Source of the DNA: Arthrobacter ruber
GTDB taxonomy: Bacteria > Actinomycetota > Actinomycetes > Actinomycetales > Micrococcaceae
Assembly: GCF_002954225.1 (NCBI RefSeq)
Contig: NZ_PPTH01000008.1
Coordinates: 1-64,000 of the forward strand
DNA length: 64,000 nucleotides
Direction of reading: 5' to 3'
Shown: piece after piece, positions 1-64,000 of the stretch
Layout of the letters: every line of letters starts with the position of its first letter
How positions within the stretch are numbered: the stretch's first letter is position 1
Notes under the pieces: generated by a model
Databases searched by the model: none
Seen by the model: only the letters and a program-made list of their open reading frames with translations
Told to the model about the DNA's origin: nothing
Program-made: the position numbers and the translations under genes

Positions 1-115
1 CGCTGCTGCCCGTAGCCCCGGCGGACTCGGGAGATCCGGATGAGAAGCAGCCCGTCAGCGCGAGGCAGCTGATGGTCGAGACGGCGAAGAGGGCAAGGGA
101 GCGGCGGTGCGTCAT
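1..115 (-). CDS. Substrate-binding lipoprotein of a metal/peptide ABC transporter (partial, 5' end only)
   Basis: Only the first 38 codons lie in the window. They read as a lipoprotein signal peptide: Arg-rich start (THRRS), hydrophobic core, lipobox LTGC with Cys23, then a Ser/Gly/Pro-rich linker. The ATG at 115-113 overlaps the stop of the upstream MFS gene in an ATGA, so the two are translationally coupled. As the fourth gene of an operon with two oligopeptide/nickel-type ATPases, it is most likely the extracytoplasmic binding protein (SBP family 5, NikA/CntA-like). The signal peptide is seen. The family is inferred from context, because the mature domain is outside the window. Confidence 0.7.
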   Translation of the reverse strand, partial: MTHRRSLALFAVSTISCLALTGCFSSGSPESAGATGSS

Positions 116-1536
116 GGCTGAACCTTCTGATCGAGAACGGGCGGAAGAACCCGGGATGAGGAACGTGCGGGCGGTGCAGGACGTGCAGGAGCGGTCGGGA
201 GGAAGCGGGGCAGCAGCGCCGCGCTGAAAGTTGCCAGGAGGATCAGGAGGGCCCACCCGGCGGCACCGCCCAGGGTGTCGCGGAGGACACCGGTCAGGCT
301 GTTGCCAACCAGTACGGCGATGCCCCCGCAGCTGGCAAGGAGACCGTAATAGGCGCCCAAAGACCGTTGACCGGCGAAGCGGTGGACCTGCTGCATACCG
401 GCGGGGCCGACGAGCATATGCCCAACGGTGAGGAGTACAACGAAGACAATAGGTCCGGTCATCACCGGGAGCCCCGGTGCCAGGTTCATCCCGGTACTGC
501 CAAGCAGAGCGACCGCTAGGAAACTTGCCGCTACACAAGTGAAGCCTGCGCGTAGGGCAGTCCCCGGGCCGAGGCGGGTTGCCAGTGCCGATATCGGAAG
601 CTGCAACGCAATCGTCAGGACCGAGGCAATAGTGAAGAGGGCAGCCAACGATCCTGCGCCGGCTCCGTGGGCCTGGAGTTCGAGCGGCAATGAGAAGTAC
701 AGCTGGTTGTAGGCCAGAAGGTTCACACTGAACAGGGCAGCGAAGAAGACAAACCTGTGATCAAGCAGGCACGCAAAAGGCTGGCGGGCATGTGATCGGG
801 TCAGTTCAGCTTCAGCTTCAGGTTTCGAATCGATCCTTGCGGCAGCAATGTACTCGGGTAGAAGGACCCGGAGCGTAATCCCTACAACAAGGAAGAGAGC
901 GGCTGAAGTGACCGCGACTAGGGCAAAGCCAAACGGCTGTAGGGCGATGCCAAGCAGGGGTCCGGTAACCGCTCCAATTTCCCCGAACAGGACGAGCCAG
1001 GCAAAGAGATTTCGCTGCCGGGCAGGTTGGGCGTTGCTACTTTCCGCTTCCGGCACCCCTGTTGTCCCGTGGACGGCTGCAGGGTCGTTGGTGTTCCCTG
1101 CGCCGGTTTCTTTAAAAGTTCCTGGGGTGACCGCTGTGGTGCGGGCGCGATCGAGCGTCCCGATGAGTCCTTCGACAGCGGGGGAGAAGAAAGCGCCCCC
1201 GATACCTGTGAGTACGGCGCTGAGGAGAAAGGGCCAGAAACTATCGGAGAAGGCGAGGCCGAGGTAGCCGGTGGCGCGGACGATGCACCCCATGAGGATG
1301 CTGCGGCGTGGCCCCCAACGGTCGGCGATGACCCCGCCGAGGAGGAACATGCCCTGCTGGCTGAAAGTTCGGGCACCGAGGACGATGCCCACAGCGGTGG
1401 CGCTGAGACCTAGATCCTCGCTCATGACGAAGGCGAGAAAAGGTACAACCGCGTAGAAGCCGACGTTGAAGACCAGTTGCGTAGGTAGGAGCAGGGACGC
1501 CGAGACATGCTTGCTCGTGGGAGCGGGGAAAGTCAT
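112..1536 (-). CDS. MFS transporter, possible metallophore exporter
   Basis: A 474-residue major facilitator with about 12 hydrophobic segments and a motif-A-like loop (GVIADRWGPRR) between the second and third helices. It carries an unusual hydrophilic insertion of about 45 residues around residues 130-178, rich in Thr, Gly, Asn and Ala, between early helices. It sits between two ABC ATPases and a lipoprotein with ATGA overlaps on both sides. An MFS pump inside an oligopeptide/nickel-type ABC operon recalls the staphylococcal cnt locus, where CntE exports the opine metallophore that CntABCDF re-imports. Exporter of a small metallophore is therefore the favoured role; a drug or sugar exporter is not excluded. 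MFS membership is firm, the substrate is inference. Confidence 0.8.
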   Translation of the reverse strand: MTFPAPTSKHVSASLLLPTQLVFNVGFYAVVPFLAFVMSEDLGLSATAVGIVLGARTFSQQGMFLLGGVIADRWGPRRSILMGCIVRATGYLGLAFSDSFWPFLLSAVLTGIGGAFFSPAVEGLIGTLDRARTTAVTPGTFKETGAGNTNDPAAVHGTTGVPEAESSNAQPARQRNLFAWLVLFGEIGAVTGPLLGIALQPFGFALVAVTSAALFLVVGITLRVLLPEYIAAARIDSKPEAEAELTRSHARQPFACLLDHRFVFFAALFSVNLLAYNQLYFSLPLELQAHGAGAGSLAALFTIASVLTIALQLPISALATRLGPGTALRAGFTCVAASFLAVALLGSTGMNLAPGLPVMTGPIVFVVLLTVGHMLVGPAGMQQVHRFAGQRSLGAYYGLLASCGGIAVLVGNSLTGVLRDTLGGAAGWALLILLATFSAALLPRFLPTAPARPAPPARSSSRVLPPVLDQKVQP

Positions 1537-2348
1537 TGAGCGATGACACCCGGGGTCAGGCGTGCGGCATTGAGGGCACGGGTCACCTCGTGTTGTGGGG
1601 ACTCGAGAATCTGCTGGGTTGGTCCTTCCTCAACGATGCGCCCGTCTGACAGCACTGCAGTTCGCGTGCAAACCGTGGCGACGGCGTCGAGGTCGTGAGA
1701 GACGAACAACACACCCAGTCCCTGATCGCTGATCAGCATCTGTAGGACGCCGAGCACCTGATTGCGTAACGGCAGGTCCAGTCCGCTGACTGGTTCATCT
1801 GCGAGGAGGATCGCCGGGGATACCACCAGTGCACGGGCGATCGCCACCCGCTGGTTCTGCCCGCCGGAGAGTTGAAATGGCCGCTTGTCGGCCGCGGATG
1901 AGGGAAGCTCCACCCGGGCTAGCGCCTCCCGCACTCTCATCGAATGCTGGCCTTCCGCCTCCAGGCAGACGAGAGGTTCCCGAAGGAGCTGCTCGACGGT
2001 CATGCGGGGGTCAAGGCTACTGGCAGGATCCTGGGGTACGTACTGAACAGTGCGTCTGAATGCGCGCAGGGACTTCAAGGATCCGGGTCGGATGATGTGG
2101 TCCTGAAGAGTGACAGTGCCTGAATCTGGTGTCTCAAGGGCCAGCAGGGTGCGCAAGAGCGTCGACTTGCCCGATCCCGAACTGCCGACGAGTCCTATAC
2201 TTGTGCCACTGGACACCTGCAGGGAAATGCCGCGAAGGACCTCCCTACGGGTGCTACGGCGGAAAGTCCGACCGACCTGGTACACAGACAGTCGAATGTC
2301 TTCGGCTCTGAGGACCGCCACGCGATCTGATGTGTGGGTAATAATCAC
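1533..2348 (-). CDS. ABC transporter ATP-binding protein, NikE/DppF type
   Basis: A 271-residue nucleotide-binding domain. Walker A is GSSGSGKST, the signature is LSGGQNQR, Walker B is ILLADEP followed by SGLD, and the H-loop is in FVSHDLD. It lacks the long C-terminal oligopeptide extension of Dpp/Opp ATPases, which matches the shorter NikE/CntF class used for nickel or metallophores. It starts with GTG inside a GTGA overlap with the upstream ATPase and ends in an ATGA with the MFS gene, so it belongs to one tightly coupled operon. It should pair with the upstream ATPase to power a permease pair not in this window. The substrate class is inferred from size and the promoter box. Confidence 0.85.
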   Translation of the reverse strand: MIITHTSDRVAVLRAEDIRLSVYQVGRTFRRSTRREVLRGISLQVSSGTSIGLVGSSGSGKSTLLRTLLALETPDSGTVTLQDHIIRPGSLKSLRAFRRTVQYVPQDPASSLDPRMTVEQLLREPLVCLEAEGQHSMRVREALARVELPSSAADKRPFQLSGGQNQRVAIARALVVSPAILLADEPVSGLDLPLRNQVLGVLQMLISDQGLGVLFVSHDLDAVATVCTRTAVLSDGRIVEEGPTQQILESPQHEVTRALNAARLTPGVIAQ

Positions 2349-3130
2349 GCGGCTGCGTTGCTTCCGCGAGTGATCATCGGGCTGACGGGATGCTGTCCGG
2401 AGCGCAGAAGAGTTCGTGCCACAGGGTGGGCGGTTTCGCTCGTAAGGTGCTCGAAGGACCCGTGATCCAGGACAGCGCCTTCAGCGATAACTACTGCCCG
2501 GCTGCACAGCAACGCTGCCACTGCCACATCATGAGTGATGAGCAGGACCCCGGCTCCGGCTGCAGTCGCTCGCTGCAGGGCCCTGATGACGAGCTGCTGG
2601 GCTACGACATCGAGAGCAGTCGTTGGTTCATCAGCAATCAAAACAGCTGCGTGGCACGCAAGTGCCTGAACGATGCACACGCGTTGCCGCTGCCCGCCTG
2701 AAAGCTCCATCGGGAAACTTTGGAGAACGCGCCATGGGTCAGTGAAGCCCACTTCCTCCAACAGGGATGTCATCCACGCCATCGCTGCGGGCCGGGTGTG
2801 GGCCTTACCGGATCGCAGCAACACGGGAATGAGTTGGCGGTCAATCCGCACGAGGGGGTGAAGCGCAGTCAGTGAATCCTGGCGGATCGCAGACACTCCC
2901 GACCGACGCCTCACGGAGAGTGGGACCTCGTGGCCTTCGATCCTCAGATGCCCACTGACCTGCGCAGCGGCAGGCAAGGAACCAGTGAGCGCAGCCGCAG
3001 TGAGCGATTTACTTGATCCGGAGGCGCCAATCAGTGCCACAGCCTCCCCGGCGGCAACTGATAGCGAGACGTCGCCGACCAACGTCCGGTTCCCAATGCG
3101 CACTGATAAGCGCCTTAGGTCGAGACTCAT
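2345..3130 (-). CDS. ABC transporter ATP-binding protein, NikD/DppD type, first gene of operon
   Basis: About 261 residues, counted from the ATG at 3130-3128. This start is preferred over an upstream in-frame one at 3202 because AGGTGGGG lies just before it and a Fur/Zur-like box at 3150-3164 would otherwise be inside the gene. Signature LSGGQRQR, Walker B VLIADEP with TALD, and H-loop LITHDV are normal. Walker A reads GASGSSKS, with serine in place of the usual glycine before the lysine, which is unusual for an active subunit. No C-terminal oligopeptide extension is present, as in NikD. First gene of a four-gene overlapping operon for metal or metallophore uptake (inferred). Confidence 0.85.
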   Translation of the reverse strand: MSLDLRRLSVRIGNRTLVGDVSLSVAAGEAVALIGASGSSKSLTAAALTGSLPAAAQVSGHLRIEGHEVPLSVRRRSGVSAIRQDSLTALHPLVRIDRQLIPVLLRSGKAHTRPAAMAWMTSLLEEVGFTDPWRVLQSFPMELSGGQRQRVCIVQALACHAAVLIADEPTTALDVVAQQLVIRALQRATAAGAGVLLITHDVAVAALLCSRAVVIAEGAVLDHGSFEHLTSETAHPVARTLLRSGQHPVSPMITRGSNAAA

Positions 3131-3149
3131 AGCCTGCACCCCACCTGGT

Positions 3150-3164
3150 TGATAACGATTCTCA
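3150..3164. promoter_or_regulatory. Fur/Zur-like operator
   Basis: TGATAACGATTCTCA is a 15-bp imperfect palindrome of the TGA-AA-N-TT-TCA type used by Fur-family metalloregulators, Zur in particular. It lies 20 bp upstream of the preferred start of the ATPase gene. A second AT-rich stretch, TAATGATAATGA, follows at about 3178-3189 and could be a second half-site. Placement fits metal-dependent repression of the transport operon. Zur versus Fur cannot be decided by eye. Confidence 0.5.
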
Positions 3165-3902
3165 TCACTGCTGAGGGTAATGATAATGACTTCAGTTCTC
3201 AAAATCGTGACAAGATGGTGTGTTGGTCTGGCTCAAGCAGCCCACACCGAGGGGAGTGTTGATACCCATTGCAAAGGCGGCCGATCGATCCGATGCTCGA
3301 ACATGCACAGCACCTCCTGTGTACGGGTGAATACCGCGCGAAGCGGATTGTGCAGCAGCTCAGCGGGCGTCCCGGAGGCTCTCCCTATCTCTGGAAAGGT
3401 ACTGGGGTGGATCGATCTCGCACCGATGTGAGCGAATCAGGAACGCCGTAACGATGAAGGCTGAAGGTGCCCCTCCCCTGCGCGGCTTGGACCTGACTGG
3501 TTTAACGGTCGGGTCGAAACCTCCAACGACGTCCATCGCGCCCTGCATCGGTCGGAGCGAGGTTGCTTTTAGCGGACGCGATGACGATTCCGCCGAGCCA
3601 AGCCTGCTGGTTGGCACTGCCGAAACTCAATCTTTACTCTCACCAGCACTACCGCTGCCACCTATGTTGAGCACGCTGGGCTCAAGGTGATGACGGGCGA
3701 GCCGAACGGTGGCCTCACGGCCAATAACGATCGCCTTAACGGATCTTGAACGCCTCAGTCCTGAGGCGGAGAAAGCAGAGATTTCATCAACCACTAGCGG
3801 AGGATTGAAGCGGCAAGAGCCTTCGTCAACCACCTGTTCCAAAGTCGGAGAGCATCTTCCCCAGGCATCAGGGGTTTTGTAACACCACCGAGGCAACCTC
3901 AG
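3165..3902. other. Intergenic stretch with degenerate sequence, possible resolvase remnant at 3269-3400
   Basis: No intact gene is supported in these roughly 740 bases. On the plus strand a short reading frame at 3269-3451 contains a stretch resembling the C-terminal helix-turn-helix of serine resolvases (a helix with LLxTGxY, then RIVQQL). It appears frameshifted within the following GV-S/P turn and is followed by stops in every frame. The remaining open frames have no recognisable domains or ribosome-binding sites. Read as decayed mobile DNA separating the metal transport operon from the sugar operon; the resolvase reading is weak. Confidence 0.3.
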
Positions 3903-3937
3903 CGTCATGCGTCATGCGTCATGCGTCATGCGTCATG
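3903..3937. repeat. Five tandem copies of a 7-bp unit (CGTCATG)
   Basis: Five perfect back-to-back CGTCATG heptamers. The array overlaps the last codons and stop of the minus-strand SorC-family gene (stop at 3928-3926). Because seven is not a multiple of three, gain or loss of a unit inside the coding part would shift the frame and change the extreme C-terminus. Most of the array lies past the stop. Confidence 0.9.
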
Positions 3938-4879
3938 AAGCATCACATCAGCAAGGTCGACATCGACAATCAGCGAGGAGAAGATTCTGGACGCTGCGGC
4001 GGCTCGAACAGCGTCCGCCCTCTCGGATCCAGTAGCGAAGCCAATCACCTGACGAGCGCGCTGCAACTGCTGAAGACTGACACCTATGACTCGCCCGTCA
4101 AGTGGCGTGCTCACGGTCTTTCCTGAGGTGCCGATGAACAGGCCGGAGATCTCGGCGACCGCGCCGGCTTCAGCACATTGCACTCGTACGCTAGGGGAGA
4201 CCTTCTCCCACACAGCGGACTGCTCAGCCCGCCATGCCCCAATAGACACAACGGCTATGTCGAGCGAGTCCGCTCCGGCCAGAACGTCGGCTACGACAGG
4301 TTGGCGACGGAGATCTTGTGCCGTTTCGATTCGATCCACGACCAAGGGAGCGAATAGGGGATGGGTGGTGATGCCACTTCGGCGATCGAGTTGGGCCAAC
4401 AGCCGTCGAAAGGTTCCGCCACCTGTGGTGTCAAAGGCACCCGTCAACTGGACAACTGTGCATGAGGGTAGTGCTGCAAGGAGGTGAGCAGCCCGGTCAA
4501 GTGTTCGGGACCAGGAAATACCCACTGTCATGCCGGGTCGGATGTCGGTGGCCAACTGATCCAAGACGGCACCGCCGACGCGTTCGACGTGCAGTTCCCG
4601 AGCCGCTGGATCCCCCACGATACGAACGGTTTCGATGCCGAGGATCGACGCCAGCTCCATCTCGCGGGGAGCAGCCGGAGGCCGGGGATCGTGAACCTGG
4701 ATCGTGACGACGCCTGTAGCCAACGCACTCTCGAGCAACCGCGCGATGTGAAATCGGCTAAGACCAAACTTCGCTGCAATCTCAACTTTTGACTGCCCTT
4801 CAAGGTAGTACGCACGTGCCACGCCGGCCATCAGCACTTGCTGCTGCAGGGGTTCTTTCGGTGGTCTTGAGCTGCTCAC
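3926..4879 (-). CDS. SorC-family sugar-responsive transcriptional regulator
   Basis: About 317 residues from a GTG at 4879-4877, chosen because AAGGAG sits five bases upstream and the resulting length matches the family. The N-terminus holds a helix-turn-helix (KVEIAAKFGLSRFHIARLLESA, roughly residues 29-50). The rest is the SorC sugar-phosphate-binding domain (VGISWSRTL, VVQLTGAF, FIGTSGKTV and similar). Divergently transcribed from the kinase-led sugar operon starting at 5066, so it is probably its local regulator responding to a phosphorylated intermediate. An inverted repeat (4903-4918) just upstream could be an autoregulatory site. Its 3' end runs into a heptamer repeat. Family assignment is strong; effector unknown. 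Confidence 0.87.
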   Translation of the reverse strand: MSSSRPPKEPLQQQVLMAGVARAYYLEGQSKVEIAAKFGLSRFHIARLLESALATGVVTIQVHDPRPPAAPREMELASILGIETVRIVGDPAARELHVERVGGAVLDQLATDIRPGMTVGISWSRTLDRAAHLLAALPSCTVVQLTGAFDTTGGGTFRRLLAQLDRRSGITTHPLFAPLVVDRIETAQDLRRQPVVADVLAGADSLDIAVVSIGAWRAEQSAVWEKVSPSVRVQCAEAGAVAEISGLFIGTSGKTVSTPLDGRVIGVSLQQLQRARQVIGFATGSERADAVRAAAASRIFSSLIVDVDLADVMLHDA

Positions 4880-4902
4880 TTCCACTCCTTCGGTCGCTCG
4901 TA

Positions 4903-4918
4903 TGAGCATACTTGCTCA
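4903..4918. promoter_or_regulatory. Inverted repeat TGAGCA-N4-TGCTCA, candidate SorC operator
   Basis: Perfect 6-bp arms with a 4-bp spacer, 24 bp upstream of the preferred regulator start and within the divergent promoter region. The core TGAGC recurs in the palindrome at 5041-5052 next to the kinase start, which suggests two related sites for one regulator. Confidence 0.45.
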
Positions 4919-5040
4919 GATGTAAAAACGCTTCTAATCTCCTCTAGAGACCTGAATCACTCTCATGGATCAGCCACCAGCATCGGAATGAGCTTGATCA
5001 TCAGCCGCAACGGCCATGACTGAGTAAGTGTGAATGTTCA

Positions 5041-5052
5041 TTTGAGCTCAAA
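5041..5052. promoter_or_regulatory. Palindrome TTTGAGCTCAAA overlapping the kinase ribosome-binding region
   Basis: A perfect 12-bp palindrome that runs directly into AAGAGGAG, the ribosome-binding site of the FGGY kinase gene. Binding here would block transcription start or early elongation of the operon. It shares TTGAGC/TGAGC with the repeat at 4903-4918. Operator function is inference. Confidence 0.4.
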
Positions 5053-5065
5053 GAGGAGTAGCGCG

Positions 5066-6523
5066 GTGAGTTTTTATGCCGGTGTGGACAGCTCTACCCA
5101 ATCTACGAAGGTCGTCTTGTATGACCAGAGCGGACTTCCGGTAGGGGCAGGATCGGCTCCCCACACGCCCACCTTCCCCCCCGTCAGTGAGCAGGATCCG
5201 GAATCATGGTGGCAGGCGCTGATTGCAGCACTTGGCCGGGCCGCTGAGGATGCAGGTGTCGACTTGGCGGACGTGCAGGCCATTAGCGTTGCAGCGCAGT
5301 GCCACGGATTGGTTGCACTGGATGCCCGGGGGAGAGTCCTCCGGGCAGCGAAATTGTGGAACGACACGACTTCAGCGCCGCAGATGCAGCGTCTTCTCGA
5401 TCGTCTGGGCCCTGCTGAATGGGCGCAGCGGGTGGGGTCGGTACCGACTAGCGCCTTTACTGTCTCCAAGCTGCTGTGGCTTCAGGAGAATGATCCGGGC
5501 TCGTTCCGGTCCCTGGGTTCGGTTCTTCTTCCACATGACTGGTTGACCTGGCGGATGACCGGTCAGCGAGTTACGGATCGCTCCGAGGCCAGCGGAACCG
5601 GGTATTTTGATGCGAGCCGTGGAACTTATGACTTGGATATTCTCTCTCTGATCGACCCGGCCACGGACTGGGAGCCCCTGCTTCCTGCTGTTCTAGGGCC
5701 GACCACGGCTGCGGGTGTTATCACCGAGGAAGCGGCGCGGGACCTTGGGTTACGCCCTGGGACCCTCGTGGGTCCCGGCGCAGGGGACCAGCACGCCAGC
5801 GCCCTGGGTTTAGGCGTTGGTACCGAAGACGTCGCCTATTCCTTTGGGACTTCCGGTGTCGTCTTCTCAACCAGCGCGAACCCTGTTCGAGATGCTGCGG
5901 GAATCATCGATGGCGTGGCCGACGCTGCTGGCGGATACCTTCCCCTGGTCAGCACCCTGAACGCGGCTCGCGTGGGTGACAGGTTTGCCTCCTGGCTCAA
6001 CGTCAACCACGCGGAACTGAGCGATCTGGCGCTGAATGCATCTACCAAGAATCTGCCGGTTCTGGTGGCCTACCTCGACGGGGAGAGGAAGCCCAACCTC
6101 CCTGCAGCAACGGGAACTTTGGCGGGTTTGACAACAAGTACGACGCGGGAGCAAATCGCTCGGGCGGCCATCGAGGGCGTCATCTTCGGCCTGCTTCGGG
6201 GCGAACACGCGCTACGCAACGCCGGCGTGCCCCTTGCGGGACGCACGATCGTCACCGGGGGAGCGTCACGTTCTTTCGCCTATCCCCAGCTGTTGGCGGA
6301 TCTCGCTCAACGTCCTGTGTACGTGTCGGATGCATTCGAACCCGTCGCTGCAGGAGCCGCCATCCAAGCAGCGGCATGCTTCCAAAATAAGGACATCAGC
6401 GAGGTCCGTGATGCATGGGCCGCACCCGCGCACCTGGCTGCCGAACCACGACCCGACAATGAATCCGAAGACCGCTTCCTCCGGTATCTGGCCGCCAGCG
6501 AAGCGAACAGGGGTGACGGATGA
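5066..6523 (+). CDS. FGGY-family carbohydrate kinase, xylulokinase-like
   Basis: About 485 residues from GTG at 5066, preceded by AAGAGGAG; a start at 5030 would lack a ribosome-binding site. N-terminal FGGY domain with the phosphate-binding motif DSSTQSTKVVLYD; conserved LLPHDWLTWRMTG and TDRSEASGTGYFD; C-terminal domain with GAGDQHASALG, YSFGTSG and IVTGGASRS. This layout matches D-xylulokinase, which phosphorylates a ketose at the terminal carbon. First gene of the operon, overlapping the epimerase by 4 bp. With a hexuloisomerase downstream, the true substrate may be a ketohexose or rare ketose rather than xylulose, so no symbol is given. Confidence 0.88.
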   Translation: MSFYAGVDSSTQSTKVVLYDQSGLPVGAGSAPHTPTFPPVSEQDPESWWQALIAALGRAAEDAGVDLADVQAISVAAQCHGLVALDARGRVLRAAKLWNDTTSAPQMQRLLDRLGPAEWAQRVGSVPTSAFTVSKLLWLQENDPGSFRSLGSVLLPHDWLTWRMTGQRVTDRSEASGTGYFDASRGTYDLDILSLIDPATDWEPLLPAVLGPTTAAGVITEEAARDLGLRPGTLVGPGAGDQHASALGLGVGTEDVAYSFGTSGVVFSTSANPVRDAAGIIDGVADAAGGYLPLVSTLNAARVGDRFASWLNVNHAELSDLALNASTKNLPVLVAYLDGERKPNLPAATGTLAGLTTSTTREQIARAAIEGVIFGLLRGEHALRNAGVPLAGRTIVTGGASRSFAYPQLLADLAQRPVYVSDAFEPVAAGAAIQAAACFQNKDISEVRDAWAAPAHLAAEPRPDNESEDRFLRYLAASEANRGDG

Positions 6524-7173
6524 GCCGCCTCACCACCGTCGCAGCTGAACGGCATGTCCTACTCTCCGGAAGTCTCCTCGCTGTCCTACCGGAGAAGAGA
6601 CTTGCTGCCGCCGAGTATCTCGCGCAGCACAACCACTGGGTCCATGTTGATGTCATCGAAGGGACTTTCCGGGGACAGGCTGGAATTAGTCTGACTGAGC
6701 TCGAACACCTCACGACTGTCAGGCACGTTCTAGACATTCATCTCATGGTGGACGACCCTGCGGATATCATTCCCCGCCTGCCCGTGCGGCCGCGACGACT
6801 CACAATCCAGATCCGCGACCTTTCCGACGTCGCTCACTTAATGAAGGTTGGCCGAATCGCGGCGAGCGAAGTGTGGATAGCTGTCGAGGAAGTAACCCCC
6901 CGACACGTGGTGCATCTGACGGAACTAGAACCCGACGGGGTGCTGGTCATGTTGACTCCTCCTGGTAGCCCCGGGCACGCAGCAGACATTGATCGTCTGG
7001 CCCACGTACGCCTGATCCACTCAGCGCAGCTGCAGGTGGGTGTCGATGGTGGGATCACTGGCGACAATCTCGGCCAGGCCGCCGACTCCGGTATCACCTA
7101 CGCGGTCTCAGGTCGGGCATTTTTCGATGAACTACATCAGGAGGCACCCCATGGCAGCAGTGTCACCCAGTAA
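6520..7173 (+). CDS. Ribulose-phosphate 3-epimerase-like TIM-barrel enzyme
   Basis: A 217-residue beta/alpha-barrel protein that keeps the RPE metal ligands: His and Asp in HVDVIEG, His in DIHLMV and Asp in GVDGGI. The phosphate loop is near VSGRAFF. Sequence between these motifs is divergent from housekeeping RPE (for example VLVMLTPPGSPGH instead of the usual MTVNPGFGGQ), so it may act on a different ketose phosphate, such as a 6-phosphohexulose as in AlsE. Starts in an ATGA overlap with the kinase stop; its 3' end overlaps the hexuloisomerase start by 23 bp, indicating tight coupling. Fold assignment is strong, substrate inferred. Confidence 0.8.
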   Translation: MSRLTTVAAERHVLLSGSLLAVLPEKRLAAAEYLAQHNHWVHVDVIEGTFRGQAGISLTELEHLTTVRHVLDIHLMVDDPADIIPRLPVRPRRLTIQIRDLSDVAHLMKVGRIAASEVWIAVEEVTPRHVVHLTELEPDGVLVMLTPPGSPGHAADIDRLAHVRLIHSAQLQVGVDGGITGDNLGQAADSGITYAVSGRAFFDELHQEAPHGSSVTQ

Positions 7174-7687
7174 TGCCCTGCAGATTGTTGCCAGCGAGCT
7201 CGCGACGGCGCTCGTCATCGACACCCAACAACTCGACGCTGTCACCGCCGAGCTCGCCAACACGAATCGGCGATGGTTCACCGCTGGTCAGGGACGCAGC
7301 GGGCTCGTTGCCGCGATGACGGCCATGCGCCTGATGCATCTGGGTTACGACACTCACCTCGTCGGCGAGTCGACGGCACCGTCAATACGAAGCGGGAACG
7401 GAATCATCGTGTTCTCACGCTCTGGAGGAACACCCATCAGCGTGTCTCAGGCGCGCACCGCTAAGAACGAGGGGGCAGTAGTCCTGGCCATCACCGAGAA
7501 TGCCGATTCTGACTTGACCCGTTTAGCCACCGCTGTGCTTCAGGTGCCATCGGGTCCCTCCCAGCAGTTCGGTGGCAGCCGCTTCGAGCAATCATCTCTG
7601 GTGATCTCCGATGCGATCGTCCTAGCTCTCGCTTCGCGAAACGGTCACCACCAGGAGATGCAGTACCGGCACACCAACCTTCACTAG
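7151..7687 (+). CDS. hxlB: SIS-domain 6-phospho-3-hexuloisomerase-like protein
   Basis: About 178 residues from the ATG at 7151, which has CAGGAGG 6-12 bases upstream; longer in-frame starts would duplicate the epimerase end. The sequence follows the PHI family closely: GQGRSGLVAAMTAMRLMHLGY, VGESTAPSI, IIVFSRSGGTPISV (SIS core), RFEQSSLVISDAIVL, and the terminal MQYRHTNL. PHI interconverts D-arabino-3-hexulose 6-phosphate and fructose 6-phosphate in the ribulose monophosphate pathway. No hexulose-phosphate synthase is next to it; its partner here is an RPE-like epimerase, which suggests a sugar-catabolic rather than formaldehyde-fixing role. Symbol by family, not proven function. Confidence 0.8.
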   Translation: MAAVSPSNALQIVASELATALVIDTQQLDAVTAELANTNRRWFTAGQGRSGLVAAMTAMRLMHLGYDTHLVGESTAPSIRSGNGIIVFSRSGGTPISVSQARTAKNEGAVVLAITENADSDLTRLATAVLQVPSGPSQQFGGSRFEQSSLVISDAIVLALASRNGHHQEMQYRHTNLH

Positions 7688-7741
7688 CCACTTTCGTGAG
7701 GCCACCCTGGCCATCAACACCTAAACCGAAAAGGAAAGTAC

Positions 7742-8797
7742 ATGACTCAGATCCCGTCAATGATGACCGCGAGCGTGCTTCGAGGCGTGGGAGACCTCAT
7801 CCTCGAGGAACGACCCGTGCCCACACCTGACGCGGATCAGGTGCTGATCCGCGTCCATAGCGTCGGCGTGTGCGGATCGGATGTGCACTACTTCAAGCAC
7901 GGACGCATCGGTCCGTACATTGTCGAGTCTCCACTGATCCTCGGTCACGAGCTCAGCGGCGAGATCGTCGCTGTCGGAGCGAATGTAAACGACTCTCGCA
8001 TCGGCCAGCGCGTAGCCGTCGAACCTCAGCGCCCATGCCGGGTCTGCGATTTCTGCCGCCAAGGTGCGTACAACCTCTGCCCGAAGATGGAGTTCTACGC
8101 GACGCCTCCCATCGATGGGGCGTTCTGCGAATACGTCCTCATTCAGGACGACTTCGCCTACGAAGTCCCCGACACGATCAGTGACCACGCGGCTGCGCTC
8201 ATGGAGCCCATGTCCGTGGGCATCGCCGCGGCGCAGAAGGGCGGCGTCAAGGTTGGGGACACCGTCCTCATCGCCGGTGGTGGACCCATCGGAATCATCA
8301 CTGGCCAAGTCGCCCGGGCCTTCGGTGCCGCCGACGTCGTAATCGCCGATATCAACCCGGCGCGGCGAGAACTCGCCGCCACCTACGGTTTGAGAGTCGT
8401 TGACCCTGCCACTGAATCGACCGAGGACCTCGCGGCCCATGTCTTTGTGGACGCATCCGGCGCCACCCCTGCAATTCTCAACGGCATCCGTTCAGTGCGC
8501 GCAGGCGGGACCGTCGTACTGGTGGGCAGTGCAGATCAGTTCCCGCTCTCCGTCCCCGAAGTGGCGATGCGCGAACTGAATGTGACGGGAACGTTCCGAT
8601 ACACGAATACTTGGCCTATAGCTCGGGCCCTCCTGGTATCAGGTCAGGTCGAACTCGACTCGCTCGTCACTCACGTCTACGGTATTGAGCAGGTCGAGGA
8701 AGCGCTCGGTGGTGAGGGTGCGGTCGATTCGCTCAAGCGCATCGTTCTTCCCGGAGTGCGGGTTGTCGATAATCCTCAGGTGCGAGGCGAATCGTGA
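7742..8797 (+). CDS. Zinc-dependent polyol (sorbitol/xylitol-type) dehydrogenase
   Basis: A 351-residue medium-chain dehydrogenase. Catalytic zinc ligands are seen in VGVCGSDVHYFKHG and GHELSGE, with the structural zinc cluster in PCRVCDFCRQGAYNLCP. The Rossmann motif is AGGGPIGIITGQVARAFGA, followed by VVIADIN with an acidic residue after the second strand, as expected for NAD specificity. The DVHYFKHGRIG segment is typical of sorbitol, xylitol and L-threonine dehydrogenase relatives. AAAGGAAAG precedes the ATG. It probably oxidises a sugar alcohol to the ketose that the upstream kinase uses. Ends in a GTGA overlap with the ABC ATPase. Confidence 0.87.
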   Translation: MTQIPSMMTASVLRGVGDLILEERPVPTPDADQVLIRVHSVGVCGSDVHYFKHGRIGPYIVESPLILGHELSGEIVAVGANVNDSRIGQRVAVEPQRPCRVCDFCRQGAYNLCPKMEFYATPPIDGAFCEYVLIQDDFAYEVPDTISDHAAALMEPMSVGIAAAQKGGVKVGDTVLIAGGGPIGIITGQVARAFGAADVVIADINPARRELAATYGLRVVDPATESTEDLAAHVFVDASGATPAILNGIRSVRAGGTVVLVGSADQFPLSVPEVAMRELNVTGTFRYTNTWPIARALLVSGQVELDSLVTHVYGIEQVEEALGGEGAVDSLKRIVLPGVRVVDNPQVRGES

Positions 8798-10293
8798 GCG
8801 ACACTGCGCTGTCAATACGAGGTATCAGCAAATCGTTTCCTGGCGTGAAGGCGCTCGACGACGTGTCGTTCGACGTTCGCCCCGGATCGGTTCACGCGTT
8901 CTGCGGCGAGAACGGTGCAGGGAAATCCACCCTGATGAAGATCATCAACGGGATCTACCAACCCGACACCGGAACAATCCGGATCCGGGGTGAGGAAGTC
9001 CGCATCAAGAACCCCATTGAGGCGCGCGCACACGGGGTAGCGATGATCTCGCAGGAACTCAATTACGTCCCCGAGATGACCATCGCCGAGAGCTTCTTCC
9101 TCGGGCGGCTGCCCGTGAAGCACGGCAGAGTCAACTGGGGCTTCATCCGCAGTGAGGCTAGTCGGGTGTTGAAGGAGGAAGGACTGAACTTCTCCATTAA
9201 CCGGCGGCTCAGCACGCTTACCGTGTCGGAAATTCAGACGCTGGAGATCGCGCGGGCGGTCTACCACAGCGCCGACGTCCTGATCATGGACGAGCCGACC
9301 TCCGCGATCGCGCACAAGGAGGTGGAGTCCCTCTTCGAGAAAATCCGCGCGCTGCGAGCTGAAGGCAAATCGATCATCTATATCTCTCACAAGATGGATG
9401 AGGTCTTCGAACTTGCGGATGACATCAGTGTGCTCCGCGATGGCACGGTCGTCAGCTCACAGCCGGCGCGCGACATCACCTCCGCTGGAGTGATTGCCCA
9501 AATGGTGGGCCGCGATCTAGACCACCAGTCCTACCCCAAAGAAGCTGTCAGCCTCGGCGACACGGTGTTCAGGGCGTCTGGACTATCCAGCGAACACACC
9601 TTTGAGGACATCAGCTTCGACATCAGGGCAGGCGAAATCGTCGGCCTGGCTGGCCTCATCGGCGCCGGCCGTAGCGAAGTCGTCCGCGCCGTGTTCGGTC
9701 TCGACCCCCTCGACGCGGGAACCGTGGAAGTCAACGGTGTGGCCGTGAAAACCACCACGCCGAAACAAGCCATCGGGCATGGCATCGCGATGCTGTCCGA
9801 GGACCGCCGCCTGGTAGGAATTATCCCGAAACTGAGCATCAAGAAAAACGCGACGCTTGCAAGTCTCAACAAAGTGTTCCGTGGCGGCTTCGCCCGGACG
9901 CGCGTCGAAGAGAAACTGGTCGACGCGTACTTCAAGAAAATGAACGTAAAAGCTCCCAGCAACGAAACACGCATCGAGTCGTTGAGCGGCGGCAACCAGC
10001 AGAAAGTACTGCTGGCTCGCTGGCTGATCGCCGACCCCAAAGTAATGCTCCTCGACGAGCCCACCCGCGGCATCGACGTGGGAGCCAAGTTCGAGATCTA
10101 CAAGATCATGACCGAGCTTGCCCGACAGGGTCGCGGGATTCTCATGATCTCCTCCGAGCTACCCGAACTGATCGGCATGTGTGACCGCATCTTTGTCATG
10201 TCGGCCGGCCGTCTCACTGCAGAACTGACACCGGACCAGTTCTCGCAGGAAACCATCCTCAAATACGCCATGAATGAAATCGAGGTGGCATGA
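8794..10293 (+). CDS. Sugar ABC transporter, tandem ATP-binding protein (RbsA type)
   Basis: 499 residues with two fused nucleotide-binding domains. The first has Walker A GENGAGKST and Walker B VLIMDEPTSAI with a degenerate signature (LTVSEIQ). The second has a degenerate Walker A (GLIGAGRSEV) and an intact signature LSGGNQQK with VMLLDEPTRGIDVG. This asymmetry is standard for the ribose/xylose/galactose importer ATPases. GTG start overlapping the dehydrogenase stop, and ATGA overlap with the permease. Energises uptake of the monosaccharide or polyol degraded by this operon. Confidence 0.93.
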   Translation: MSDTALSIRGISKSFPGVKALDDVSFDVRPGSVHAFCGENGAGKSTLMKIINGIYQPDTGTIRIRGEEVRIKNPIEARAHGVAMISQELNYVPEMTIAESFFLGRLPVKHGRVNWGFIRSEASRVLKEEGLNFSINRRLSTLTVSEIQTLEIARAVYHSADVLIMDEPTSAIAHKEVESLFEKIRALRAEGKSIIYISHKMDEVFELADDISVLRDGTVVSSQPARDITSAGVIAQMVGRDLDHQSYPKEAVSLGDTVFRASGLSSEHTFEDISFDIRAGEIVGLAGLIGAGRSEVVRAVFGLDPLDAGTVEVNGVAVKTTTPKQAIGHGIAMLSEDRRLVGIIPKLSIKKNATLASLNKVFRGGFARTRVEEKLVDAYFKKMNVKAPSNETRIESLSGGNQQKVLLARWLIADPKVMLLDEPTRGIDVGAKFEIYKIMTELARQGRGILMISSELPELIGMCDRIFVMSAGRLTAELTPDQFSQETILKYAMNEIEVA

Positions 10294-11330
10294 CAATGCC
10301 CTCCAAGTTGAAGAACTTCGAACTGAGCCGCTACTCCATCTTCATCATCCTGGTGGTGGTATTCGTAGCCGCAAGCTTCCTGAGCCCCAACTTCCTCAGC
10401 GGGGACAACATGTTCAACGTCCTCCGACAGGTCGCGGTGATCACCATCCTCGCCTACGGGGCGATGACGCTGATCATCGGAGGAATGATCGACCTGTCCG
10501 CTGGAGCGGTCATGGCGTTCGCAGGCGTCGCATCGGTCATTGTCTACAAATCCAGCAACAACATGCTTCTCGCAGTCCTGGTCGGTATCGCAGTAGGGGT
10601 GGCCTGCAACCTCGTCAACGCATTCCTTGTCGCGACCTTGCGGACACCAGCCTTCATCGTCACTCTCGGCATGATGCTGATGGCGCGAGGTGCCGTCCTC
10701 GAACTCACTCAGGGTCAAAACGTGCTTCAGCTCGGCGACTTCATCCTGATCGGGCAGGGCAACCTCGGATGGATGCCCATCCCCGTCCTCATTCTGATCG
10801 TCATCACCGCAGTCATCTGGTACCTGATGAACCAGACCCGCTACGGCCGATCCGTGTATGCGGTGGGTGGCAACGAAGAAGCAGCCCGCGCAGCCGGCAT
10901 CGCTGTCGAACGGGTCAAGTATCAAGCCTTCCTGGTCAACGGGGTACTCGTCGGCATCGCAGGAGTCATCTTCATGTCCCGCGTCAACGCCGGCCTCCCG
11001 AACGCCGGCATCGGCTACGAGTTGCAGGCAATCACCGCGCCGATCATCGGCGGCACCAGTTTCTCGGGCGGCGTCGGAACCGTGTTCGGCACCCTCGCCG
11101 GCGCACTGATCGTCGGAGTCCTCGGAAACATCATGAACCTCGTCGGCGTCGGCTCCTACATCCAGCAAATCGTGATGGGCCTCATCATCGTCGTCGCCGT
11201 CGCATACGACGTCTTCAGCAAGCGCGGCAAAGCCAAGACCACCATCCTCAAATCCACCTCAAAAGGCGAACCCAAGCCTCCTGAAGGTAAGGCCCCAGCC
11301 ACCTCAGGGGCATCCACCCTCGAGCAATGA
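10290..11330 (+). CDS. Sugar ABC transporter permease (RbsC type)
   Basis: 346 residues with 8-10 hydrophobic helices and the BPD_transp_2 pattern: ILAYGAMTLIIGGMIDLSAGAVMAF near residues 50-74, the cytoplasmic coupling loop around GGNEEAARAAGI, and ITAPIIGGTSFSGGVGTV near the C-terminus. An unusual Lys/Thr/Pro-rich tail of about 35 residues follows the last helix. ATGACAATG at the start offers two Met codons. Forms the membrane channel with the upstream ATPase and downstream lipoprotein. Confidence 0.92.
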   Translation: MTMPSKLKNFELSRYSIFIILVVVFVAASFLSPNFLSGDNMFNVLRQVAVITILAYGAMTLIIGGMIDLSAGAVMAFAGVASVIVYKSSNNMLLAVLVGIAVGVACNLVNAFLVATLRTPAFIVTLGMMLMARGAVLELTQGQNVLQLGDFILIGQGNLGWMPIPVLILIVITAVIWYLMNQTRYGRSVYAVGGNEEAARAAGIAVERVKYQAFLVNGVLVGIAGVIFMSRVNAGLPNAGIGYELQAITAPIIGGTSFSGGVGTVFGTLAGALIVGVLGNIMNLVGVGSYIQQIVMGLIIVVAVAYDVFSKRGKAKTTILKSTSKGEPKPPEGKAPATSGASTLEQ

Positions 11331-11379
11331 CCATTCCCCATCCCGCTTCACTTCTCACCAACCTTCCAAGGAGAACTCA

Positions 11380-12387
11380 ATGAAGAACTTCACCCGCAGG
11401 ACTTTCGCCTTCAGCACCGCAGCTGCCGTCGCCTTCAGCCTCGTTGGCTGCTCAGTCACCACCGGCAACCCCGGGTCCAGCGACACTGCACCCCGCGAGC
11501 AGAAGGACGAGTACCGGGTCGCGTACATCGCCCGAGCACAGGCAGACTCGTTCGCCGCCTGGCTCGCCGACGAAATGCAGGACGAGGCAGCCAACTACGA
11601 AGACCTCAAACTAGAGGTGTTCGACGGCCAGGCTGATGATGAGATCGAGAACCGGATGATCGAAAACGCGATCGCCAACAAGTTTGACGCCATCATCATT
11701 CAGGCCAACAACGCCGATGCACAGATCCCGTACATCCAGCAGGCCGTCGACGCAGGCATCGTCACGATCACCACCAACCCGCGCGTGGAGGGCGTCGACG
11801 GAACCAACTCCGTCGACGCCAACCCGTACGACCAGGGCGCGATCGTCGCGCAGACGGCCCTTGAGCAGATTCCTGAGGGTGCCAACGTGGTGGTGCTCAA
11901 CGGCCCGGCAGGCAACTTCCATAGCACCGAGCGCCGCAACGCATGGGAGAAGGAATTCTTCGAAAAGCGTCCTGATGTCAAGATCGTTGCTGAGGACACC
12001 GCCAACTGGAACAAGGACGAAGCCCTCACGTTGATGGAGGACTGGTCGCTCGCGAACCCGAAGATCGACGCGATCGTCTCCGTGAACGACAACATGGCGT
12101 CGGGGGCGCTTGAAGCCGTGAAGGGCAAGTCCGGTTTCGAAGGCATCCTGGCATACGGCGTCGATGGCACCCCCGAAGCGACCCTTCTCATCCAGGAAGG
12201 CAAGATGACTGCCACCTCCCTTCAGGACGCTGGAGAGCTCGCCCAGTTGAACATGAAGGCTGTCCACGATCTCCTCACCGGGGCCGAGGAGGAAGTCAAC
12301 GTGAACGTAGGGAACCCCCTGATCACGAAGGACAACGCACAGGAGTACATCGACCTGTACACCGAAGCAGGCCTGATCGACAACTGA
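11380..12387 (+). CDS. Sugar-binding lipoprotein of the ABC importer (RbsB type)
   Basis: 335 residues starting with a lipoprotein signal peptide: Lys/Arg-rich start, hydrophobic core and lipobox LVGC with Cys24. The mature part is a type I periplasmic-binding fold (YRVAYIARAQADSFAAWLADEMQDEA, FDAIIIQANNA, ITTNPRVEG, AIVSVNDNMASGALEAV, AYGVDGTPEA). AAGGAG lies eight bases before the ATG. It ends just before a strong hairpin at 12394-12439, so it is the last gene of the main transcript. Captures the sugar or polyol outside the membrane; ligand identity is not readable from sequence. Confidence 0.92.
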   Translation: MKNFTRRTFAFSTAAAVAFSLVGCSVTTGNPGSSDTAPREQKDEYRVAYIARAQADSFAAWLADEMQDEAANYEDLKLEVFDGQADDEIENRMIENAIANKFDAIIIQANNADAQIPYIQQAVDAGIVTITTNPRVEGVDGTNSVDANPYDQGAIVAQTALEQIPEGANVVVLNGPAGNFHSTERRNAWEKEFFEKRPDVKIVAEDTANWNKDEALTLMEDWSLANPKIDAIVSVNDNMASGALEAVKGKSGFEGILAYGVDGTPEATLLIQEGKMTATSLQDAGELAQLNMKAVHDLLTGAEEEVNVNVGNPLITKDNAQEYIDLYTEAGLIDN

Positions 12388-12393
12388 TTTACC

Positions 12394-12439
12394 ACGAGGA
12401 ACGGGGTGGGGCGCGGATTACTCCCGCCCCGTTCCTCGT
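12394..12439 (+). terminator. Hairpin terminator after the ABC importer genes
   Basis: ACGAGGAACGGGG at 12394-12406 pairs perfectly over 13 bp with CCCCGTTCCTCGT at 12427-12439, with a 20-nt loop that itself holds GC-rich pairing. It begins seven bases after the lipoprotein stop. The T-rich tract is poor, as is common in high-GC actinobacteria. Confidence 0.7.
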
Positions 12440-12586
12440 TCCTGTTTCGCGGTTCCGAAAGCAACACCGACATTCAACAAGAGTCCAACACTGAGACGCT
12501 TCACTAGAATCACACGCCCTATCTTCGACCTTTTCGGTATCGCCATCGGACAAGACAAAGGGCGGACCAATTCGGGTGACATGACG

Positions 12587-12601
12587 GGTATCTCCGATAC
12601 C
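12587..12601. promoter_or_regulatory. Inverted repeat GGTATC-TCC-GATACC upstream of the SDR gene
   Basis: Perfect 6-bp arms around a 3-bp centre, about 110 bp before the SDR start, within a 320-bp gap that contains no other gene. Candidate operator or half of a composite promoter site, so the SDR may have its own control. No related copy was seen upstream of the regulator or kinase. Confidence 0.3.
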
Positions 12602-12710
12602 ATCGATGGCGCCGCAATACATGGTACTTACACAACGCGGGGCAGGAAACAATATTTGCTCCATTAGGTACATGCAGCACCGCTTCACCGCCTAGGCAAA
12701 GGAGACTCAG

Positions 12711-13478
12711 ATGACCGTTCTCAATACTTTTCAGCTGACCGACCGGCTCGCTCTCGTCACCGGCGCAACCCGTGGCCTCGGTCGGGCCTTCGCCCTCGCC
12801 CTCGCGGAAGCTGGCGCAGACGTTGTCATTCACGGCCGCGACGCAGACGCCGCCTCGAAACTTCAGTCCGAGATCGAGGCCCTCGGACGTACCGCACACG
12901 TTGTACTCGGTGAGCTGACCAACCGCGAAAACGTCAATCGCATCGTTGCCGAAGCAATTGAAAAAGGCGGTCACATCGACATCCTTATTAACAATGCCGG
13001 AGCCTGTATCCATAACGCAGCACTCGATGTCACAGACGATGAATGGTCACACGTCATCGACACAAATCTCACTGCCCTTTGGCACATGTCCCAAGAAGTC
13101 GGCGCGCACATGGTCGACCGTAAGGCGGGCAGCATCGTGAACATCGGTTCGATCTCCGGCATGATCGTGAACCGCCCGCAAATGCAGCCCGCTTACAACG
13201 CCTCCAAAGCGGCCGTGCATCAGCTCACGAGATCCTTAGCCGCCGAGTGGGCCTCGTCGGGCATCCGCGTGAATGCCGTCGCTCCTGGTTACGTCAAAAC
13301 TGACATGTCGCCTGTCGACGATCCGCAATTTCGCCGCTACTGGATCGAGGATGCACCGCAACAGCGTTACGCAACTCCAGCCGAAGTCAGCCCAGCTGTC
13401 GTGTTCCTCGCGTCCGACGCCGCAAGTTTCATGTCCGGAACCGTACTTGTTATCGACGGCGGATACACCCTGTTCTAA
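12711..13478 (+). CDS. SDR-family oxidoreductase, gluconate 5-dehydrogenase/polyol dehydrogenase-like
   Basis: 255-residue classical short-chain dehydrogenase. Cofactor motif TGATRGLGRAF (residues about 17-27), Arg-containing HGRD after strand 2 hinting at NADP(H), NNAG, catalytic Ser in NIGSISG and YNASK. The C-terminus FMSGTVLVIDGGYTLF is usual for sugar-acid and polyol SDRs. AAAGGAGA precedes the ATG. Separated from the ABC genes by a terminator and a 320-bp gap, but same strand and theme. Likely interconverts a ketose/polyol or keto-acid in the same pathway; substrate not determined. Confidence 0.85.
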   Translation: MTVLNTFQLTDRLALVTGATRGLGRAFALALAEAGADVVIHGRDADAASKLQSEIEALGRTAHVVLGELTNRENVNRIVAEAIEKGGHIDILINNAGACIHNAALDVTDDEWSHVIDTNLTALWHMSQEVGAHMVDRKAGSIVNIGSISGMIVNRPQMQPAYNASKAAVHQLTRSLAAEWASSGIRVNAVAPGYVKTDMSPVDDPQFRRYWIEDAPQQRYATPAEVSPAVVFLASDAASFMSGTVLVIDGGYTLF

Positions 13479-13617
13479 GCATTACCAGTCGCAAGGCATA
13501 CAACGGACGGTCCCACCGGGACCATATAACACCAATCAGACACAGACGCTCGACGCCATGGAAGGGGCTGCTCCCGCTGATCTTGAGGTGCCGATACCTG
13601 CGCTAAGTCCAGAGCCG

Positions 13618-14658
13618 TCAGGGCTGTGTGTCCGATAAGCGGTTCACTTCGGTAGAGGTGCGCGGAATGACGTCGATACGAACGTGGGGAAAGGGGGCGT
13701 CCTGTCCCTGGCCGATGCTTTTCAGAACCAAGTTCCCGACGTACTCGCCGAGGAGCCGGTGATCTACGCGGATGCTGCTGATCGAGGGAATAAAGCGTGC
13801 AGCAAGAGGTGAGTCATCATGGCCGATGACAGCGAGGTCGGTGGGAACGTGAATGCCCTGCGTGGTTGCAGATCCGATGATGTCGGCAGCAACGTTGTCG
13901 TTATAGGCAATGACCGCAGTCAAACCCTCCCGGATGAACTTTTCGACGTCGTATTCTGACCTGTCACCATCCGTTGCGACGGAGGTAATGAGGACCGGTT
14001 CCATGAGCCCTTCGGCGGCGCAGACTTCGATGACGGCCTGATGCCTACCATTGGCGAGTTCTCTAAGGCGCTGATCGGCGGGCATCGCGAAGCCTAATCG
14101 GCGATGGCCTCTTTCGAGTAGGTGCCTTACCTGCAACCGATGGGCAACTAAGGTATCGAAGACCTCGTCGTCGCGCGAAGCCAGTTCAGCCTGCTGGTCT
14201 GGCGAGGGAACAATGTTCGTGATGTTCAGCCGATGCATCGAGGCAATCTCGGCCTCACTGAATAGTTCCAGTCCCACCACCGCGAGAGGGTCTATGGCAG
14301 CCCAGATGGGCTGGCCGGCCTCGTCGGCGTGGGGCCTCCGCGTGTGCGTAACAAGCGTGAGCCCAGCATCGTCGAGGACACGGGCCACATGCTCGAGGTG
14401 TACGCGCATCTGATGCTCGAGCGGCCAATCCGGCAGTACCATCAGGACAATCTTGCTGCGACCACTGCGCAAGGCCTGTGCCTGGCTGTGGGGGGTATAT
14501 CCAAGTTTCGATGCAGCCTCCCGGACCCTCTTTGCTGTTGCCACCGAAATTGTCTGACCCTTGGTTCCATTGAGAACGAAACCGACTGTGGCTCTCGAAA
14601 CCCCGGCTTCTCTCGCCACATCGGCTGCGGTGACCCGTCTAAGCGCGGCGATCGTCAT
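13618..14658 (-). CDS. LacI-family transcriptional repressor
   Basis: 346 residues. N-terminal LacI helix-turn-helix (VTAADVAREAGVSRATVGFVLNG, residues about 8-30) with the hinge helix RVREAASKLGYTPHSQAQALRSGRS, then the periplasmic-binding-like sensor domain ending in RIDVIPRTST. Divergent from the MFS/glycosidase operon, with a perfect 16-bp palindrome in the shared promoter region. It probably represses that operon until a glycoside breakdown product binds. AAGGGGC precedes the ATG. Family is certain; effector unknown. Confidence 0.93.
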   Translation of the reverse strand: MTIAALRRVTAADVAREAGVSRATVGFVLNGTKGQTISVATAKRVREAASKLGYTPHSQAQALRSGRSKIVLMVLPDWPLEHQMRVHLEHVARVLDDAGLTLVTHTRRPHADEAGQPIWAAIDPLAVVGLELFSEAEIASMHRLNITNIVPSPDQQAELASRDDEVFDTLVAHRLQVRHLLERGHRRLGFAMPADQRLRELANGRHQAVIEVCAAEGLMEPVLITSVATDGDRSEYDVEKFIREGLTAVIAYNDNVAADIIGSATTQGIHVPTDLAVIGHDDSPLAARFIPSISSIRVDHRLLGEYVGNLVLKSIGQGQDAPFPHVRIDVIPRTSTEVNRLSDTQP

Positions 14659-14733
14659 TTAGCCCCTTTTTTGAATCGTTCCAAGCAAAGTCTTGCTCTT
14701 GCAGCAACCAGCTTGTTAGTATCGTAGCACTTC

Positions 14734-14749
14734 ACTAGCACGTGCTAGT
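14734..14749. promoter_or_regulatory. LacI-type operator palindrome
   Basis: ACTAGCACGTGCTAGT is a perfect 16-bp palindrome with a central CG, the symmetry typical of LacI/GalR operators. It lies 33 bp upstream of the MFS start and 76 bp upstream of the divergent LacI gene, where it could control both promoters. Confidence 0.7.
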
Positions 14750-14781
14750 AAAGTCCGTCCCCTTCAGACAATGGAGTCTTC

Positions 14782-16146
14782 GTGAACGCTCCCGATGATT
14801 TTTCAAGCAGTGCCTCGCAGGCGCATGTTCCTGCTGCCTCAACCCTCCCCGTTCCTCCTGCAACGGGAGATCCTGACACTGAGTTGACGAGCCTGCCGGC
14901 CACTGGAGCTCTAAGCAAGGTTGGTCCCCGCTACATCTGGCTCATGGTGTTTGCTCAGTTCGGTGTCTTCGTCGCGTTCATTACGCCGTTAGCCATCTCA
15001 CTGACAATAAAGGTGCAGCAACTCGCCCCTGGTCAGGAGCAGTATCTGGGTTATATCACCGGGGCGGGCGCAGCAGCGGTCCTGCTGACCGGTCCGTTCT
15101 TCGGCGTCATGAGTGACCGAACCCGCACAAGGCTTGGACGTCGCCGCCCGTGGATGATCGGCGGCATGGTTCTCGGCGTCGTATCCCTGTTCGTCATGGC
15201 GACCGCTCCGAGCATCCTCCTCCTCGGCGCCGGCTGGGTCATGGCCCAGCTGACCTGGGGTCAGGTCCTGGCGAACCTGCAGATCTCCACCGCCGACCGG
15301 TTGCCGGAGTCGCAGCGCGGGAAGGTCGCCGGCCTGACAGGTTTCGCAACCCAGGTGGCACCTGTCTTCGGTGTCGTGATCGCAGGCGCCGTCGCCTCGG
15401 ACAACATTCTGCTCTTCATTCTGCCCGGCATCGTTGGCGTCCTCGCTGTTTCACTCTTCGTCCTTCTGGTGAACGAGAAGAGCAGCCAGGACATGGTTTT
15501 CGCGGACAAGCTCACCATTGGGTCAATCTTCGCAAAATACCTCTACAATCCGCGCAGTCACCCCGACTTTTCCTGGAATTGGCTTGGCCGCTTTCTGTTC
15601 TACTTCGGTCTGACGCTGAATACGACATTCACCGCGTTCTTCATCGCAGCAAAGCTCGGCATCACCGTCCAGGAGGTCGCCGGAATCATCGCCACCCTCT
15701 CCCTAGGCGGCATCGCGGCCACCACCCTTGGTGCTATCGGTGGCGGATTCCTCTCCGACCGGCTCAAGCGCCGCCGCATGTTCGTCGCCGCTTCCGGCAT
15801 CATCTTCGCCGCCGGCGCCCTCACCATGGCCCTGGCTCCAGGATTGCCCATGCTGATCGCAGGTTCAGTTCTGACATCGCTGGGCATCGGTATCTTCGCG
15901 GCCGTCGACCAGGCCCTGCTACTGGACGTCCTGCCCGAGCGTGACACCAATGCAGGCCGGTTCATGGGCATCACGAGCTTCGCTACGTCCATCCCTCAGG
16001 CTGTCGCACCGCTCATCGCACCCCTGTTCCTCGCGGTCGGCGTTAGCGCCGGAGGGGACAAGAATTACACCTTGCTGTTCATCATCGCCGGCGCGTGCAC
16101 CATCCTCGGCGGGCTGGCAGCACTGCGCGTCAAGTCCGTCCGCTAG
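14782..16146 (+). CDS. MFS sugar/glycoside permease
   Basis: 454 residues from a GTG at 14782 with GGAG seven bases before it. A disordered Ser/Pro/Thr-rich tail of about 45 residues precedes 12 hydrophobic segments. Motif-A-like loop GVMSDRTRTRLGRRRPWMIGG after helix 2 and GFLSDRLKRRRMFV after helix 8 are typical of the glycoside/pentoside/hexuronide-type and related sugar MFS carriers. First gene of the LacI-controlled operon; it would bring a rhamnosylated or glucosylated compound into the cell, consistent with the glycosidases downstream having no visible signal peptides. Confidence 0.85.
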   Translation: MNAPDDFSSSASQAHVPAASTLPVPPATGDPDTELTSLPATGALSKVGPRYIWLMVFAQFGVFVAFITPLAISLTIKVQQLAPGQEQYLGYITGAGAAAVLLTGPFFGVMSDRTRTRLGRRRPWMIGGMVLGVVSLFVMATAPSILLLGAGWVMAQLTWGQVLANLQISTADRLPESQRGKVAGLTGFATQVAPVFGVVIAGAVASDNILLFILPGIVGVLAVSLFVLLVNEKSSQDMVFADKLTIGSIFAKYLYNPRSHPDFSWNWLGRFLFYFGLTLNTTFTAFFIAAKLGITVQEVAGIIATLSLGGIAATTLGAIGGGFLSDRLKRRRMFVAASGIIFAAGALTMALAPGLPMLIAGSVLTSLGIGIFAAVDQALLLDVLPERDTNAGRFMGITSFATSIPQAVAPLIAPLFLAVGVSAGGDKNYTLLFIIAGACTILGGLAALRVKSVR

Positions 16147-16171
16147 AGAACTCCTGAGAAAGGCCACCACC

Positions 16172-18706
16172 GTGACCAGCCAGTACTCCGCGGGCGCCAC
16201 ACCCGTGAAAAACACCTCCTTCATTACCGCCCCGTTCCGCGTTGGAGACCAGGACGGCGACCCCGCCCCGTACTTCCGCCGCGACTTCCAGGTCTCATCC
16301 GGCCTCCAACGGGCGACACTCCGCGTCACCGCTATTGGAGTCGTGGATCCGCACCTGAACGGGACACGAGTCGGCACGGAGGTACTGGCACCTGGGTGGA
16401 CGTCCTACCGGCACCGGCTCAACGTCAGCACCCACGACATCACTGCTCTTCTCATTGAAGGCACCAACACGGTCGGGGCTGTCGTCGGTGAGGGGTGGGC
16501 GCTGGGGACTCTTGGCTTCCACGGCAAACGCAACCACTACTCCGACAAGCCGGCCCTGCTGATGCAGCTCGACCTCGACTACGGCGACCGGACCGAAACC
16601 ATCGCAACCGATGAGCAGTTCAGGGTCGGCACCGGGGGAGTACGCGGTAACAGCCTGTACGACGGCGAGCACTTCGATGCGCGCCTGGAGCCAACGGGAT
16701 GGGATACCCCGGATTTTGACGACACTGATTGGCAGGCAGCCGTCGCCTTCACCTGGGACACCGCGGCCCTGGTCGACCCTGTTGGCCCACCGATCGCCCG
16801 CACCGAGGAACTACGCCCGGCTGAGATCATCACGACACCCTCGGGGAAGACCGTCGTTGACTTCGGCCAAAACATCTCCGGCTGGGTGCGGTTGAGCGCT
16901 GAAGGGGACGCCGGTACCGTCATCACGCTCCGGCATGCGGAGGTCATGATCGACGGGGAGATCGACACCGAAACGATCCGCACGGCGAAAGCCACCGACA
17001 GTTACACCCTTGCCGGCACGGGCACTGAAACCTGGGAGCCCCGGTTCACTTTCCACGGCTTCCGCTATGCAGAAATCAACGGATATCCAGGCACCCTCAC
17101 CCAGGATGCGGTGACCGGTGTCGTCGTGCACAGCGACATGCGACGCACCGGCTGGTTCAGCACATCGGACGAGCTGATCAACCAGCTGCACTCCAACGTC
17201 GTCTGGTCCATGCGCGATAACTTCGTTGGCGTCCCCACGGACTGCCCGCAGCGCGACGAACGTCTCGGCTGGACCGGGGACATCAACGCCTTTTGCCCTA
17301 CCGCAAGCTTTCTCTACGACGTGCGCGGCATGCTCGGGTCCTGGCTCGAGGACGTCCGCCTCGAACAGACCGAGCTCGGCGGTGTTCCCTTCGTCATCCC
17401 CGACGTGTTGAACTCCCCGGTCACCCCGACCGCCCTGTGGGGAGATGTCATCGTTAGTCTGCCCTGGACCATGTACCAGCAGTACGGGGATCTGGAGATC
17501 CTTCGCACGAACTACAACGCCATGAGAACCTTCATCACTGACGTCGAGTCACGCCTGGATGAAACCGGGCTGTGGGGAAGCGGCTACCAGTTCGGTGACT
17601 GGCTGGACCCGGACGCACCGATGGACAACCCGTCCGGCGGCAAGACCGACAGCCACCTGGTCGCCTCCGCATACTTCTGCAAAACCACCCGTGAAATGGC
17701 TGACACAGCTGACCTGCTCGGACACGCCGAGGACGCAGCCCGCTTCCGTGACCTCAACGCGAGGGTCCGTGCTGCCTTCCAGCACGAATACGTCAGCGGC
17801 GCCGGCCGGATCGTCAATGAGTCAGCGACCGCCTACGCCTTGGCGATCTCCTTCGGGATCCTCGACGGCGACCAGAAGCAGCGGGCAGGGGAACGGCTGG
17901 CTGCTCTTACTACAGCCGCCGGCTACAAAATCTCCACCGGGTTCGCCGGCACCCCGCTGGTCACCGACGCGCTCACCAGCACCGGTCAGCTCGATACCGC
18001 CTACCGGCTGCTCATGCAGACCGAATGCCCGTCGTTCCTGTATCCCGTGACGATGGGGGCGACGACGATCTGGGAGCGCTGGGATTCGGTGCGCCCGGAC
18101 GGCACGATCAACCCCTCCGGCATGACGTCGCTGAATCACTATGCCCTCGGTGCTGTCGCGGACTGGATGCACCGGGTCGTCGGCGGGTTATCCGCCCTTG
18201 AGGCCGGGTACCAGAAGGTACTCATCGCGCCGAAGCCCGGCGGAGGTCTCACCCACGCCTCCACATCGCTTGATACCGATCACGGACCCATCAGCGTGGA
18301 CTGGCGGATCAGTGACGGCGCTATCAACCTCATCATCGACCTCCCTGCCGGAGTGACTGCCCGGGTTGAGTTGCCCTTGAGTGAGGAACCAGCGCTGGAG
18401 GTTCCCGCAGGCCAGCACACATGGACCTATGACCTGCCCGCAGGCTTCGGTCAGCGGCCCGTGTACAACCTGGACTCAAGCCTTGGCACCATCGCAGCTG
18501 ATCCCGAAGCGTGGCGGGCCCTCACCACCGCTTTAGCCGCGGTCGTTCCGGGGATTCCGCTCGACGGACAGTCAGCGGACGGAGCAAACATCACAGTCAA
18601 TGACTTGGTGGGCACGCTCGAACTCCATGTCCCGAATATCCCCACCACTTTGCGCGCCACCCTAGCGGACGCCCTCACCTCCGGGGCACTAGAAGGAAGT
18701 CACTGA
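16172..18706 (+). CDS. Alpha-L-rhamnosidase, glycoside hydrolase family 78
   Basis: About 844 residues from GTG at 16172, preceded by GAGAAAGG; the frame stays open further upstream but only inside the MFS gene. N-terminal Bac_rhamnosid_N beta domain (VDPHLNGTRVGTEVLAPGWTSY), middle concanavalin-like part (VVDFGQNISGWVRL), then the six-hairpin barrel with acidic catalytic residues in QRDERLGWTGDINAF and TTIWERWDS, plus YQFGDWLDP. Removes terminal alpha-L-rhamnose from glycosides. No signal peptide seen, so cytoplasmic action on imported substrate is likely. Stop overlaps the next start by one base (TGATG). Confidence 0.92.
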   Translation: MTSQYSAGATPVKNTSFITAPFRVGDQDGDPAPYFRRDFQVSSGLQRATLRVTAIGVVDPHLNGTRVGTEVLAPGWTSYRHRLNVSTHDITALLIEGTNTVGAVVGEGWALGTLGFHGKRNHYSDKPALLMQLDLDYGDRTETIATDEQFRVGTGGVRGNSLYDGEHFDARLEPTGWDTPDFDDTDWQAAVAFTWDTAALVDPVGPPIARTEELRPAEIITTPSGKTVVDFGQNISGWVRLSAEGDAGTVITLRHAEVMIDGEIDTETIRTAKATDSYTLAGTGTETWEPRFTFHGFRYAEINGYPGTLTQDAVTGVVVHSDMRRTGWFSTSDELINQLHSNVVWSMRDNFVGVPTDCPQRDERLGWTGDINAFCPTASFLYDVRGMLGSWLEDVRLEQTELGGVPFVIPDVLNSPVTPTALWGDVIVSLPWTMYQQYGDLEILRTNYNAMRTFITDVESRLDETGLWGSGYQFGDWLDPDAPMDNPSGGKTDSHLVASAYFCKTTREMADTADLLGHAEDAARFRDLNARVRAAFQHEYVSGAGRIVNESATAYALAISFGILDGDQKQRAGERLAALTTAAGYKISTGFAGTPLVTDALTSTGQLDTAYRLLMQTECPSFLYPVTMGATTIWERWDSVRPDGTINPSGMTSLNHYALGAVADWMHRVVGGLSALEAGYQKVLIAPKPGGGLTHASTSLDTDHGPISVDWRISDGAINLIIDLPAGVTARVELPLSEEPALEVPAGQHTWTYDLPAGFGQRPVYNLDSSLGTIAADPEAWRALTTALAAVVPGIPLDGQSADGANITVNDLVGTLELHVPNIPTTLRATLADALTSGALEGSH

Positions 18707-21021
18707 TGACCGAGAACACCGCCGACAACCAGATCGCCACTGACACTTCTGCTACCGCGGCTGTCGTCTCAGATTTGACCCTAGAACAGAAGGCGTCCCT
18801 GCTCTCGGGCCGGGATTTCTGGAGTAGCCAGGATGTGCCCGAGCACGGCATCCCGGCGATCGTCCTAACCGACGGGCCGCACGGGATTCGCCGTCAGGCC
18901 GGAGACGCGGACCATCTGGGCATCAATGACAGTCTTCCCTCCACATGCTTCCCGCCGGCGGTTGCCGTGGGTTCGAGCTGGGACCCTGACATCGCCCGCC
19001 AGGTTGGGGCTGCTATCGGCCGTGAGGCTCGGTCCTTCGCTGTTTCCGTCGTGCTGGGGCCGGGAGTAAACATCAAACGCTCGCCCCTGTGTGGAAGGAA
19101 CTTCGAGTACTACTCCGAAGATCCCCTCATTTCGGGCGTTCTGGGGGCCGCGCACGTCAACGGGTTGCAGAACGAAGGCCCAGGGGCTTCGGTGAAGCAC
19201 TTCGCTGCCAACAACCAGGAACACGAACGGATGCGCATCAGTGCCGACGTCGACGAACGCACCCTGCGCGAGATTTACCTGCCCGCATTCGAGCGTGTCG
19301 TCACCGAGGCTTCCCCGGCGACCGTCATGTGCTCCTACAACAAGGTCAACGGCATCTACGCCTCCCAGAACAAGTGGCTTCTCACCGAAGTCCTGCGCGG
19401 GCAGTGGGGTTTCCAGGGTGCGGTCGTATCCGATTGGGGTGCGGTCAGCGACAGGGTCGACGGAGTCGCAGCCGGTATGGACCTGGAGATGCCGGGCAGT
19501 GGCGGTGCCACCGACAACCAGATTGTCACAGCGGTTGCCGACGGCTCCCTCGATGAAGCACTCGTGGACGCCTCGGCGGCGCGGATCCTTGAACTGACGA
19601 AGCTGCCTCACGATGAGGGAAAAGCATTCGACGTTGATGAGCACCACGATCTAGCCCGACGACTCGCAGCTGACAGCATCGTGCTCCTCAAGAACGACAA
19701 CGACATCCTGCCGTTGAAAAAGGGGCAGAGCGTAGCCGTGGTAGGAGCCTTCGCCGATACGCCCCGTTACCAGGGTGGCGGCAGCTCGCACATCAATCCG
19801 ACCCGCCTGGACTCCGCCCTGCAGGCCATCAGCGATACGGCGGCCAGTAGTGGCGCAAGCGTCAGCTACTCACCCGGATTCACTCTGGTCACGTCGGTGG
19901 ACGAACCGGAACTGCTGCACATCGACGCCGTCAAAGCTGCCGGTGCGGCTGACGTCGCTGTCGTCTTCGCCGGTCTGAAGGACTCGGAGGAATCCGAAGG
20001 GTTCGACCGGGAGACGATGGAGCTGTCGCAGGATCAGCAGAAGCTCATCCGCGACATCGCCGCGACGGGTACCCGTACCGTCGTCGTCCTGTCGAACGGA
20101 GGCGCAGTCACCCTCGAGGGTTGGCACGACGACGTCGACGGTATTTTGGAGGGATGGCTCCTCGGGCAGGCCGGCGGAGCCGCAATCGCCGACGTTCTCT
20201 TCGGTGCCGTCAACCCGTCCGGGCACCTGGCTGAAACCATTCCCCTGCAAGTACAGGACAACCCGAGCTGGATGAACTTCCCCGGTGAGCAGGGCCACGT
20301 GCGTTACGGCGAGGGCGTCCTGGTCGGATACCGGTACTACGAGACCGCGCAGATGCCGGTCCGGTACCCCTTCGGTCACGGGCTGAGCTACACGACTTTC
20401 CGCACGGAGTCCGTCCAGGTCGACGTCACGGGCGAGGACACCGCGGTCGCCCGTGTCACCGTGACGAACACCGGTTCCGTGGCCGGCAAGCACGTGATCC
20501 AACTGTACGTCGCCACCGAGACCGGTCCCGTCCGTCGCCCGGCCAGGGAGCTGCGCGCATTCGCAAAGGTCAACCTGGCGCCTGAGGAAACATCGACCGT
20601 GGACCTGCCCCTGGACCGACGGGCTTTTGCCTACTGGGACATCGAACATGACCGGTGGGTCGTGCCCGCTGGCCAGTACACGATCCAGATCGGGGAAACC
20701 GTCTCCAAGATCGTCGCCGAACAGCAGATCACCCTCTCCGGTGACACGGTCGTGCGTGAGCTGACGATGCAATCCACGGTCGGTGACTGGTTCGCGCACG
20801 ACGTGGTGGGTCCGGCTCTCATGCAGGGTCTCACTGCTGGCATGTCGGAGGACCAGGCCGCGCAGGCAGCGGATAACCCAGAGGGCCTGAAGATGGTCGA
20901 ATCCATGCCGATGAAACAGTTCCTGGCCTTCACCAATGGAGCGTTCCCGGCCGAAATGCTCGAGCAGTTGATGGAGCTCAGCCGCGCCCCAAAGTCCGAC
21001 CAGTTGGAAACAGCATCATGA
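18706..21021 (+). CDS. Beta-glucosidase-type glycoside hydrolase family 3
   Basis: 771 residues. GH3 N-domain with LTDGPHGIRRQ, KHFAANNQEHERM and the catalytic nucleophile Asp in VVSDWGAVSDR; GH3 C-domain with GGGSSHINP; and a fibronectin-III-like domain (VTVTNTGSVAGKHVIQLYV) typical of beta-glucosidase/xylosidase enzymes. A C-terminal extension of about 90 residues after the FnIII domain (MSEDQAAQAADNPEGLKM) is seen in many actinobacterial relatives. Likely removes a glucosyl unit exposed once rhamnose is gone. ATGA overlap with the following gene. Confidence 0.92.
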   Translation: MTENTADNQIATDTSATAAVVSDLTLEQKASLLSGRDFWSSQDVPEHGIPAIVLTDGPHGIRRQAGDADHLGINDSLPSTCFPPAVAVGSSWDPDIARQVGAAIGREARSFAVSVVLGPGVNIKRSPLCGRNFEYYSEDPLISGVLGAAHVNGLQNEGPGASVKHFAANNQEHERMRISADVDERTLREIYLPAFERVVTEASPATVMCSYNKVNGIYASQNKWLLTEVLRGQWGFQGAVVSDWGAVSDRVDGVAAGMDLEMPGSGGATDNQIVTAVADGSLDEALVDASAARILELTKLPHDEGKAFDVDEHHDLARRLAADSIVLLKNDNDILPLKKGQSVAVVGAFADTPRYQGGGSSHINPTRLDSALQAISDTAASSGASVSYSPGFTLVTSVDEPELLHIDAVKAAGAADVAVVFAGLKDSEESEGFDRETMELSQDQQKLIRDIAATGTRTVVVLSNGGAVTLEGWHDDVDGILEGWLLGQAGGAAIADVLFGAVNPSGHLAETIPLQVQDNPSWMNFPGEQGHVRYGEGVLVGYRYYETAQMPVRYPFGHGLSYTTFRTESVQVDVTGEDTAVARVTVTNTGSVAGKHVIQLYVATETGPVRRPARELRAFAKVNLAPEETSTVDLPLDRRAFAYWDIEHDRWVVPAGQYTIQIGETVSKIVAEQQITLSGDTVVRELTMQSTVGDWFAHDVVGPALMQGLTAGMSEDQAAQAADNPEGLKMVESMPMKQFLAFTNGAFPAEMLEQLMELSRAPKSDQLETAS

Positions 21022-22598
21022 TCAGCTCGGCCGGTGAACACCGGGTCCGGGGGCGTACCCCTGTAAGTAAGAAGGTGTTTCTCACCGGGGCGACCGGTAA
21101 CTGGGGGAAAGTCATTCTCCGCGAATTCAGGGAACGAAGCGACCGGTTCGACATCGTCGCCCTGGTGCTGCCAACCCCGAAGGACATTGAGGCGATCCGC
21201 GAATTCGAAGACATGGACAATCTCACGGTCGTCTTCGGGGACCTCACTGACTACAGCACTGTTGCTCAGTGCGTAGAGGGCGCCGATTACATCCTGCACA
21301 CAGGTGCCGTCGTCTCACCACTGGCTGACGACAACCCCGAGCTCACGCATCGAGTCAATGTCGGCGGGGCACGCAACATCATCCGGGCCGTGAAAGCCCA
21401 ACCCCAGCCTGACACCGTTTCGGTCGTCATGATCGGCTCGATCGCCGAAACGGGGGACCGAAACCCCCCGCACCACTGGGGACGGATCGGCGATCCGATC
21501 CGGGTAGCCCAGTACGACGAGTACGGGCAGAGCAAGATCATCGCTGAACGCGAACTCGTCGATTCGGGGCTCCCGCGGTGGGCGTGGCTACGTCAGACCG
21601 GTATCTTTCACGGCGGTCTTCTGTCCATCCGCGACGCGATCATGACTCACACCCCGCTGGACGGGGTCATGGAATGGGTGTCCGTCGACGATGCCGTCCG
21701 GCTCCTGGCGAACATCTGCGAGGACGACGTCCCCGAGGAGTTCTGGAACCGCATCTACAACATTGGTGGGGGAGAGGACTGGCGCCTGACGAACTGGGAG
21801 CTACAGATTGCCCTCATGGGTGAGCTCGGTGTCGGGGACCCCCGCAAATGGTTCGAACGGAATTGGTTCGCCACCAAAAACTTCCACGGACAGTGGTACA
21901 CCGACTCAGACATCCTCGAAAAGCTTGTCCCCTTCCGTAAGGACTCCTTCGCAACAGCTCTTCAGCGCGAGATCCGGACGGCCTCCATCACAACCCGGCT
22001 GGCCGGCCGGGTTCCTGCGTGGCTCGTGAAAAACTACATCATGAAGCCGATCACCCTGCACCCCCGCGGGACCATGGCTTGGATCAAGGGTAATGATGAG
22101 GACCGTATCAACGCGTACTTCGGCTCACGCGCTGACTGGGAAGCTATCGGCGGGTGGGACACCTTCTGGCCTCCACACCCCGACCGCACCCCCACCTACC
22201 TGGACCACGGGTACGACGAAACAAAACCACCGGCCACATGGTCGGTAGAAGACCTTCGCGGGGCTGCAAACTTCCGAGGCGGGACACTGGTGGCCCAAAC
22301 CTTCATCACCGGCGACACCAGCACACCCCTGCAGTGGGCATGCCATGAGGGTCACACCTTTCAGGGAAGCCCGCGCCTGATCCTCACCGGTGGACATTGG
22401 TGCCCTGAATGCGTCAAAACACCTGCGGATTACCCACGCCAAGCGGAATCCAATGCATTCCTCCGCCAACTCGACGGTCCCCGGCGTCGTAACGGAACTG
22501 TACCCATCACGGCACCTGCCACAGCTGCCGCACGTACGACGCCCACTGAGTCCTCTGTCGGTGCGGTCGGCGTATCAGTGCCTGCTGCCATTACTTAG
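21018..22598 (+). CDS. Extended-SDR NAD-dependent epimerase/dehydrogenase with C-terminal zinc-ribbon-like tail
   Basis: 526 residues, much longer than the usual 300-350 of the family. N-terminal Rossmann motif VFLTGATGNWGK, the sequence HTGAVVSPLADDN, and catalytic Tyr-Lys in YDEYGQSK define an extended SDR. A partner domain of about 150 residues follows, then CHEGH-TF and HWCPEC around residues 445-475, which look like a four-ligand zinc ribbon. A low-complexity Ala/Thr/Pro tail ends the protein. In this operon it may oxidise or epimerise a sugar moiety before glycoside cleavage. The Rossmann part is firm; the metal-binding tail and its role are inference. Confidence 0.78.
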   Translation: MISSAGEHRVRGRTPVSKKVFLTGATGNWGKVILREFRERSDRFDIVALVLPTPKDIEAIREFEDMDNLTVVFGDLTDYSTVAQCVEGADYILHTGAVVSPLADDNPELTHRVNVGGARNIIRAVKAQPQPDTVSVVMIGSIAETGDRNPPHHWGRIGDPIRVAQYDEYGQSKIIAERELVDSGLPRWAWLRQTGIFHGGLLSIRDAIMTHTPLDGVMEWVSVDDAVRLLANICEDDVPEEFWNRIYNIGGGEDWRLTNWELQIALMGELGVGDPRKWFERNWFATKNFHGQWYTDSDILEKLVPFRKDSFATALQREIRTASITTRLAGRVPAWLVKNYIMKPITLHPRGTMAWIKGNDEDRINAYFGSRADWEAIGGWDTFWPPHPDRTPTYLDHGYDETKPPATWSVEDLRGAANFRGGTLVAQTFITGDTSTPLQWACHEGHTFQGSPRLILTGGHWCPECVKTPADYPRQAESNAFLRQLDGPRRRNGTVPITAPATAAARTTPTESSVGAVGVSVPAAIT

Positions 22599-22603
22599 GG
22601 ACA

Positions 22604-23165
22604 ATGATGACCGTTACTCGTCCCACTTATTCCCGACAGACAGATGACCACCGGTACGGGTCAGGGTCGCAGCAAGCCCTCAGGGCACGCAATCTACAAA
22701 CGCTCGCCAGTGACCTGCACGATAACGGACCGGCCACACAACGCGAACTTGCCAAACGTACAGGACTGTCACAAGCCACGGTGTCAAACCTCGTAAAGAT
22801 CCTCGTCGAGGAACACAAAGCTATCACTCAGCCGACAGTAAGTTCTGGACGTCGAGCGACCCTTGTCACTGCCAGCAGCACCTGAACTCAGGTTCCATCG
22901 CACCCAGACCACCCAAACACAGCTACGCAAGGATCCTCGCCGGACAGACGACCTGCACGCTCGAAATGCGAAGGCCCTCATACCCCTAAACCTCGTCGGA
23001 ACAGAAGATCTTGCCTACCGGGCGGGTGGGCAAAGCCCTCACCCACCGTCGCCCCTACCGTCCGCAAGGCTCATTCACCTGGTTTCCACGGTCCTGCACG
23101 AAGCTGGCACTGATCCCAAGACCACCATTACGGTGACTCACCCCGAAGGTAGGAGAACGCGATGA
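22604..23165 (+). pseudogene. ROK-family transcriptional regulator, truncated and frameshifted
   Basis: The first frame (22604-22885) encodes a normal ROK N-terminus: winged helix-turn-helix with NGPATQRELAKRTGLSQATVSNLVKIL, then SSGRRATLVT, where the sugar kinase-like domain should begin. It stops almost at once. A second frame (22863-23165) keeps only a piece resembling the ROK linker (LVSTVLHEAGTDPKTTI) and ends at the GH2 start. The DNA-binding part could still be made as a 93-residue protein, but the inducer-binding domain is gone. Control by ROK of the cluster has probably been lost to LacI. Confidence 0.6.
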
Positions 23166-25621
23166 AGAAAACGTCATTCAACAGCGGCTGGCAGATGCGC
23201 GAGAAGATCAACCCGTTCGATGAAGTCTCCTCGCCGGCTGCGGTTTATGAAGATGTCACCCTGCCGCACGACGCTCTCATCGGACGGGACCGCACCGTCG
23301 AGGGGCGGCCGGCAAACGCGTTCTTCCCCAGCGCCACCGTGCAGTACCGGCGCTCACTCACACTGCCCGACGAGGCACGCAATCAGCGACTCCTGCTGGA
23401 ATTCGAGGGGGTGTACCGCGATGCCATGGTTTACATCAATGGCGCCTTCGCCGGTCAGCGCCCCTCAGGGTATGCAGCATTCACCATCGACATGACCCCG
23501 TACCTGAAATTTGATGCTGACAACGAGATACTCGTCGAAGCCCGCGCCCACGAGGACTCCCGGTGGTACACCGGCGCCGGAATCTACCGGAACGTGTGGC
23601 TCCTACAAGGCGATCAAGTCCACATCGTGCCGAATGGCCTCACCATCACAACGCTCGACATGGAGCCGAGCCTTGCCGTAATCGAGGTATCGGCAACAGT
23701 CGCTACCCTCTCCTCCCGCCTCGCTACGGCCCATATCGACGTCACGATCATGGCCGACGACCGAACGATTGTCGCCTCCGGCTCAGTACCAACAACCGCA
23801 GCACCAGGGCAACCGGCAACCTCCCGCCAACGCCTGTACGTCCAAAACCCAAATCCATGGAGCGCCGAGACACCACAGCTCTACACCGCCACGGTGGTCG
23901 TTCGAGCGCACGATGGACCCGTTCTCGACGAAGTTCATCAGCATTTCGGGATCCGCACGCTGCAACTCGATCCCATCCACGGGCTACGCATCAACGGAAC
24001 GACGGTCGAACTTCGTGGCACATGCCTGCATCACGACAACGGGATCCTCGGATCAGCAACTTTCACGGACGCCGACGAGCGGCGCGTACGCATCCTGAAG
24101 GAGGCAGGATTCAATGCCATTAGATCAGCCCATAACCCCATCAGCACGGCTCTTCTGGAAGCCTGCGATCGGATCGGCATGTATGTCATGGATGAAACGT
24201 TTGATATGTGGACATCCACCAAGTCCGGGTTTGACTACGGTCTGGCATTCCCGACCTGGTGGCAGGCAGACCTGTTGTCCATGGTCGAAAAGGACCGCAA
24301 CCATCCCAGCGTCATCATGTACTGCATCGGTAACGAGATACCCGAGACGGGTTCTCCAGCTGGCGGCATCACTGGTCGACACCTTGCCGAAGAACTGCGT
24401 CGCCTGGATCCCACCCGCTACATCACTAATGGGGTGAACGGCCTTCTCGCCGTGATGAGCGACCTGAAGCAGCTCTCGACCGAACACGGCCCCGGAGGTG
24501 CACTAGAAGCCATGGGGATCAACACGATCATGACGACCGCCAATGACTACTTCAACGCAATCGGCAGTTCTGATCTCGTCACGCAAAAGACCGAGGAAAG
24601 CTTCGGACTGCTCGACATCGCAGGCCTCAACTATCTCGATGTCCGCTATGAACAAGACGCAAAGCAATTCCCCAACCGCCTCATCATCGGGACAGAAACG
24701 TACCCATGGAACATCGACCGTAACTGGGCACTGGTCAAAAAGCTCCCTCAGGTCCTGGGCGACTTCACCTGGACTGGCTGGGACTACCTGGGAGAAGTCG
24801 GCATCGGTCGCTCCGCGCCTGTGTCCGACGACGGTCTCTCAGCGTCGTACCCCTGGATCGCTGCATGGTGCGGCGACATCGACATTACCGGTCATCGCCG
24901 GCCCGCCTCCTACTACCGGGAGATTGTTTTCGGGCGCCGTATCGCACCCTACATAGCCGTTCTAAGGCCCGGTAACACTGCAACAGGGCCGTTCCCCAGC
25001 GCGTGGGCCTGGACCGATAACGTGTCAAGCTGGGCCTGGAACGTTGATACGGGAAGCGAACTCGTCGTCGAGGTGTACAGCCATGCGGCCGAAGTCGAAC
25101 TCCTACTCAATGGCCGCGTCATCGACAGGAAGTGTTCCGGACCGGACCAGCGCTACCGGACGGCATTCACCGTTCCCTACGAACCAGGCGAACTCACAGC
25201 AGTCGCCTACACCGGTGATTCCGAGCAGGGCCGGCATTCCCTTAATTCAGCTGTCAGCTCACCAACAATCCTGGCAACCATAGACCCGGCACACGAGACC
25301 GTCGTGCCAGGTTCCCTCGTCTTCCTCGACATTGAAATCCTCGACGAGGCCGGAACAGTGCTCGTTCAAAATGACACCGACGTCAACGTCTCCGTATCTG
25401 GTGCAGGCGTTCTACAGGCGCTGGGGAGCGCAAATCCGAAAACAGCGACGCTCTACAACGGGATGACTACGCAGACTTTCGACGGCCACGCTCTAGCTAT
25501 CGTGCGCGCCACCACGACAGGCGAGATACGGGTGCAGATCTCCGCAGCGGGATTCACCGCGACCTACGCGACGGTCATCGACGTTGGAGCCCACGAGCCA
25601 GCTACAAAAACCGGTAGTTGA
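23162..25621 (+). CDS. Glycoside hydrolase family 2 protein (beta-galactosidase/beta-glucuronidase-like)
   Basis: 819 residues. GH2 sugar-binding domain (ANAFFPSATVQYRRSL, YINGAFAGQRPSGYAAFTIDMTPYL), immunoglobulin-like domain, then the TIM barrel with GTCLHHDNG, FNAIRSAHNP, acid/base Glu in MYCIGNEIPE and the likely nucleophile Glu in IIGTETYP. C-terminal beta domains (NVDTGSELVVEVYSHAAEVELLLNGR) follow, as in the DUF4982-type GH2 enzymes. No signal peptide, GGAGAAC before the ATG. Likely the third glycosidase acting on the same plant glycoside; exact sugar (galactose, glucuronate or arabinose) not readable. Confidence 0.88.
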   Translation: MKKTSFNSGWQMREKINPFDEVSSPAAVYEDVTLPHDALIGRDRTVEGRPANAFFPSATVQYRRSLTLPDEARNQRLLLEFEGVYRDAMVYINGAFAGQRPSGYAAFTIDMTPYLKFDADNEILVEARAHEDSRWYTGAGIYRNVWLLQGDQVHIVPNGLTITTLDMEPSLAVIEVSATVATLSSRLATAHIDVTIMADDRTIVASGSVPTTAAPGQPATSRQRLYVQNPNPWSAETPQLYTATVVVRAHDGPVLDEVHQHFGIRTLQLDPIHGLRINGTTVELRGTCLHHDNGILGSATFTDADERRVRILKEAGFNAIRSAHNPISTALLEACDRIGMYVMDETFDMWTSTKSGFDYGLAFPTWWQADLLSMVEKDRNHPSVIMYCIGNEIPETGSPAGGITGRHLAEELRRLDPTRYITNGVNGLLAVMSDLKQLSTEHGPGGALEAMGINTIMTTANDYFNAIGSSDLVTQKTEESFGLLDIAGLNYLDVRYEQDAKQFPNRLIIGTETYPWNIDRNWALVKKLPQVLGDFTWTGWDYLGEVGIGRSAPVSDDGLSASYPWIAAWCGDIDITGHRRPASYYREIVFGRRIAPYIAVLRPGNTATGPFPSAWAWTDNVSSWAWNVDTGSELVVEVYSHAAEVELLLNGRVIDRKCSGPDQRYRTAFTVPYEPGELTAVAYTGDSEQGRHSLNSAVSSPTILATIDPAHETVVPGSLVFLDIEILDEAGTVLVQNDTDVNVSVSGAGVLQALGSANPKTATLYNGMTTQTFDGHALAIVRATTTGEIRVQISAAGFTATYATVIDVGAHEPATKTGS

Positions 25622-25785
25622 GCAAGCAGTCTCCACGCTCAAAGGGCTGAGGATCCCTATTTTACCTGACCCTTCAGCGGGAGGATCTGCTTTCCGGAAA
25701 ACGGGCGGAGTCCTCACCCATCGACCGAAGCCGACCGTTTGGCCTGACGTACATGTCCCACCATTCTGATGTTCCATACACCCTG

Positions 25786-26116
25786 GCACCGCCGCATACT
25801 TCGAAGACGACACCTGGACGCTCATCGCCGACCCGAATTTCGGCGGTAACCAGATCTACCCTGACGGGCTGCGTTACGGAGAGGAAGCTGTGGAGACATA
25901 CCGGATCCAGGAGGACGCCCCGATGTCCGCAGCAGCCCATTCGCAGTGGAAGATCAGCATGGAACGCGATGATTGGAAGATACGGATTGGACCTGCGCTA
26001 CGGTGACGGCAACGCCGGACCGCTACCTACTGCACCATACGGTGATCACGCACAACGGCGAGGAAGTTCTTTTCAAGAAGGAGTTCTCCAAGCAGATCCC
26101 CCGAACATCTGCATGA
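25786..26116 (+). pseudogene. C-terminal remnant of a CocE/S15-type hydrolase
   Basis: A frame beginning near 25794 reads AYFEDDTWTLIADPNFGG and then AHSQWKISMERDDWKIRI before a stop. A frameshift of the plus strand continues as VTATPDRYLLHHTVITHNG and EEVLFKKEFSKQIP, ending at 26116. This order (W-x-I/V-R-I/T, then a disease-like beta strand with a T/H pair, then a fast K/R-F-x-I-P ending) resembles the C-terminal jelly-roll of X-Pro dipeptidyl peptidase/CocE hydrolases. No start, no catalytic domain. The upstream 165 bases after the GH2 gene show nothing coding. Confidence 0.35.
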
Positions 26117-26167
26117 CTACAAACTTCATGAACGCACAACCAGATAGTCGTCAGCCAAGCTAAGACT

Positions 26168-26330
26168 CTGCCCAGGGATCTGCTGCGCAGGTGGGTGACA
26201 GTCCCTAAACAACGCTGCCAGCGAGCCTGCCGGACGTGCAAGAGCCCGGGAGGAAACGCAATTTCGGTGGCGAATGCCTTTCCTAAGGCCAGCTGCCGAG
26301 CTGGTCTGCGCGTCCGTTGTCCGCTGGTTG
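26168..26330 (+). other. Possible remnant of a group II intron 5' region
   Basis: The segment has GTGGGTGACAGTCCCTAA at 26191-26208, then CGAGCCTGCCGGACGTG, AGCCCGGGAGG, GGTGGCGAATGC and GCCAGCTGCCGAGCTGG. From memory these resemble domain I of bacterial group II introns, where a GGTGACAGTCCC-type motif lies close to the 5' end. No reverse transcriptase or domain V is present. It lies between the hydrolase remnant and the ABM gene. Pattern memory only; a structure search would be decisive. Confidence 0.3.
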
Positions 26331-26331
26331 T

Positions 26332-26646
26332 TCAGCTGGAGAAACTGGAGAAGGCGGGACGGACGATGACTCGCATCGGCGGTGCGGCGAGCAGGTCGAT
26401 GACCTCGTCGTGGTTCGCATCGATCACGGGGTTGGAGAAATGGCGCTCAAAAGACGCATCGTCCCTGTAGAACTCGAAGGCCCACAACGTGTCCGGATCA
26501 TCATCGGTGCGGCAGAGGACCCAGTCGGTGGGCCCGTCCGGGTCACCGGTGAAGTGCAGGTCGTTCGTCAGTTCGAACAGGCGGTCACCCTTCCCCGGTT
26601 TGGCCTGGAACCTGAGAACGGTACCGGGCTGGTTCGTGTTGAGCAT
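26332..26646 (-). CDS. Antibiotic biosynthesis monooxygenase (ABM) domain protein
   Basis: 104 residues from the ATG at 26646-26644, with AAGGACC ahead of it; a much longer frame runs upstream but only antisense to the TetR gene. The fold pattern FQAKPGKGDRLFELTNDL, WVLCRTDDDPDTLWAFEFYRDDASFERHFSNPVI and DLLAAPP matches the dimeric alpha/beta-barrel ABM/YgiN family, small cofactor-free quinol or aromatic monooxygenases. Divergent from the TetR gene with two operator copies between them, so it is very likely the TetR target. Confidence 0.82.
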   Translation of the reverse strand: MLNTNQPGTVLRFQAKPGKGDRLFELTNDLHFTGDPDGPTDWVLCRTDDDPDTLWAFEFYRDDASFERHFSNPVIDANHDEVIDLLAAPPMRVIVRPAFSSFSS

Positions 26647-26693
26647 GAAGGTCCTTTTTCCCGTGGAGTTTGGCCGGTCGGATGACGAAGTGA

Positions 26694-26708
26694 TGGAACG
26701 ACGTTCCA
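26694..26708. promoter_or_regulatory. TetR operator copy 1 (perfect palindrome)
   Basis: TGGAACG-A-CGTTCCA, a perfect 15-bp palindrome in the divergent ABM/TetR promoter region. A near-identical copy lies with its centre 24 bp away at 26718-26732. Confidence 0.75.
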
Positions 26709-26717
26709 AAGCAAGTG

Positions 26718-26732
26718 TGGAACGGCATTCCA
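26718..26732. promoter_or_regulatory. TetR operator copy 2
   Basis: TGGAACGGCATTCCA, one pair away from a perfect palindrome and flanked by G and C that extend the symmetry. Same TGGAA...TTCCA half-sites as copy 1. Ends 20 bp before the TetR start codon, so bound protein would block the tetR promoter as well as that of the ABM gene. Confidence 0.75.
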
Positions 26733-26751
26733 CATGTGTCAAGGTGTAGGG

Positions 26752-27423
26752 ATGAAGGACAAGCCGCGCGCCGATCGGCGCACTAATCCGCTGACCAGGG
26801 ACGTGATCGTCCAGGCGTCCGTCGAGATCCTCGACGCGGCCGGGGAGCGTGCGCTGACCTTCCGCGCTCTTTCTGCTCACTTGTCCACCGGTGCCGGGGC
26901 GATCTATCACCATGTCGCGAGCAAGAGCGAACTGCTGACTGCTGTTACCGATGAGGTCATCGCGGGCGCGCTGCACCACGGTGACGACGAAGTGGAGCCC
27001 GAGCAAGCGATCCGGGCCGTGATGCTCGATGTGTTCGACGCCATCGATGCTCACCCATGGGTCGGTGCCCAACTCGCCGCGGAACCATGGCAACCCGCAG
27101 TCCTACGGATCTTCAACCGTGTCGGTGTGTCACTTGAGGCACTCGACGTCCCGGAAGGGTTCCAGTTCGACGCAACCTCGGCGCTCGTGCATCACATCCT
27201 TGGTGTCGCGGGGCAGTATGCAGCGGGCGCCCGTCTCACGGGTCCTGACGCGGACCGCTCTGCTTTTCTCGGCGCGGTCGCCGCCCAGTGGGCCACTACG
27301 GTTGCTGCAGACGAGTACCCTTTTCTGGCGCGGATCGCAAAGATGCTCTCGGAGCACGACGATCGCGAGCAATTCCGCGCAGGCGTCGACCTGATACTTG
27401 CCGGGATCGCAGCTCTGCGATAA
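26752..27423 (+). CDS. TetR-family transcriptional repressor
   Basis: About 223 residues from the ATG at 26752; an alternative start six codons upstream would overlap operator copy 2 more closely. N-terminal TetR helix-turn-helix: LTRDVIVQASVEILDAAGERALTFRALSAHLSTGAGAIYHHVASKSELLTAV (residues about 15-65). The C-terminal half matches the TetR_C domains of the actinobacterial drug/aromatic sensors. Two palindromes lie in its promoter. Expected to repress itself and the divergent ABM monooxygenase; ligand unknown. Confidence 0.9.
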   Translation: MKDKPRADRRTNPLTRDVIVQASVEILDAAGERALTFRALSAHLSTGAGAIYHHVASKSELLTAVTDEVIAGALHHGDDEVEPEQAIRAVMLDVFDAIDAHPWVGAQLAAEPWQPAVLRIFNRVGVSLEALDVPEGFQFDATSALVHHILGVAGQYAAGARLTGPDADRSAFLGAVAAQWATTVAADEYPFLARIAKMLSEHDDREQFRAGVDLILAGIAALR

Positions 27424-27711
27424 CCGCAGAGTCGTCCGGTAACGCATCCCTTCACGGACTCCTGAGGGGCTTTTCACGAGTAAGAGGGTAGATAGGGCCG
27501 GAATGTGATGTCATTAGACTTCACAGCGGCATGAGCGCTTGCCTACTAGTGAGGTCTATGGCGAAACCACCTCAACCTGACGGATACCAGATGGTCGCCC
27601 GAAGGGTGTACGAGCGACCATTTGATCGGGAAGAAGTGGTCAACCCTTGGTCCTGGTCCTGGTCGTGAGGAGACAACGTATCGGTATGGGTTGTTGATGA
27701 TCCTTTTACGG
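27424..27711. other. Gap between tetR and SDR genes with a 36-codon ORF and a hairpin
   Basis: No recognised gene. A plus-strand ORF at 27558-27668 with GAGGT six bases upstream of its ATG would encode 36 residues ending in a (Trp-Ser)3 tract produced by a TCCTGG micro-repeat. Inside it, ATGGTCGC (27591-27598) pairs with GCGACCAT (27614-27621). It could be a small peptide, the torn N-terminus of a lost gene, or chance. Confidence 0.25.
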
Positions 27712-28674
27712 TCAGGTAACGGGGTTGTGCGCGTGTTGGTTGAGTAGTTCGAGGGATGTGTCCCAGAGCCGGGTGGCGTTATAGGAGTCTAGGGCGTAGG
27801 CGCGGACACCGTGGGTTCCGTTGATGATTTCTGGTACGACGGCGGCCTCTGTGCAGTCCTCGAGATATTTACCTCCAATTCCATCGAGCAGCGGGGAGAC
27901 GGCTGCGAAGACCGACGTTGCTGCTCCCTGTTCCGGTGTTTTCGCCGTGAAGCCGGCGGTAGCGGCCTGTCGTTTGACGGCGGCCAGGGTGTCAGGATTC
28001 CAGTGGCGTTGCAGGTTGGTCCAGATCCCGCCGGGCATGACGGCGTTGGCGATGATTCCGTCGTCAGCCCACCGCCGGGTGGCTTCGACGGCGAAGAGGA
28101 CGTTCGCCGTCTTTGACTGCCCGTAAGCATGCCCTGCGTCGTAGGGCCTTCGATCGAAGAACAAGTCGTCGTACACGATGTCGGACATGCCGTGCCCACT
28201 GGAACTCAACGACACAATCCTGGCATCACCTGCTGCTGCCAGTGCACTGTGCAGTCGGTGTGCGAGAGCGAAGTGCCCGAGGTGGTTGGTGGCGAACTGC
28301 AATTCCCAACCATGAGGTGTCCGCAGCTCCGGGGTCATCATGATGCCCGCGTTGTTAATCAACAGGTGCAATGGGTCCGACCAGGTGTCCGCGAAGCGGT
28401 CGACCGAGTCGATGTTGGCGAGATCGAGCCATGAGACATGGACGATCGCGCCGGGCTGGGTGCCGGTGATGTCCGCGGCAACACGGTGCCCTGCGTCAAG
28501 GTCGCGGACAGCGAGGGTCACGTCGGCGCCGGCATGTGTGAGGGCACGGGCGGTCTCGACGCCGATGCCGGAGGAAGCACCGGTGACGATCGCTCTCTTG
28601 CCAGTGAGGTCGATGCCCTCAAGGACGTCGTTGGCGGTACTCACTGCAGTGAAAGGGGAGTAGATGGTAATCAT
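27712..28674 (-). CDS. SDR-family oxidoreductase (retinol dehydrogenase/WWOX-like)
   Basis: 320 residues. Cofactor motif TGASSGIGVETARAL near residues 32-46, VRD after strand 2, NNAGIM, TNHLGHFAL, catalytic Ser in SLSSSGHG and Tyr-Lys in YGQSKTANVLFA, as in the longer light-dependent protochlorophyllide/retinol dehydrogenase-like SDRs. Lies 62 bp downstream of another SDR on the same strand and both face a divergent XRE regulator, suggesting a two-gene operon under that regulator. Substrate unknown; small lipophilic carbonyls are common for the group. Confidence 0.85.
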   Translation of the reverse strand: MITIYSPFTAVSTANDVLEGIDLTGKRAIVTGASSGIGVETARALTHAGADVTLAVRDLDAGHRVAADITGTQPGAIVHVSWLDLANIDSVDRFADTWSDPLHLLINNAGIMMTPELRTPHGWELQFATNHLGHFALAHRLHSALAAAGDARIVSLSSSGHGMSDIVYDDLFFDRRPYDAGHAYGQSKTANVLFAVEATRRWADDGIIANAVMPGGIWTNLQRHWNPDTLAAVKRQAATAGFTAKTPEQGAATSVFAAVSPLLDGIGGKYLEDCTEAAVVPEIINGTHGVRAYALDSYNATRLWDTSLELLNQHAHNPVT

Positions 28675-28736
28675 GGGTGGGTGCCCTGTCTCAGAAGTAG
28701 TCGGGTGGGTTGTCGCTGTTCATGGCAGGGCCGACG

Positions 28737-29522
28737 TCATGCGGGACGGGTCGAGGAGATACCGCCGTCGATGGCGAGGATGCTTCCATGCATCATCCGT
28801 GAGGTATCAGATGCCAGGAACAGTACGCCCTGTGCTACATCCTGCGGCTGGACGACCACGCCAGCTGGAGTCGTGGCAGTCATCGCGTCGAGGACCGCGC
28901 GGGCCGCTTCGTTCCCCGGGGTGAGAGTCGCGCCCGGGGAGACCGTATTGATGCGGACGCCGTGTGGGCCAAACTCGGCGGCCCAGGATCTGGTGAGTTG
29001 TTCGGTGGCTGCTTTGGTCGCCGTGTACAGGGCGGCGAAGGGGTTACCTACCGATGCCATCCACGAACCGACATTGATTACGACACCACCACCGGTATCT
29101 GCCATGGCGGGAAGGATGGAAGCGGCCAGGACGTGAGGAGCCCGGATGTTGACCGCGAGCATTGCGTCGAGGTCGTCATCAGCGAGGTCAGCAGTCGATG
29201 TCGCAGGATAGATTCCCGCGTTATTGACGAGGATATCAATACGTCCTCCCAGCAAAGCTGTGGCCTCCGTCGCGAAGTGCCGGATCTCTGCATAAGAACC
29301 CGACAGGTCGACCAGAAGGAAATCCGCGCGGCCACCATTTTCCTTGATGCGAGCCGCGACCTCCGCTCCTCGGGTTCGGTCGCGTCCGCTCACCACGACG
29401 TGGGCACCGGCTGCGGCCAGAGTGTCGGCGATGGCAGCTCCGATGCCGCTGGTGGAACCAGTGACAAGAGCAGTTCGCCCGTCGAGGGGAGTCGCTGTGG
29501 TGGGTGTGGTGTTTGTTGTCAT
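28737..29522 (-). CDS. SDR-family oxidoreductase (FabG-like)
   Basis: About 261 residues from the ATG at 29522; the frame is open further upstream but runs into the divergent regulator. TGSTSGIGAAIA cofactor loop, SGRDR after strand 2 (NADP preference likely), NNAGIYP, Ser in NVGSWMAS and catalytic YTATK, and C-terminal FLASDTSRMMHGSILAIDGG. Co-directional with the downstream SDR and divergent from the XRE regulator. Classic 3-oxoacyl reductase-like fold with an unspecified alcohol/ketone substrate. Confidence 0.87.
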   Translation of the reverse strand: MTTNTTPTTATPLDGRTALVTGSTSGIGAAIADTLAAAGAHVVVSGRDRTRGAEVAARIKENGGRADFLLVDLSGSYAEIRHFATEATALLGGRIDILVNNAGIYPATSTADLADDDLDAMLAVNIRAPHVLAASILPAMADTGGGVVINVGSWMASVGNPFAALYTATKAATEQLTRSWAAEFGPHGVRINTVSPGATLTPGNEAARAVLDAMTATTPAGVVVQPQDVAQGVLFLASDTSRMMHGSILAIDGGISSTRPA

Positions 29523-29623
29523 ACCTTCAGTTGTAGATCGAGCGGATCGCCCGGACCAGACCCCGCTCAACCTGGGCATGGCAGGACCACGTTCAGGCAG
29601 CCCAGGAGATCTACAGTGAGGAA

Positions 29624-30487
29624 ATGATCGCCGATCGGACACAGCTCGGAGCATTCCTGCGCTCTCGTCGAGACGCCCTCACCCCGACTGCGGCCGGTAT
29701 CGAGGCCTTTCCCGGACCACGCCGGGTACCGGGCCTGCGCAAAGAGGAACTCGCGGTGCTGGCAGGCATGAGTTCGGACTACTACAGCCGCCTCGAGCAG
29801 GGACGCCAGCCCAACGTCTCCACCAGCGTCCTCGAGGCGTTGGCCCGAGCTCTGCGCCTGAATGACGTGGAACGAAAGCACCTCTTCGCTTTGGCCAACC
29901 CTTCCAACCAGTCACGAACCGTGTCCGTGGCCCTGCAGCAAGCCGACCCAGGACTACTGAGACTAATGACGACGCTGGACCATGCGCCGGCCCTCGTCCT
30001 GGGACGCCGCGGAGAGGTACTGGCAACCAACACGCTTCTCACCGCAGTCCTGGAAGGCCTCCAACCGTCGACATCCCTGGCAAGGTTCATGTTCTTCGAC
30101 CCCCTCGCCCGGGAACGCATCGTGAACTGGGCGCAATACGCTGCGACGTCGATCGCCGCTCTCCGTGGAGAACTGGGCCGCCACCCCGCCGACGAACGAC
30201 TTATCGCCCTGATCGACGAATTGACAACACGGGACGCGAATGCAGCGCGGTGGTGGGAGGACCACAGCGTGCAGGACTACACCTCGGCAGCAAAACGAGT
30301 CCTGCACCCCGTGGTCGGAGAACTGTCCTTCGACATCGAGACAGTCACATCACCACGAGCCGTCGATCAAGTCCTTGTGGTCTATACGGCACAACCCGAC
30401 TCCCCGACAACCCGAAAACTACCTTTCCTCGCCAGTTGGGGGCAGAACAAGCAACCTCCCGTTGACACTGCAACCCATCTTTCATAG
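29624..30487 (+). CDS. XRE-family regulator with MmyB-like ligand-binding domain
   Basis: 287 residues. Helix-turn-helix with LGAFLRSRRDALTP, then VPGLRKEELAVLAGMSSDYYSRLEQGR (residues about 35-62), where the family signature GLRREE(V/L)A is clear. The C-terminal two thirds match the MmyB/MLTR PAS-like ligand domain (VLATNTLLTAVLEGL, FFDPLARERIVNWAQYA). These regulators usually sit divergent to one or two SDR genes and respond to small hydrophobic ligands, exactly the arrangement here. Target inferred from the 101-bp shared promoter region. Confidence 0.9.
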   Translation: MIADRTQLGAFLRSRRDALTPTAAGIEAFPGPRRVPGLRKEELAVLAGMSSDYYSRLEQGRQPNVSTSVLEALARALRLNDVERKHLFALANPSNQSRTVSVALQQADPGLLRLMTTLDHAPALVLGRRGEVLATNTLLTAVLEGLQPSTSLARFMFFDPLARERIVNWAQYAATSIAALRGELGRHPADERLIALIDELTTRDANAARWWEDHSVQDYTSAAKRVLHPVVGELSFDIETVTSPRAVDQVLVVYTAQPDSPTTRKLPFLASWGQNKQPPVDTATHLS

Positions 30488-30620
30488 AGAAGACCTAACA
30501 GCCATTTGAGTCGAAAGGGTTCTACACGAAAGAGGGTCTAGTCGTCGGCGTTCAATACGCGATCGGCAGATGAGGGGTCGAGGTTTTATGGAGAATGAAA
30601 GTGCGCACTGGTCGTCCCGG

Positions 30621-31148
30621 TCAGAGGACCTCTACATGACCCACCCTACTTTTATGACCCTGAGGCCTGCCGGCTCCATAAGCTCGGGTCGATAACCGGT
30701 GCGAGGCAATCTCCTCCACCTCGTCAATGAACTCCACGGCATGCTCTAGTTCGGCAATCTCCACGAAGGTCTCGCGCAGTGCCCCTGGCAATCCTTGCGG
30801 GTCGGGTGCCAAGCGGGAGGGGAACATCTCCACGAAAGGCCACTCCAGTCGGGAAGCGATTGCTTTGGCGAATGTGGTCTCGCCGGTGCCTGGTGGGCCG
30901 ACGAGGACCACTTCGCGCGGCGGCACCACGCCAACTTCATCCGCCAGATCTGCCTCAGCAAGGGGAAGTACCAGGCGGCGTTCCAGCAGTTCCTTCTCGT
31001 TGCGCATACCGGCGACGTTCTCCCAGAGGTCGCGGGCCAGAATTCGACCGCCGAGCTGCCCAAGCGCTCCGAGTTCCTGGCGCTGCACGGGGGTGGTGCG
31101 CTCGAAATAACGCAAGTTCTTCTTCAGCGCGAAGCCTCGGCCCAAGAT
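30621..31148 (-). pseudogene. Truncated, inactive copy of the GNAT-AAA+ gene
   Basis: Residues LGRGFALKKNLRYFERT through EEIASHR repeat the intact gene at 31721-33037 with high nucleotide similarity throughout (by eye). The copy lacks the GNAT domain upstream and everything after Walker B downstream, ending in 24 unrelated codons. Walker A reads GPPGTGETT where the intact copy has GPPGTGKTT, and Walker B is AVEFIDEVEEI. Loss of the catalytic lysine alone would abolish ATP binding. Divergence in the third base shows the duplicate is not recent. Remnant of a tandem duplication. Confidence 0.75.
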
Positions 31149-31246
31149 AGCTTTTCGGCTGTCCTGTCGGGGAAAAGAAGTGTGTGCGATGGCGGATGAT
31201 CGGGTGGTTTCTGGTATCGAGTGGCGACGCTCCAACTGGTCGGCTG

Positions 31247-31489
31247 TCAGCCTTTGCATTCGGCGCAGTATTTGTCGCCGTTCTTCTCCTGTCCGAGCCG
31301 GGTTTAGTGGTGCACGGGGAAGCATGACATGCAGGTGAAATCGTCCTTTTGGACGGTGGCGACCTGCACCAGGAGCTCGTCTTCGAGGATGGCGCCGGGC
31401 AGGTCGAAGCGTTCGGCGGTGTCGCTATCCTCAACGTCGCTGATGGAGGTCTGTGTGGTGCTGCTGCGCTGGGCCTCGAGCGACTCGTT
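31247..31489 (-). pseudogene. DUF4193-like small protein broken by an internal stop
   Basis: In one minus-strand frame the sequence reads NESLEAQRSS, then DTAERFDLPGAIL, ELLVQVATVQKDDFTCMSCFPVHH, a TAA stop, then TRLGQEKNGDKYCAECKG and TGA. This is the shape of the widespread actinobacterial DUF4193 proteins: acidic linker, (F/E)LPGADL, DEFTC-x2-CF-LVHH-R, and a second CxxC. The codon normally between HH and the next residues is TAA, so the zinc-ribbon-like half is cut off without any frameshift. The usual ATDYDAPR N-terminus is not visible. Lies between the two GNAT-AAA+ copies. Confidence 0.6.
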
Positions 31490-31720
31490 GGCCGGTGGCC
31501 GGTGGCCCTCCAGACAGACGCCTGGCTCGTGAAATCGCCGATAACCTTCGATTATGTCCACGCGCGTCGGGACTGAGTGACTGGCGGGCGGCTCACCCAC
31601 AGGTGGACGGCTTTGAGCTCTGTCCTTCGGGCTCCAACCCCGCATTCACCTCGTCCAACCGGTCGGACCGTCAAATCCTTGACCTTATTGAGGAAGGTTG
31701 CGCCACCCTCACAGCACCCT

Positions 31721-33037
31721 CTATATGCGTCCGAGGGTTTCGATGTCCTCGAGGAAGTCTTGGTGAACCTCATCGCTGACGGTTGTTCGGGTCTCCCCAA
31801 TGGCTTCCAGGTAATCCTGTGTGGCCGGTCCTTTCCGGACTGCCTCGTGGATAGATAGTGCGCGTCCGGAGGCCAGTCCGCCGTCGTCATACACGGCCTT
31901 TTCAAGAGCGCGCTGTGAGGCATTCCGGGCGGCATACTCGATGTCCGCGGGGGAAAAACCGTGTGTGCGTTCCACGAGCAGTGCCACGTCCACGGCGTCC
32001 ACTACCGGTGCGGGGATGAACCGTTGCCACATGGCCTCTCGAGCCTGCCGGTCGGGCAAGCCGATGGGGATGACGTAGTCGAACCGGCCGTGCCGTAGGA
32101 ACGCCGTATCCAGGGCGCGGATGAAGTTGGTGGCGCAGACCAACAGCCTTCCGGGTTGCTCGCGGAAGGCTGGGATGATCTTGAGGAGTTCGTTCGTGAC
32201 ACCTTGCAGAGGTGAGGGTGGCTCGCCGGACCGGCGTGAAGCTATTTCCTCCACTTCGTCGATGAACACCACAGCGTGTTCCAGCTCGGTGATCTCCAAA
32301 AAGGTCTCGCGCAGGGCCCCGGCCAGTCCCTGGGGATCGGCTGCTAGGCGGGAGGGGAACACTTCCACGAAGGGCCACTCCAGTCGGGAGGCGATCGCTT
32401 TGGCGAAGGTGGTCTTGCCGGTGCCAGGCGGGCCGAAGAGGACCACTGCGCGCGGCGGTACTACGCCGAATTCATCGGCCAGATCTGCTTCGGCAAGGGG
32501 AAGGACCAGCCGGCGTTCCAGCAGTTCCTTCTCCTTGCGCATCCCGGCGACATTCTCCCAGAGGTCGCGGGCGAGGACACGCCCGCCGAGCTGGCCGAGC
32601 GCTCCGAGCTCCTGGCGTTGCACAGGGATCGTGCGCTCGAAGTAACGCAGGTTCTTCTTTAGCGCGAAGCCGCGGCCCAGGAACGCTTCCACCCTGGTTT
32701 CCGCGTCCGGCATCAGCGCCGAGAGCTTGTTCAGCCCATGGGGGGCCATGCGGTTCTCGACCGCCGCCAGCAGCAAGGTGCCGATACCACGGCCACGGAA
32801 CTCGGGAAGAGTAGCCAGGAAAACGATCCAGCCCTGGTCGTGTGCGGCCCGCCCCACGGCGGCACCCACCACCTGCTCGCCCTGCACGGCCACCACGGCG
32901 TGGTCCTTTTCACAGGACGCGAGCACCTCGGAAAGGGCATAGACAGGCTCCACATTGCCTGCCTTGAGGGTCTCCCACAGATGCAGAATCCCGTCCAGGT
33001 CCGCCGAGTGGAAGTCCCTGATCCGCCAACTAGTCAT
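31721..33037 (-). CDS. GNAT acetyltransferase-AAA+ ATPase fusion protein
   Basis: 438 residues. N-terminal GNAT fold (residues about 1-130) with FLATLPEFRGRGIGTLLLAAVE as the acetyl-CoA loop, a linker, then an AAA+ domain: Walker A GPPGTGKTT, Walker B VVFIDEVEEI, sensor-1 CATNFIRALD, arginine-finger region RHGRFDYVIPIGLPDR, and a lid helix region FSPADIEYAARNASQ. The order acetyltransferase plus FtsH-like ATPase suggests ATP-driven remodelling coupled to acyl transfer on proteins, but no substrate is known to me. A dead paralogous fragment follows at 30621-31148. Confidence 0.85.
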   Translation of the reverse strand: MTSWRIRDFHSADLDGILHLWETLKAGNVEPVYALSEVLASCEKDHAVVAVQGEQVVGAAVGRAAHDQGWIVFLATLPEFRGRGIGTLLLAAVENRMAPHGLNKLSALMPDAETRVEAFLGRGFALKKNLRYFERTIPVQRQELGALGQLGGRVLARDLWENVAGMRKEKELLERRLVLPLAEADLADEFGVVPPRAVVLFGPPGTGKTTFAKAIASRLEWPFVEVFPSRLAADPQGLAGALRETFLEITELEHAVVFIDEVEEIASRRSGEPPSPLQGVTNELLKIIPAFREQPGRLLVCATNFIRALDTAFLRHGRFDYVIPIGLPDRQAREAMWQRFIPAPVVDAVDVALLVERTHGFSPADIEYAARNASQRALEKAVYDDGGLASGRALSIHEAVRKGPATQDYLEAIGETRTTVSDEVHQDFLEDIETLGRI

Positions 33038-33160
33038 GCCGAGTCTCCTTCGAAGCTTCCGTGGGGTAGCAAATGTGCCGGGGTTGAATCTCCTATCCGA
33101 AGCGAGTGGGCTGGGCGGGCGGCGATCCGCTCACGCCTTCTCCATTCGTGCTGAACGGTA

Positions 33161-33391
33161 TTAGGCAGTGGTGCGGGACAGGCTGCGAACTTGGTATGTT
33201 CCGACGTCGAGGAGCTTCCGTTCCCTGAGGGCTCCGTGGCGTATCCATAAAATGCCCTGCTGCGGTACGACCAGTTCGACGTCGCCGGTGATGGATGTGG
33301 AGCTGTGAAGTTCCCGCGCTTCAACCCGGTCTCCTGGGTCTACTGTCGTTAGGTCAGCATCCAGCGTGGTGTCGCGCTTGGATATCAGCAT
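33161..33391 (-). CDS. Small hypothetical protein coupled to the aldehyde dehydrogenase
   Basis: 76 residues. The ATG at 33391-33389 overlaps the stop of the aldehyde dehydrogenase in a TGATG, so translation is coupled, which is the main reason for calling it. A mixed beta-rich composition (VELVVPQQGILWIRHGALRERKLLDVGTYQV) with no transmembrane segment or known motif. It may be a small regulatory or accessory subunit. I do not recognise the family. Confidence 0.45.
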   Translation of the reverse strand: MLISKRDTTLDADLTTVDPGDRVEARELHSSTSITGDVELVVPQQGILWIRHGALRERKLLDVGTYQVRSLSRTTA

Positions 33392-34941
33392 CAGTTGCCC
33401 CGCGTCTGGCGGGATTGGGGAGTCTCGGCCGGCAGCGTATCCCAGGGGTTTTCGATGCCGATGTATTGGGTGGTGGTGTACTCGGCGATTCCCTCCGCCC
33501 CGCCCTCTCGGCCCAGCCCGGATTGCTTGACGCCGCCGAAGGGGGCTGCGGCGTTGGAAATCACACCGACGTTGAGGCCCATGAGGCCGAATTCGATGCG
33601 GTCTCCGATGCGCAATCCTCGGGAGATGTTTTCGGTGAAGACGTAGGACGCGAGCCCATATTCGGTGGAGTTGGCCATAGCGACTGCTTCATTCTCTGAG
33701 GAGAACGTCACCACCGGTGCCACCGGCCCGAAAATTTCTTCACGCAGCACTCGGGCTTCTGCTGGCACGTTAGTGAGCAGGGTGGGTTCGAAGAAGTGGC
33801 CGGGGCCATCGATGCGCGACCCGCCGACGACGATCTTGGCACCTCGGTCGACGGCGTCCTGAACCAAGGCCTCCAGCGATTCGCGGGCCTTCGCCTCAAT
33901 CATGGGGCCCACATTGATGCCGTGATTGAGGCCGTTGCCGACAGTAAGGGCTTTCATTTTCTCTGCCAGCTTGGCTACGAACTGATCAGCGATGGTTTCG
34001 TGCACCAGCAGCCGATTCGCTGCCGTGCACGCCTCACCCATGTTGCGCATTTTCGCAGCCATGGCTCCCGCTACGGCTTTGTCGAGGTCGGCATCCTCAA
34101 AGACGATCAGCGGACCGTTTCCGCCGAGTTCCATGGACGTGCGCAACACATTATCGGTCGCAACCTTCATGAGCGCCTTACCGACGGGGGTTGAACCGGT
34201 AAAGGAGATCTTGCGTAGGCGGGGGTCAGCCATGATGGGTTCGGACACGGCTGCCGCTAAGGCAGAGGAGACAACGTTCAGTACTCCTGCGGGGATTCCT
34301 GCTTCAATCATGAGCTGCGCGAAATACTGGGATGTCAGCGGTGTCAGGCGGGCTGGTTTCAGGACCATGGTGCATCCGGCTGCGATAGCTGGAGCTATCT
34401 TGCGGGTAGCCATAGCCAGTGGGAAGTTCCAGGGAGTGATGAGTAAGCAAGGGCCGACAGGCTTCTTGGACACGAGCATGCGAAGGTGGCCCTCGGGAGC
34501 TTCCATATGGCGGCCGTAGTCCCTTGCCGCTTCTTCGGAGTACCACCGCAGAAATTCACCACCGTACTTCACTTCCCCTGCGGCCTCGGCCAGCGGTTTG
34601 CCCATTTCTAGGGTCATCAGAAGTGCCAGGTCGTCAGCGCGTTCCTGGACCAGGTCGAAGGACCGTCGCAGCAGTTCTGCCCGAGTCCGGGCCGGCGTGC
34701 GGGCCCAGGAGGACTGTGCCTCAGCGGCGGCATCAATAGCGGCCGCGGCATCCTCACGGGTTGCCGATGCGAGCGTCGCAAGGATTTCCTCGGTGGCGGG
34801 GTTCTCAACGTTGAACGTCCCACCGTCTGAAGCTGCGCGCCACTGCCCGTTGATCAGCAGACCGGTGGGGGTCTTCGCCAGCACGTCCTGCACGCGCTCC
34901 TGGATTCCGGAGTCTACTGGGGTCATGTCCGTCATCGTCAT
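33391..34941 (-). CDS. gabD: NAD(P)-dependent aldehyde dehydrogenase, succinate-semialdehyde dehydrogenase type
   Basis: 516 residues. ALDH fold with PWNFPLAMATRKIAPAIAAGCTMVLKPA, catalytic Glu in TSMELGGNGPLIVFEDAD and catalytic Cys in MGEACTAANRLLVH (the usual GQxCxxxxR is altered to GEACTAANR, as in GabD). FGGVKQSGLGREGG is the cofactor-proximal C-terminal motif of GabD-like enzymes. Oxidises succinate or glutarate semialdehyde. Transcribed away from the ADH-BVMO operon; forms a two-gene unit with the small protein downstream. Symbol by family similarity; the actual chain length preference is not readable. Confidence 0.82.
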   Translation of the reverse strand: MTMTDMTPVDSGIQERVQDVLAKTPTGLLINGQWRAASDGGTFNVENPATEEILATLASATREDAAAAIDAAAEAQSSWARTPARTRAELLRRSFDLVQERADDLALLMTLEMGKPLAEAAGEVKYGGEFLRWYSEEAARDYGRHMEAPEGHLRMLVSKKPVGPCLLITPWNFPLAMATRKIAPAIAAGCTMVLKPARLTPLTSQYFAQLMIEAGIPAGVLNVVSSALAAAVSEPIMADPRLRKISFTGSTPVGKALMKVATDNVLRTSMELGGNGPLIVFEDADLDKAVAGAMAAKMRNMGEACTAANRLLVHETIADQFVAKLAEKMKALTVGNGLNHGINVGPMIEAKARESLEALVQDAVDRGAKIVVGGSRIDGPGHFFEPTLLTNVPAEARVLREEIFGPVAPVVTFSSENEAVAMANSTEYGLASYVFTENISRGLRIGDRIEFGLMGLNVGVISNAAAPFGGVKQSGLGREGGAEGIAEYTTTQYIGIENPWDTLPAETPQSRQTRGN

Positions 34942-35441
34942 CTAGCAACCTTCTCTCTGAATCCGGGCAGTACGTCGTGCGGCGGGAAATGGGGAACCTG
35001 CGCGAAAGGAATGCGATGTACGGCGGAATCCGCCATCCCGCGTCTTGTGATGATGCTCGCATGGCCGGGGGTCACCCGACAGAGCGAGCACGTTCGAGTG
35101 CGACGGGGTCCATCGGACGTTCCCGACGGGAAATCCGAGGCGATCGGGAATCATGGCCGCCGCCGTGGCCGGAGCCCCCAGTTCTTGGACGCCCTGTGTT
35201 CCTCAAACTACCGGGATTCCGCACCCTGACGTTATGCAAGGCGCACAGCCTCTTGTACTTATCGTCTAAAGATGGGTGACGTCCACTCAGATTCGGGGTT
35301 AGAGCTGAAGACTCTGCCGTGTAGACCCTGGGCAGGTCAACCTCTCCATATTGCAGGTCGAGTGGATTCGTCTGACATGTACTGCCTCTGAGCCATGGGT
35401 ACTTCCGACATGTTGGGGCGCGAACAGTAGAAGATCGTCCC
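34942..35441. other. Intergenic region upstream of gabD and the ADH operon
   Basis: About 500 bases with no supported gene in either direction. A 13-bp inverted repeat GGCGGA-A-TCCGCC lies at 35022-35034, 80 bp upstream of the GabD start, and a TACGGCGGA stretch recurs at 35536-35544 near the ADH start. Longer open frames in this stretch lack ribosome-binding sites and recognisable domains. It probably holds the gabD promoter. Confidence 0.35.
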
Positions 35442-35483
35442 GGTCGGACCCAGGTCGGACCCAGGTCGGACCCAGGTCGGACT
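35442..35483. repeat. Four 9-bp palindromes GGTCGGACC phased at 11 bp
   Basis: GGTCGGACC occurs at 35442, 35453 and 35464, with GGTCGGACT at 35475, in a tandem 11-bp unit (GTCGGACCCAG). Each 9-mer is a GGTC-N-GACC palindrome, so the four sites lie on the same face of the DNA. A fifth, reverse-complement copy GGTCCGACC is at 35561-35569. They precede the alcohol dehydrogenase-BVMO-esterase operon and look like a cooperative operator array. Confidence 0.6.
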
Positions 35484-35732
35484 CGGGTCGCCACAACTCC
35501 AGGAACCGGTTTCAACCTACTTCTTAGACGAAAAGTACGGCGGAAAGATTCTGGTTGTATGGTCCGACCAAGAAAGGGTCTGAGCTCTTCCCTATGCTCA
35601 ATGGAAAGCCCGTGGCCGGAGGAGCGATTCCTCTTCGGCTTGGGACCTGCCGGTAGCGTACCCGAGATCGATGACGGGACTTCCTATGGTTCCAGCAGGG
35701 GAAAGCGGCACTTCATTAGCAAGGGGATGATC

Positions 35733-36887
35733 ATGACGATCAAAACGGGGACCACAGCCGACCAGGGCAGCTTGTCCACAAGGACTATTCGTGGGGCCGT
35801 CCTCGAGGTCGTTGGAGCTGAGATGCCCTATGCGGGCAGCACCCCGATCCGGGTGGAAGACCTGGAGCTGGAGGGCCCTGGCCCTGGCGAGATCCTCGTC
35901 CGGATTGAAGCAGCCGGCGTTTGTCACTCCGATCTTTCCGTCGTCAACGGGAACCGCCCCAGGCCGGTACCGATGCTTTTGGGCCACGAGGCTGCAGGCC
36001 TCGTGGAGGAGCTGGGTGAAGGCGTTAGCGACCTGGCCATCGGGCAGCGGGTTGTGATGACGTTCCTTCCGCGATGCGGGGAATGCCCTGGTTGCCATTC
36101 CACCGGCAAGACGCCTTGTGAGCAAGGCAGCGCCTCTAACGGGGCTGGCACTCTACTCGGCGGTGCACGACGGCTGTCCGTCAAGGGGGAGCCGATCAAC
36201 CATCACCTCGGTGTGTCAGGTTTCGCCTCATACGCTGTTGTTTCCCGACGTTCCGTCGTGCCGGTAGGAGCCGATGTGCCAGCGCACATCGCGGCTCTGT
36301 TGGGTTGTGCGCTTCTCACAGGCGGTGGTGCAATCCTCAATGTCGCCAAACCCTCATCCTCATCCCGGGTAGCGATCGTCGGCTTGGGTGGGGTTGGAAT
36401 GGCGGCTCTCATTACTGCCCGGGCGACAGGCGTCGAACACGTCGTGGGCATCGACACCCTGCCTGCAAAAATCGACTCCGCACGAGCCCTGGGAGCAACG
36501 GATGCCATGACCTCGCAGGAGGCCATGGACCGCGGGGAGAAATTCGATGCCGTCATCGAAGCGGCAGGACACCCTCGAGCGTTGGAAGCCGCCATCAGCC
36601 TCACGAAACCGGGAGGAATCACGGTGACCGTCGGACTGCCGGCACCCGGGCAGCCCGCCTCCATCGATCCTCTGGCGCTCACCGCCGAAGCCCGCACCAT
36701 CGTTGGCAGTTACCTCGGATCGGCGGTACCCGAACACGACATCCCCGTCTACGAGGCACTCTGGCGCTCCGGAGCCCTCGCTGTTGAAGGACTCGTCTCG
36801 GCAACCATCGGACTCGAGGACATTAACAGCGCCATGGACACGCTCCAAAGCGGCCAGGCACTTCGGCAAATCATCACCTTTCCCTAA
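35733..36887 (+). CDS. Zinc-dependent medium-chain alcohol dehydrogenase
   Basis: About 384 residues from ATG at 35733, six bases after AAGGGG; the frame opens 58 codons earlier but that part lacks family similarity. Catalytic zinc ligands in AAGVCHSDLSVV and LGHEAAG, structural zinc in PRCGECPGCHSTGKTPCE, Rossmann motif VGLGGVGMAALITARATG with VGID after strand 2 (NAD). Belongs to the group that oxidises larger secondary or primary alcohols. First gene of an operon with a Baeyer-Villiger-type monooxygenase and an esterase: it would supply the ketone for the monooxygenase. Confidence 0.87.
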   Translation: MTIKTGTTADQGSLSTRTIRGAVLEVVGAEMPYAGSTPIRVEDLELEGPGPGEILVRIEAAGVCHSDLSVVNGNRPRPVPMLLGHEAAGLVEELGEGVSDLAIGQRVVMTFLPRCGECPGCHSTGKTPCEQGSASNGAGTLLGGARRLSVKGEPINHHLGVSGFASYAVVSRRSVVPVGADVPAHIAALLGCALLTGGGAILNVAKPSSSSRVAIVGLGGVGMAALITARATGVEHVVGIDTLPAKIDSARALGATDAMTSQEAMDRGEKFDAVIEAAGHPRALEAAISLTKPGGITVTVGLPAPGQPASIDPLALTAEARTIVGSYLGSAVPEHDIPVYEALWRSGALAVEGLVSATIGLEDINSAMDTLQSGQALRQIITFP

Positions 36888-36913
36888 TCACTGCCCACCC
36901 CTACTTCTGAGAA

Positions 36914-38410
36914 ATGAGCAGAGCCATGACCTCACCTTCTGATCACATTTACAGTGCCATCATCATCGGCGCCGGCTTCGGCGGCTTGGGCCAGGGCGCC
37001 CAGTTTGTCCGGGACGGAGTCGACGACTTCCTGATCCTCGAACGCGGCAACGATGTCGGCGGCGTCTGGCGTGAAAACACCTACCCCGGTGCCGCCTGTG
37101 ACACACAGGCTGTCATCTACTGCTTCAGCTACTTCCTGAACCTCAAGGTGTCGCGCATGTTCGCCGGTCAGGAAGAACTTCAGGGATACCTTCACGCACT
37201 GAGCGAGGAGTTCGGGCTCAATGAACGCCTGCTCCTCAACCAGAACGTCACCGAAGCGACCTGGGATGAAGAGCAGCTCATTTGGGCTGTTCGAACGGCC
37301 GGAGGAGAGCGGTTCCTGACTCGGTCTCTCGTTGCTGCATGGGGACAGCTCAACGAGCCTAATGTTCCCGCTTTCCCAGGTTCAGACTCCTTCCAGGGCA
37401 TTGCCTTCCATTCGGCGAACTGGCGTCATGATGTTGACCTCGTGGGCAAGCGGGTGGCCTCGATCGGGTCGGCCGCTACAGCTGTTCAGTACGTTCCCGA
37501 GGTAGCGAAGGTCGCTTCGGAACTGACCGTCTTCCAGCGCTCCGCAAACTACATCCTGCCCCGCGACCAGATCATCTTCAGCGAAGAAGAAACTGAACGG
37601 TTCCTTGCGGACCCTGATTCCTACAGGGAACTCCGCCAGAGCATCCATGAGCTTCGGGAAGCGGGATTCGAGCGTACTCGCGCGCACACAGCTGCTAATC
37701 AGGAAGGGGTGGAACTGGCCCGCCAGCACCGGGAGGCGCAGATTACTGATCCCGAGTTGCGCGCCAAGCTCACGCCTGACTACGACTACGGCTGCAAGCG
37801 CATCCTGCGTAGTGACGAGTTCTACCCGGCTCTGACCCGCGACAACGTCGAGCTGGTGACAGAACGTATCGCCGAGGTCACCCCGACCGGTATCCGCACG
37901 GCCGACGGCGCCGAGCACGAGTTCGACGTCATCATCTACGCGACCGGCTTCAAGAGCCATGCCTTCCACGGATCCACCCGTGTCACGGGACGCGGCGGCA
38001 TCAGTCTGGACCAGCGGTGGGGGAACGCACCCGAGGCCTATCTCGGTATCACCGTCGACAACTTCCCGAACCTGTTCCTGGTATACGGGCCGAACACGAA
38101 CCTGAACCACAACTCCGTCGTGTCGATGCTCGAACCTCAGCACCGCTACATCTCCCAGGCTGTCAGGTACCTTGCCGATCATAATTCGACGGCGCTCGAG
38201 GTTGGCCGGGAGGTGCTCGAGCAGTTTACGACCTACCTGCAGGAGGAGTTGTCCAAGTCGGCGTTCTCCTCAGACTGCTCCTCTTGGTACAAGAACGAGG
38301 ACGGGCGCGTGATCAACAACTGGTCGGGAACCGTAGAGGAATACCGCAGTAAGACCCACGACCTGCGTCTGGAGGACTACCTGCAGCCAGCCGAGCAGGG
38401 TGCCCGGTAA
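36914..38410 (+). CDS. Flavin-containing Baeyer-Villiger-type monooxygenase
   Basis: 498 residues. FAD motif IIGAGFGGLGQGAQF at the N-terminus with ILERGNDVGGVWRENTYPGAACDT, BVMO fingerprint FxGxxFHxxxW as FQGIAFHSANW, NADPH motif IGSAATAVQYV, and the ATGF motif IIYATGF near residue 340. The position after the fingerprint Trp is Arg rather than Pro or Asp, a small departure. Inserts oxygen next to a carbonyl to give an ester or lactone. Start shared between ATG 36914 and 36926; stop overlaps the esterase start (TAATG). Substrate ketone unknown. Confidence 0.88.
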   Translation: MSRAMTSPSDHIYSAIIIGAGFGGLGQGAQFVRDGVDDFLILERGNDVGGVWRENTYPGAACDTQAVIYCFSYFLNLKVSRMFAGQEELQGYLHALSEEFGLNERLLLNQNVTEATWDEEQLIWAVRTAGGERFLTRSLVAAWGQLNEPNVPAFPGSDSFQGIAFHSANWRHDVDLVGKRVASIGSAATAVQYVPEVAKVASELTVFQRSANYILPRDQIIFSEEETERFLADPDSYRELRQSIHELREAGFERTRAHTAANQEGVELARQHREAQITDPELRAKLTPDYDYGCKRILRSDEFYPALTRDNVELVTERIAEVTPTGIRTADGAEHEFDVIIYATGFKSHAFHGSTRVTGRGGISLDQRWGNAPEAYLGITVDNFPNLFLVYGPNTNLNHNSVVSMLEPQHRYISQAVRYLADHNSTALEVGREVLEQFTTYLQEELSKSAFSSDCSSWYKNEDGRVINNWSGTVEEYRSKTHDLRLEDYLQPAEQGAR

Positions 38411-39363
38411 TGAACTGGCTGGACCCCTTGACGGGAAGGACCGTCGCCGCGGACGCGGCGGCGGTCCTGCAGGACTTCCGGGCGGCAGGAGGGCGTTCGT
38501 TCCACCTCTACAGCGTCGCCGAAGTCCGCGAGAAGTATGAGCTCGGGTGCGCGAAGAGCGGCCTGAGCCCTGACAACCTCTTCGACGTCTCCGACCACCA
38601 GATCGGGCAGTTCGGCATACGGCTTTACCAACCTCAAGCAACCCCCGGGGCGACTCCGGTCCTGCTGTTCTTTCACGGTGGCGGTTGGATCATGGGGAGT
38701 CTCGACACTCATGACGGCCTGTGTCGCAGGCTCGCCACCCTGACTGGGTTACCGGTCGTCGCGGTCGACTACCGTCTTGCCCCCGAACACCGGTACCCAG
38801 CCGCCATCAACGATTGCCGGGCCGCAGTGCAGTGGTTGGCGTCCAACTCGTTAGGGCATGGCGTGGAGGTCACCGGCCTCGTGCTGGTGGGGGACAGCGC
38901 CGGCGGCCAGCTCGCCGCGGTACTCACCAATGAAAACGCGTCCAGCCCCAACCCGTTGCCGATCCTAGGCCAGGTCTTGATCTACCCCATTACGGACCTG
39001 ACTTTCTCGACTCCGTCCTATCAGCGAATAAGAGAAGGTTTCCCTCTGGTTGCGGACACGATGGCGTGGTTCGCCAATGAGTACCTGCCAGAAGGAACCG
39101 ACCGCGCAGCCCCCGAGGTAAGCCCCGCATTCGCAGATCTGCCTCCGGGTCTGCCCCCCACGTATGTGCTGACTGTCGATAACGATCCACTGGCCGACGA
39201 GGGGGCAAGATACGCCGCAGCACTCTCGCAGGCAGGGACAGCCGTGACGTACCTACACCTTCCCGGGTACGCCCATGGCTTGTTCACCTCTGCAGGCCGT
39301 ATCCCTCGCGGAGAGCGTGAGATCGAGAACATCGCTGCATTTATCCGCGAACTTCACTGGTAG
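38410..39363 (+). CDS. Alpha/beta-hydrolase esterase of the HSL family
   Basis: 317 residues. Oxyanion motif FFHGGGWIMG, nucleophile elbow VGDSAGGQLAA, acid in VDNDPLADEG and base His in PGYAHGLF, the complete HSL/lip-type triad. No signal peptide, coupled to the BVMO stop by TAATG. Hydrolyses the ester or lactone produced by the monooxygenase to an alcohol and an acid. A terminator hairpin at 39385-39419 closes the operon. Confidence 0.9.
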   Translation: MNWLDPLTGRTVAADAAAVLQDFRAAGGRSFHLYSVAEVREKYELGCAKSGLSPDNLFDVSDHQIGQFGIRLYQPQATPGATPVLLFFHGGGWIMGSLDTHDGLCRRLATLTGLPVVAVDYRLAPEHRYPAAINDCRAAVQWLASNSLGHGVEVTGLVLVGDSAGGQLAAVLTNENASSPNPLPILGQVLIYPITDLTFSTPSYQRIREGFPLVADTMAWFANEYLPEGTDRAAPEVSPAFADLPPGLPPTYVLTVDNDPLADEGARYAAALSQAGTAVTYLHLPGYAHGLFTSAGRIPRGEREIENIAAFIRELHW

Positions 39364-39384
39364 GCCCGGTGGGTCCCCGTCAAC

Positions 39385-39419
39385 TGAGGATCGCTGCTTG
39401 CTCGTGCCTGCGATCCTCA
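39385..39419 (+). terminator. Terminator hairpin after the ADH-BVMO-esterase operon
   Basis: TGAGGATCGC at 39385-39394 pairs perfectly over 10 bp with GCGATCCTCA at 39410-39419, with a 15-nt loop, starting 22 bases after the esterase stop. It separates this operon from the glutamate dehydrogenase gene. Confidence 0.7.
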
Positions 39420-39508
39420 AGAATCGACACCTTTCCCCCGAATGCCATCCGCAGGCGCCTCTGCGCAAAGCATCACGTCCGTAGCAAGACCACAGCGAAG
39501 GTAAGTCA

Positions 39509-40801
39509 ATGACGACAGATACAGAAGTCCCGATCACCCTGGAACCTGATCGTACCCAGAGCGCCGGTCCGCTCGTCGATGCCAAGGCCCAGCTGGCGTC
39601 GGCGGTGAAGACCTTGGGGTACGAGGAGGGGCTGCATCAGCTCTTGGCTCAGCCTCGACGGGAGCTGACGGTGTCCGTTCCGCTGCGGCGTGATGACGGT
39701 TCGGTTGAGATTCTCACCGGTCATCGGGTCCAGCACAACTTCTCCCGCGGTCCAGCGAAAGGGGGCTTGCGTTATTCACCTGCGGTGGATCTTGACGAGG
39801 TCCGCGCGCTGGCGATGTGGATGACATGGAAGTGCGCCCTTCTTGACGTTCCCTACGGCGGCGCCAAGGGTGGAATCCGGATCGATCCACGGAAATACTC
39901 CCAGGGCGAACTGGAGCGGGTCACGCGTCGATACACGTCCGAAATTCTGCCTGTCATCGGACCTGAACGGGATATCCCAGCTCCCGATATCGGCACGGAC
40001 GAGCAGACCATGGCGTGGATGATGGATACCTACTCGGTCGCCTCGGGCTACACGGTCCCCGGAGTTGTCACAGGCAAGCCTGTATCACTGGGCGGCTCCC
40101 TGGGTAGGTCCTCCGCAACGTCAGCCGGCGTCGTCCACATCGCCTTGGCGGCCCTCGCTCACCGCGGTATACCGGTTGCCGGAGCGACAGCGGCGGTGCA
40201 GGGTTTCGGCAAGGTCGGGGCAGGAGCCGCACTTTTCCTCGCTCAGGCAGGAGTCAGAGTAGTCGCTATATCGGATCAGTACGGTGCTATTTATGCAGCC
40301 AGTGGTCTCGACATCATTGCGCTGAACGATCATATTGCCAGAACGGGGTCGGTTGTTGGTTTCAGCGCCGCCGAGCCATTGCCAGCATCGGATCTGCTGG
40401 AGCTGGACGTTAGCCTGCTGATCCCAGCCGCCATCGAGGGCGTTCTCCACAGTGACAATGCCGGGCGCGTTCAGGCGAAGATCATCGTCGAAGGGGCCAA
40501 TGGCCCCACAACGGCCGGCGCTGATCAGATTTTCAAGGAGCTGGGGGTGCTTGTCGTTCCGGACATCCTTGCTAATGCCGGTGGTGTCATCGTCTCCTAC
40601 TTCGAGTGGGTGCAGTCCAACCAGGCGTACTGGTGGTCAGCGTCCGAAGTGGACGAACGCCTGGAGCGCCGGATGCTCACCGCATGGCACCACCTCCTGG
40701 ATAGTTCTGCCGCGCGCGGCCTGACATTGCGGGAAGCAGCTACCGTGACCGCGGTCGAACGTGTAGCCGATGCGCACCGCACACGGGGCCTATACCCCTG
40801 A
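39509..40801 (+). CDS. gdhA: Glu/Leu/Phe/Val dehydrogenase (glutamate dehydrogenase type)
   Basis: 430 residues. Substrate-binding Lys in PAKGGLRYSP and catalytic Lys in DVPYGGAKGGIRIDP, with the nucleotide-binding motif VQGFGKVGAGAALFLAQAGV. The C-terminal half contains PAAIEGVLHSDNA, IIVEGANGPTTAGAD and NAGGVIVSYFEWVQ, all characteristic. Interconverts glutamate and 2-oxoglutarate plus ammonia. Placed at the head of an amine-catabolic block, it can regenerate 2-oxoglutarate for the aminotransferase and release ammonia for use by the cell. Symbol by function class. Confidence 0.87.
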   Translation: MTTDTEVPITLEPDRTQSAGPLVDAKAQLASAVKTLGYEEGLHQLLAQPRRELTVSVPLRRDDGSVEILTGHRVQHNFSRGPAKGGLRYSPAVDLDEVRALAMWMTWKCALLDVPYGGAKGGIRIDPRKYSQGELERVTRRYTSEILPVIGPERDIPAPDIGTDEQTMAWMMDTYSVASGYTVPGVVTGKPVSLGGSLGRSSATSAGVVHIALAALAHRGIPVAGATAAVQGFGKVGAGAALFLAQAGVRVVAISDQYGAIYAASGLDIIALNDHIARTGSVVGFSAAEPLPASDLLELDVSLLIPAAIEGVLHSDNAGRVQAKIIVEGANGPTTAGADQIFKELGVLVVPDILANAGGVIVSYFEWVQSNQAYWWSASEVDERLERRMLTAWHHLLDSSAARGLTLREAATVTAVERVADAHRTRGLYP

Positions 40802-40951
40802 GCTCTCCGGACCCCTCAGGCCAGTCAGGCTCACAAGGCAGCAGTTGCAGCGGGCAATTCGAGGGAAGGGGAGCTTTACAAGATCATCATCACCGTCAGG
40901 TACTGGAAGGTGCCGGTCGGGGCGGTCGAACAGTAATCGGAGAGATACGTG

Positions 40952-42160
40952 ATGTGTAGCAACCCATCAGGCAGCACCGGCACCGCCGATGATACGACGA
41001 CGGGGCAGCAGCCCCTGGAGGGGCTGCTTGTCGCCGACTTCTCACGGGTCCTTGCCGGACCACTGTGTACGATGACCCTCGCTGATCTCGGGGCGCGGGT
41101 CGTGAAGGTAGAGCGTCCCGGCGAGGGAGATGACACCCGTAGCTGGGGGCCCCCGTGGTCCGCGACGGGATCCACCTACTTCGACTCCGTGAACCGCAAT
41201 AAGGAATCGGTGTGCCTGGATATCGCCGACCCGCACGATCAGGATCTGGCGCGCGAACTCGCTCTGCGTGCCGATGTACTTGTGGAGAACTTCAAGCCAG
41301 GTGGACTCGACCGGTTCGGATTGGGCTACCCTGCGCTGTCGGCGGACAACCCGAAACTGATCTACGTTTCCATCTCGGGATTCGGGTCTGCCGGCGGCCG
41401 CGACATCCCCGGTTACGATTTCATCGTTCAGGCCCTTGGGGGGTTGATGAGCATCACCGGCGACGCGGAGGGCTCGCCCTACAAGGCTGGTGTCGCCCTC
41501 GTCGATGTACTCACTGCCAAAGACGCCACCATCTCCATCCTGGCCGCGCTCCAAGCCAGGGCACGGACTGGGCGTGGCAGTCGCATCGAGGTGAATCTGC
41601 TGTCCAGCCTGCAAGGAGCACTGGCCAATCAGGGCCAGTCATACCTGGGAGCCGGGAAGGTGCCGGGCCGGATGGGAAACGCCCACCCGTCGATCGTGCC
41701 GTACCAGCTCCTGCAGTGTGCAGACGGACCGCTTGCAGTGGCGTGCGGTAATGACGGCCAGTTCGCCCGCTTCGTGGAGGAACTTGGCGCACTGCCCTTA
41801 GCATGGGACGACCGTTTCGCCAGTAACAGCGCCCGCGTAGAACATCGGGACGAGTTGGTTCCTTTGCTGGAGAACCTATTAGCTGCCGCTTCGACCCAGC
41901 AGTGGCAAGACCGGCTTACTCGGGTGGGTGTACCCGCGGGCCGAGTCGCCACAATAGACGAGGGCCTGACCTACGCTGAAACGCTCGGCCTGAAGCCCAC
42001 TATCGCCCTTGAGAATGCGGCAGGGGTGAGCACCGACCACCAGATACGCCATCCCGCGCTCTGGGAGCCTCCCCTTAAACCTCGCACCCAAGCCCCTCCC
42101 CGTCTCGGCGAACATACCGACCAAGTGGTGTCATGGCTCTGCACTCGTGTCGCCGAATAA
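40952..42160 (+). CDS. Class III CoA-transferase (CaiB/BaiF), candidate glutarate CoA-transferase
   Basis: About 402 residues from ATG at 40952, eight bases after GGAGAG; a GTG one codon earlier is possible. Family III pattern: LLVADFSRVLAGPLCTMTLADLGARVVKVE, FDSVNRNKESVCLDI, LVENFKPGGLDRFGLGYPAL and ISGFGSAGG, with the catalytic Asp expected in VLTAKDATISI. Transfers CoA between acyl-CoA and a free acid. In this block glutarate is a likely acceptor (SUGCT-like), which would give glutaryl-CoA for the dehydrogenase at 45524. Family strong, substrate inferred. Confidence 0.8.
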   Translation: MCSNPSGSTGTADDTTTGQQPLEGLLVADFSRVLAGPLCTMTLADLGARVVKVERPGEGDDTRSWGPPWSATGSTYFDSVNRNKESVCLDIADPHDQDLARELALRADVLVENFKPGGLDRFGLGYPALSADNPKLIYVSISGFGSAGGRDIPGYDFIVQALGGLMSITGDAEGSPYKAGVALVDVLTAKDATISILAALQARARTGRGSRIEVNLLSSLQGALANQGQSYLGAGKVPGRMGNAHPSIVPYQLLQCADGPLAVACGNDGQFARFVEELGALPLAWDDRFASNSARVEHRDELVPLLENLLAAASTQQWQDRLTRVGVPAGRVATIDEGLTYAETLGLKPTIALENAAGVSTDHQIRHPALWEPPLKPRTQAPPRLGEHTDQVVSWLCTRVAE

Positions 42161-42227
42161 GGGGGGGATTTTCGAGGCAGTGTACCCTCGTACCAGGTAG
42201 GGCCTCCCGGTGAGGAGCCGTTCTGAA

Positions 42228-43724
42228 TCAGTTCGGGCGTTGGCGTAGTGCCAGCCAGAGGGGTGCGAAGACATCAGGGTCATCAAGGCTAACCCCCAGT
42301 AGCGACTGGGCTATTCCGATGCGATGACGTACCGAGTTTCGGTGAATCCCCAAGTCCCGTGATGCGTTTTCCCAGTGGCCTCTGTGACGTAGGTACTGGA
42401 ATACCGTTGCGACCAGATCCGCCCGAGAGTAGGCGGCCAAGGCCTGCACCCAGATATCTGCCTGCGCGTCCTGCCCGCTGCTGACGGCGACCAGCAATCC
42501 CGCCGGTGCCTGTTTCACTGCCTGACGTACAGAGGGGACGGCACCTGGAACTTCGCTCAATGACACCGGGTCGCTGAGGGCTCCTGCCAAGCTCTCGCGG
42601 GCGTCCTCAAAGGAAACACGCGAAGCATCAGGTTCAGGTGTCCCTTCATCTGCTGTCAACACTACGTAGAGGACACCGTTTTCCTCGTGGCGCAGGAGAC
42701 AGGTCGCTAGCGCAGTGCCTAAAGCAGGCAGACCGGCGTCGTGATCCAGCAGCGGGGCTGCTCTCACCAGCGACGACGCATCATCATCAGGATGCATCCT
42801 GAGCCCGAGAACGCGTACGCGTGCTGGCAGGTCCTGCAATCCAACGTCCACAGCGAGCATCCGTGCTGCTTCGGTTTGACCGTGCAGAATCAGTTTCGCT
42901 ACAGCCGAGCCAAGGGCAGCGGTGGCACTGGAAACGACTTCACGCTGGCGAGCCTTAATGGCGAGCAGAATACACACTGTGACGATGACCTGCCGGTCCG
43001 CGGCCGTCAGCGTACGGCCGGGACCGATGGCTAGAAATCCGTGGATATGGTCACCGGAAGCGATGGGGTATTCCACGACAGGCTGGCCGTGAAGCTCGAA
43101 GGTAGCCGCGGAATGAGCGCCCGTCCGGTTCAGTCTGAGCGTTTCGGCATGCAGCAGGGGTACGAGAGATTTTGTATCAGCGGGCCAGAAGGTTTCGGTA
43201 CCGGAATCTACAGGCAGGTATGCAGCCCACCCACCGAGGGCCTGAGCCAGTCCCCGAACGACGGCGGAGGTTGCATCTGGCCGCATGGCGGCTCGCGCCA
43301 GCGCCGTTTGGGTACCAAGGCTTCCCATCAGGTCGGCCTGCCCGCTACGAGCTGATAGGCCCCAGAACGCGCGGGAAACGTGCTGGAACGGTACACCGTC
43401 GGGCACCGTCAGTAAATCGATGCCGGCCTTTGAACATGCTTCTTCGAGATAGTCCGGAACTTCGGCCAACCAAGGACCGAGACCGATGCCCAGCGCATGG
43501 ACCCCTTTGGCACGAAGCCGATGAACGTAGGCGCTGGTGGCAGCCCGTTTACCGATCAGTGGCATACCCGTGGTGAGGAGCAGCTCGCCGCCTTCAAGAT
43601 ACGGCGTGGGATCCTCAAGCTCCGATACATGCACTCCGCTCAGTTGGCGGGGGCGAAGCCCCTGCCCTCCTACCGTCGCAAGGTGAGGACCGAGCTGCGC
43701 GCTGAGTTCAACCAGGGATACCAT
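42228..43724 (-). CDS. PucR-family transcriptional regulator
   Basis: 498 residues. N-terminal PucR domain (VSELEDPTPYLEGGELLLTTGMPL, residues about 33-57), central GGDEF-related segment, and C-terminal HTH_30 of the PucR type: YLRHRGHWENASRDLGIHRNSVRHRIGIAQSLLGVSLDDP. Divergent from the aminotransferase gene, with about 80 bp between the start codons and an inverted repeat at 43746-43766. PucR regulators often activate purine, polyamine or GABA pathways, so it probably controls the aminotransferase and perhaps the whole downstream catabolic block. Convergent with the CoA-transferase. Confidence 0.88.
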   Translation of the reverse strand: MVSLVELSAQLGPHLATVGGQGLRPRQLSGVHVSELEDPTPYLEGGELLLTTGMPLIGKRAATSAYVHRLRAKGVHALGIGLGPWLAEVPDYLEEACSKAGIDLLTVPDGVPFQHVSRAFWGLSARSGQADLMGSLGTQTALARAAMRPDATSAVVRGLAQALGGWAAYLPVDSGTETFWPADTKSLVPLLHAETLRLNRTGAHSAATFELHGQPVVEYPIASGDHIHGFLAIGPGRTLTAADRQVIVTVCILLAIKARQREVVSSATAALGSAVAKLILHGQTEAARMLAVDVGLQDLPARVRVLGLRMHPDDDASSLVRAAPLLDHDAGLPALGTALATCLLRHEENGVLYVVLTADEGTPEPDASRVSFEDARESLAGALSDPVSLSEVPGAVPSVRQAVKQAPAGLLVAVSSGQDAQADIWVQALAAYSRADLVATVFQYLRHRGHWENASRDLGIHRNSVRHRIGIAQSLLGVSLDDPDVFAPLWLALRQRPN

Positions 43725-43745
43725 GGATAAAGTGTCTTATAAATC

Positions 43746-43766
43746 GCACTTGTTTGGCTAGAGTGC
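43746..43766. promoter_or_regulatory. Inverted repeat GCACT-N11-AGTGC in the PucR/aminotransferase promoter region
   Basis: 5-bp perfect arms around an 11-bp AT-rich spacer, lying 41-61 bases upstream of the aminotransferase ATG and just outside the PucR gene. Candidate PucR or activator site; short arms keep confidence low. Confidence 0.35.
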
Positions 43767-43806
43767 TCAATGACGGGACCCTATTCGACTCCGTAGCGTG
43801 GTCAGC

Positions 43807-45207
43807 ATGACCGAACTTCCTCACACCCCGCTGCACAGTACGCTGCCACAGTCCCGCCACCTGACCACGGCTGTGCCTGGTCCGCGCTCCAAGCAGCTCC
43901 ACGCCGAGCGCCTCGCCCATGTGAGCGACGGCTTCGGTATCGTCCTTCCTGTCTTCGTCGATCGCGCCGACGGAGCGATCATCCAGGACGTCGACGGTAA
44001 CCGCTTCATCGACTTCGCTTCCGGGATCGCCGTCACGAGTGTCGGTGCCGCGAACCGCAAGGTGCGCGAACGGGTTGCCGCTCAGCTGGAGCGATTCACC
44101 CATACCTGTTTCATGGTCACCGAGTATGAGTCTTTCACCCAGGTCTCCAAGTGGCTCAACGAGCACACCCCGGGGGACTTCGATAAGCGCACCGCCCTCT
44201 TCTCCACAGGAGCAGAAGCCGTGGAGAACGCGGTGAAGATTGCCCGCTCCGCGACCGGTCGGCCTAACATCCTTGTCTTCGACGAGGCATACCATGGCCG
44301 GAGCCTCCTGACGATGGCGATGACCGCCAAGGAAAATCCGTACCGGCTCAACTTCGGCCCGTTGCCCGGGGAGGTTGTACGCGCGGCATCGGCGAATCCC
44401 CTTCGGCCCTCTGCGTCCACCACCGGTGATGCGATGACTGCCGCCCTTGCGTCGGTGGAAGAAACGCTCGCTCAGCATGGCGCCGATACCTTCGCCGCCA
44501 TGGTTATCGAACCGATTCAGGGTGAAGGTGGGTTCATCGTACCGGTGCCCGGGTTCTTGGCAGGGCTGCGCGAAATCGCGACGAGGCACGGCATCGTTCT
44601 GGTACTGGACGAGATCCAGACCGGCATGGGCCGCACCGGCGCACTGTATGCCAGTGAGCACGAGGGCATTGCAGGGGATATCACCTTGTCCGCCAAAGCT
44701 CTTGCCGACGGTCTTCCCCTGTCAGCCGTGACGGGACGCACCGAATTACTCAATGCAGTCCATGTGGGCGGATTGGGCGGCACCTATGCGGGTAACCCGC
44801 TAGCGTGCGAGGCTGCACTTGCGGTCTTCGAGGAACTGGAGGACGGCGAACTGCTCGCAAACGCTCGCACGGTCGAGACCGTGGCACGAGAACTCCTCGA
44901 ACCTCTGGTCGAGGAGACGGCCATCGTCGCTCAATTCCGTGGGCGCGGGGCGATGCTCGCCCTCGAATTCGCCGACGCCACGACGCTGGATCCTCGCCCG
45001 GATCTCGCCCGTGCGATTTCGAGCGCCTGCCATGCGCAGGGTGTTCTGACCTTGACCTGCGGTACCCACGGCAACGTCATCCGCCTCCTGCCACCTTTGG
45101 TCATCTCCGAGGATCTGCTGCGCGACGGCCTGGGCGTGCTGCACGACGCGATCCTCGAAGCGAACGCCGCGCTCAGGGCGCCGGTACTGGTCGCCGACAC
45201 ACCGTAA
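43807..45207 (+). CDS. gabT: Class III omega-aminotransferase (4-aminobutyrate/5-aminovalerate type)
   Basis: About 466 residues from the ATG at 43807; an upstream GTG three codons earlier lacks a better ribosome-binding site. PLP aminotransferase with FSTGAEAVENAVKIAR, VFDEAYHGRSLLTMAMT, AMVIEPIQGEGGFIV, LVLDEIQTGMGRTG and PLP lysine Lys297 in SAKALADGLP. This pattern matches GabT/DavT, which moves the omega-amino group of GABA or 5-aminovalerate to 2-oxoglutarate. It would yield succinate or glutarate semialdehyde for the aldehyde dehydrogenases next to it, with glutamate dehydrogenase recycling 2-oxoglutarate. Confidence 0.87.
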   Translation: MTELPHTPLHSTLPQSRHLTTAVPGPRSKQLHAERLAHVSDGFGIVLPVFVDRADGAIIQDVDGNRFIDFASGIAVTSVGAANRKVRERVAAQLERFTHTCFMVTEYESFTQVSKWLNEHTPGDFDKRTALFSTGAEAVENAVKIARSATGRPNILVFDEAYHGRSLLTMAMTAKENPYRLNFGPLPGEVVRAASANPLRPSASTTGDAMTAALASVEETLAQHGADTFAAMVIEPIQGEGGFIVPVPGFLAGLREIATRHGIVLVLDEIQTGMGRTGALYASEHEGIAGDITLSAKALADGLPLSAVTGRTELLNAVHVGGLGGTYAGNPLACEAALAVFEELEDGELLANARTVETVARELLEPLVEETAIVAQFRGRGAMLALEFADATTLDPRPDLARAISSACHAQGVLTLTCGTHGNVIRLLPPLVISEDLLRDGLGVLHDAILEANAALRAPVLVADTP

Positions 45208-45523
45208 ACCCCACCCGGAGAATCCACCCGGGCACCCTGGGGAAGTTCGACCGGTTCGAGGTCCATCGGGCGTCCAGACTCCGTCGATCGCGCATCATGA
45301 CGCTAGAGCACGATAGTCGCAGGGTGCGGCAGTGCAGCTGGAGTCGTAGTGGCAGGATCGCGTGTAGTACGTGCTCGGTTGGGTGTTACCCCCAACCAAC
45401 ACCGAGTTTGCAGCATCCACCAGCAAGTTCGAGGGTGGGTCTGAATCGGGCCTGACAAGGCCTCCTGACCGGGTACAGGCGGGATTTCCACGCTGCAGTT
45501 TCGTTTTGAGAAAGAGGACCATC
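45208..45523 (+). promoter_or_regulatory. Promoter/leader of the glutaryl-CoA dehydrogenase operon, with inverted repeat at 45377-45397
   Basis: About 316 bases without a gene between the aminotransferase stop and the GCDH start. GGTTGGG (45377-45383) pairs with CCCAACC (45391-45397) over a 7-base loop, and CTC/GAG symmetry extends it outward (45374 to 45406). It may end aminotransferase transcription or act as an operator for the GCDH operon. No ORF in the gap carries a domain. Confidence 0.4.
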
Positions 45524-46729
45524 GTGACCACCACCACCGAAGCAGCCGCCCGAGCCGGCGTCGAGACAACCCTGGATCCAGCCGATCTCATCGACTTCGA
45601 TTCCCTGCTCACGCCGGAGGAACTTGCCCTGCGCAGCAAGGTGAGGTCCTTCGTGGACGCGCAAATCAAACCCAACGTTGCAGGGTGGTACGACCAGGCG
45701 TACTTCCCGCTGGAGATCGTTCCGGAAATGGCCAAGCTCGGACTGCTCGGCATGCACCTGTCCGGCTACGGCTGTGCCGGGCGTTCGGCAGTGGAGTACG
45801 GTCTTGCCGGTGCTGAGCTCGAAGCCGGCGACTCGGGACTACGAACGTTCGTCTCTGTTCAGGGATCGCTTGCCATGAGTGCGATCTCCAAGTGGGGATC
45901 GGAGGAACAAAAGCAGCAATGGTTGCCGGCCATGGCAGCGGGTGAAGCCATCGGATGCTTCGGGCTCACCGAGCCGTCTGCTGGATCTGATCCGTCCTCG
46001 ATGAAGACTTTCGCCCGACAGGACGGAACCGATTGGGTCATCAATGGAAGCAAGCGATGGATCGGCCTCGCCAGTGTCGCTCAGGTCGCGGTCATTTGGG
46101 CGATGACCGATAACGGGGTCCGCGGATTCGTGATTCCCACCGATACTCCAGGTTTCCGCGCTACGCCTATCGACCAGAAACTGTCGATGCGGGCCTCCAT
46201 CCAATGCGACATCGAATTGACCGATGTCCGCTTGCCCGCCGAGGCCGTCCTGCCGGACGCCACGGGCCTGAGGGGGCCGTTCTCGTGCCTCAACGAGGCC
46301 CGGTACGGCATTATCTGGGGCGCCATGGGCGCTGCCCGCGACTCGTTCGAGGCAGCTCTGTCCTACTCCAAGGACCGGCTTCAGTTCGATAAGCCTCTTG
46401 CCGGTTACCAGCTCACTCAACAGAAACTCGTCGACATGGCGCTCGAGATCAACAAGGGGTTCCTGCTGGCCCTGCACCTTGGCCGGCTCAAAGACGCCGG
46501 CCGGTTGCAGACGCACCAAATCTCCGTCGGCAAACTCAACAACTGCCGGGAAGCGATCGCGATTGCCAGGCAAGCCCGCACCATTCTTGGTGGGAACGGA
46601 GTGACCCTCGACTACTCGCCGTTGCGTCATGCCAACAACCTGGAGTCAGTGCGGACCTATGAGGGCACCGATGAGGTCCACACCTTGATCCTCGGCCAAA
46701 AACTCACCGGCACGCCGGCGTTCCGGTAG
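45524..46729 (+). CDS. gcdH: Acyl-CoA dehydrogenase, glutaryl-CoA dehydrogenase-like
   Basis: About 401 residues from GTG at 45524, following AAAGAGGACC; this length matches GCDH better than the longer open frame. CFGLTEPSAGSDPSSM, INGSKRWIGLASVAQ, CLNEARYGIIWGAMGAARDSFE and the C-terminal RTYEGTDEVHTLILGQKLTGTPAF follow GCDH (YEGTxxIHxLILGRxITGIxAF), with catalytic Glu in YEGT. GCDH oxidises and decarboxylates glutaryl-CoA to crotonyl-CoA. First gene of a run with ALDH and hydroxyacyl-CoA dehydrogenase, consistent with C5 catabolism. Confidence 0.85.
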   Translation: MTTTTEAAARAGVETTLDPADLIDFDSLLTPEELALRSKVRSFVDAQIKPNVAGWYDQAYFPLEIVPEMAKLGLLGMHLSGYGCAGRSAVEYGLAGAELEAGDSGLRTFVSVQGSLAMSAISKWGSEEQKQQWLPAMAAGEAIGCFGLTEPSAGSDPSSMKTFARQDGTDWVINGSKRWIGLASVAQVAVIWAMTDNGVRGFVIPTDTPGFRATPIDQKLSMRASIQCDIELTDVRLPAEAVLPDATGLRGPFSCLNEARYGIIWGAMGAARDSFEAALSYSKDRLQFDKPLAGYQLTQQKLVDMALEINKGFLLALHLGRLKDAGRLQTHQISVGKLNNCREAIAIARQARTILGGNGVTLDYSPLRHANNLESVRTYEGTDEVHTLILGQKLTGTPAFR

Positions 46730-46747
46730 GAGAACGGTCAAACTCGC

Positions 46748-48238
46748 ATGCCCTCATTAGCACCAACAGCACCTATCGAACTTCGGCACTTCATCGCTGG
46801 CCGCTGGGTCGAGGGGACGTTATCGCCTCTGATATCGGATAACCCTGCCCGCCCCGACGATATCGTCGCGACCGGTCAGCAAGCCGGCCCGGCCGAGGTG
46901 TCCCTTGCCATGGTTGCAGCCAGTGCTGCTGCGCGACCCTGGTCTCGCAGGTCTATGCACGAGCGCGGCGCTGTCCTGTTGCGCACAGCCGATCTCCTGG
47001 CAGAGCAGGCCGACCGGCTTGGCCTGGAGTTGGCGCGGGAGGAGGGCAAGACGCTGTCGGAGGCGACCGCCGAAGTCCTTCGCGCCGCGCAGATCTTCAG
47101 GTACTACGGTCAGGCAGGTGATCGCTCCGCAGGGGAAGTTTTTTCATCCCCACGGCGCGGTGAACGGATCCTCGTTACTCGCAAACCGTTGGGTGTGATT
47201 GGCATAGTTACCCCCTTCAATTTTCCCATTGCGATTCCTGCTTGGAAGATTGCTCCCGCGCTCGTTTACGGGAACACCGTGGTCTGGAAGCCGGCCAGCA
47301 CGGTGCCGCTTCTGGCCGTTCGGCTCGCCGAGGCCCTGGAGGAGGCCGGGCTACCTGAGGGGGTGCTGAACCTCCTTCTGGGACGAGGTTCTTTGGGTAC
47401 TGCTCTGGTCGAGCATCGTGGGCTCAGCGGACTGACCTTTACTGGATCGACGCGAGTCGGCCGTGAACTCGCTGCCGCTGCAGCTTCGCGCGGGGTGCCT
47501 ATACAGGCGGAGATGGGCGGGAAGAATGCATCTGTCGTTCTTGCTGATGCTGACCTGGAACTCGCTGCCGATCAGGTGTTGCTGGGCGCATTCCGCTCAT
47601 CAGGTCAAAAATGTACAGCAACCTCGCGCCTCATCGTTGATGAGAGGGTCGCGGATGACTTCCTCGGGCGACTTCAAGATCGCCTCGGGCAGTGGATCGT
47701 GGGGGACCCTACCGTCAGGGGTGTACAGATGGGGCCTCTGGTCAGCGAACCAGCGGCAGAGACCGTGCGACGAGGTATTCGCGCGGCGCTGGCTGACGGG
47801 GCGACCGTCCTCCACGAGGGACAGGCGCCTATCGATGGAGCAGGTTCCCGGTGCTTCATCGCCCCCACTATTCTGGAACTTTCAGGCGCCCGTAACGCAG
47901 CCGCCCAGAATCCTGCATGGTGCAAGGAGCTCTTCGGGCCGGTCCTGACAGTTCGCCGAGCCTCAGGCTCCGAGGATGCCTTCCAGCTAGCCAACGACAG
48001 TGCATTTGGACTTGCCGCAGCCGTCTTCACCCAGGACGTCACGCGCGTTCTTGATGCCTTGGACGAGATAGATGTCGGTGTCCTGCACGTCAACTCCGAG
48101 TCGGCGGGCGCCGATCCCCATGTTCCGTTCGGTGGCGCCAAGAACTCCGGCTACGGTCCCATGGAACAAGGCGGCGCGGCCCAAGACTTCTATACGCACA
48201 CGATGACGGTCTACCTGCGCGGAGGCACTCCAGCATGA
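46748..48238 (+). CDS. Aldehyde dehydrogenase, semialdehyde-oxidising type
   Basis: 496 residues. PFNFPIAIPAWKIAPALVYGNTVVWKPA, LSGLTFTGSTRVG, catalytic Glu in QAEMGGKNASVVLADAD and Cys in SSGQKCTATSRLIV, with VPFGGAKNSGYGPMEQ at the end. Closest to alpha-ketoglutaric-semialdehyde and other short dicarboxylic semialdehyde dehydrogenases. Placed between GCDH and the hydroxyacyl-CoA dehydrogenase, so glutarate semialdehyde (from 5-aminovalerate) is the favoured substrate. The GTAGGAGAAC before its ATG and ATGA overlap with the next gene place it in the GCDH transcript. Confidence 0.85.
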   Translation: MPSLAPTAPIELRHFIAGRWVEGTLSPLISDNPARPDDIVATGQQAGPAEVSLAMVAASAAARPWSRRSMHERGAVLLRTADLLAEQADRLGLELAREEGKTLSEATAEVLRAAQIFRYYGQAGDRSAGEVFSSPRRGERILVTRKPLGVIGIVTPFNFPIAIPAWKIAPALVYGNTVVWKPASTVPLLAVRLAEALEEAGLPEGVLNLLLGRGSLGTALVEHRGLSGLTFTGSTRVGRELAAAAASRGVPIQAEMGGKNASVVLADADLELAADQVLLGAFRSSGQKCTATSRLIVDERVADDFLGRLQDRLGQWIVGDPTVRGVQMGPLVSEPAAETVRRGIRAALADGATVLHEGQAPIDGAGSRCFIAPTILELSGARNAAAQNPAWCKELFGPVLTVRRASGSEDAFQLANDSAFGLAAAVFTQDVTRVLDALDEIDVGVLHVNSESAGADPHVPFGGAKNSGYGPMEQGGAAQDFYTHTMTVYLRGGTPA

Positions 48239-49134
48239 ACACCCTCATCAAGAACGTCCTGGTCGTCGGCGCCGGTGTCATGGGGCGCCAGATCGCCATG
48301 TCCGTTGCCCTTGCCGGATACCAGACGACGGTTCAAGATATTTCCAGCGACATGCTCGGTGCTGCCCAATCCAACCTCAACTCCTGGGCGGAGGGACAGG
48401 TAGCGAAGGGAAAACTCGACCGGGTAGCGGCCGACACCACCTTCGACCGTCTCTCTTGGACCACCGACCTCGAGGATGCTGCGTCCACCGCCGACCTTGT
48501 GGTCGAGGCAGCCACCGAACGGCTGGACATCAAAACTGAGATTTTCGCGACGTTGGGTCGGTGCGCACCCCCGCACGCGATCCTCACAACCAATTCCTCA
48601 ACGCTAGGTTCCTCGAAGGTTGCCGGAGCCACCAACCGCCCCGACAAGGTGTGCAACCTCCACTTCTTCAATCCCGCTTTGGTGATGAAGTGCGTCGAGG
48701 TCGTCCGCCACGAGGGAACCTCGCAGGGCACTGCGGATACAGTCCTCGAGTTCGCCAGGCGACTCGGAAAGCAACCCGTTCTGCTGGCACGGGAGATCCC
48801 GGGCTTTATCGCCAATCGACTCATGGGCGCCTTGCAGCACGAGGCCCTCGCCCTGGCTGGCGCCGGGATTGCTACCAAGGAAGACATTGACATCACCGCC
48901 CGGGCCGCCCTGGGCCACCCGATGGGACCCTTCGAGCTGATGGACATGATCGGTCTGGATGTCATCGACTTTATTGCTCAAGCAATCCATGCCGAAACAC
49001 GCCAGGACGTGGACAAGCCCGACCCCACCGTCGCAGCGCTGGTCGCCCAAGGGATGCTGGGGCGCAAGAGCGGTGCTGGATTCTACGTCTATGGACATGG
49101 GCCGGCTTCCTCCACGCCAAGGAAGAGCACTTGA
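48235..49134 (+). CDS. 3-hydroxybutyryl-CoA/3-hydroxyacyl-CoA dehydrogenase
   Basis: 299 residues. NAD motif VVGAGVMGRQIAMSVALAGY at the start, catalytic His-Glu pair in CNLHFFNPALVMKCVEVV, FIANRLMGALQHEALAL, HPMGPFELMDMIGLDV and GMLGRKSGAGFYVY at the end, the complete single-domain HBD family. Oxidises 3-hydroxybutyryl-CoA to acetoacetyl-CoA, the step between a crotonase and thiolase. No crotonase is encoded in this window. Start overlaps the ALDH stop in ATGA. Confidence 0.88.
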   Translation: MNTLIKNVLVVGAGVMGRQIAMSVALAGYQTTVQDISSDMLGAAQSNLNSWAEGQVAKGKLDRVAADTTFDRLSWTTDLEDAASTADLVVEAATERLDIKTEIFATLGRCAPPHAILTTNSSTLGSSKVAGATNRPDKVCNLHFFNPALVMKCVEVVRHEGTSQGTADTVLEFARRLGKQPVLLAREIPGFIANRLMGALQHEALALAGAGIATKEDIDITARAALGHPMGPFELMDMIGLDVIDFIAQAIHAETRQDVDKPDPTVAALVAQGMLGRKSGAGFYVYGHGPASSTPRKST

Positions 49135-49543
49135 AAACGTCCGGCAACCGGCAGACGGTCCTCAACACCGTGTGGAAGGCCCGGCATCAGAAGCAGCAAC
49201 AGCTATCGTTGCGACACCGTGATGCGGGTAGACCACACAAGTACTGTCCCGTTAACGGGCGGAGCGCCTGGAGACCGCACAAGGACCGCCCCTTCTGTTG
49301 GTTCTGCTCCGCCGCCGATCTTCTACGAACAGGACGTCGGTACTCTATGAGCCACCAGAAATAAGGCCGTCTCTAACTGCCTTAAATGTTGCACATCCCG
49401 GGTCATGTTGCCGACATTCCGGTGGTCTCTGAGATCAGGCATCGCCCATCACCCTGCAACGAAACTCGTAATCCGCCGTACATCGACATCAGGTGAATCG
49501 CCCAGAGACATTGTTGGACGGCTTTCGCCTTTGAGGAGAACCT
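49135..49543. other. Intergenic gap before the thiolase, with palindrome CCCGTTAACGGG at 49248-49259
   Basis: About 410 bases without a supportable gene; a 77-codon frame starting at 49131 has no domain and runs out of the upstream gene's end. A perfect 12-bp palindrome CCCGTTAACGGG lies in the middle. The Shine-Dalgarno GAGGAGA precedes the thiolase ATG at 49544. The spacing suggests the thiolase has its own promoter. Confidence 0.4.
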
Positions 49544-50731
49544 ATGAATCCCGCCGACGTCGTCATCCTGGCTGGTGCCCGCACCGCCCAGGCCAAGATC
49601 CTGGGCCAGCTGGCGACCTTCAGCGCGCCACAACTGGGCGCACACGCGATCAGCGCAGCGTTGCACCGTTCTGGAGTCACCCCTGAGCAGGTCGACTATG
49701 TGGTCATGGGCCAGGTCCTGCAAGCTGGAGTCGGGCAAAACCCGGCGCGTCAGGCGGCCGTCGGAGCGGGTATTCCCCTGAGCGTTCCTGCCGAGACCGT
49801 GAATAAGGTCTGCCTATCAGGGCTGACCAGCATCATCAGCGCTGCTCGTATGGTTCGTAGCGGAGAAGCCGACGTCGTCGTCGCAGGTGGCCAGGAGTCG
49901 ATGACCAATGCCCCGCACCTGGCCCTCGGCGTACGCCAGGGTAAGAGTTACGGCGACCTTTTGCTGGAGGATTCGGTAGCCAAGGACGGTCTTGTTGATG
50001 CCGCCGCGGAGAGATCCATGGGATCACTAACGGAGGGCGGTAACGCGACACGCGGCATCTCACGAACGCAGCAGGACGAAATCGCCGTAGCCAGCCATCA
50101 TCGCGCGGCGCAGGCTGCTTCCGAAGGTGTTTTCGATGAGGAAATCGCTCCGCTGACGGTTCCGCAACGCAACGCCAACCCGCTCGTGGTGGATCGTGAC
50201 CAGGGTATCCGCGCCGAAGCGACACTAGAGTCGATGGCTAAACTGCGCCCGGCATTCGACCGGCCTGGAACGATTACGGCCGGTAACTGCTCACCGCTTA
50301 CCGATGGCGCCGCGGCGGTCGTACTCGCAACTCGCAGCTACGCCGAACGCCACGGATTGCGATACCTCGCTGTCGTTGGCGCTCCAGGGCAGGTGGCCGG
50401 CATGGACACCTCCTTGCACTCCCAACCTTCGCACGCCATCAAGCACGCCCTGGCCAGGGCGGGGTGGTCTGTGCACGAGTTGGACTTCATTGAAATTAAC
50501 GAGGCATTCGCCTCTGTGCTCGTTCAGTCACTGCAGGACCTAAACTACCCGTTGCAAAAAACCAACATCCACGGGGGAGCCGTGGCGCTGGGTCACCCCA
50601 TTGGCGCCTCCGGTGCCCGGCTGGCACTGCACGCGTCCCTGGAATTGGCTCGCCGTGGCTCGGGCAAAGCCGCTGTGTCGCTGTGTGGCGGTGGAGGACA
50701 GGGCGAAGCGTTGCTACTGTACCGGGACTGA
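49544..50731 (+). CDS. Acetyl-CoA acetyltransferase (thiolase)
   Basis: 395 residues. Catalytic Cys in VNKVCLSGLTS near residue 90, GGQESMTNAPHL, NGAVEALGHPIGASGAR in the form VALGHPIGASGARLALH, and the second Cys in CGGGGQGEALL. This is a biosynthetic-type acetyl-CoA acetyltransferase that in catabolism splits acetoacetyl-CoA into two acetyl-CoA. It completes the route from glutaryl-CoA. Followed by a perfect hairpin shared with the convergent ALDH. Confidence 0.9.
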   Translation: MNPADVVILAGARTAQAKILGQLATFSAPQLGAHAISAALHRSGVTPEQVDYVVMGQVLQAGVGQNPARQAAVGAGIPLSVPAETVNKVCLSGLTSIISAARMVRSGEADVVVAGGQESMTNAPHLALGVRQGKSYGDLLLEDSVAKDGLVDAAAERSMGSLTEGGNATRGISRTQQDEIAVASHHRAAQAASEGVFDEEIAPLTVPQRNANPLVVDRDQGIRAEATLESMAKLRPAFDRPGTITAGNCSPLTDGAAAVVLATRSYAERHGLRYLAVVGAPGQVAGMDTSLHSQPSHAIKHALARAGWSVHELDFIEINEAFASVLVQSLQDLNYPLQKTNIHGGAVALGHPIGASGARLALHASLELARRGSGKAAVSLCGGGGQGEALLLYRD

Positions 50732-50969
50732 TCCTTCATCACGCCCTCCTTTTTCCCTCCTGCAATGGCCATCACAGGAGGAAGACAGTCCTGCCAAACA
50801 AACGGCCGTGGCTCCACAACCCAACGAGGGGATGGGGAGCGCACGACCTACTGATGACCAGCCCGAACCGAAAAACAATGAGGCCCGAGATTGGGGATCC
50901 TCGCCGCCCAGATTAGGCCTCACAGCAGACCAGCAAATTGGAGGCCCGGGCCAATGCCGAGCCCTCGTG

Positions 50970-51017
50970 CTCATCGAGGCACGGGAGCAGAAACTCATCG
51001 AGGCACGGGAGCAGAAA
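50970..51017. repeat. 24-bp direct repeat, two exact copies
   Basis: Two tandem copies of a 24-bp unit that begins CTCATCGAGGCACGG and ends CAGAAA, between the thiolase stop and the terminator. Each unit is in frame for Leu-Ile-Glu-Ala-Arg-Glu-Gln-Lys, but no gene is supported there. Probably replication slippage in noncoding DNA. Confidence 0.85.
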
Positions 51018-51095
51018 GTTGTAGACGTGACAACATCAGGTCCTCCAAACGCGTCAGGCATGTACTGTCCAGGGCCGAAGGGCAGACAGTGATGC

Positions 51096-51132
51096 CCGGG
51101 AGGGACGGGTGCGCGGCGGCCGTCCCTCCCGG
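51096..51132. terminator. Perfect hairpin between convergent thiolase and ALDH genes
   Basis: CCGGGAGGGACGG (51096-51108) pairs perfectly over 13 bp with CCGTCCCTCCCGG (51120-51132), loop 11 nt. It lies 28 bases past the ALDH stop and ends transcription from both sides, although T-tracts are absent as is usual here. Confidence 0.8.
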
Positions 51133-51160
51133 TCGAGTCAGCAGGTCAAAAGTGGGCGCC

Positions 51161-52534
51161 TCATACCGGGAGGTGGATAAGCTTCTTGTTCGCGAACTCC
51201 TCGAGGCCGTACTTACCAAGCTCTCGACCGACGCCCGAGCGCTTGACCCCGCCGAAGGGCAGGTCCGGGGCGGACTCGGTCACTTCGTTGACGAAGACCA
51301 TGCCCGACTCCAGTTGCGTGGCCACGCGGCGTGCTTGTTCCAGGTCGGCACTGAACACCGAACCCCCAAGCCCATAGGGTGAGGAGTTCGCCAGTTCGAC
51401 GGCGTGGTCAGCGTCCTTGACCTTGTAGACGACGGCGACAGGGCCGAAGATTTCTTCCGCATAGGCCCTCATGTCAGGTGTGACATTGGTGAGGACAGTA
51501 GCTTCCATGTAAGCCCCTGCGCCGTCGATGATGTGGCCCCCCGCTGCAAGCGTGGCTCCCTTGCTGACGGCGTCCTCAACGATTTCCATGACGTCCGTAC
51601 GTGCCTCGACGGAGGATAGCGGACCGAGCACGGTTGCGGGGTCCGCCGGGTCGGCAGGTGTAATGCCCGCCATGGCGTCGGAAAATGAGGTGAGGAAGTC
51701 GTCATGGACATCTTCGACCACAATAAAGCGCTTTGACGCGGTGCACGCCTGTCCGGCGTTCCCGACACGGCCGCTGACGGCTTTGGTCACGGTGCGCTGA
51801 AGGTCATGCCCGTCCAGCACGATAAACGGGTCCGATCCTCCCAGCTCAAGGACGACCTTCTTCAGGTGCCGGCCCGCGATTTCCGCGACTGCAGCACCAG
51901 CAGGCTCGGAACCTGTCAGCGATACACCCTCGACCGACGGAGCCGGAACCACCAGGGTCGAGACCTGCTTCCCGGATGCCAGCAGGTTGATGTAGACGTC
52001 CTTCGGGAATCCAGCGTCGTGAATAAGCCGCTCCTGGATCAGCGCGGCCTGCGGGACGTTGCTGGCGTGCTTGAGGAGGATCGTGTTGCCCAGCAACAGG
52101 TTGGGCGCCACCAGTCGGGCCACCTGGTAGAAGGGATAGTTCCACGGCATGATGCCCAGGATCGAGCCGGTGGACTGCAGCACGACCTCGGCCTGTCCAC
52201 CTAGTGACGACGTGAGCTTTTCGGGCTTGAGCAGTGTCTGGGCATTGTTGGCGTAGTAGCGGTAGATATCGCGGACAATCTGGATTTCGCCGCGCGCCTG
52301 ACGGATGGGCTTTCCCATCTCCTCCGTGATGATTCGGGCCAGTTCCTCCTCACCCTCCTGGTAGAGGTCGGCTAGCCGGTGCAACAGCGCGACGCGCTCC
52401 TCGAGCGGCGTTCGGTTCCACGAGCGGTACGCCGCAGCGGACCGGTCCACGGCGTCGAGTATCTGGGCATCGGTGAGGCTGATGAACTCCTGCACCGTCT
52501 CCCCGGTAGCTGGATTCACTGTTTTGTAAGGCAT
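51161..52534 (-). CDS. NAD(P)-dependent semialdehyde dehydrogenase (YneI/GabD2 type)
   Basis: 457 residues, the shorter GabD2/Sad length. MPWNYPFYQVARLVAPNLLLGNTILLKHASN, catalytic Glu in KKVVLELGGSDPFIVLDGHD and Cys in NAGQACTASKRFIV, C-terminal DLPFGGVKRSGVGRELG. Third aldehyde dehydrogenase of the window. Divergent from the APC permease operon, so it may share control with P450-based amine degradation and oxidise the aminoaldehyde or semialdehyde formed on ring opening. Convergent with the thiolase across a strong hairpin. Confidence 0.87.
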   Translation of the reverse strand: MPYKTVNPATGETVQEFISLTDAQILDAVDRSAAAYRSWNRTPLEERVALLHRLADLYQEGEEELARIITEEMGKPIRQARGEIQIVRDIYRYYANNAQTLLKPEKLTSSLGGQAEVVLQSTGSILGIMPWNYPFYQVARLVAPNLLLGNTILLKHASNVPQAALIQERLIHDAGFPKDVYINLLASGKQVSTLVVPAPSVEGVSLTGSEPAGAAVAEIAGRHLKKVVLELGGSDPFIVLDGHDLQRTVTKAVSGRVGNAGQACTASKRFIVVEDVHDDFLTSFSDAMAGITPADPADPATVLGPLSSVEARTDVMEIVEDAVSKGATLAAGGHIIDGAGAYMEATVLTNVTPDMRAYAEEIFGPVAVVYKVKDADHAVELANSSPYGLGGSVFSADLEQARRVATQLESGMVFVNEVTESAPDLPFGGVKRSGVGRELGKYGLEEFANKKLIHLPV

Positions 52535-52664
52535 CGGAGCTCTCCTCGTACATCAATGGGACGTGCTGATCAGGTAACCATGGGTGATCAGGGCTTCGGT
52601 CGCGGGGGCTAAAACTCGGGTAGTCAGTAGGAGTAGACAATGTGACGTAGCTGACACACAATGG

Positions 52665-52686
52665 AAACATAAAGTTTCTAATGTTT
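52665..52686. promoter_or_regulatory. Inverted repeat AAACAT-N10-ATGTTT, candidate operator of the divergent ALDH/APC promoters
   Basis: Perfect 6-bp arms and a 10-bp AT-rich spacer (containing a nested GAAAC/GTTTC pair), in the divergent region 131 bp upstream of the ALDH and about 170 bp upstream of the APC start. AT-richness unlike the flanks supports a regulatory role. The most likely protein is the GntR at 61713 or the PucR at 42228. Confidence 0.45.
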
Positions 52687-52857
52687 AGACCTGAGGCATC
52701 CAGAGTACGTCCACTGGTGGCCTTCAGGGAAGGCATCGGGAGGGTTTCGCAATGCGACTCTTCCCTTCGGCTCCATGAATCATTGCTCCACTTCCTCCTC
52801 TCCGGCCCCGTACCTGCCGGTCGCTGGCTCGGACTACTTCTACAGATGGAGACGCTT

Positions 52858-54354
52858 GTGTCAACGAGCGAGAACACCGATTCCCACCTCGTGGATCACA
52901 CCCACGACGCGGACGCAGCGCGCCTTGCAGCGCTGGGATACACCTACGACAAGCAGTTCAAGCGGGAGATGAGCTTCTGGGGCAACGTCTCTTTGGGCTT
53001 CACCTACCTCTCCCCAGTTGTAGGCATTTACACCCTCTTCGCCGCTTCCATGACTGCTGGCGGACCTCCAATGCTGTGGTCCCTGCTCATCGTCGGAGCA
53101 GGCCAGCTCCTCGTCGCCCTGGTTTTCGGCGAAATCGTCTCCAACTACCCCGTTGCCGGAGGCGTCTATCCCTGGTCCCGGCGCCTTTGGGGCAAGAAGT
53201 GGGCATGGATGAACGGGTGGGTCTACGCCGTCGCCCTGCTCGCGACCATCGCCGCAGTCGCCTACGGTGCCGGGCCCTTCCTCAGTGCGCTCCTGGGCTT
53301 TGAGTCCAGTGTCGCAACTACTGTCATCAGTGGACTCATCGTCTTGGCCATCGCGACCGGCATCAACCTGGCCGGGACCAAGGCCCTTAGCACTGTCGCC
53401 ATGGTCGGGCTCATTGCCGAGCTCGGCGGAGCCCTCGTCGTAGGCGTCCTGCTCCTGGTGTTCGCCCGCAAGAATGACCTTTCCGTCCTCTTCAACACCT
53501 TCGGAGCTGGCGAGGGCAACCACTACTTCTTCGCTTTCGCCGCCGCCGGACTCCTGGGCATTTTTCAGTACTACGGGTTCGAAGCCTGCGGTGATGTCGC
53601 TGAAGAAATCTCCGATCCAGGACGCCGCATCCCCAAAGCCATGCGCCTGACTATCTATATCGGCGGCTTCGCCGCCACCTTTGTGTGCCTGTCCCTGATC
53701 CTCGCCGTCCCCGACATCTCGGCCGTCATCAACGGTACGGACGTCGACCCCGTCGGGACGACCCTGCTGGGCGCCTTCGGCCCCTTGGGCTACAAACTGG
53801 TGTTGGCCGTCGTCCTCGTCTCCTTCGTCTCCTGCGTCATGAGCCTGCAGGCCGCAGCTTCTCGCCTCATCTACTCCATGAGTCGCGACAAGATGCTCCC
53901 TGGCCACCGCTTCCTCAGCCACTGGAACGACCGGCTCGATGTACCGCCGTTCGCCCTGCTCGTGGCAGGAGCCATTCCGGCCATCATCATCATCGGGTCG
54001 ATCGTTTCTGAGAACGCACTTGTAGCGATTGTCTCCTTTGCCTCCCTGGGCATTTACCTCGGATTCCAGATGGTCGTCCTGGCTGCCCTGCGAGCACGGC
54101 TCAAAGGCTGGAAGCCATCGGGCCCCTTCACGCTGGGGGGTTGGGGTATCGGGGTGAACATCCTCGCCCTGTTGTGGGGCCTGATTGGTATCGCCAACAT
54201 CGCCTGGCCCCGATACCCGGAACTGCCGTGGTTCGAGAACTGGCTCACCATCCTTTCCGCCATCGTCGTGGTGGCTTTCGGGCTGCTTTACATGGCGCTG
54301 CGGCGGCCGCACGACAACAGCCCCGCACCCCACGGCGACGCCTGCCACGCCTAG
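52858..54354 (+). CDS. APC-superfamily amino acid/amine permease
   Basis: About 498 residues from GTG at 52858, six bases after GGAGA; the ATG 12 bases earlier would put the ribosome-binding site inside the gene. About 12 hydrophobic segments with GFTYLSPVVGIYTLFAAS, the APC consensus GEIVSNYPVAGGVYPWSRRLWG, YYGFEACGDVAEEISDPGRRIPKAM and ALLVAGAIPAIIIIGS. Belongs to the APC branch that carries GABA, polyamines and other amines. First gene of the P450 operon: it would import the amine substrate. Confidence 0.87.
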   Translation: MSTSENTDSHLVDHTHDADAARLAALGYTYDKQFKREMSFWGNVSLGFTYLSPVVGIYTLFAASMTAGGPPMLWSLLIVGAGQLLVALVFGEIVSNYPVAGGVYPWSRRLWGKKWAWMNGWVYAVALLATIAAVAYGAGPFLSALLGFESSVATTVISGLIVLAIATGINLAGTKALSTVAMVGLIAELGGALVVGVLLLVFARKNDLSVLFNTFGAGEGNHYFFAFAAAGLLGIFQYYGFEACGDVAEEISDPGRRIPKAMRLTIYIGGFAATFVCLSLILAVPDISAVINGTDVDPVGTTLLGAFGPLGYKLVLAVVLVSFVSCVMSLQAAASRLIYSMSRDKMLPGHRFLSHWNDRLDVPPFALLVAGAIPAIIIIGSIVSENALVAIVSFASLGIYLGFQMVVLAALRARLKGWKPSGPFTLGGWGIGVNILALLWGLIGIANIAWPRYPELPWFENWLTILSAIVVVAFGLLYMALRRPHDNSPAPHGDACHA

Positions 54355-54398
54355 CTGCCGGCACCTCACATGATCGACAACCACCGGAAGGACCTCTC

Positions 54399-55595
54399 AT
54401 GACGACCACCGTCGAAGCTCCCTACTTCAACATCTCCGATCCCGCCTTCGCGATGCACTCCGAAGCGGTCCGCAACGCACGCGAACGCAGCTGGTACGCC
54501 AGGACCAACTACGGCATCGCCGTTCTGCAGTACGAGGACGTTTCCAAACTGCTCAAGAGCCCCAAGCTCCGGCAAGGATCGGCCCGCTGGCCCGAGCACA
54601 ACGGCGTCCACTCCGGCATCTTCTACGACTGGTGGACCAAGAACCTTCTGGTCCTCGAGGGCGAGGACCACCACCGCATCCGCCGGCTGTTGAATCCCGC
54701 CTTTTCCCCGAAGATGATCGCGTCCTTGGTGCCCCGTTTCCAGGCCCTGGCCAACGAACTCGTGGACGCGTTCATCGACAAGGGCCGCTGCGAATTCGTC
54801 CAGGACTTCGCGGAGCCCTACGCCACCCGAGTGCTGACCATCCTGCTCGGCATCGACGAGAACGAATGGCCGAAAATTGCGCAGCTCGCATCAACCATCG
54901 GCCTTGCCCTGGGTGTCACCCTCAAGCAGGACCTGTGGAAGGTGGAAGCCGCCGTCGAGGAGCTCTACGCCTACGCAGAAGACCTCATTAAGGACCGGCA
55001 CCAGAACCCGGGAGACGACTTTGTGTCCAAACTGGTTCTGGCCAATCGTGACGGCGACCGGCTTTCAGATCCCGAGCTGCGCAACGCTCTCGTCCTGCTG
55101 ATTTTCGGAGGCATGGACACCACCCGTAATCAGCTCGGACTCGCTATGCAGTCCTTCATGCACCACCCGGACCAGTGGGAATTGCTGGCGCAGCGCCCCG
55201 AACTGGGCGGCAAAGCCGTCGAAGAGGTCATGCGCATCAACCCCACCGTCACGTGGGTCACCAGGGAGGCCGTCGAGGACTTTGAACACAAGGGCCTGAC
55301 CATCGAGGCCGGTACGACCGTGCACCTGTTTACCCAGGTTGCGGGAACGGACCCCCGGGCCTTTCCCGAACCGCAGATGGACCTTCTCGGAGAGCACGCC
55401 GCGCACTACGGGTTCGGCGGCGGCGTCCACCACTGCCTCGGCCACTTTGTGGCACGAGCCGACATGAGCGAAGCGCTGCCACTGCTGGCAGCGCGCATGT
55501 CCAACCCCCGCATCGCAGGCGACGACGAGTGGATGCCGGATTCCGGTAACACCGGACCGGTCCGGCTGCCCATCACCTTCGACAAGCGGTCCTGA
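54399..55595 (+). CDS. Cytochrome P450, candidate cyclic-amine monooxygenase (CYP151-like)
   Basis: 398 residues from ATG at 54399 with GGAAGGA eight bases ahead. I-helix oxygen-binding motif LLIFGGMDTTRNQLG, K-helix ExxR in VEEVMRI, and heme loop YGFGGGVHHCLGHF with ligand Cys346. The length and the neighbours (CxxHxxC ferredoxin, ferredoxin reductase and glutamine-synthetase-like ligase) match the mycobacterial pip/mor P450s, CYP151, that hydroxylate piperidine, pyrrolidine and morpholine and so open the ring. No membrane anchor; soluble class I system. P450 membership is certain, substrate inferred. Confidence 0.85.
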   Translation: MTTTVEAPYFNISDPAFAMHSEAVRNARERSWYARTNYGIAVLQYEDVSKLLKSPKLRQGSARWPEHNGVHSGIFYDWWTKNLLVLEGEDHHRIRRLLNPAFSPKMIASLVPRFQALANELVDAFIDKGRCEFVQDFAEPYATRVLTILLGIDENEWPKIAQLASTIGLALGVTLKQDLWKVEAAVEELYAYAEDLIKDRHQNPGDDFVSKLVLANRDGDRLSDPELRNALVLLIFGGMDTTRNQLGLAMQSFMHHPDQWELLAQRPELGGKAVEEVMRINPTVTWVTREAVEDFEHKGLTIEAGTTVHLFTQVAGTDPRAFPEPQMDLLGEHAAHYGFGGGVHHCLGHFVARADMSEALPLLAARMSNPRIAGDDEWMPDSGNTGPVRLPITFDKRS

Positions 55596-55676
55596 TTCCG
55601 TTCGACGTTACACACCACCTTCACCCCAGCGCATCGCTGACCGCCCCGCCAGGCACTTTGGAAAGGATCAAGAACC

Positions 55677-55868
55677 ATGAAAGTACATGTCGACCGCAAG
55701 TTGTGCGACAACCACGGCCAGTGCGCTATCGCCGCACCGGATGTCTTCCGCATGAACGACGACGGTGTCCTCGAATACGACGAGAACATCACCGACGACC
55801 AGGTTGATGAGGTCGAAGAAGCTATCGATGTCTGCCCGGTGCAGGCCATCCTGCTGGCCTCCGACTGA
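55677..55868 (+). CDS. 3Fe-4S-type ferredoxin with CxxHxxC motif
   Basis: 63 residues. Iron-sulfur ligands in CDNHGQC (Cys10, Cys16, with His13 in place of the second cysteine) and Cys53-Pro in DVCPVQAI, a three-cysteine 3Fe-4S pattern with His at the variable position. Electron donor between the downstream reductase and the upstream P450. GAAAGGATC precedes the ATG. This His variant is common in mycobacterial P450 ferredoxins, often tuned to a partner P450. Confidence 0.9.
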   Translation: MKVHVDRKLCDNHGQCAIAAPDVFRMNDDGVLEYDENITDDQVDEVEEAIDVCPVQAILLASD

Positions 55869-55905
55869 TCCAACCACCAACCCTTAATCCTCGAAGGAAT
55901 TCCTC

Positions 55906-57135
55906 ATGGTGAACACCACAGAACGGCGCATCGTCGTCGTCGGAGCTTCGCTGGGCGGCTTGCGGGCAGCTGAACAGCTTCGTGCGGCTGGCTGGGATGG
56001 CGAGATCGAGGTCATCGGGGATGAGCCCTACGCACCCTACAACCGCCCTCCCCTGTCAAAGGAGCTCCTTGCCAACCCGGGTCTCTCAGCCGATGAAGCT
56101 CTCGCGAAGGTTGCCTTCCGACGGAAGAAGCAGACTGAGGATGTCACCTTCCGTCTCGGCTCCGCCGTGGTCTCCTCGAACCTTCAGGAACGGGTCCTGC
56201 GCCTTGCTGACGGCACCCAAGTAACCTTCGACGGTCTCGTCATCGCCAGTGGACTGCGCGCACGCCGGCTGACTGCACCCGGACCCATGGGGGGCAGGCA
56301 CGTCATTCGAACCCTTGATGACAGCTTGGCCTTGCATTCCGAGCTGAAACCCGGCACCCAGGTCGTTGTCATCGGCGCCGGCTTCATCGGCTGCGAAGCC
56401 GCCGCCACCGCTTTGGAACTGGGCTGCGATGTCACCCTGGTCGAGGGCGGCAAAGGACCCATGCACCGACCTCTCGGCTCCGATGTTGCCGAGGCTTTCC
56501 GCCGCCGATTGGTAAGGCGCGGTATCACGTGCCTGGCTGATCGCCATGTCGAGAAATTCGAGGCCTGTGACACCGATTCCACCAGAGTAGGCGCTGTCGT
56601 CCTGGCTTCAGGTGAGCGCCTACCTACGGAGGTGGTCATAGAGGCAGTCGGTTCCGTGCCCAACGTCGAATGGCTCGAAGGCAATGACCTGAACCTCACT
56701 GACGGCGTGCTCTGTGATGAATGGCTTCGCCCGGTGGGAACCAGCAATGTAGTCGCCGTCGGAGACATCGCCCGATTCCCGGATCTACGGCTACGCCAGA
56801 CACCGCGCAGAATCGAACATTGGGCCACTCCCGGAGACACCGCCAAGACAGCCGCACGTACCCTCACCGCCGATCTTGCCGGCGCGTCCCTCCCTGATCC
56901 GTGCGACGCACTACCGAACTTCTGGTCGGACCAATTCGGCCTACGCATCTCCGGACTCGGCAGCCCCGCTCTGGCCGATGAACTCGCCGTCATGGAAGGC
57001 ACCCTGGACGACATCGACGCCGGGATCGCGGTCGGTTACTGGCGCGACAGCGTCCTCGTCGGCGTTGTTGTTGCGGGCCTGCCAGCGCAGCGGCTACTGC
57101 AGTACCGCACCCAACTGACTGCTGCCGCGGTCTAA
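55906..57135 (+). CDS. FAD-dependent ferredoxin reductase
   Basis: 409 residues. FAD motif VVGASLGGLRAAEQLRAAGWDGEIEVIGDEPYAPYNRPPLSKELL, NADH motif VIGAGFIGCEAAATALELGCDVTLVE and the second FAD motif VAVGDIARF with PRRIEHW, typical of the putidaredoxin reductase family with its C-terminal domain. Reduces the ferredoxin with NADH for the P450. Directly follows the ferredoxin; GAAGGAA before the ATG. Confidence 0.93.
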   Translation: MVNTTERRIVVVGASLGGLRAAEQLRAAGWDGEIEVIGDEPYAPYNRPPLSKELLANPGLSADEALAKVAFRRKKQTEDVTFRLGSAVVSSNLQERVLRLADGTQVTFDGLVIASGLRARRLTAPGPMGGRHVIRTLDDSLALHSELKPGTQVVVIGAGFIGCEAAATALELGCDVTLVEGGKGPMHRPLGSDVAEAFRRRLVRRGITCLADRHVEKFEACDTDSTRVGAVVLASGERLPTEVVIEAVGSVPNVEWLEGNDLNLTDGVLCDEWLRPVGTSNVVAVGDIARFPDLRLRQTPRRIEHWATPGDTAKTAARTLTADLAGASLPDPCDALPNFWSDQFGLRISGLGSPALADELAVMEGTLDDIDAGIAVGYWRDSVLVGVVVAGLPAQRLLQYRTQLTAAAV

Positions 57136-57167
57136 GCACTTCACATTTCCCTAGAAAGAAGAAACCA

Positions 57168-58601
57168 ATGACGCTCACACCGACCAAAGACGTAACGGAC
57201 ATGTACAAGGCCCTGTCAGAGCTCATGCTCGATAACACCGCCCTCGACCGCCACATCCAGGCCAACCTGCAGCCCGACGTTATTGCCGAGATGCGCAGCA
57301 AAATTGAGGCAGCCGGCGTCGAATACATCTACTACATGCTCCCGACCCTTGGAGCCAGGAACATTGCGAAGATGGTGCCTGCCAACCACTTCGCCCGCAA
57401 CCTCGAAAAAGGCATCGCCTTCCACCGCACCGCGCTGGCCGACCTGCAAACCTCCCGTCTTGGCCACCTCATTGGGGGCGGCATTGAAGCCAAGGAGTTC
57501 GTCGGTATCCCAGAACCGGAAACCTTCACCGTCCTTCCCTGGGACACCAAGGTCGCCCGGATATTCTGCACCGCCTACGAGCCCACACACCTTCCGGAGG
57601 TCGGCGGCCGGCCCCTCGCACTGGACTCGCGGCACCTTCTGCGCATCATGCACGCGGCCTTCAAGCAGGTACACGGCCTCGAGGCACGCTCAGGTACCGA
57701 ACCGGAGATGACATGGGAAGGCGAAGGGCTGGACGTGAAGACCAGGCCCGGCGGATCACCGGCCTACCAGGTCGAGAACCTCGAACGAATGCGCCCGATC
57801 TACCAGCGCCTGGTCACCTACGCCAAAGCCATGGGCCTGGACATGATCGAGGGAGACTACGAGGACGGCGGCCAGCTCGAACTGAACTGGATGTACGACA
57901 ACGTCGAACTCACCGCCGACCGGCTCGTCACCTACCGGCAGATTTGCAAGCAGGTTGCCCGAGAGTTCGGAGTGACAGCATCCTTCATGCCGAAACCCGC
58001 CATCGGCACCATGGGTAACGGGTGTCACCATAACCTCAGCCTCTGGGACGGTGACACCAACGTGCTCGTCAACGAGGGCGTGGACGAACTACACATGAGC
58101 GATATCGGCCGGCACGCTATCGGCGGCATCCTCAAGCATGCCTCGGGCGCAATGCTGATCATGGCTTCGACCGTCAACTCATACAAGCGCTTCTGGGACA
58201 TCGGGCAATTCGCACCCTCCACCATTGACTGGGGCCTCGATTCCCGTGCCGCGCTCATCCGCATCTCCGCCAACGGTCGCATGGAGTTCCGCGTGCCCGA
58301 CGCAATGGTCAACCCCTACCTCTCCCATGCAGTGCTGCTCGCGGCCATGTCCGAAGGAATCCTGAAGCAGATCGATCCGGGCAACCCTGCCGGGGACGGA
58401 CTTCCGACACTGGATCACGGAATCCTGCCCCGGACCCTTGGTGAAGCCATCCAGGCGTTCAAGGACGACAAGCTCGTCCACGACGCGATGCCTGAGAAAA
58501 TGAAGGACGTTCTCATCGAACTCAAGGAAGACGAATGGGCCCGCTACTGCGGGGCCGTCACCGACTGGGACCACGACATGTACTGGGAGTCCATCCCGTG
58601 A
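57168..58601 (+). CDS. Glutamine-synthetase-like gamma-glutamyl ligase (PipC/GS-like)
   Basis: 477 residues. Retains the GS catalytic motifs in altered form: EPEMTW, GDYEDGGQLELNW (metal and glutamate ligands), GTMGNGCHHNLSLWD replacing the usual GSGMHVHQSLW, NSYKRFWDIGQFAPSTIDWGLDSRAALIR, and RMEFRVPDAMVNPYL (flap/arginine). Together these mark a divergent family that ligates glutamate to an amine, as for PuuA, IpuC and the PipC of mycobacterial piperidine clusters. Directly after the P450 trio. The start overlaps nothing but it ends in a GTGA with the next gene. Amine substrate unknown. Confidence 0.82.
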   Translation: MTLTPTKDVTDMYKALSELMLDNTALDRHIQANLQPDVIAEMRSKIEAAGVEYIYYMLPTLGARNIAKMVPANHFARNLEKGIAFHRTALADLQTSRLGHLIGGGIEAKEFVGIPEPETFTVLPWDTKVARIFCTAYEPTHLPEVGGRPLALDSRHLLRIMHAAFKQVHGLEARSGTEPEMTWEGEGLDVKTRPGGSPAYQVENLERMRPIYQRLVTYAKAMGLDMIEGDYEDGGQLELNWMYDNVELTADRLVTYRQICKQVAREFGVTASFMPKPAIGTMGNGCHHNLSLWDGDTNVLVNEGVDELHMSDIGRHAIGGILKHASGAMLIMASTVNSYKRFWDIGQFAPSTIDWGLDSRAALIRISANGRMEFRVPDAMVNPYLSHAVLLAAMSEGILKQIDPGNPAGDGLPTLDHGILPRTLGEAIQAFKDDKLVHDAMPEKMKDVLIELKEDEWARYCGAVTDWDHDMYWESIP

Positions 58602-59314
58602 CCGGAGTACTACGACTCGCCTGCATCGACTCCGAAGCAGCCCCGCTCTTCGACGCGAGCAAGGACGGCAAGACACGCACCGGATACGAACCGGAAGCCG
58701 CAGCGCTGGTTGCCCGCCAGCTGGGTTACACCCTCGAATGGGTGTTCACCGATTGGGACGATATGATTCCCGCCGTGCAGCAGGGCCGCGCTGACGCCGT
58801 GTGGTGTGGGCAAGGAATCATCCCGTCCCGACAGGAACAGCTGAACTTCACTCGCCCCTACGCCGTCTTCAACGAGACAGTTCTTGTGCGCGCAGGTGAT
58901 CCTGCGAGAAAGCCAGAAGATCTCGCTGGCTACCGGATCGCAGCCATCGCCGGAAGCGCAAACATGCGACTGGCGGACACTTTCGATGGTGGCATCACCA
59001 TTCCGTTCGGCAGCTCCGCTGACGTATTCGGGGACATGATTGCGGCGCTGCGGAAGGGCACAGTTGATGCCATGGTCGACGACGATGTCGTCACCGTTCC
59101 GCTAGGCGACGACCCGGATTTCGACATTGCTTTCACGGCCCAGACCGAGAACCCCTGGGGGATCGGCATCGCCAAGCACAACCAGGAACTGCTGCAAACC
59201 GTGGACACAGCACTCGGTGAGGTCATCGCCGACGGGCGACTTGAACCGATTTGGAACAAGTGGATGCCTGACCTGCCCTTCCCTCCCGCACTGTTGAAAG
59301 GCACACGCTCATGA
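58598..59314 (+). CDS. Signal-less amino-acid-type substrate-binding protein, probably cytosolic
   Basis: 238 residues from GTG at 58598 (GTGA overlap with the GS stop). Type II SBP_bac_3 pattern: GVLRLACIDSEAAPLFD, TGYEPEAAALVARQLGYTLEWVFTDWDDMIPAVQQGRADAVWCG, FTRPYAVFNETVLVR, and WNKWMPD near the end. The N-terminus has no signal peptide or lipobox and begins directly with the first beta strand. There is no cognate permease or ATPase nearby. Unusual: it may bind the amine or its glutamyl derivative inside the cell, as a sensor or a scavenger. Function inferred. Confidence 0.78.
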   Translation: MTGVLRLACIDSEAAPLFDASKDGKTRTGYEPEAAALVARQLGYTLEWVFTDWDDMIPAVQQGRADAVWCGQGIIPSRQEQLNFTRPYAVFNETVLVRAGDPARKPEDLAGYRIAAIAGSANMRLADTFDGGITIPFGSSADVFGDMIAALRKGTVDAMVDDDVVTVPLGDDPDFDIAFTAQTENPWGIGIAKHNQELLQTVDTALGEVIADGRLEPIWNKWMPDLPFPPALLKGTRS

Positions 59315-60069
59315 CCCAGGGCACAGCACGCACCCCGCTCATCGGAGTTACCGGAATGTGGTCGAACTCGGTGCATGGCCTGCGTTTTGACGGGCTCGCC
59401 GCCGCCATCGAGGTCCTGCGCTCCATCGTGCGCGCCGGAGGAGAGCCCGTCATCCTTTTCCCCGGATCAGAAACAAACCCCAATGAACGGTACGACGCCC
59501 TCGACGGTGTCGTCGTACCCGGCGGTGCGGACGTCGACCCGACCCGCTACGGAGCCCAGGCCGATGCGACAACCAGGGTGACCGACCATCCGGGGCAGGA
59601 CGAGGCAGACCTTACGGTCATTCGGGGTTGCATCGAGCGCAAGATTCCTCTCCTGCTCATCTGCCGGGGTATGCAACTGCTCAACGTGGACCGAGGCGGC
59701 AGTATGACCCAGCACATACCGACGTCGCCGATCAACCACGTCGACAGCACGCACCTCGTCGACGTCGCCCCGCACTCCAACCTAAGCCGGGCCCTGCACG
59801 GGCAGGATCCCATGGTTTCCTCCTACCATCATCAGGGGGTCGATCGACTCGGGAAGGACCTGGTCGTCGTCGGTCGCGCCGAAGATCACATCGTCGAAGC
59901 GTTAGAAATCCCGGGCGTACCCATGATCGCCATCCAATGGCATCCGGAGGACAATGCCGTAAGCAGCCCCACGGATCACGCGCTCTTCCAGTGGGTCGTT
60001 AATGCAGCGCGAGACCATCACGCGGTCAAGAACGAACGCCGGCCGGCACATCAGGAAGTGAGCGCATGA
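59311..60069 (+). CDS. Gamma-glutamyl hydrolase of the PuuD/GATase1 family, copy 1
   Basis: 252 residues. Class I glutamine amidotransferase-like peptidase C26 pattern: LDGVVVPGGADVDPTRYG, nucleophile Cys in LLICRGMQLLNVDRGG, SSYHHQGVDRLG, and His-Glu in AIQWHPED. Hydrolyses gamma-glutamyl amides such as gamma-glutamyl-GABA. ATGA overlap with the SBP and with copy 2. In aniline degradation the GS-like TdnQ is paired with a GATase-like TdnT; here two such enzymes follow the GS-like ligase. Confidence 0.88.
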   Translation: MTQGTARTPLIGVTGMWSNSVHGLRFDGLAAAIEVLRSIVRAGGEPVILFPGSETNPNERYDALDGVVVPGGADVDPTRYGAQADATTRVTDHPGQDEADLTVIRGCIERKIPLLLICRGMQLLNVDRGGSMTQHIPTSPINHVDSTHLVDVAPHSNLSRALHGQDPMVSSYHHQGVDRLGKDLVVVGRAEDHIVEALEIPGVPMIAIQWHPEDNAVSSPTDHALFQWVVNAARDHHAVKNERRPAHQEVSA

Positions 60070-60896
60070 GCAGGCCCCCCTTGTACCTCTCCCAAGACGA
60101 TGTGACACCCTCCGGTACGCAGGAACTGCCGGAGGATGCGCCGCGGGTGGCCGTCGTCGTCTCCCTGAACTTTCCAGGGCTCACCGCGCAGACACTCGAG
60201 CTGATGCGTCGCTTCACCCGGACAGCACTGCAAACCCTTGTCGACGTCGGAGCAAGGCCGATTCTCGTGGACTCCAGCGCACCTGAACTCCCGGACCCCT
60301 CCATTACCGGGACAGCCGACGGAGTACTCGTCCTGGGGGGAGGGGACATTGATTCCTCTCTCTATGGAGTGGAGGGGCCGGTGCCCAACGAATACGGCGT
60401 CGATCCACGTGCTGATGTGTACACCATGCAACTCATCGACCAGACCCTGGACCGCGACGCTCCGATGCTGGCGATATGCCGCGGTTCCCAACTGCTCAAC
60501 CTCACGTGCGGAGGGACGATCATTCCAGACCTCGATCCGTGGCACCTGCATCGTGGTGGACCAGGCCAGCCCGTCTTCCTCGATGAGGACGTCACCATTA
60601 CCCCGGGCAGTAAACTCGCCGGCATTTTTGAATCTGAAAAGATCACCGTACGCTCAGGCCATCATCAGGCGGTAGGGAAGATTGCGCCCAGCTTGACACC
60701 CAGTGCCGTCGCCAATGACGGAATCGTCGAAGCCACTGAACATCAGCAAGCTACCTGGGTGGTTGGTGTTCAGTGGCATCCAGAGGATGACGATGGGTCT
60801 GCTGAGGATCGACGGAATCTCTTCACGGCGTTCGTGGAGCAGGTGCAGTCCAACGGCCGCCGAGCTTCTCGCGCTTCGATGACTAAAGGCCACTGA
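60066..60896 (+). CDS. Gamma-glutamyl hydrolase of the PuuD/GATase1 family, copy 2
   Basis: 276 residues. Same family as the upstream gene but clearly divergent: DGVLVLGGGDIDSSLYG, nucleophile Cys in LAICRGSQLLNLTCGG, RSGHHQAVGKI, GVQWHPEDDD. Carries an extra N-terminal segment of about 25 residues. Both catalytic Cys and His-Glu are retained, so both appear active. They may act on different gamma-glutamyl amides or form a heteromer. Followed by a strong hairpin, end of the operon. Confidence 0.88.
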   Translation: MSRPPLYLSQDDVTPSGTQELPEDAPRVAVVVSLNFPGLTAQTLELMRRFTRTALQTLVDVGARPILVDSSAPELPDPSITGTADGVLVLGGGDIDSSLYGVEGPVPNEYGVDPRADVYTMQLIDQTLDRDAPMLAICRGSQLLNLTCGGTIIPDLDPWHLHRGGPGQPVFLDEDVTITPGSKLAGIFESEKITVRSGHHQAVGKIAPSLTPSAVANDGIVEATEHQQATWVVGVQWHPEDDDGSAEDRRNLFTAFVEQVQSNGRRASRASMTKGH

Positions 60897-60926
60897 ACGC
60901 CATAGCTAAAGTGCGATATGCAGGCA

Positions 60927-60969
60927 GGTCGGCCGGCGGCGCGCCGGCGGCATCAGCAGCTGGCCGACC
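60927..60969 (+). terminator. GC-rich hairpin after the P450/GS operon
   Basis: GGTCGGCC (60927-60934) pairs with GGCCGACC (60962-60969), and a nested GCCGGC-N5-GCCGGC inside can form an alternative stem. It begins 31 bases after the second hydrolase stop. Likely terminates the APC-to-hydrolase transcript before the adenylate kinase gene. Confidence 0.6.
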
Positions 60970-61080
60970 GCGCTTAGGCAGGGCCTCACGCACTGCTCCA
61001 GCAGCCAACAGCAGGTGAAGCCCGCCTACGGCAGGCAGCGCATACCCACCAACGTGAGCCGCTTATAAAGGAGTACAGCA

Positions 61081-61653
61081 GTGACGGCAATGCTTATTAT
61101 CGGTCCGCCCGGAGCAGGCAAAGGAACCCAGGCGGCTCGCATAGCAGAGCGCTTCGGCATTCCGCCCATCTCAACGGGCGACATCTTCCGCGACAACGCC
61201 CGTCGGCAGACATCACTCGGAATGAAGGCCAAGGCTTTCTTGGATAGCGGCGATTTCGTGCCCGACAGTGTCACGAACAGCATGGTCCGTGATCGACTCG
61301 CCCAACGCGATGTCGGCAATGGCTTCCTCCTGGACGGATACCCTCGCACAGCTGCCCAAGTCCAGGAGCTTGATGACATCCTGCGGACAAATGACGTGGA
61401 GCTCAACGTCGTCGTGCAGCTCACAGCTGACGAAGAAGAACTCGTGCGGCGGCTGCTTCGCCGCGCCGACACTGATGGCCGATCGGACGACACCGAAGCA
61501 GTGATTCGTCACCGGCTGAGGATCTACCGCGAGCAGACAGAAGCAGTCGTGTCTCTCTACGACCAGCGAGGCATCGTCACGAGAATCAACGGCGTAGGGA
61601 CGATTGATCAAGTTACTGAGCGAGCCCTAATGAACTTCAGTCATTCATACTAA
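61081..61653 (+). CDS. adk: Adenylate kinase (short form)
   Basis: 190 residues. P-loop GPPGAGKGTQAA, ISTGDIFRDNAR, GFLLDGYPRT and GRSDDTEAVIRHRLRIYREQT, matching short actinobacterial adenylate kinases without the extended zinc LID. GTG start at 61081 with AAAGGAG seven bases upstream. Regenerates ADP from AMP and ATP. Its presence at the end of a degradation cluster rather than next to secY and infA suggests a second, accessory copy. Whether it belongs to the P450 operon is unclear because a hairpin lies between. Confidence 0.85.
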   Translation: MTAMLIIGPPGAGKGTQAARIAERFGIPPISTGDIFRDNARRQTSLGMKAKAFLDSGDFVPDSVTNSMVRDRLAQRDVGNGFLLDGYPRTAAQVQELDDILRTNDVELNVVVQLTADEEELVRRLLRRADTDGRSDDTEAVIRHRLRIYREQTEAVVSLYDQRGIVTRINGVGTIDQVTERALMNFSHSY

Positions 61654-61712
61654 GACGTGGCCTTCTGGCCGCCACCGAACTCCTCAGTCCAGCCGCCACT
61701 GCCTCCAACCAT

Positions 61713-63203
61713 TTACGAAACAAGCTCATCAAATCGACCACTACGGTCGCTTTCGATCTGGGAATCGACTCCCACGAGGTAGATGCCCAACGAGTCCGGG
61801 GACAGTGCGACCGCCTGGCGTGCATCGAAACCAGCGAGCAGTTCGCCACTCACAAGATGGGGTGCACCCCCGACAACGACGCGCCCCACCTCATTCACCA
61901 CAGTCGCGTCCTTGAGATCAAGGTCGTGAAGCAACGGAACAAGCACCTTCTCCAGTTCTCCCACGAGAATGTCGACTCCGAAGATTCCGAGGAAATCGCC
62001 CGAATCCGATTCGATGGGAACCGAGACAGTCACGATGTACTGGTCGTACCCGAGATAGTCCACGTAGGGGCCATCGAGGATTGGGGTCCTGCTCTGACGA
62101 GCCTCAGCGAACCATGGCATTGACTGGTAGTCATAGAATCTGTCGGTGCCCGAGGTGGTATCCATGATGAGCCGGTTCACCACACCCTGCTGATTTTTCG
62201 CCCACCAGTAGTGGCATTCAGGAGCATCAGGAACGGGCGGTGACGCCAACATCGCTCCAGCCCCGGCGACCATGGGGAATGCCTCCAGTACAGCCATGGA
62301 AAAGTTCGACACCAGCATCGATGAGAATGGCTCACTTCCAGCGCTGCGCGAAGGAAATGCCAAAGACCTCGCCACCATATGCGCGTTTTTTGTCAAATTG
62401 GCCACCAATCCAGCGAAGATGTACCTGATTGCATCCTTGCTTGATTTCGCCGACTCCCCTCGTTCACGCTGCAGGGCTCTGAGCTTCAGTTGAATCAGGT
62501 GACTGAAAACTTCCCGCAGGTGAGCTTCGATTAGTTCCGTCGCCCGGGCAGAGTCATTTTCCTGGAGTGCCTCGATGACAGCAGAGTAGTGAGCAAAAGC
62601 GCGCTCCATGACCCCGTCATTTTCTGGGTTTGACCACAGCAAGGGAGCCAGGCGGGATCGTATTCTCACAGCGGCATGGGTGAGGTGCATCGATTGCGAT
62701 ATGACAGCGATTTCGATATGGAACCGGCTATCGTTGACCGCCATCTGCGACGGACTAGTCGAACTTTTGAGAGCCCCCAACAGATGGCGCAGTCGCTGAA
62801 AGTCTGCTGCCGTCCCTCGACGGCTTGCTTGTGTCGCCGACGCAGCGAAAACGGCGAGAGAATGATCTTCGAGATCCCTCAATTCGGCCATCGTCATGCT
62901 CTGAAGCAGCATCTCGCCACGGTGCTTCCAGCTATCAGCTGTCCCAACAAGGAAACTCCCACCGTACCGACCGCGCCGCGTCTCGATTACCCCATCGTCC
63001 CTGAGAGCGGCCAGCGCCTCACGCAGCGTTGGCACTGATACCTGCAGCATTTCCGAGAGCTGCTGCTCAGAAGGCAGTTTTTCCCCCGCGCGCAGCAAGC
63101 CAAAAGAGATGGCCGCATCGATCCGATTGATCAACTGGCTGACCTTGTCCTTACCGGGATCGCTGGGAGACGTTTCCTCCAAGATCGACAAAAAATTACG
63201 CAT
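61713..63203 (-). CDS. GntR/FCD-type regulator fused to a Cache-like sensor domain
   Basis: 496 residues, twice the usual FadR length. Winged helix-turn-helix of the GntR type (LRAGEKLPSEQQLSEMLQVSVPTLREALAALRDDGVIETRRGRYGG, residues about 36-78), FCD domain (residues about 110-250), a connector with FAGLVANL, and a C-terminal region (about 290-490) with YDYQSMPWF, ILDGPYVDYLGYDQYIVTVSVPI and DFLGIFGVDILVGELEKVL that resembles the ligand-binding Cache/PDC fold. No membrane segment, so it would be a cytosolic sensor. Convergent with the adenylate kinase. Likely regulator of the amine cluster. Confidence 0.8.
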   Translation of the reverse strand: MRNFLSILEETSPSDPGKDKVSQLINRIDAAISFGLLRAGEKLPSEQQLSEMLQVSVPTLREALAALRDDGVIETRRGRYGGSFLVGTADSWKHRGEMLLQSMTMAELRDLEDHSLAVFAASATQASRRGTAADFQRLRHLLGALKSSTSPSQMAVNDSRFHIEIAVISQSMHLTHAAVRIRSRLAPLLWSNPENDGVMERAFAHYSAVIEALQENDSARATELIEAHLREVFSHLIQLKLRALQRERGESAKSSKDAIRYIFAGLVANLTKNAHMVARSLAFPSRSAGSEPFSSMLVSNFSMAVLEAFPMVAGAGAMLASPPVPDAPECHYWWAKNQQGVVNRLIMDTTSGTDRFYDYQSMPWFAEARQSRTPILDGPYVDYLGYDQYIVTVSVPIESDSGDFLGIFGVDILVGELEKVLVPLLHDLDLKDATVVNEVGRVVVGGAPHLVSGELLAGFDARQAVALSPDSLGIYLVGVDSQIESDRSGRFDELVS

Positions 63204-64000
63204 AGGACAAAACCCTTCGGCGATGCAGGTGCTACCTTCAGGTTCTAGTATACCTAAAAAATCTGCAGTAACATTGTCAGCATAAACTCTTCACGCGGCG
63301 AATACGCCGTGGCCTACCTGCCGAAACCGCCTCCTCAATTGGTACAAAGCACCGACGCTGCTCCTGCCGCGGTAATTGATCGTGCGGAAAATGGAGTACG
63401 AGGGAGACAAAAATAGCGCCTTAGGGGAGTGCGCGGCGGGACGGCAACCCGTGAACAATAGCGGCTCCGTACTCTGAGGTGAACCGAAACAATGCGCACT
63501 TTGCAGAGTAGAATCGTTCAGGGCGAGATGTCGCCTGGTGATGCGGATATTCTAAAAGTCGGAGAAATGCGGCAAGGAATTTTGTGGCCCGTTGCTGGGC
63601 GTCACATGGGCCCCGCAAGTTGCATCGAAGAGCATGAGAGCCTCACGTCGATAGGTGGCCGTGCCTGGACGACAGCGCCCTCCGCCAGCTGCTTGGAACG
63701 TTATTGATTGACTTGGCTGTCCTCGCCGCCGGGTCGCGCTGGAGAGGCCAAAGGATGCAAGCATTAGCTACTGCCAGAATGGCGACTGCCTGAAACACTG
63801 CAATCATTCACTATTACAACCGGCACCGCGGCGTCGATGCTGCGCCCGTTTCTTCTCGCCGCCTACCCCAGTGGTGACGATAACGGCGATCTAGAACGGA
63901 TTCCGATGAGCGCCGAGAGCGGGAACCAGCACCGGTCGCGAAGTAGATTTAGACGTTTAGCGTGCTCGAAGCTGAGCAATGAGCCACTAATTAGGATTGC
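63204..64000. other. Intergenic region at the window end
   Basis: No gene is supported in these 797 bases. They are AT-richer near 63240-63280 (promoter of the GntR gene, with TTCTAGTATACC as a candidate operator). The frames after 63400 lack ribosome-binding sites and domains. A short IIHYYNRHR-like stretch near 63805 is reminiscent of IS3-family transposase ends but too short to call. Confidence 0.3.

Follow-up and report, generated by a model that had tools for sequence, protein, structure and literature searches.

The E. coli Puu pathway is a γ-glutamylputrescine route via PuuA, PuuC and PuuD, and the cpn-type pathway proceeds from cyclopentanol via cyclopentanone, valerolactone and 5-hydroxyvalerate to glutarate. 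For cytochromes P450, the usual rule places enzymes of at least 40% identity in one CYP family. The pip locus of Mycobacterium smegmatis presumably carries a GS-like neighbor, and its regulator PipR is presumably of GntR type. M. smegmatis PipA, induced on piperidine, and MorA of Mycobacterium sp. HE5, which oxidises morpholine, are ~52–53% identical to Gulosibacter P450s according to the available sections of PMC9477822; PipR is named as a regulatory protein in the title of the pip reference. The same sections place a PipA-like P450, a ferredoxin reductase, an electron-transfer protein and GS close together in the bioI/pipA clusters of Gulosibacter molinativorax ON4T (PMC9477822). Intracellular dCache_1AM proteins, whose genes form two-gene operons together with that of a transcription factor, were described for Actinobacteria in the available part of PMC10104139.

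The window, i.e. the whole stretch of 64,000 nucleotides analysed here (NZ_PPTH01000008.1, Arthrobacter ruber), contained a P450 operon and an adjoining glutarate module, with gene families assigned by profile and PDB matches (Table 1). The P450 operon comprised 8 genes with intergenic gaps ≤81 bp, encoding an APC permease, P450, ferredoxin, reductase, GS-like ligase, solute-binding protein (SBP) and 2 PuuD-like hydrolases, while the glutarate module held a CoA-transferase, PucR regulator, omega-aminotransferase, glutaryl-CoA dehydrogenase (GCDH), aldehyde dehydrogenase (ALDH) and 3-hydroxyacyl-CoA dehydrogenase. Among the NCBIfam families shown for the cluster genes, the curated cut-off was reached by the thiolase only. 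A minus-strand ORF of 507 aa (52861–54384) over the permease gene, with no NCBIfam match, was taken as spurious. A previous sequence-only reading had listed the cluster within 39509–60896; the families it named were present, but only two ALDHs lie inside, the third being located at 33391–34941, and its GntR–Cache regulator was found further downstream. Its two gamma-glutamyl hydrolases were recovered by family as the PuuD-like genes at 59311–60896, and it had missed the PucR-type regulator, the SBP and a trio of alcohol dehydrogenase (ADH), Baeyer–Villiger-type monooxygenase (BVMO) and HSL esterase (35559–39363). The two-part catabolic cluster is real, but not unique to this genome.

Table 1 Features of the cluster and its flanks in the window, with the matches on which each assignment is based
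Feature	Position	Strand	Basis
Zn-type alcohol dehydrogenase (accessory trio)	35559..36887	+	NCBIfam NDMA-dependent ADH 248.6 bits, below cut-off
Baeyer–Villiger-type flavin monooxygenase (accessory trio)	36914..38410	+	best-named PDB matches BVMOs: cyclohexanone, phenylacetone monooxygenase
HSL-family esterase / lactone hydrolase (accessory trio)	38410..39363	+	Abhydrolase_3 216.6 bits; NCBIfam LipP1 278 bits, below cut-off
Glutamate dehydrogenase	39509..40801	+	NCBIfam GdhB 513 bits, below cut-off; 0/66 related loci
Class III CoA-transferase, glutarate type (GcdG-like)	40949..42160	+	NCBIfam succinate-glutarate CoA-transferase 350.9 bits (cut-off 750); CoA_transf_3
PucR-family transcription regulator of glutarate module	42228..43724	-	Pfam PucR + HTH_30; 40–60% identity in same-family clusters
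Omega-aminotransferase (GABA/5-aminovalerate type)	43798..45207	+	NCBIfam PRK06058 607.8 bits (cut-off 639); 68–79% identity in same-family clusters
GCDH	45371..46729 (longest ORF)	+	best solved relative M. smegmatis GCDH 3SWO, E 6e-163
Aldehyde dehydrogenase (ALDH1)	46748..48238	+	NCBIfam ALDH families, below cut-offs; 65–70% identity in same-family clusters
3-Hydroxybutyryl-CoA-type dehydrogenase	48235..49134	+	NCBIfam PRK08268/PRK05808, below cut-offs
Acetyl-CoA acetyltransferase (thiolase)	49544..50731	+	TIGR01930 402.9 bits, above cut-off
SSADH-like aldehyde dehydrogenase	51161..52534	-	NCBIfam PRK09406 509 bits, below cut-off
APC-family amine/amino acid permease	52681..54354	+	NCBIfam APC families, below cut-offs; 46/66 loci
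Cytochrome P450, PipA/MorA-like (CYP151-type)	54399..55595	+	heme motif FGGGVHHCLG, I-helix GGMDTT in translation
Small single-cluster ferredoxin, 63 aa	55677..55868	+	Fer4_15/Fer4_13
Ferredoxin reductase	55906..57135	+	NCBIfam 3PPDioc_HcaD 201 bits, below cut-off
GS-like ligase	57168..58601	+	best PDB match glutamate-methylamine ligase 9qur; 57/66 loci
SBP_bac_3 protein without signal peptide	58598..59314	+	start codon overlaps GS stop
PuuD-like gamma-glutamyl hydrolase 1 (PuuD1)	59311..60069	+	NCBIfam PRK11366 91 bits, below cut-off
PuuD-like gamma-glutamyl hydrolase 2 (PuuD2)	60066..60896	+	NCBIfam PRK11366 75 bits, below cut-off
GntR-FCD regulator fused to cytoplasmic amine-sensor-like Cache domain	61713..63203	-	Pfam GntR, FCD

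Conservation was counted in 66 loci where a related P450 is flanked by ≥7.5 kb on each side, using identity thresholds set per gene; 14 of 80 loci with <7.5 kb on a side, plus six plasmid loci (L022–L027), were left out of these counts. Across Actinobacteria, the P450–GS operon is widespread together with PuuD-like hydrolases and a GntR/Cache regulator (GS-like ligase in 57, SBP in 56, PuuD1 in 49, GntR/Cache in 47, APC permease in 46 and PuuD2 in 43 of the 66 loci). As a control, 25 genes of this contig, for the most part involved with sugars, matched 0–1 of these loci, which are related to one another. At least two of GCDH, CoA-transferase, ALDH1 and aminotransferase were localized within ~10 kb of the P450 in 13 of the 66 loci, and the glutarate genes stood in differing orders and strands. 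Since GCDH is common in the family (90/129 genomes), its mere presence was dropped as a co-occurrence signal and only physical distance was counted as linkage evidence. Ten further genomes of the family have the P450, and in 8 of them GCDH lies no more than 28 kb away on that contig; these are the six clusters inspected and two with coordinates of the two Paeniglutamicibacter. A. hankyongi was an additional case. A single locus of Gulosibacter chungangensis (L053) combined GS, SBP, PuuD1, PuuD2, GntR/Cache, APC, CoA-transferase and GCDH. In several lineages the glutarate module is a physical neighbor of the P450 operon, and a chance neighborhood of housekeeping genes was ruled out by this recurring linkage as compared with the 25 control genes.

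The window P450 was 60–67% identical to 18 mycobacterial P450s of PipA/MorA-like kind, to which the P450 of Gulosibacter L053 was 50–56% identical, the identity to PipA and MorA thus being indirect, through mycobacterial and Gulosibacter P450s. The latter range is near the published 52–53% between PipA/MorA and Gulosibacter P450s. Genes for a single-cluster ferredoxin and a ferredoxin reductase adjoin it, as in PipA/MorA-type systems. One relative, 57% identical, belongs to an ectoine-type cluster of Streptomyces, so the degree of P450 identity cannot by itself define the substrate. This relative, and the 53 of 66 loci that had fewer than two glutarate genes within ~10 kb, would fit a P450 operon acting on some other secondary amine (pyrrolidine, morpholine, azepane, an N-alkylamine or an alkaloid) beside a glutarate module for lysine, cadaverine or 5-aminovalerate, the two halves being linked only through shared omega-amino acid products. 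PipA/MorA-type P450s were indeed reported for piperidine, pyrrolidine (title of the pip paper) and morpholine, and hexamethyleneimine was proposed for PipA-like P450s in the available sections of PMC9477822. Such a division is nevertheless unlikely for the window, as the linkage recurs across arrangements and lineages and includes GCDH and a glutarate-type CoA-transferase, which would be needless for C4 or C6 amines. Other members may use other amines, given those 53 loci and Chromohalobacter, where P450 and GS were present and no GCDH was detected at E 1e-100. The glutarate chemistry favors a C5 amine (piperidine) over pyrrolidine, azepane and morpholine, and it is rather likely that the cluster catabolises a C5 cyclic secondary amine, with piperidine or a close derivative as the foremost candidate, to acetyl-CoA.

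For the conversion of glutarate to acetyl-CoA (GcdG/GcdH), both a glutarate CoA-transferase and GCDH were present. The former, 67–76% identical in same-family clusters, was typed by its best match because its score was below the NCBIfam equivalog cut-off; the identity of GCDH, whose true start is probably near 45520, was taken from its best PDB matches, which are solved GCDHs. A second GCDH copy (79% identical) adjoins its own CoA-transferase on contig C8. ALDH1 is probably the glutarate semialdehyde dehydrogenase. The 3-hydroxybutyryl-CoA-type dehydrogenase (64–70% identity) was present in 4/6 and 3/3 same-family clusters of two sets, and the SSADH-like ALDH stood near the P450 operon in 16 of 66 loci and in 4 of 6 same-family clusters. 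No enoyl-CoA hydratase/crotonase was found among the cluster genes, i.e. of a complete β-oxidation set (crotonase, HAD, thiolase) the cluster lacks the crotonase; the genome has four ECH-family matches, on contigs C15 and C9. The thiolase had four other matches elsewhere in the genome. The route from a cyclic or omega-amine via glutarate in the sequence-only reading draws support from the linkage of P450 operon and glutarate module in several lineages, whereas glutamate dehydrogenase and thiolase, which it had counted as cluster parts, were conserved in 0/66 related loci.

The reactions, their substrate, the point at which glutamylation occurs and the regulation are all inferred, as follows. 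The APC permease would import the amine, and P450, ferredoxin and reductase would hydroxylate the carbon beside the nitrogen, upon which the hemiaminal would open to 5-aminopentanal. The GS-like ligase would cap the free amine with glutamate, blocking re-cyclisation, an aldehyde dehydrogenase, presumably the SSADH-like one, would oxidise the glutamylated aldehyde to γ-glutamyl-5-aminovalerate, and the PuuD-like hydrolases would free 5-aminovalerate. Aminotransferase, ALDH, CoA-transferase and GCDH would then lead via glutarate semialdehyde, glutarate and glutaryl-CoA to crotonyl-CoA, and a crotonase encoded elsewhere, 3-hydroxyacyl-CoA dehydrogenase and thiolase to acetyl-CoA. The PucR protein would govern the glutarate half, and the GntR-FCD-Cache protein would sense the amine in the cytoplasm.

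The sequence-only reading had left the GS-like enzyme and the hydrolases without a role in the route. Both PuuD-like hydrolases keep the Cys/His/Glu motifs (CRG and WHPE in the translations). The best NCBIfam model for the ligase was type III glutamate-ammonia ligase (below cut-off), and the type I GlnA model (217 bits) outscored the gamma-glutamylputrescine model (199 bits), therefore the NCBIfam models do not settle its substrate. These two ammonia-ligase models would agree with an enzyme that merely assimilates amine-derived ammonia, as was read from transcription for Gulosibacter (PMC9477822, available sections), the PuuD-like proteins then acting elsewhere. This appears distinctly improbable, considering that the best solved relative is a glutamate-methylamine ligase and that a PuuD-like gene accompanied GS in 51 of 57 GS-bearing loci, a pairing of GS-like ligase and gamma-glutamyl-GABA-hydrolase-like partner at the family level, with models below the equivalog cut-offs. 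The ligase probably forms γ-glutamyl-amines, and a PuuA/PuuD-like γ-glutamylation loop around the aminoaldehyde would be the most economical reading of these genes. GS-like ligase, γ-glutamyl hydrolases and ALDH are shared with the E. coli Puu pathway, whereas the window has two hydrolases and no PuuB-type oxidase, and the P450 system would supply the aldehyde.

The conserved, signal-less SBP is an odd and directly testable part of the operon. A signal peptide was absent from 67/67 relatives (12-residue hydropathy, first 40 aa), with top values ≤1.72 as compared with 2.02–2.46 in three exported SBPs, and in the rows shown the hydropathy peak falls in the start of the conserved domain. The amino-acid-binding dyad was invariant in all 48 aligned sequences (48/48), which comprised the window protein and 47 of its 66 complete relatives. 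With neither an export signal peptide nor, among the genes of the window operon, an ABC permease or ATPase, a role as part of an ABC importer was rejected, and the SBP appears to stay inside the cell. Tentatively, it may be a cytosolic carrier or sensor dedicated to this operon, which passes the labile γ-glutamyl-aminoaldehyde to ALDH and hydrolases, with the adjoining GntR/intracellular-Cache pairs as the amine switch of the operon. Its ligand would then be γ-glutamylated intermediates, or glutamate/glutamine, and its translation would be tightly coupled to that of the GS-like ligase. If true, a transport fold would have been repurposed as an intracellular metabolite chaperone.

Of 65 related loci, 63 encode GntR and Cache separately, and GntR/Cache pairs occur away from the P450 operon as well. 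The fusion was also found near the P450 of another genome (G1122), for which reason an assembly error is unlikely; with an SBP chaperone and amine switch, both fusions would be a sign that GntR and Cache work together. The Cache part scored above the Pfam cut-off for MCP-like_PDC_1 and below it for dCache_1, and its amine-receptor-like fold matched McpX, McpU, TlpQ, CqsR, PctD and PacA. In the profile alignment to PctA (residue names from the available part of PMC10104139), W364 F365 and D411 fall on the W–Y pair and the Asp, and M362 sits at the Arg before W (PctA R126, the amino-acid-carboxylate Arg), i.e. the dCache_1AM aromatic pair and terminal Asp are kept and the carboxylate Arg is absent. 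Conservation was 58/61 for W364, 45/61 for F365 and 61/61 for D411, counted over the window and 60 of 63 proteins with ORFs <420 aa; the alignment A4 held the window and 25 of 63. Compared with the PctD features (charged pair R103/D133, W155), W333 was invariant (61/61), the PctD match being weak (E 0.005) and not fixing the pairing with W155.

The upstream trio ends 145 bp before the glutamate dehydrogenase gene on the same strand. We take FQGIAFHSANW in its monooxygenase to fit the BVMO motif FxGxxxHxxxW; relatives occurred in locus L099 (55%) and on Rhodococcus rhodochrous pGD02.2.1 (63.7%), and Phyllobacterium and Haematobacter plasmids pair related BVMOs with Fe-ADH, SSADH and alpha/beta hydrolase. 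The trio could accordingly be imagined to feed the glutarate module as a second, cpn-like funnel from cyclopentanol. We regard this as very unlikely, since nine same-family clusters hold the module without the trio, each with an aminotransferase, and in Leucobacter sp. cx-328 the trio stands between PuuD2 and P450 with no glutarate gene seen at the locus. The link of the trio ADH, 60% identical in that locus, to the cluster is uncertain.

Most of the cluster is a widespread, partly known pathway, and the novelty claimed at first is reduced accordingly, as the available parts of two papers already hold PipA-like P450/GS (PMC9477822) and intracellular Cache partners (PMC10104139); what stands is that no account of glutarate coupling, SBP or a GntR/Cache-pair link to the P450–GS operon was found in the literature searched. 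The cluster offers a complete, testable scheme by which bacteria may consume pollutants and drug fragments of piperidine type, and proposes a likely job for the GS-like and PuuD-like genes accompanying PipA-like P450s. Gordonia sp. KTR9 pGKT2, in what we take to be the xplA/xplB (RDX) region, shares a 62% P450, a 55% GS (fused to a reductase) and GntR-FCD and Cache genes, the differences being an added flavodoxin-P450 (XplA-like) and no SBP, PuuD-like or glutarate matches at the locus; nothing on the P450–GS operon was found in the available part of the RDX paper PMC10820124. The intracellular dCache_1AM pairs resemble the window in the GntR factor, cytoplasmic Cache, amine-receptor-like fold and aromatic/Asp pattern, whereas the window has one fused protein, and for part of these actinobacterial proteins it would supply a concrete target operon, none being named in the available part of the 2023 preprint (PMC10104139). 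The G. molinativorax ON4T clusters likewise unite PipA-like P450, reductase, electron-transfer protein and GS, in contrast with hexamethyleneimine as published substrate, GS as ammonia assimilation and, in section 8, an account without SBP, Cache sensor or glutarate coupling (PMC9477822, available sections). With M. smegmatis pip (PipA, PipR) and Mycobacterium sp. HE5 mor (MorA), the window shares the P450 family, by indirect identity, and the ferredoxin and reductase partners, and to these it adds the glutarate module, the permease, the SBP, two PuuD-like genes and the Cache sensor.

The window lies on contig C17 (78.6 kb) of the 3.66-Mb genome. Its right-hand operon comprises eight co-directional genes with intergenic gaps of at most 81 bp, the last four joined by 4-bp overlaps. 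Since, among the NCBIfam families shown, the thiolase alone reached its curated cut-off, the functions of the cluster genes are given at family level. As predicted from these genes, the cluster probably serves the catabolism of a C5 cyclic secondary amine.

Features of the window, from left to right
Feature	Coordinates	Strand or placement
Large plant-sugar region (SorC-type sugar-binding regulator, FGGY kinase, epimerase, sugar ABC transporter, LacI regulator, alpha-L-rhamnosidase, GH3 and GH2 enzymes)	3926-25621	
Second, shorter AAA protein	30621-31325	minus; after GNAT-AAA fusion gene
GNAT acetyltransferase domain fused to AAA ATPase	31721-33037	minus
ADH-BVMO-HSL esterase trio	35559-39363	further left than glutarate module
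Glutamate dehydrogenase (GDH)		further left than glutarate module
Glutarate module: CoA-transferase, PucR regulator (minus), aminotransferase, glutaryl-CoA dehydrogenase (GCDH), ALDH, 3-hydroxyacyl-CoA dehydrogenase (HAD)		left of operon
ALDH of glutarate module (ALDH1)	46748-48238	
Thiolase, then SSADH-like ALDH (minus)		after HAD of glutarate module
Operon: APC permease, P450, ferredoxin, reductase, GS-like ligase, solute-binding protein (SBP), PuuD1, PuuD2	52681-60896	
Adenylate kinase, second in genome (other copy on contig C15), present in 1 of 66 related loci only	61081-61653	between operon and regulator
GntR-FCD-Cache regulator	61713-63203	facing operon

A scan of named genomes with a P450 alignment confirmed 554 relatives, of which the best 80 (57–82% identity) were taken as loci; the closest named relatives among the matches listed were those of Arthrobacter hankyongi and two Paeniglutamicibacter (81–82%). 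Genes were counted in the 66 of these loci with at least 7.5 kb on each side of the P450, using per-gene identity thresholds (GS at least 50%). GS was found near the P450 in 57 loci, SBP in 56, PuuD1 in 49, GntR/Cache in 47, APC permease in 46, PuuD2 in 43, ferredoxin in 42, reductase in 35 and the SSADH-like ALDH in 16, and by these counts the P450-GS operon is common and belongs mainly to Actinobacteria. The nine loci without a close GS, going by their titles from Alphaproteobacteria or a proteobacterial MAG, carried a GS of 29–39% identity instead and lacked the SBP; four Halomonas-type genomes (L043–L046) had GS and SBP with no PuuD match.

Single loci showed further arrangements. In Mycolicibacterium chlorophenolicum (L057, 2490-14799), SBP and PuuD1 each occur twice, about 11 kb apart, which suggests a duplicated operon. 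Plasmid pGKT2 of Gordonia sp. KTR9 (L022, 12473-19484) carries a 62% P450 relative, FCD and Cache as two distinct genes, a fusion of GS with a reductase (814-aa ORF) and a flavodoxin-P450 resembling XplA, so that its RDX genes appear to lie within the remains of such an operon. On a plasmid of Streptomyces sp. NBC_00111 (L023, 8054-15092), a 57% P450 relative with ferredoxin and reductase sits among ectA, ectB and ectoine synthase genes, in a cluster that also encodes an adenylating enzyme and a carrier protein, which may point to biosynthesis as another use of this P450 family.

At least two of GCDH, CoA-transferase, ALDH1 and aminotransferase were present in 13 of the 66 P450 loci (from the best 80 of 554), with differing gene orders and strands. 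Nine of the 13 are mycobacterial and show two arrangements; the others belong to Streptomyces sp. SID14436, Microtetraspora glauca, Gulosibacter chungangensis and Rhodococcus wratislaviensis. As controls, 25 other genes of the same contig (19 inside the window, 6 beyond) were compared with the 66 loci at a 45% identity threshold and gave no match, except for two ALDHs matching one locus. Because sugar genes dominate the controls and the loci are phylogenetically non-independent, the linkage is given as counts, without a probability. At E 1e-110 the P450 was found in 11 of 129 genomes of the family, own genome counted, and in none of five other genomes of the genus. In eight of the ten other P450-bearing family genomes, GCDH and the P450 shared a contig and were about 6–27 kb apart; the distance was 82 kb in G1071, and in the fragmented assembly of G1123 GCDH was on other contigs than the P450. 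Six of the eight were read directly, and the other two coincide in coordinates with the loci of P. gangotriensis and P. terrestris, where GCDH and P450 are 18 and 27 kb apart, respectively; the A. hankyongi distance is about 15 kb. From the gene list of the sequence-only reading, CoA-transferase, aminotransferase, GCDH and ALDH held up, recurring together with PucR in 6/6 family clusters read, with HAD and the SSADH-like ALDH in 4/6 each; GDH and thiolase dropped out, neither they nor HAD being matched in any of the 66 loci (from the best 80 of 554). The module is divergent from the operon in 5/6 clusters, the exception being G1122, which has another gene order.

Glutarate CoA-transferase and GCDH serve a five-carbon dicarboxylate, whereas ring opening of pyrrolidine leads to C4, of azepane to C6 and of morpholine to an ether acid; piperidine or a relative would thus be the best guess for the substrate. 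Counting against a C5 substrate are a second GCDH in the own genome (79% identical, beside its own CoA-transferase), the occurrence of GCDH in 90 of 129 family genomes, and a Chromohalobacter locus (L045) without GCDH at E 1e-100. Published work supports the predicted P450 type. According to PMC9477822, M. smegmatis PipA is induced on piperidine, HE5 MorA and its partners oxidise morpholine, and Gulosibacter P450s share ~53% and ~52% identity with PipA and MorA, respectively. The sister Gulosibacter P450 (L053) showed 50–56% identity to 18 mycobacterial P450 loci, serving as stand-in for PipA and MorA themselves, and the P450 of the window showed 60–67% to the same 18, a comparison thus made via relatives.

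The best solved relative of the GS-like protein is a glutamate-methylamine ligase, and among the 57 GS loci (from the best 80 of 554 P450 relatives) PuuD-like hydrolases accompany GS in 51, both PuuD1 and PuuD2 in 41. From this relative and these partners, we infer that ligase and hydrolases may form a Puu-like gamma-glutamylation loop around the aminoaldehyde. Ammonia assimilation, the function assigned to the Gulosibacter GS in PMC9477822, is a less likely rival here; the NCBIfam models, all below cut-off, do not discriminate between the two, with 279 bits for type III glutamate-ammonia ligase, 217 for type I GlnA and 199 for gamma-glutamylputrescine synthetase.

The start codon of the SBP (SBP_bac_3 family) overlaps the GS stop, a stop in another frame lies at most 5 nt from the chosen start in 65 of 67 relatives, and in the rows shown a few residues separate the start codon from the conserved first strand. 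The highest 12-residue Kyte–Doolittle mean within the first 40 residues was at most 1.72 in 67/67 relatives (median 1.2), and 2.02–2.46 in three exported SBPs. R78 and D162, invariant in 48 aligned sequences, align onto ligand residues of an ancestral Arg/Gln-binding protein, which presumably hold the alpha-carboxylate and alpha-amine, and the structure model (mean pLDDT 95) matched Arg, Gln and opine binding proteins. Given hydropathy, residues and model matches, the SBP is expected to bind an intracellular ligand with an alpha-amino-acid moiety, for which a gamma-glutamyl intermediate would be an attractive candidate.

The regulator of the window is a single 496-aa GntR-Cache fusion. A GntR match was found in 65 of 86 P450 loci searched, with an adjoining separate Cache gene in 63 and none in two; no fusion occurred in these 65. 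G1122 also carries a fusion, about 6 kb from its P450, and four further full-length matches (28–31%, two with an in-frame stop) occur in the family. GntR/Cache pairs are not exclusive to the P450 operon, since a match at E 1e-25 occurs in 27 of 129 family genomes and the P450 in 11, and another pair lies in the own genome away from the cluster (G000:C16:455127-456526). The top fold matches of the Cache model (pLDDT 88) were the amine-sensing receptors McpX, McpU, TlpQ, CqsR, PctD, PacA and 3LIB, with the amino-acid receptor PctA also within the first 15; these 15 have moderate TM-scores of 0.47–0.67 by query length. The domain keeps the aromatic pair and the final Asp of the amine motif, and Met occupies the carboxylate-Arg position of PctA. 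For Actinobacteria, PMC10104139 already describes dCache_1AM proteins that are intracellular and share a two-gene operon with a transcription factor; a figure legend there names GntR. A link of such pairs to the P450 operon was not found in the accessible literature searched and, as far as this shows, is apparently new.

The flavoprotein of the upstream trio is a BVMO relative, absent at E 1e-150 from all 247 other genomes sampled within the order, and its other matches in the phylum sample reached at most 46%. A Rhodococcus rhodochrous plasmid BVMO (63.7%) adjoins ADH and hydrolase genes, and related trio-like sets with Fe-ADH and SSADH occur on Phyllobacterium and Haematobacter plasmids. Only Leucobacter sp. 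cx-328 (1 of 66 loci from the best 80 of 554) has the trio, at 60/55/45%, between PuuD2 and P450, adjoining a GAF/PucR-type regulator gene on the opposite strand. This placement hints either at a substrate with a ketone or secondary alcohol that the trio and the P450 operon would share, or at a separate cyclopentanone-type funnel to glutarate.

The combination of P450 operon, C5 module, two gamma-glutamyl hydrolases and GntR-Cache regulator had looked undescribed in the sequence-only reading. Neither the glutarate coupling nor the SBP was found in the mainly non-subscription literature searched; the P450 amine system itself is known. We regard the cluster as a known P450 amine system joined to a C5 funnel, which is also seen repeatedly in relatives, with two unusual parts.
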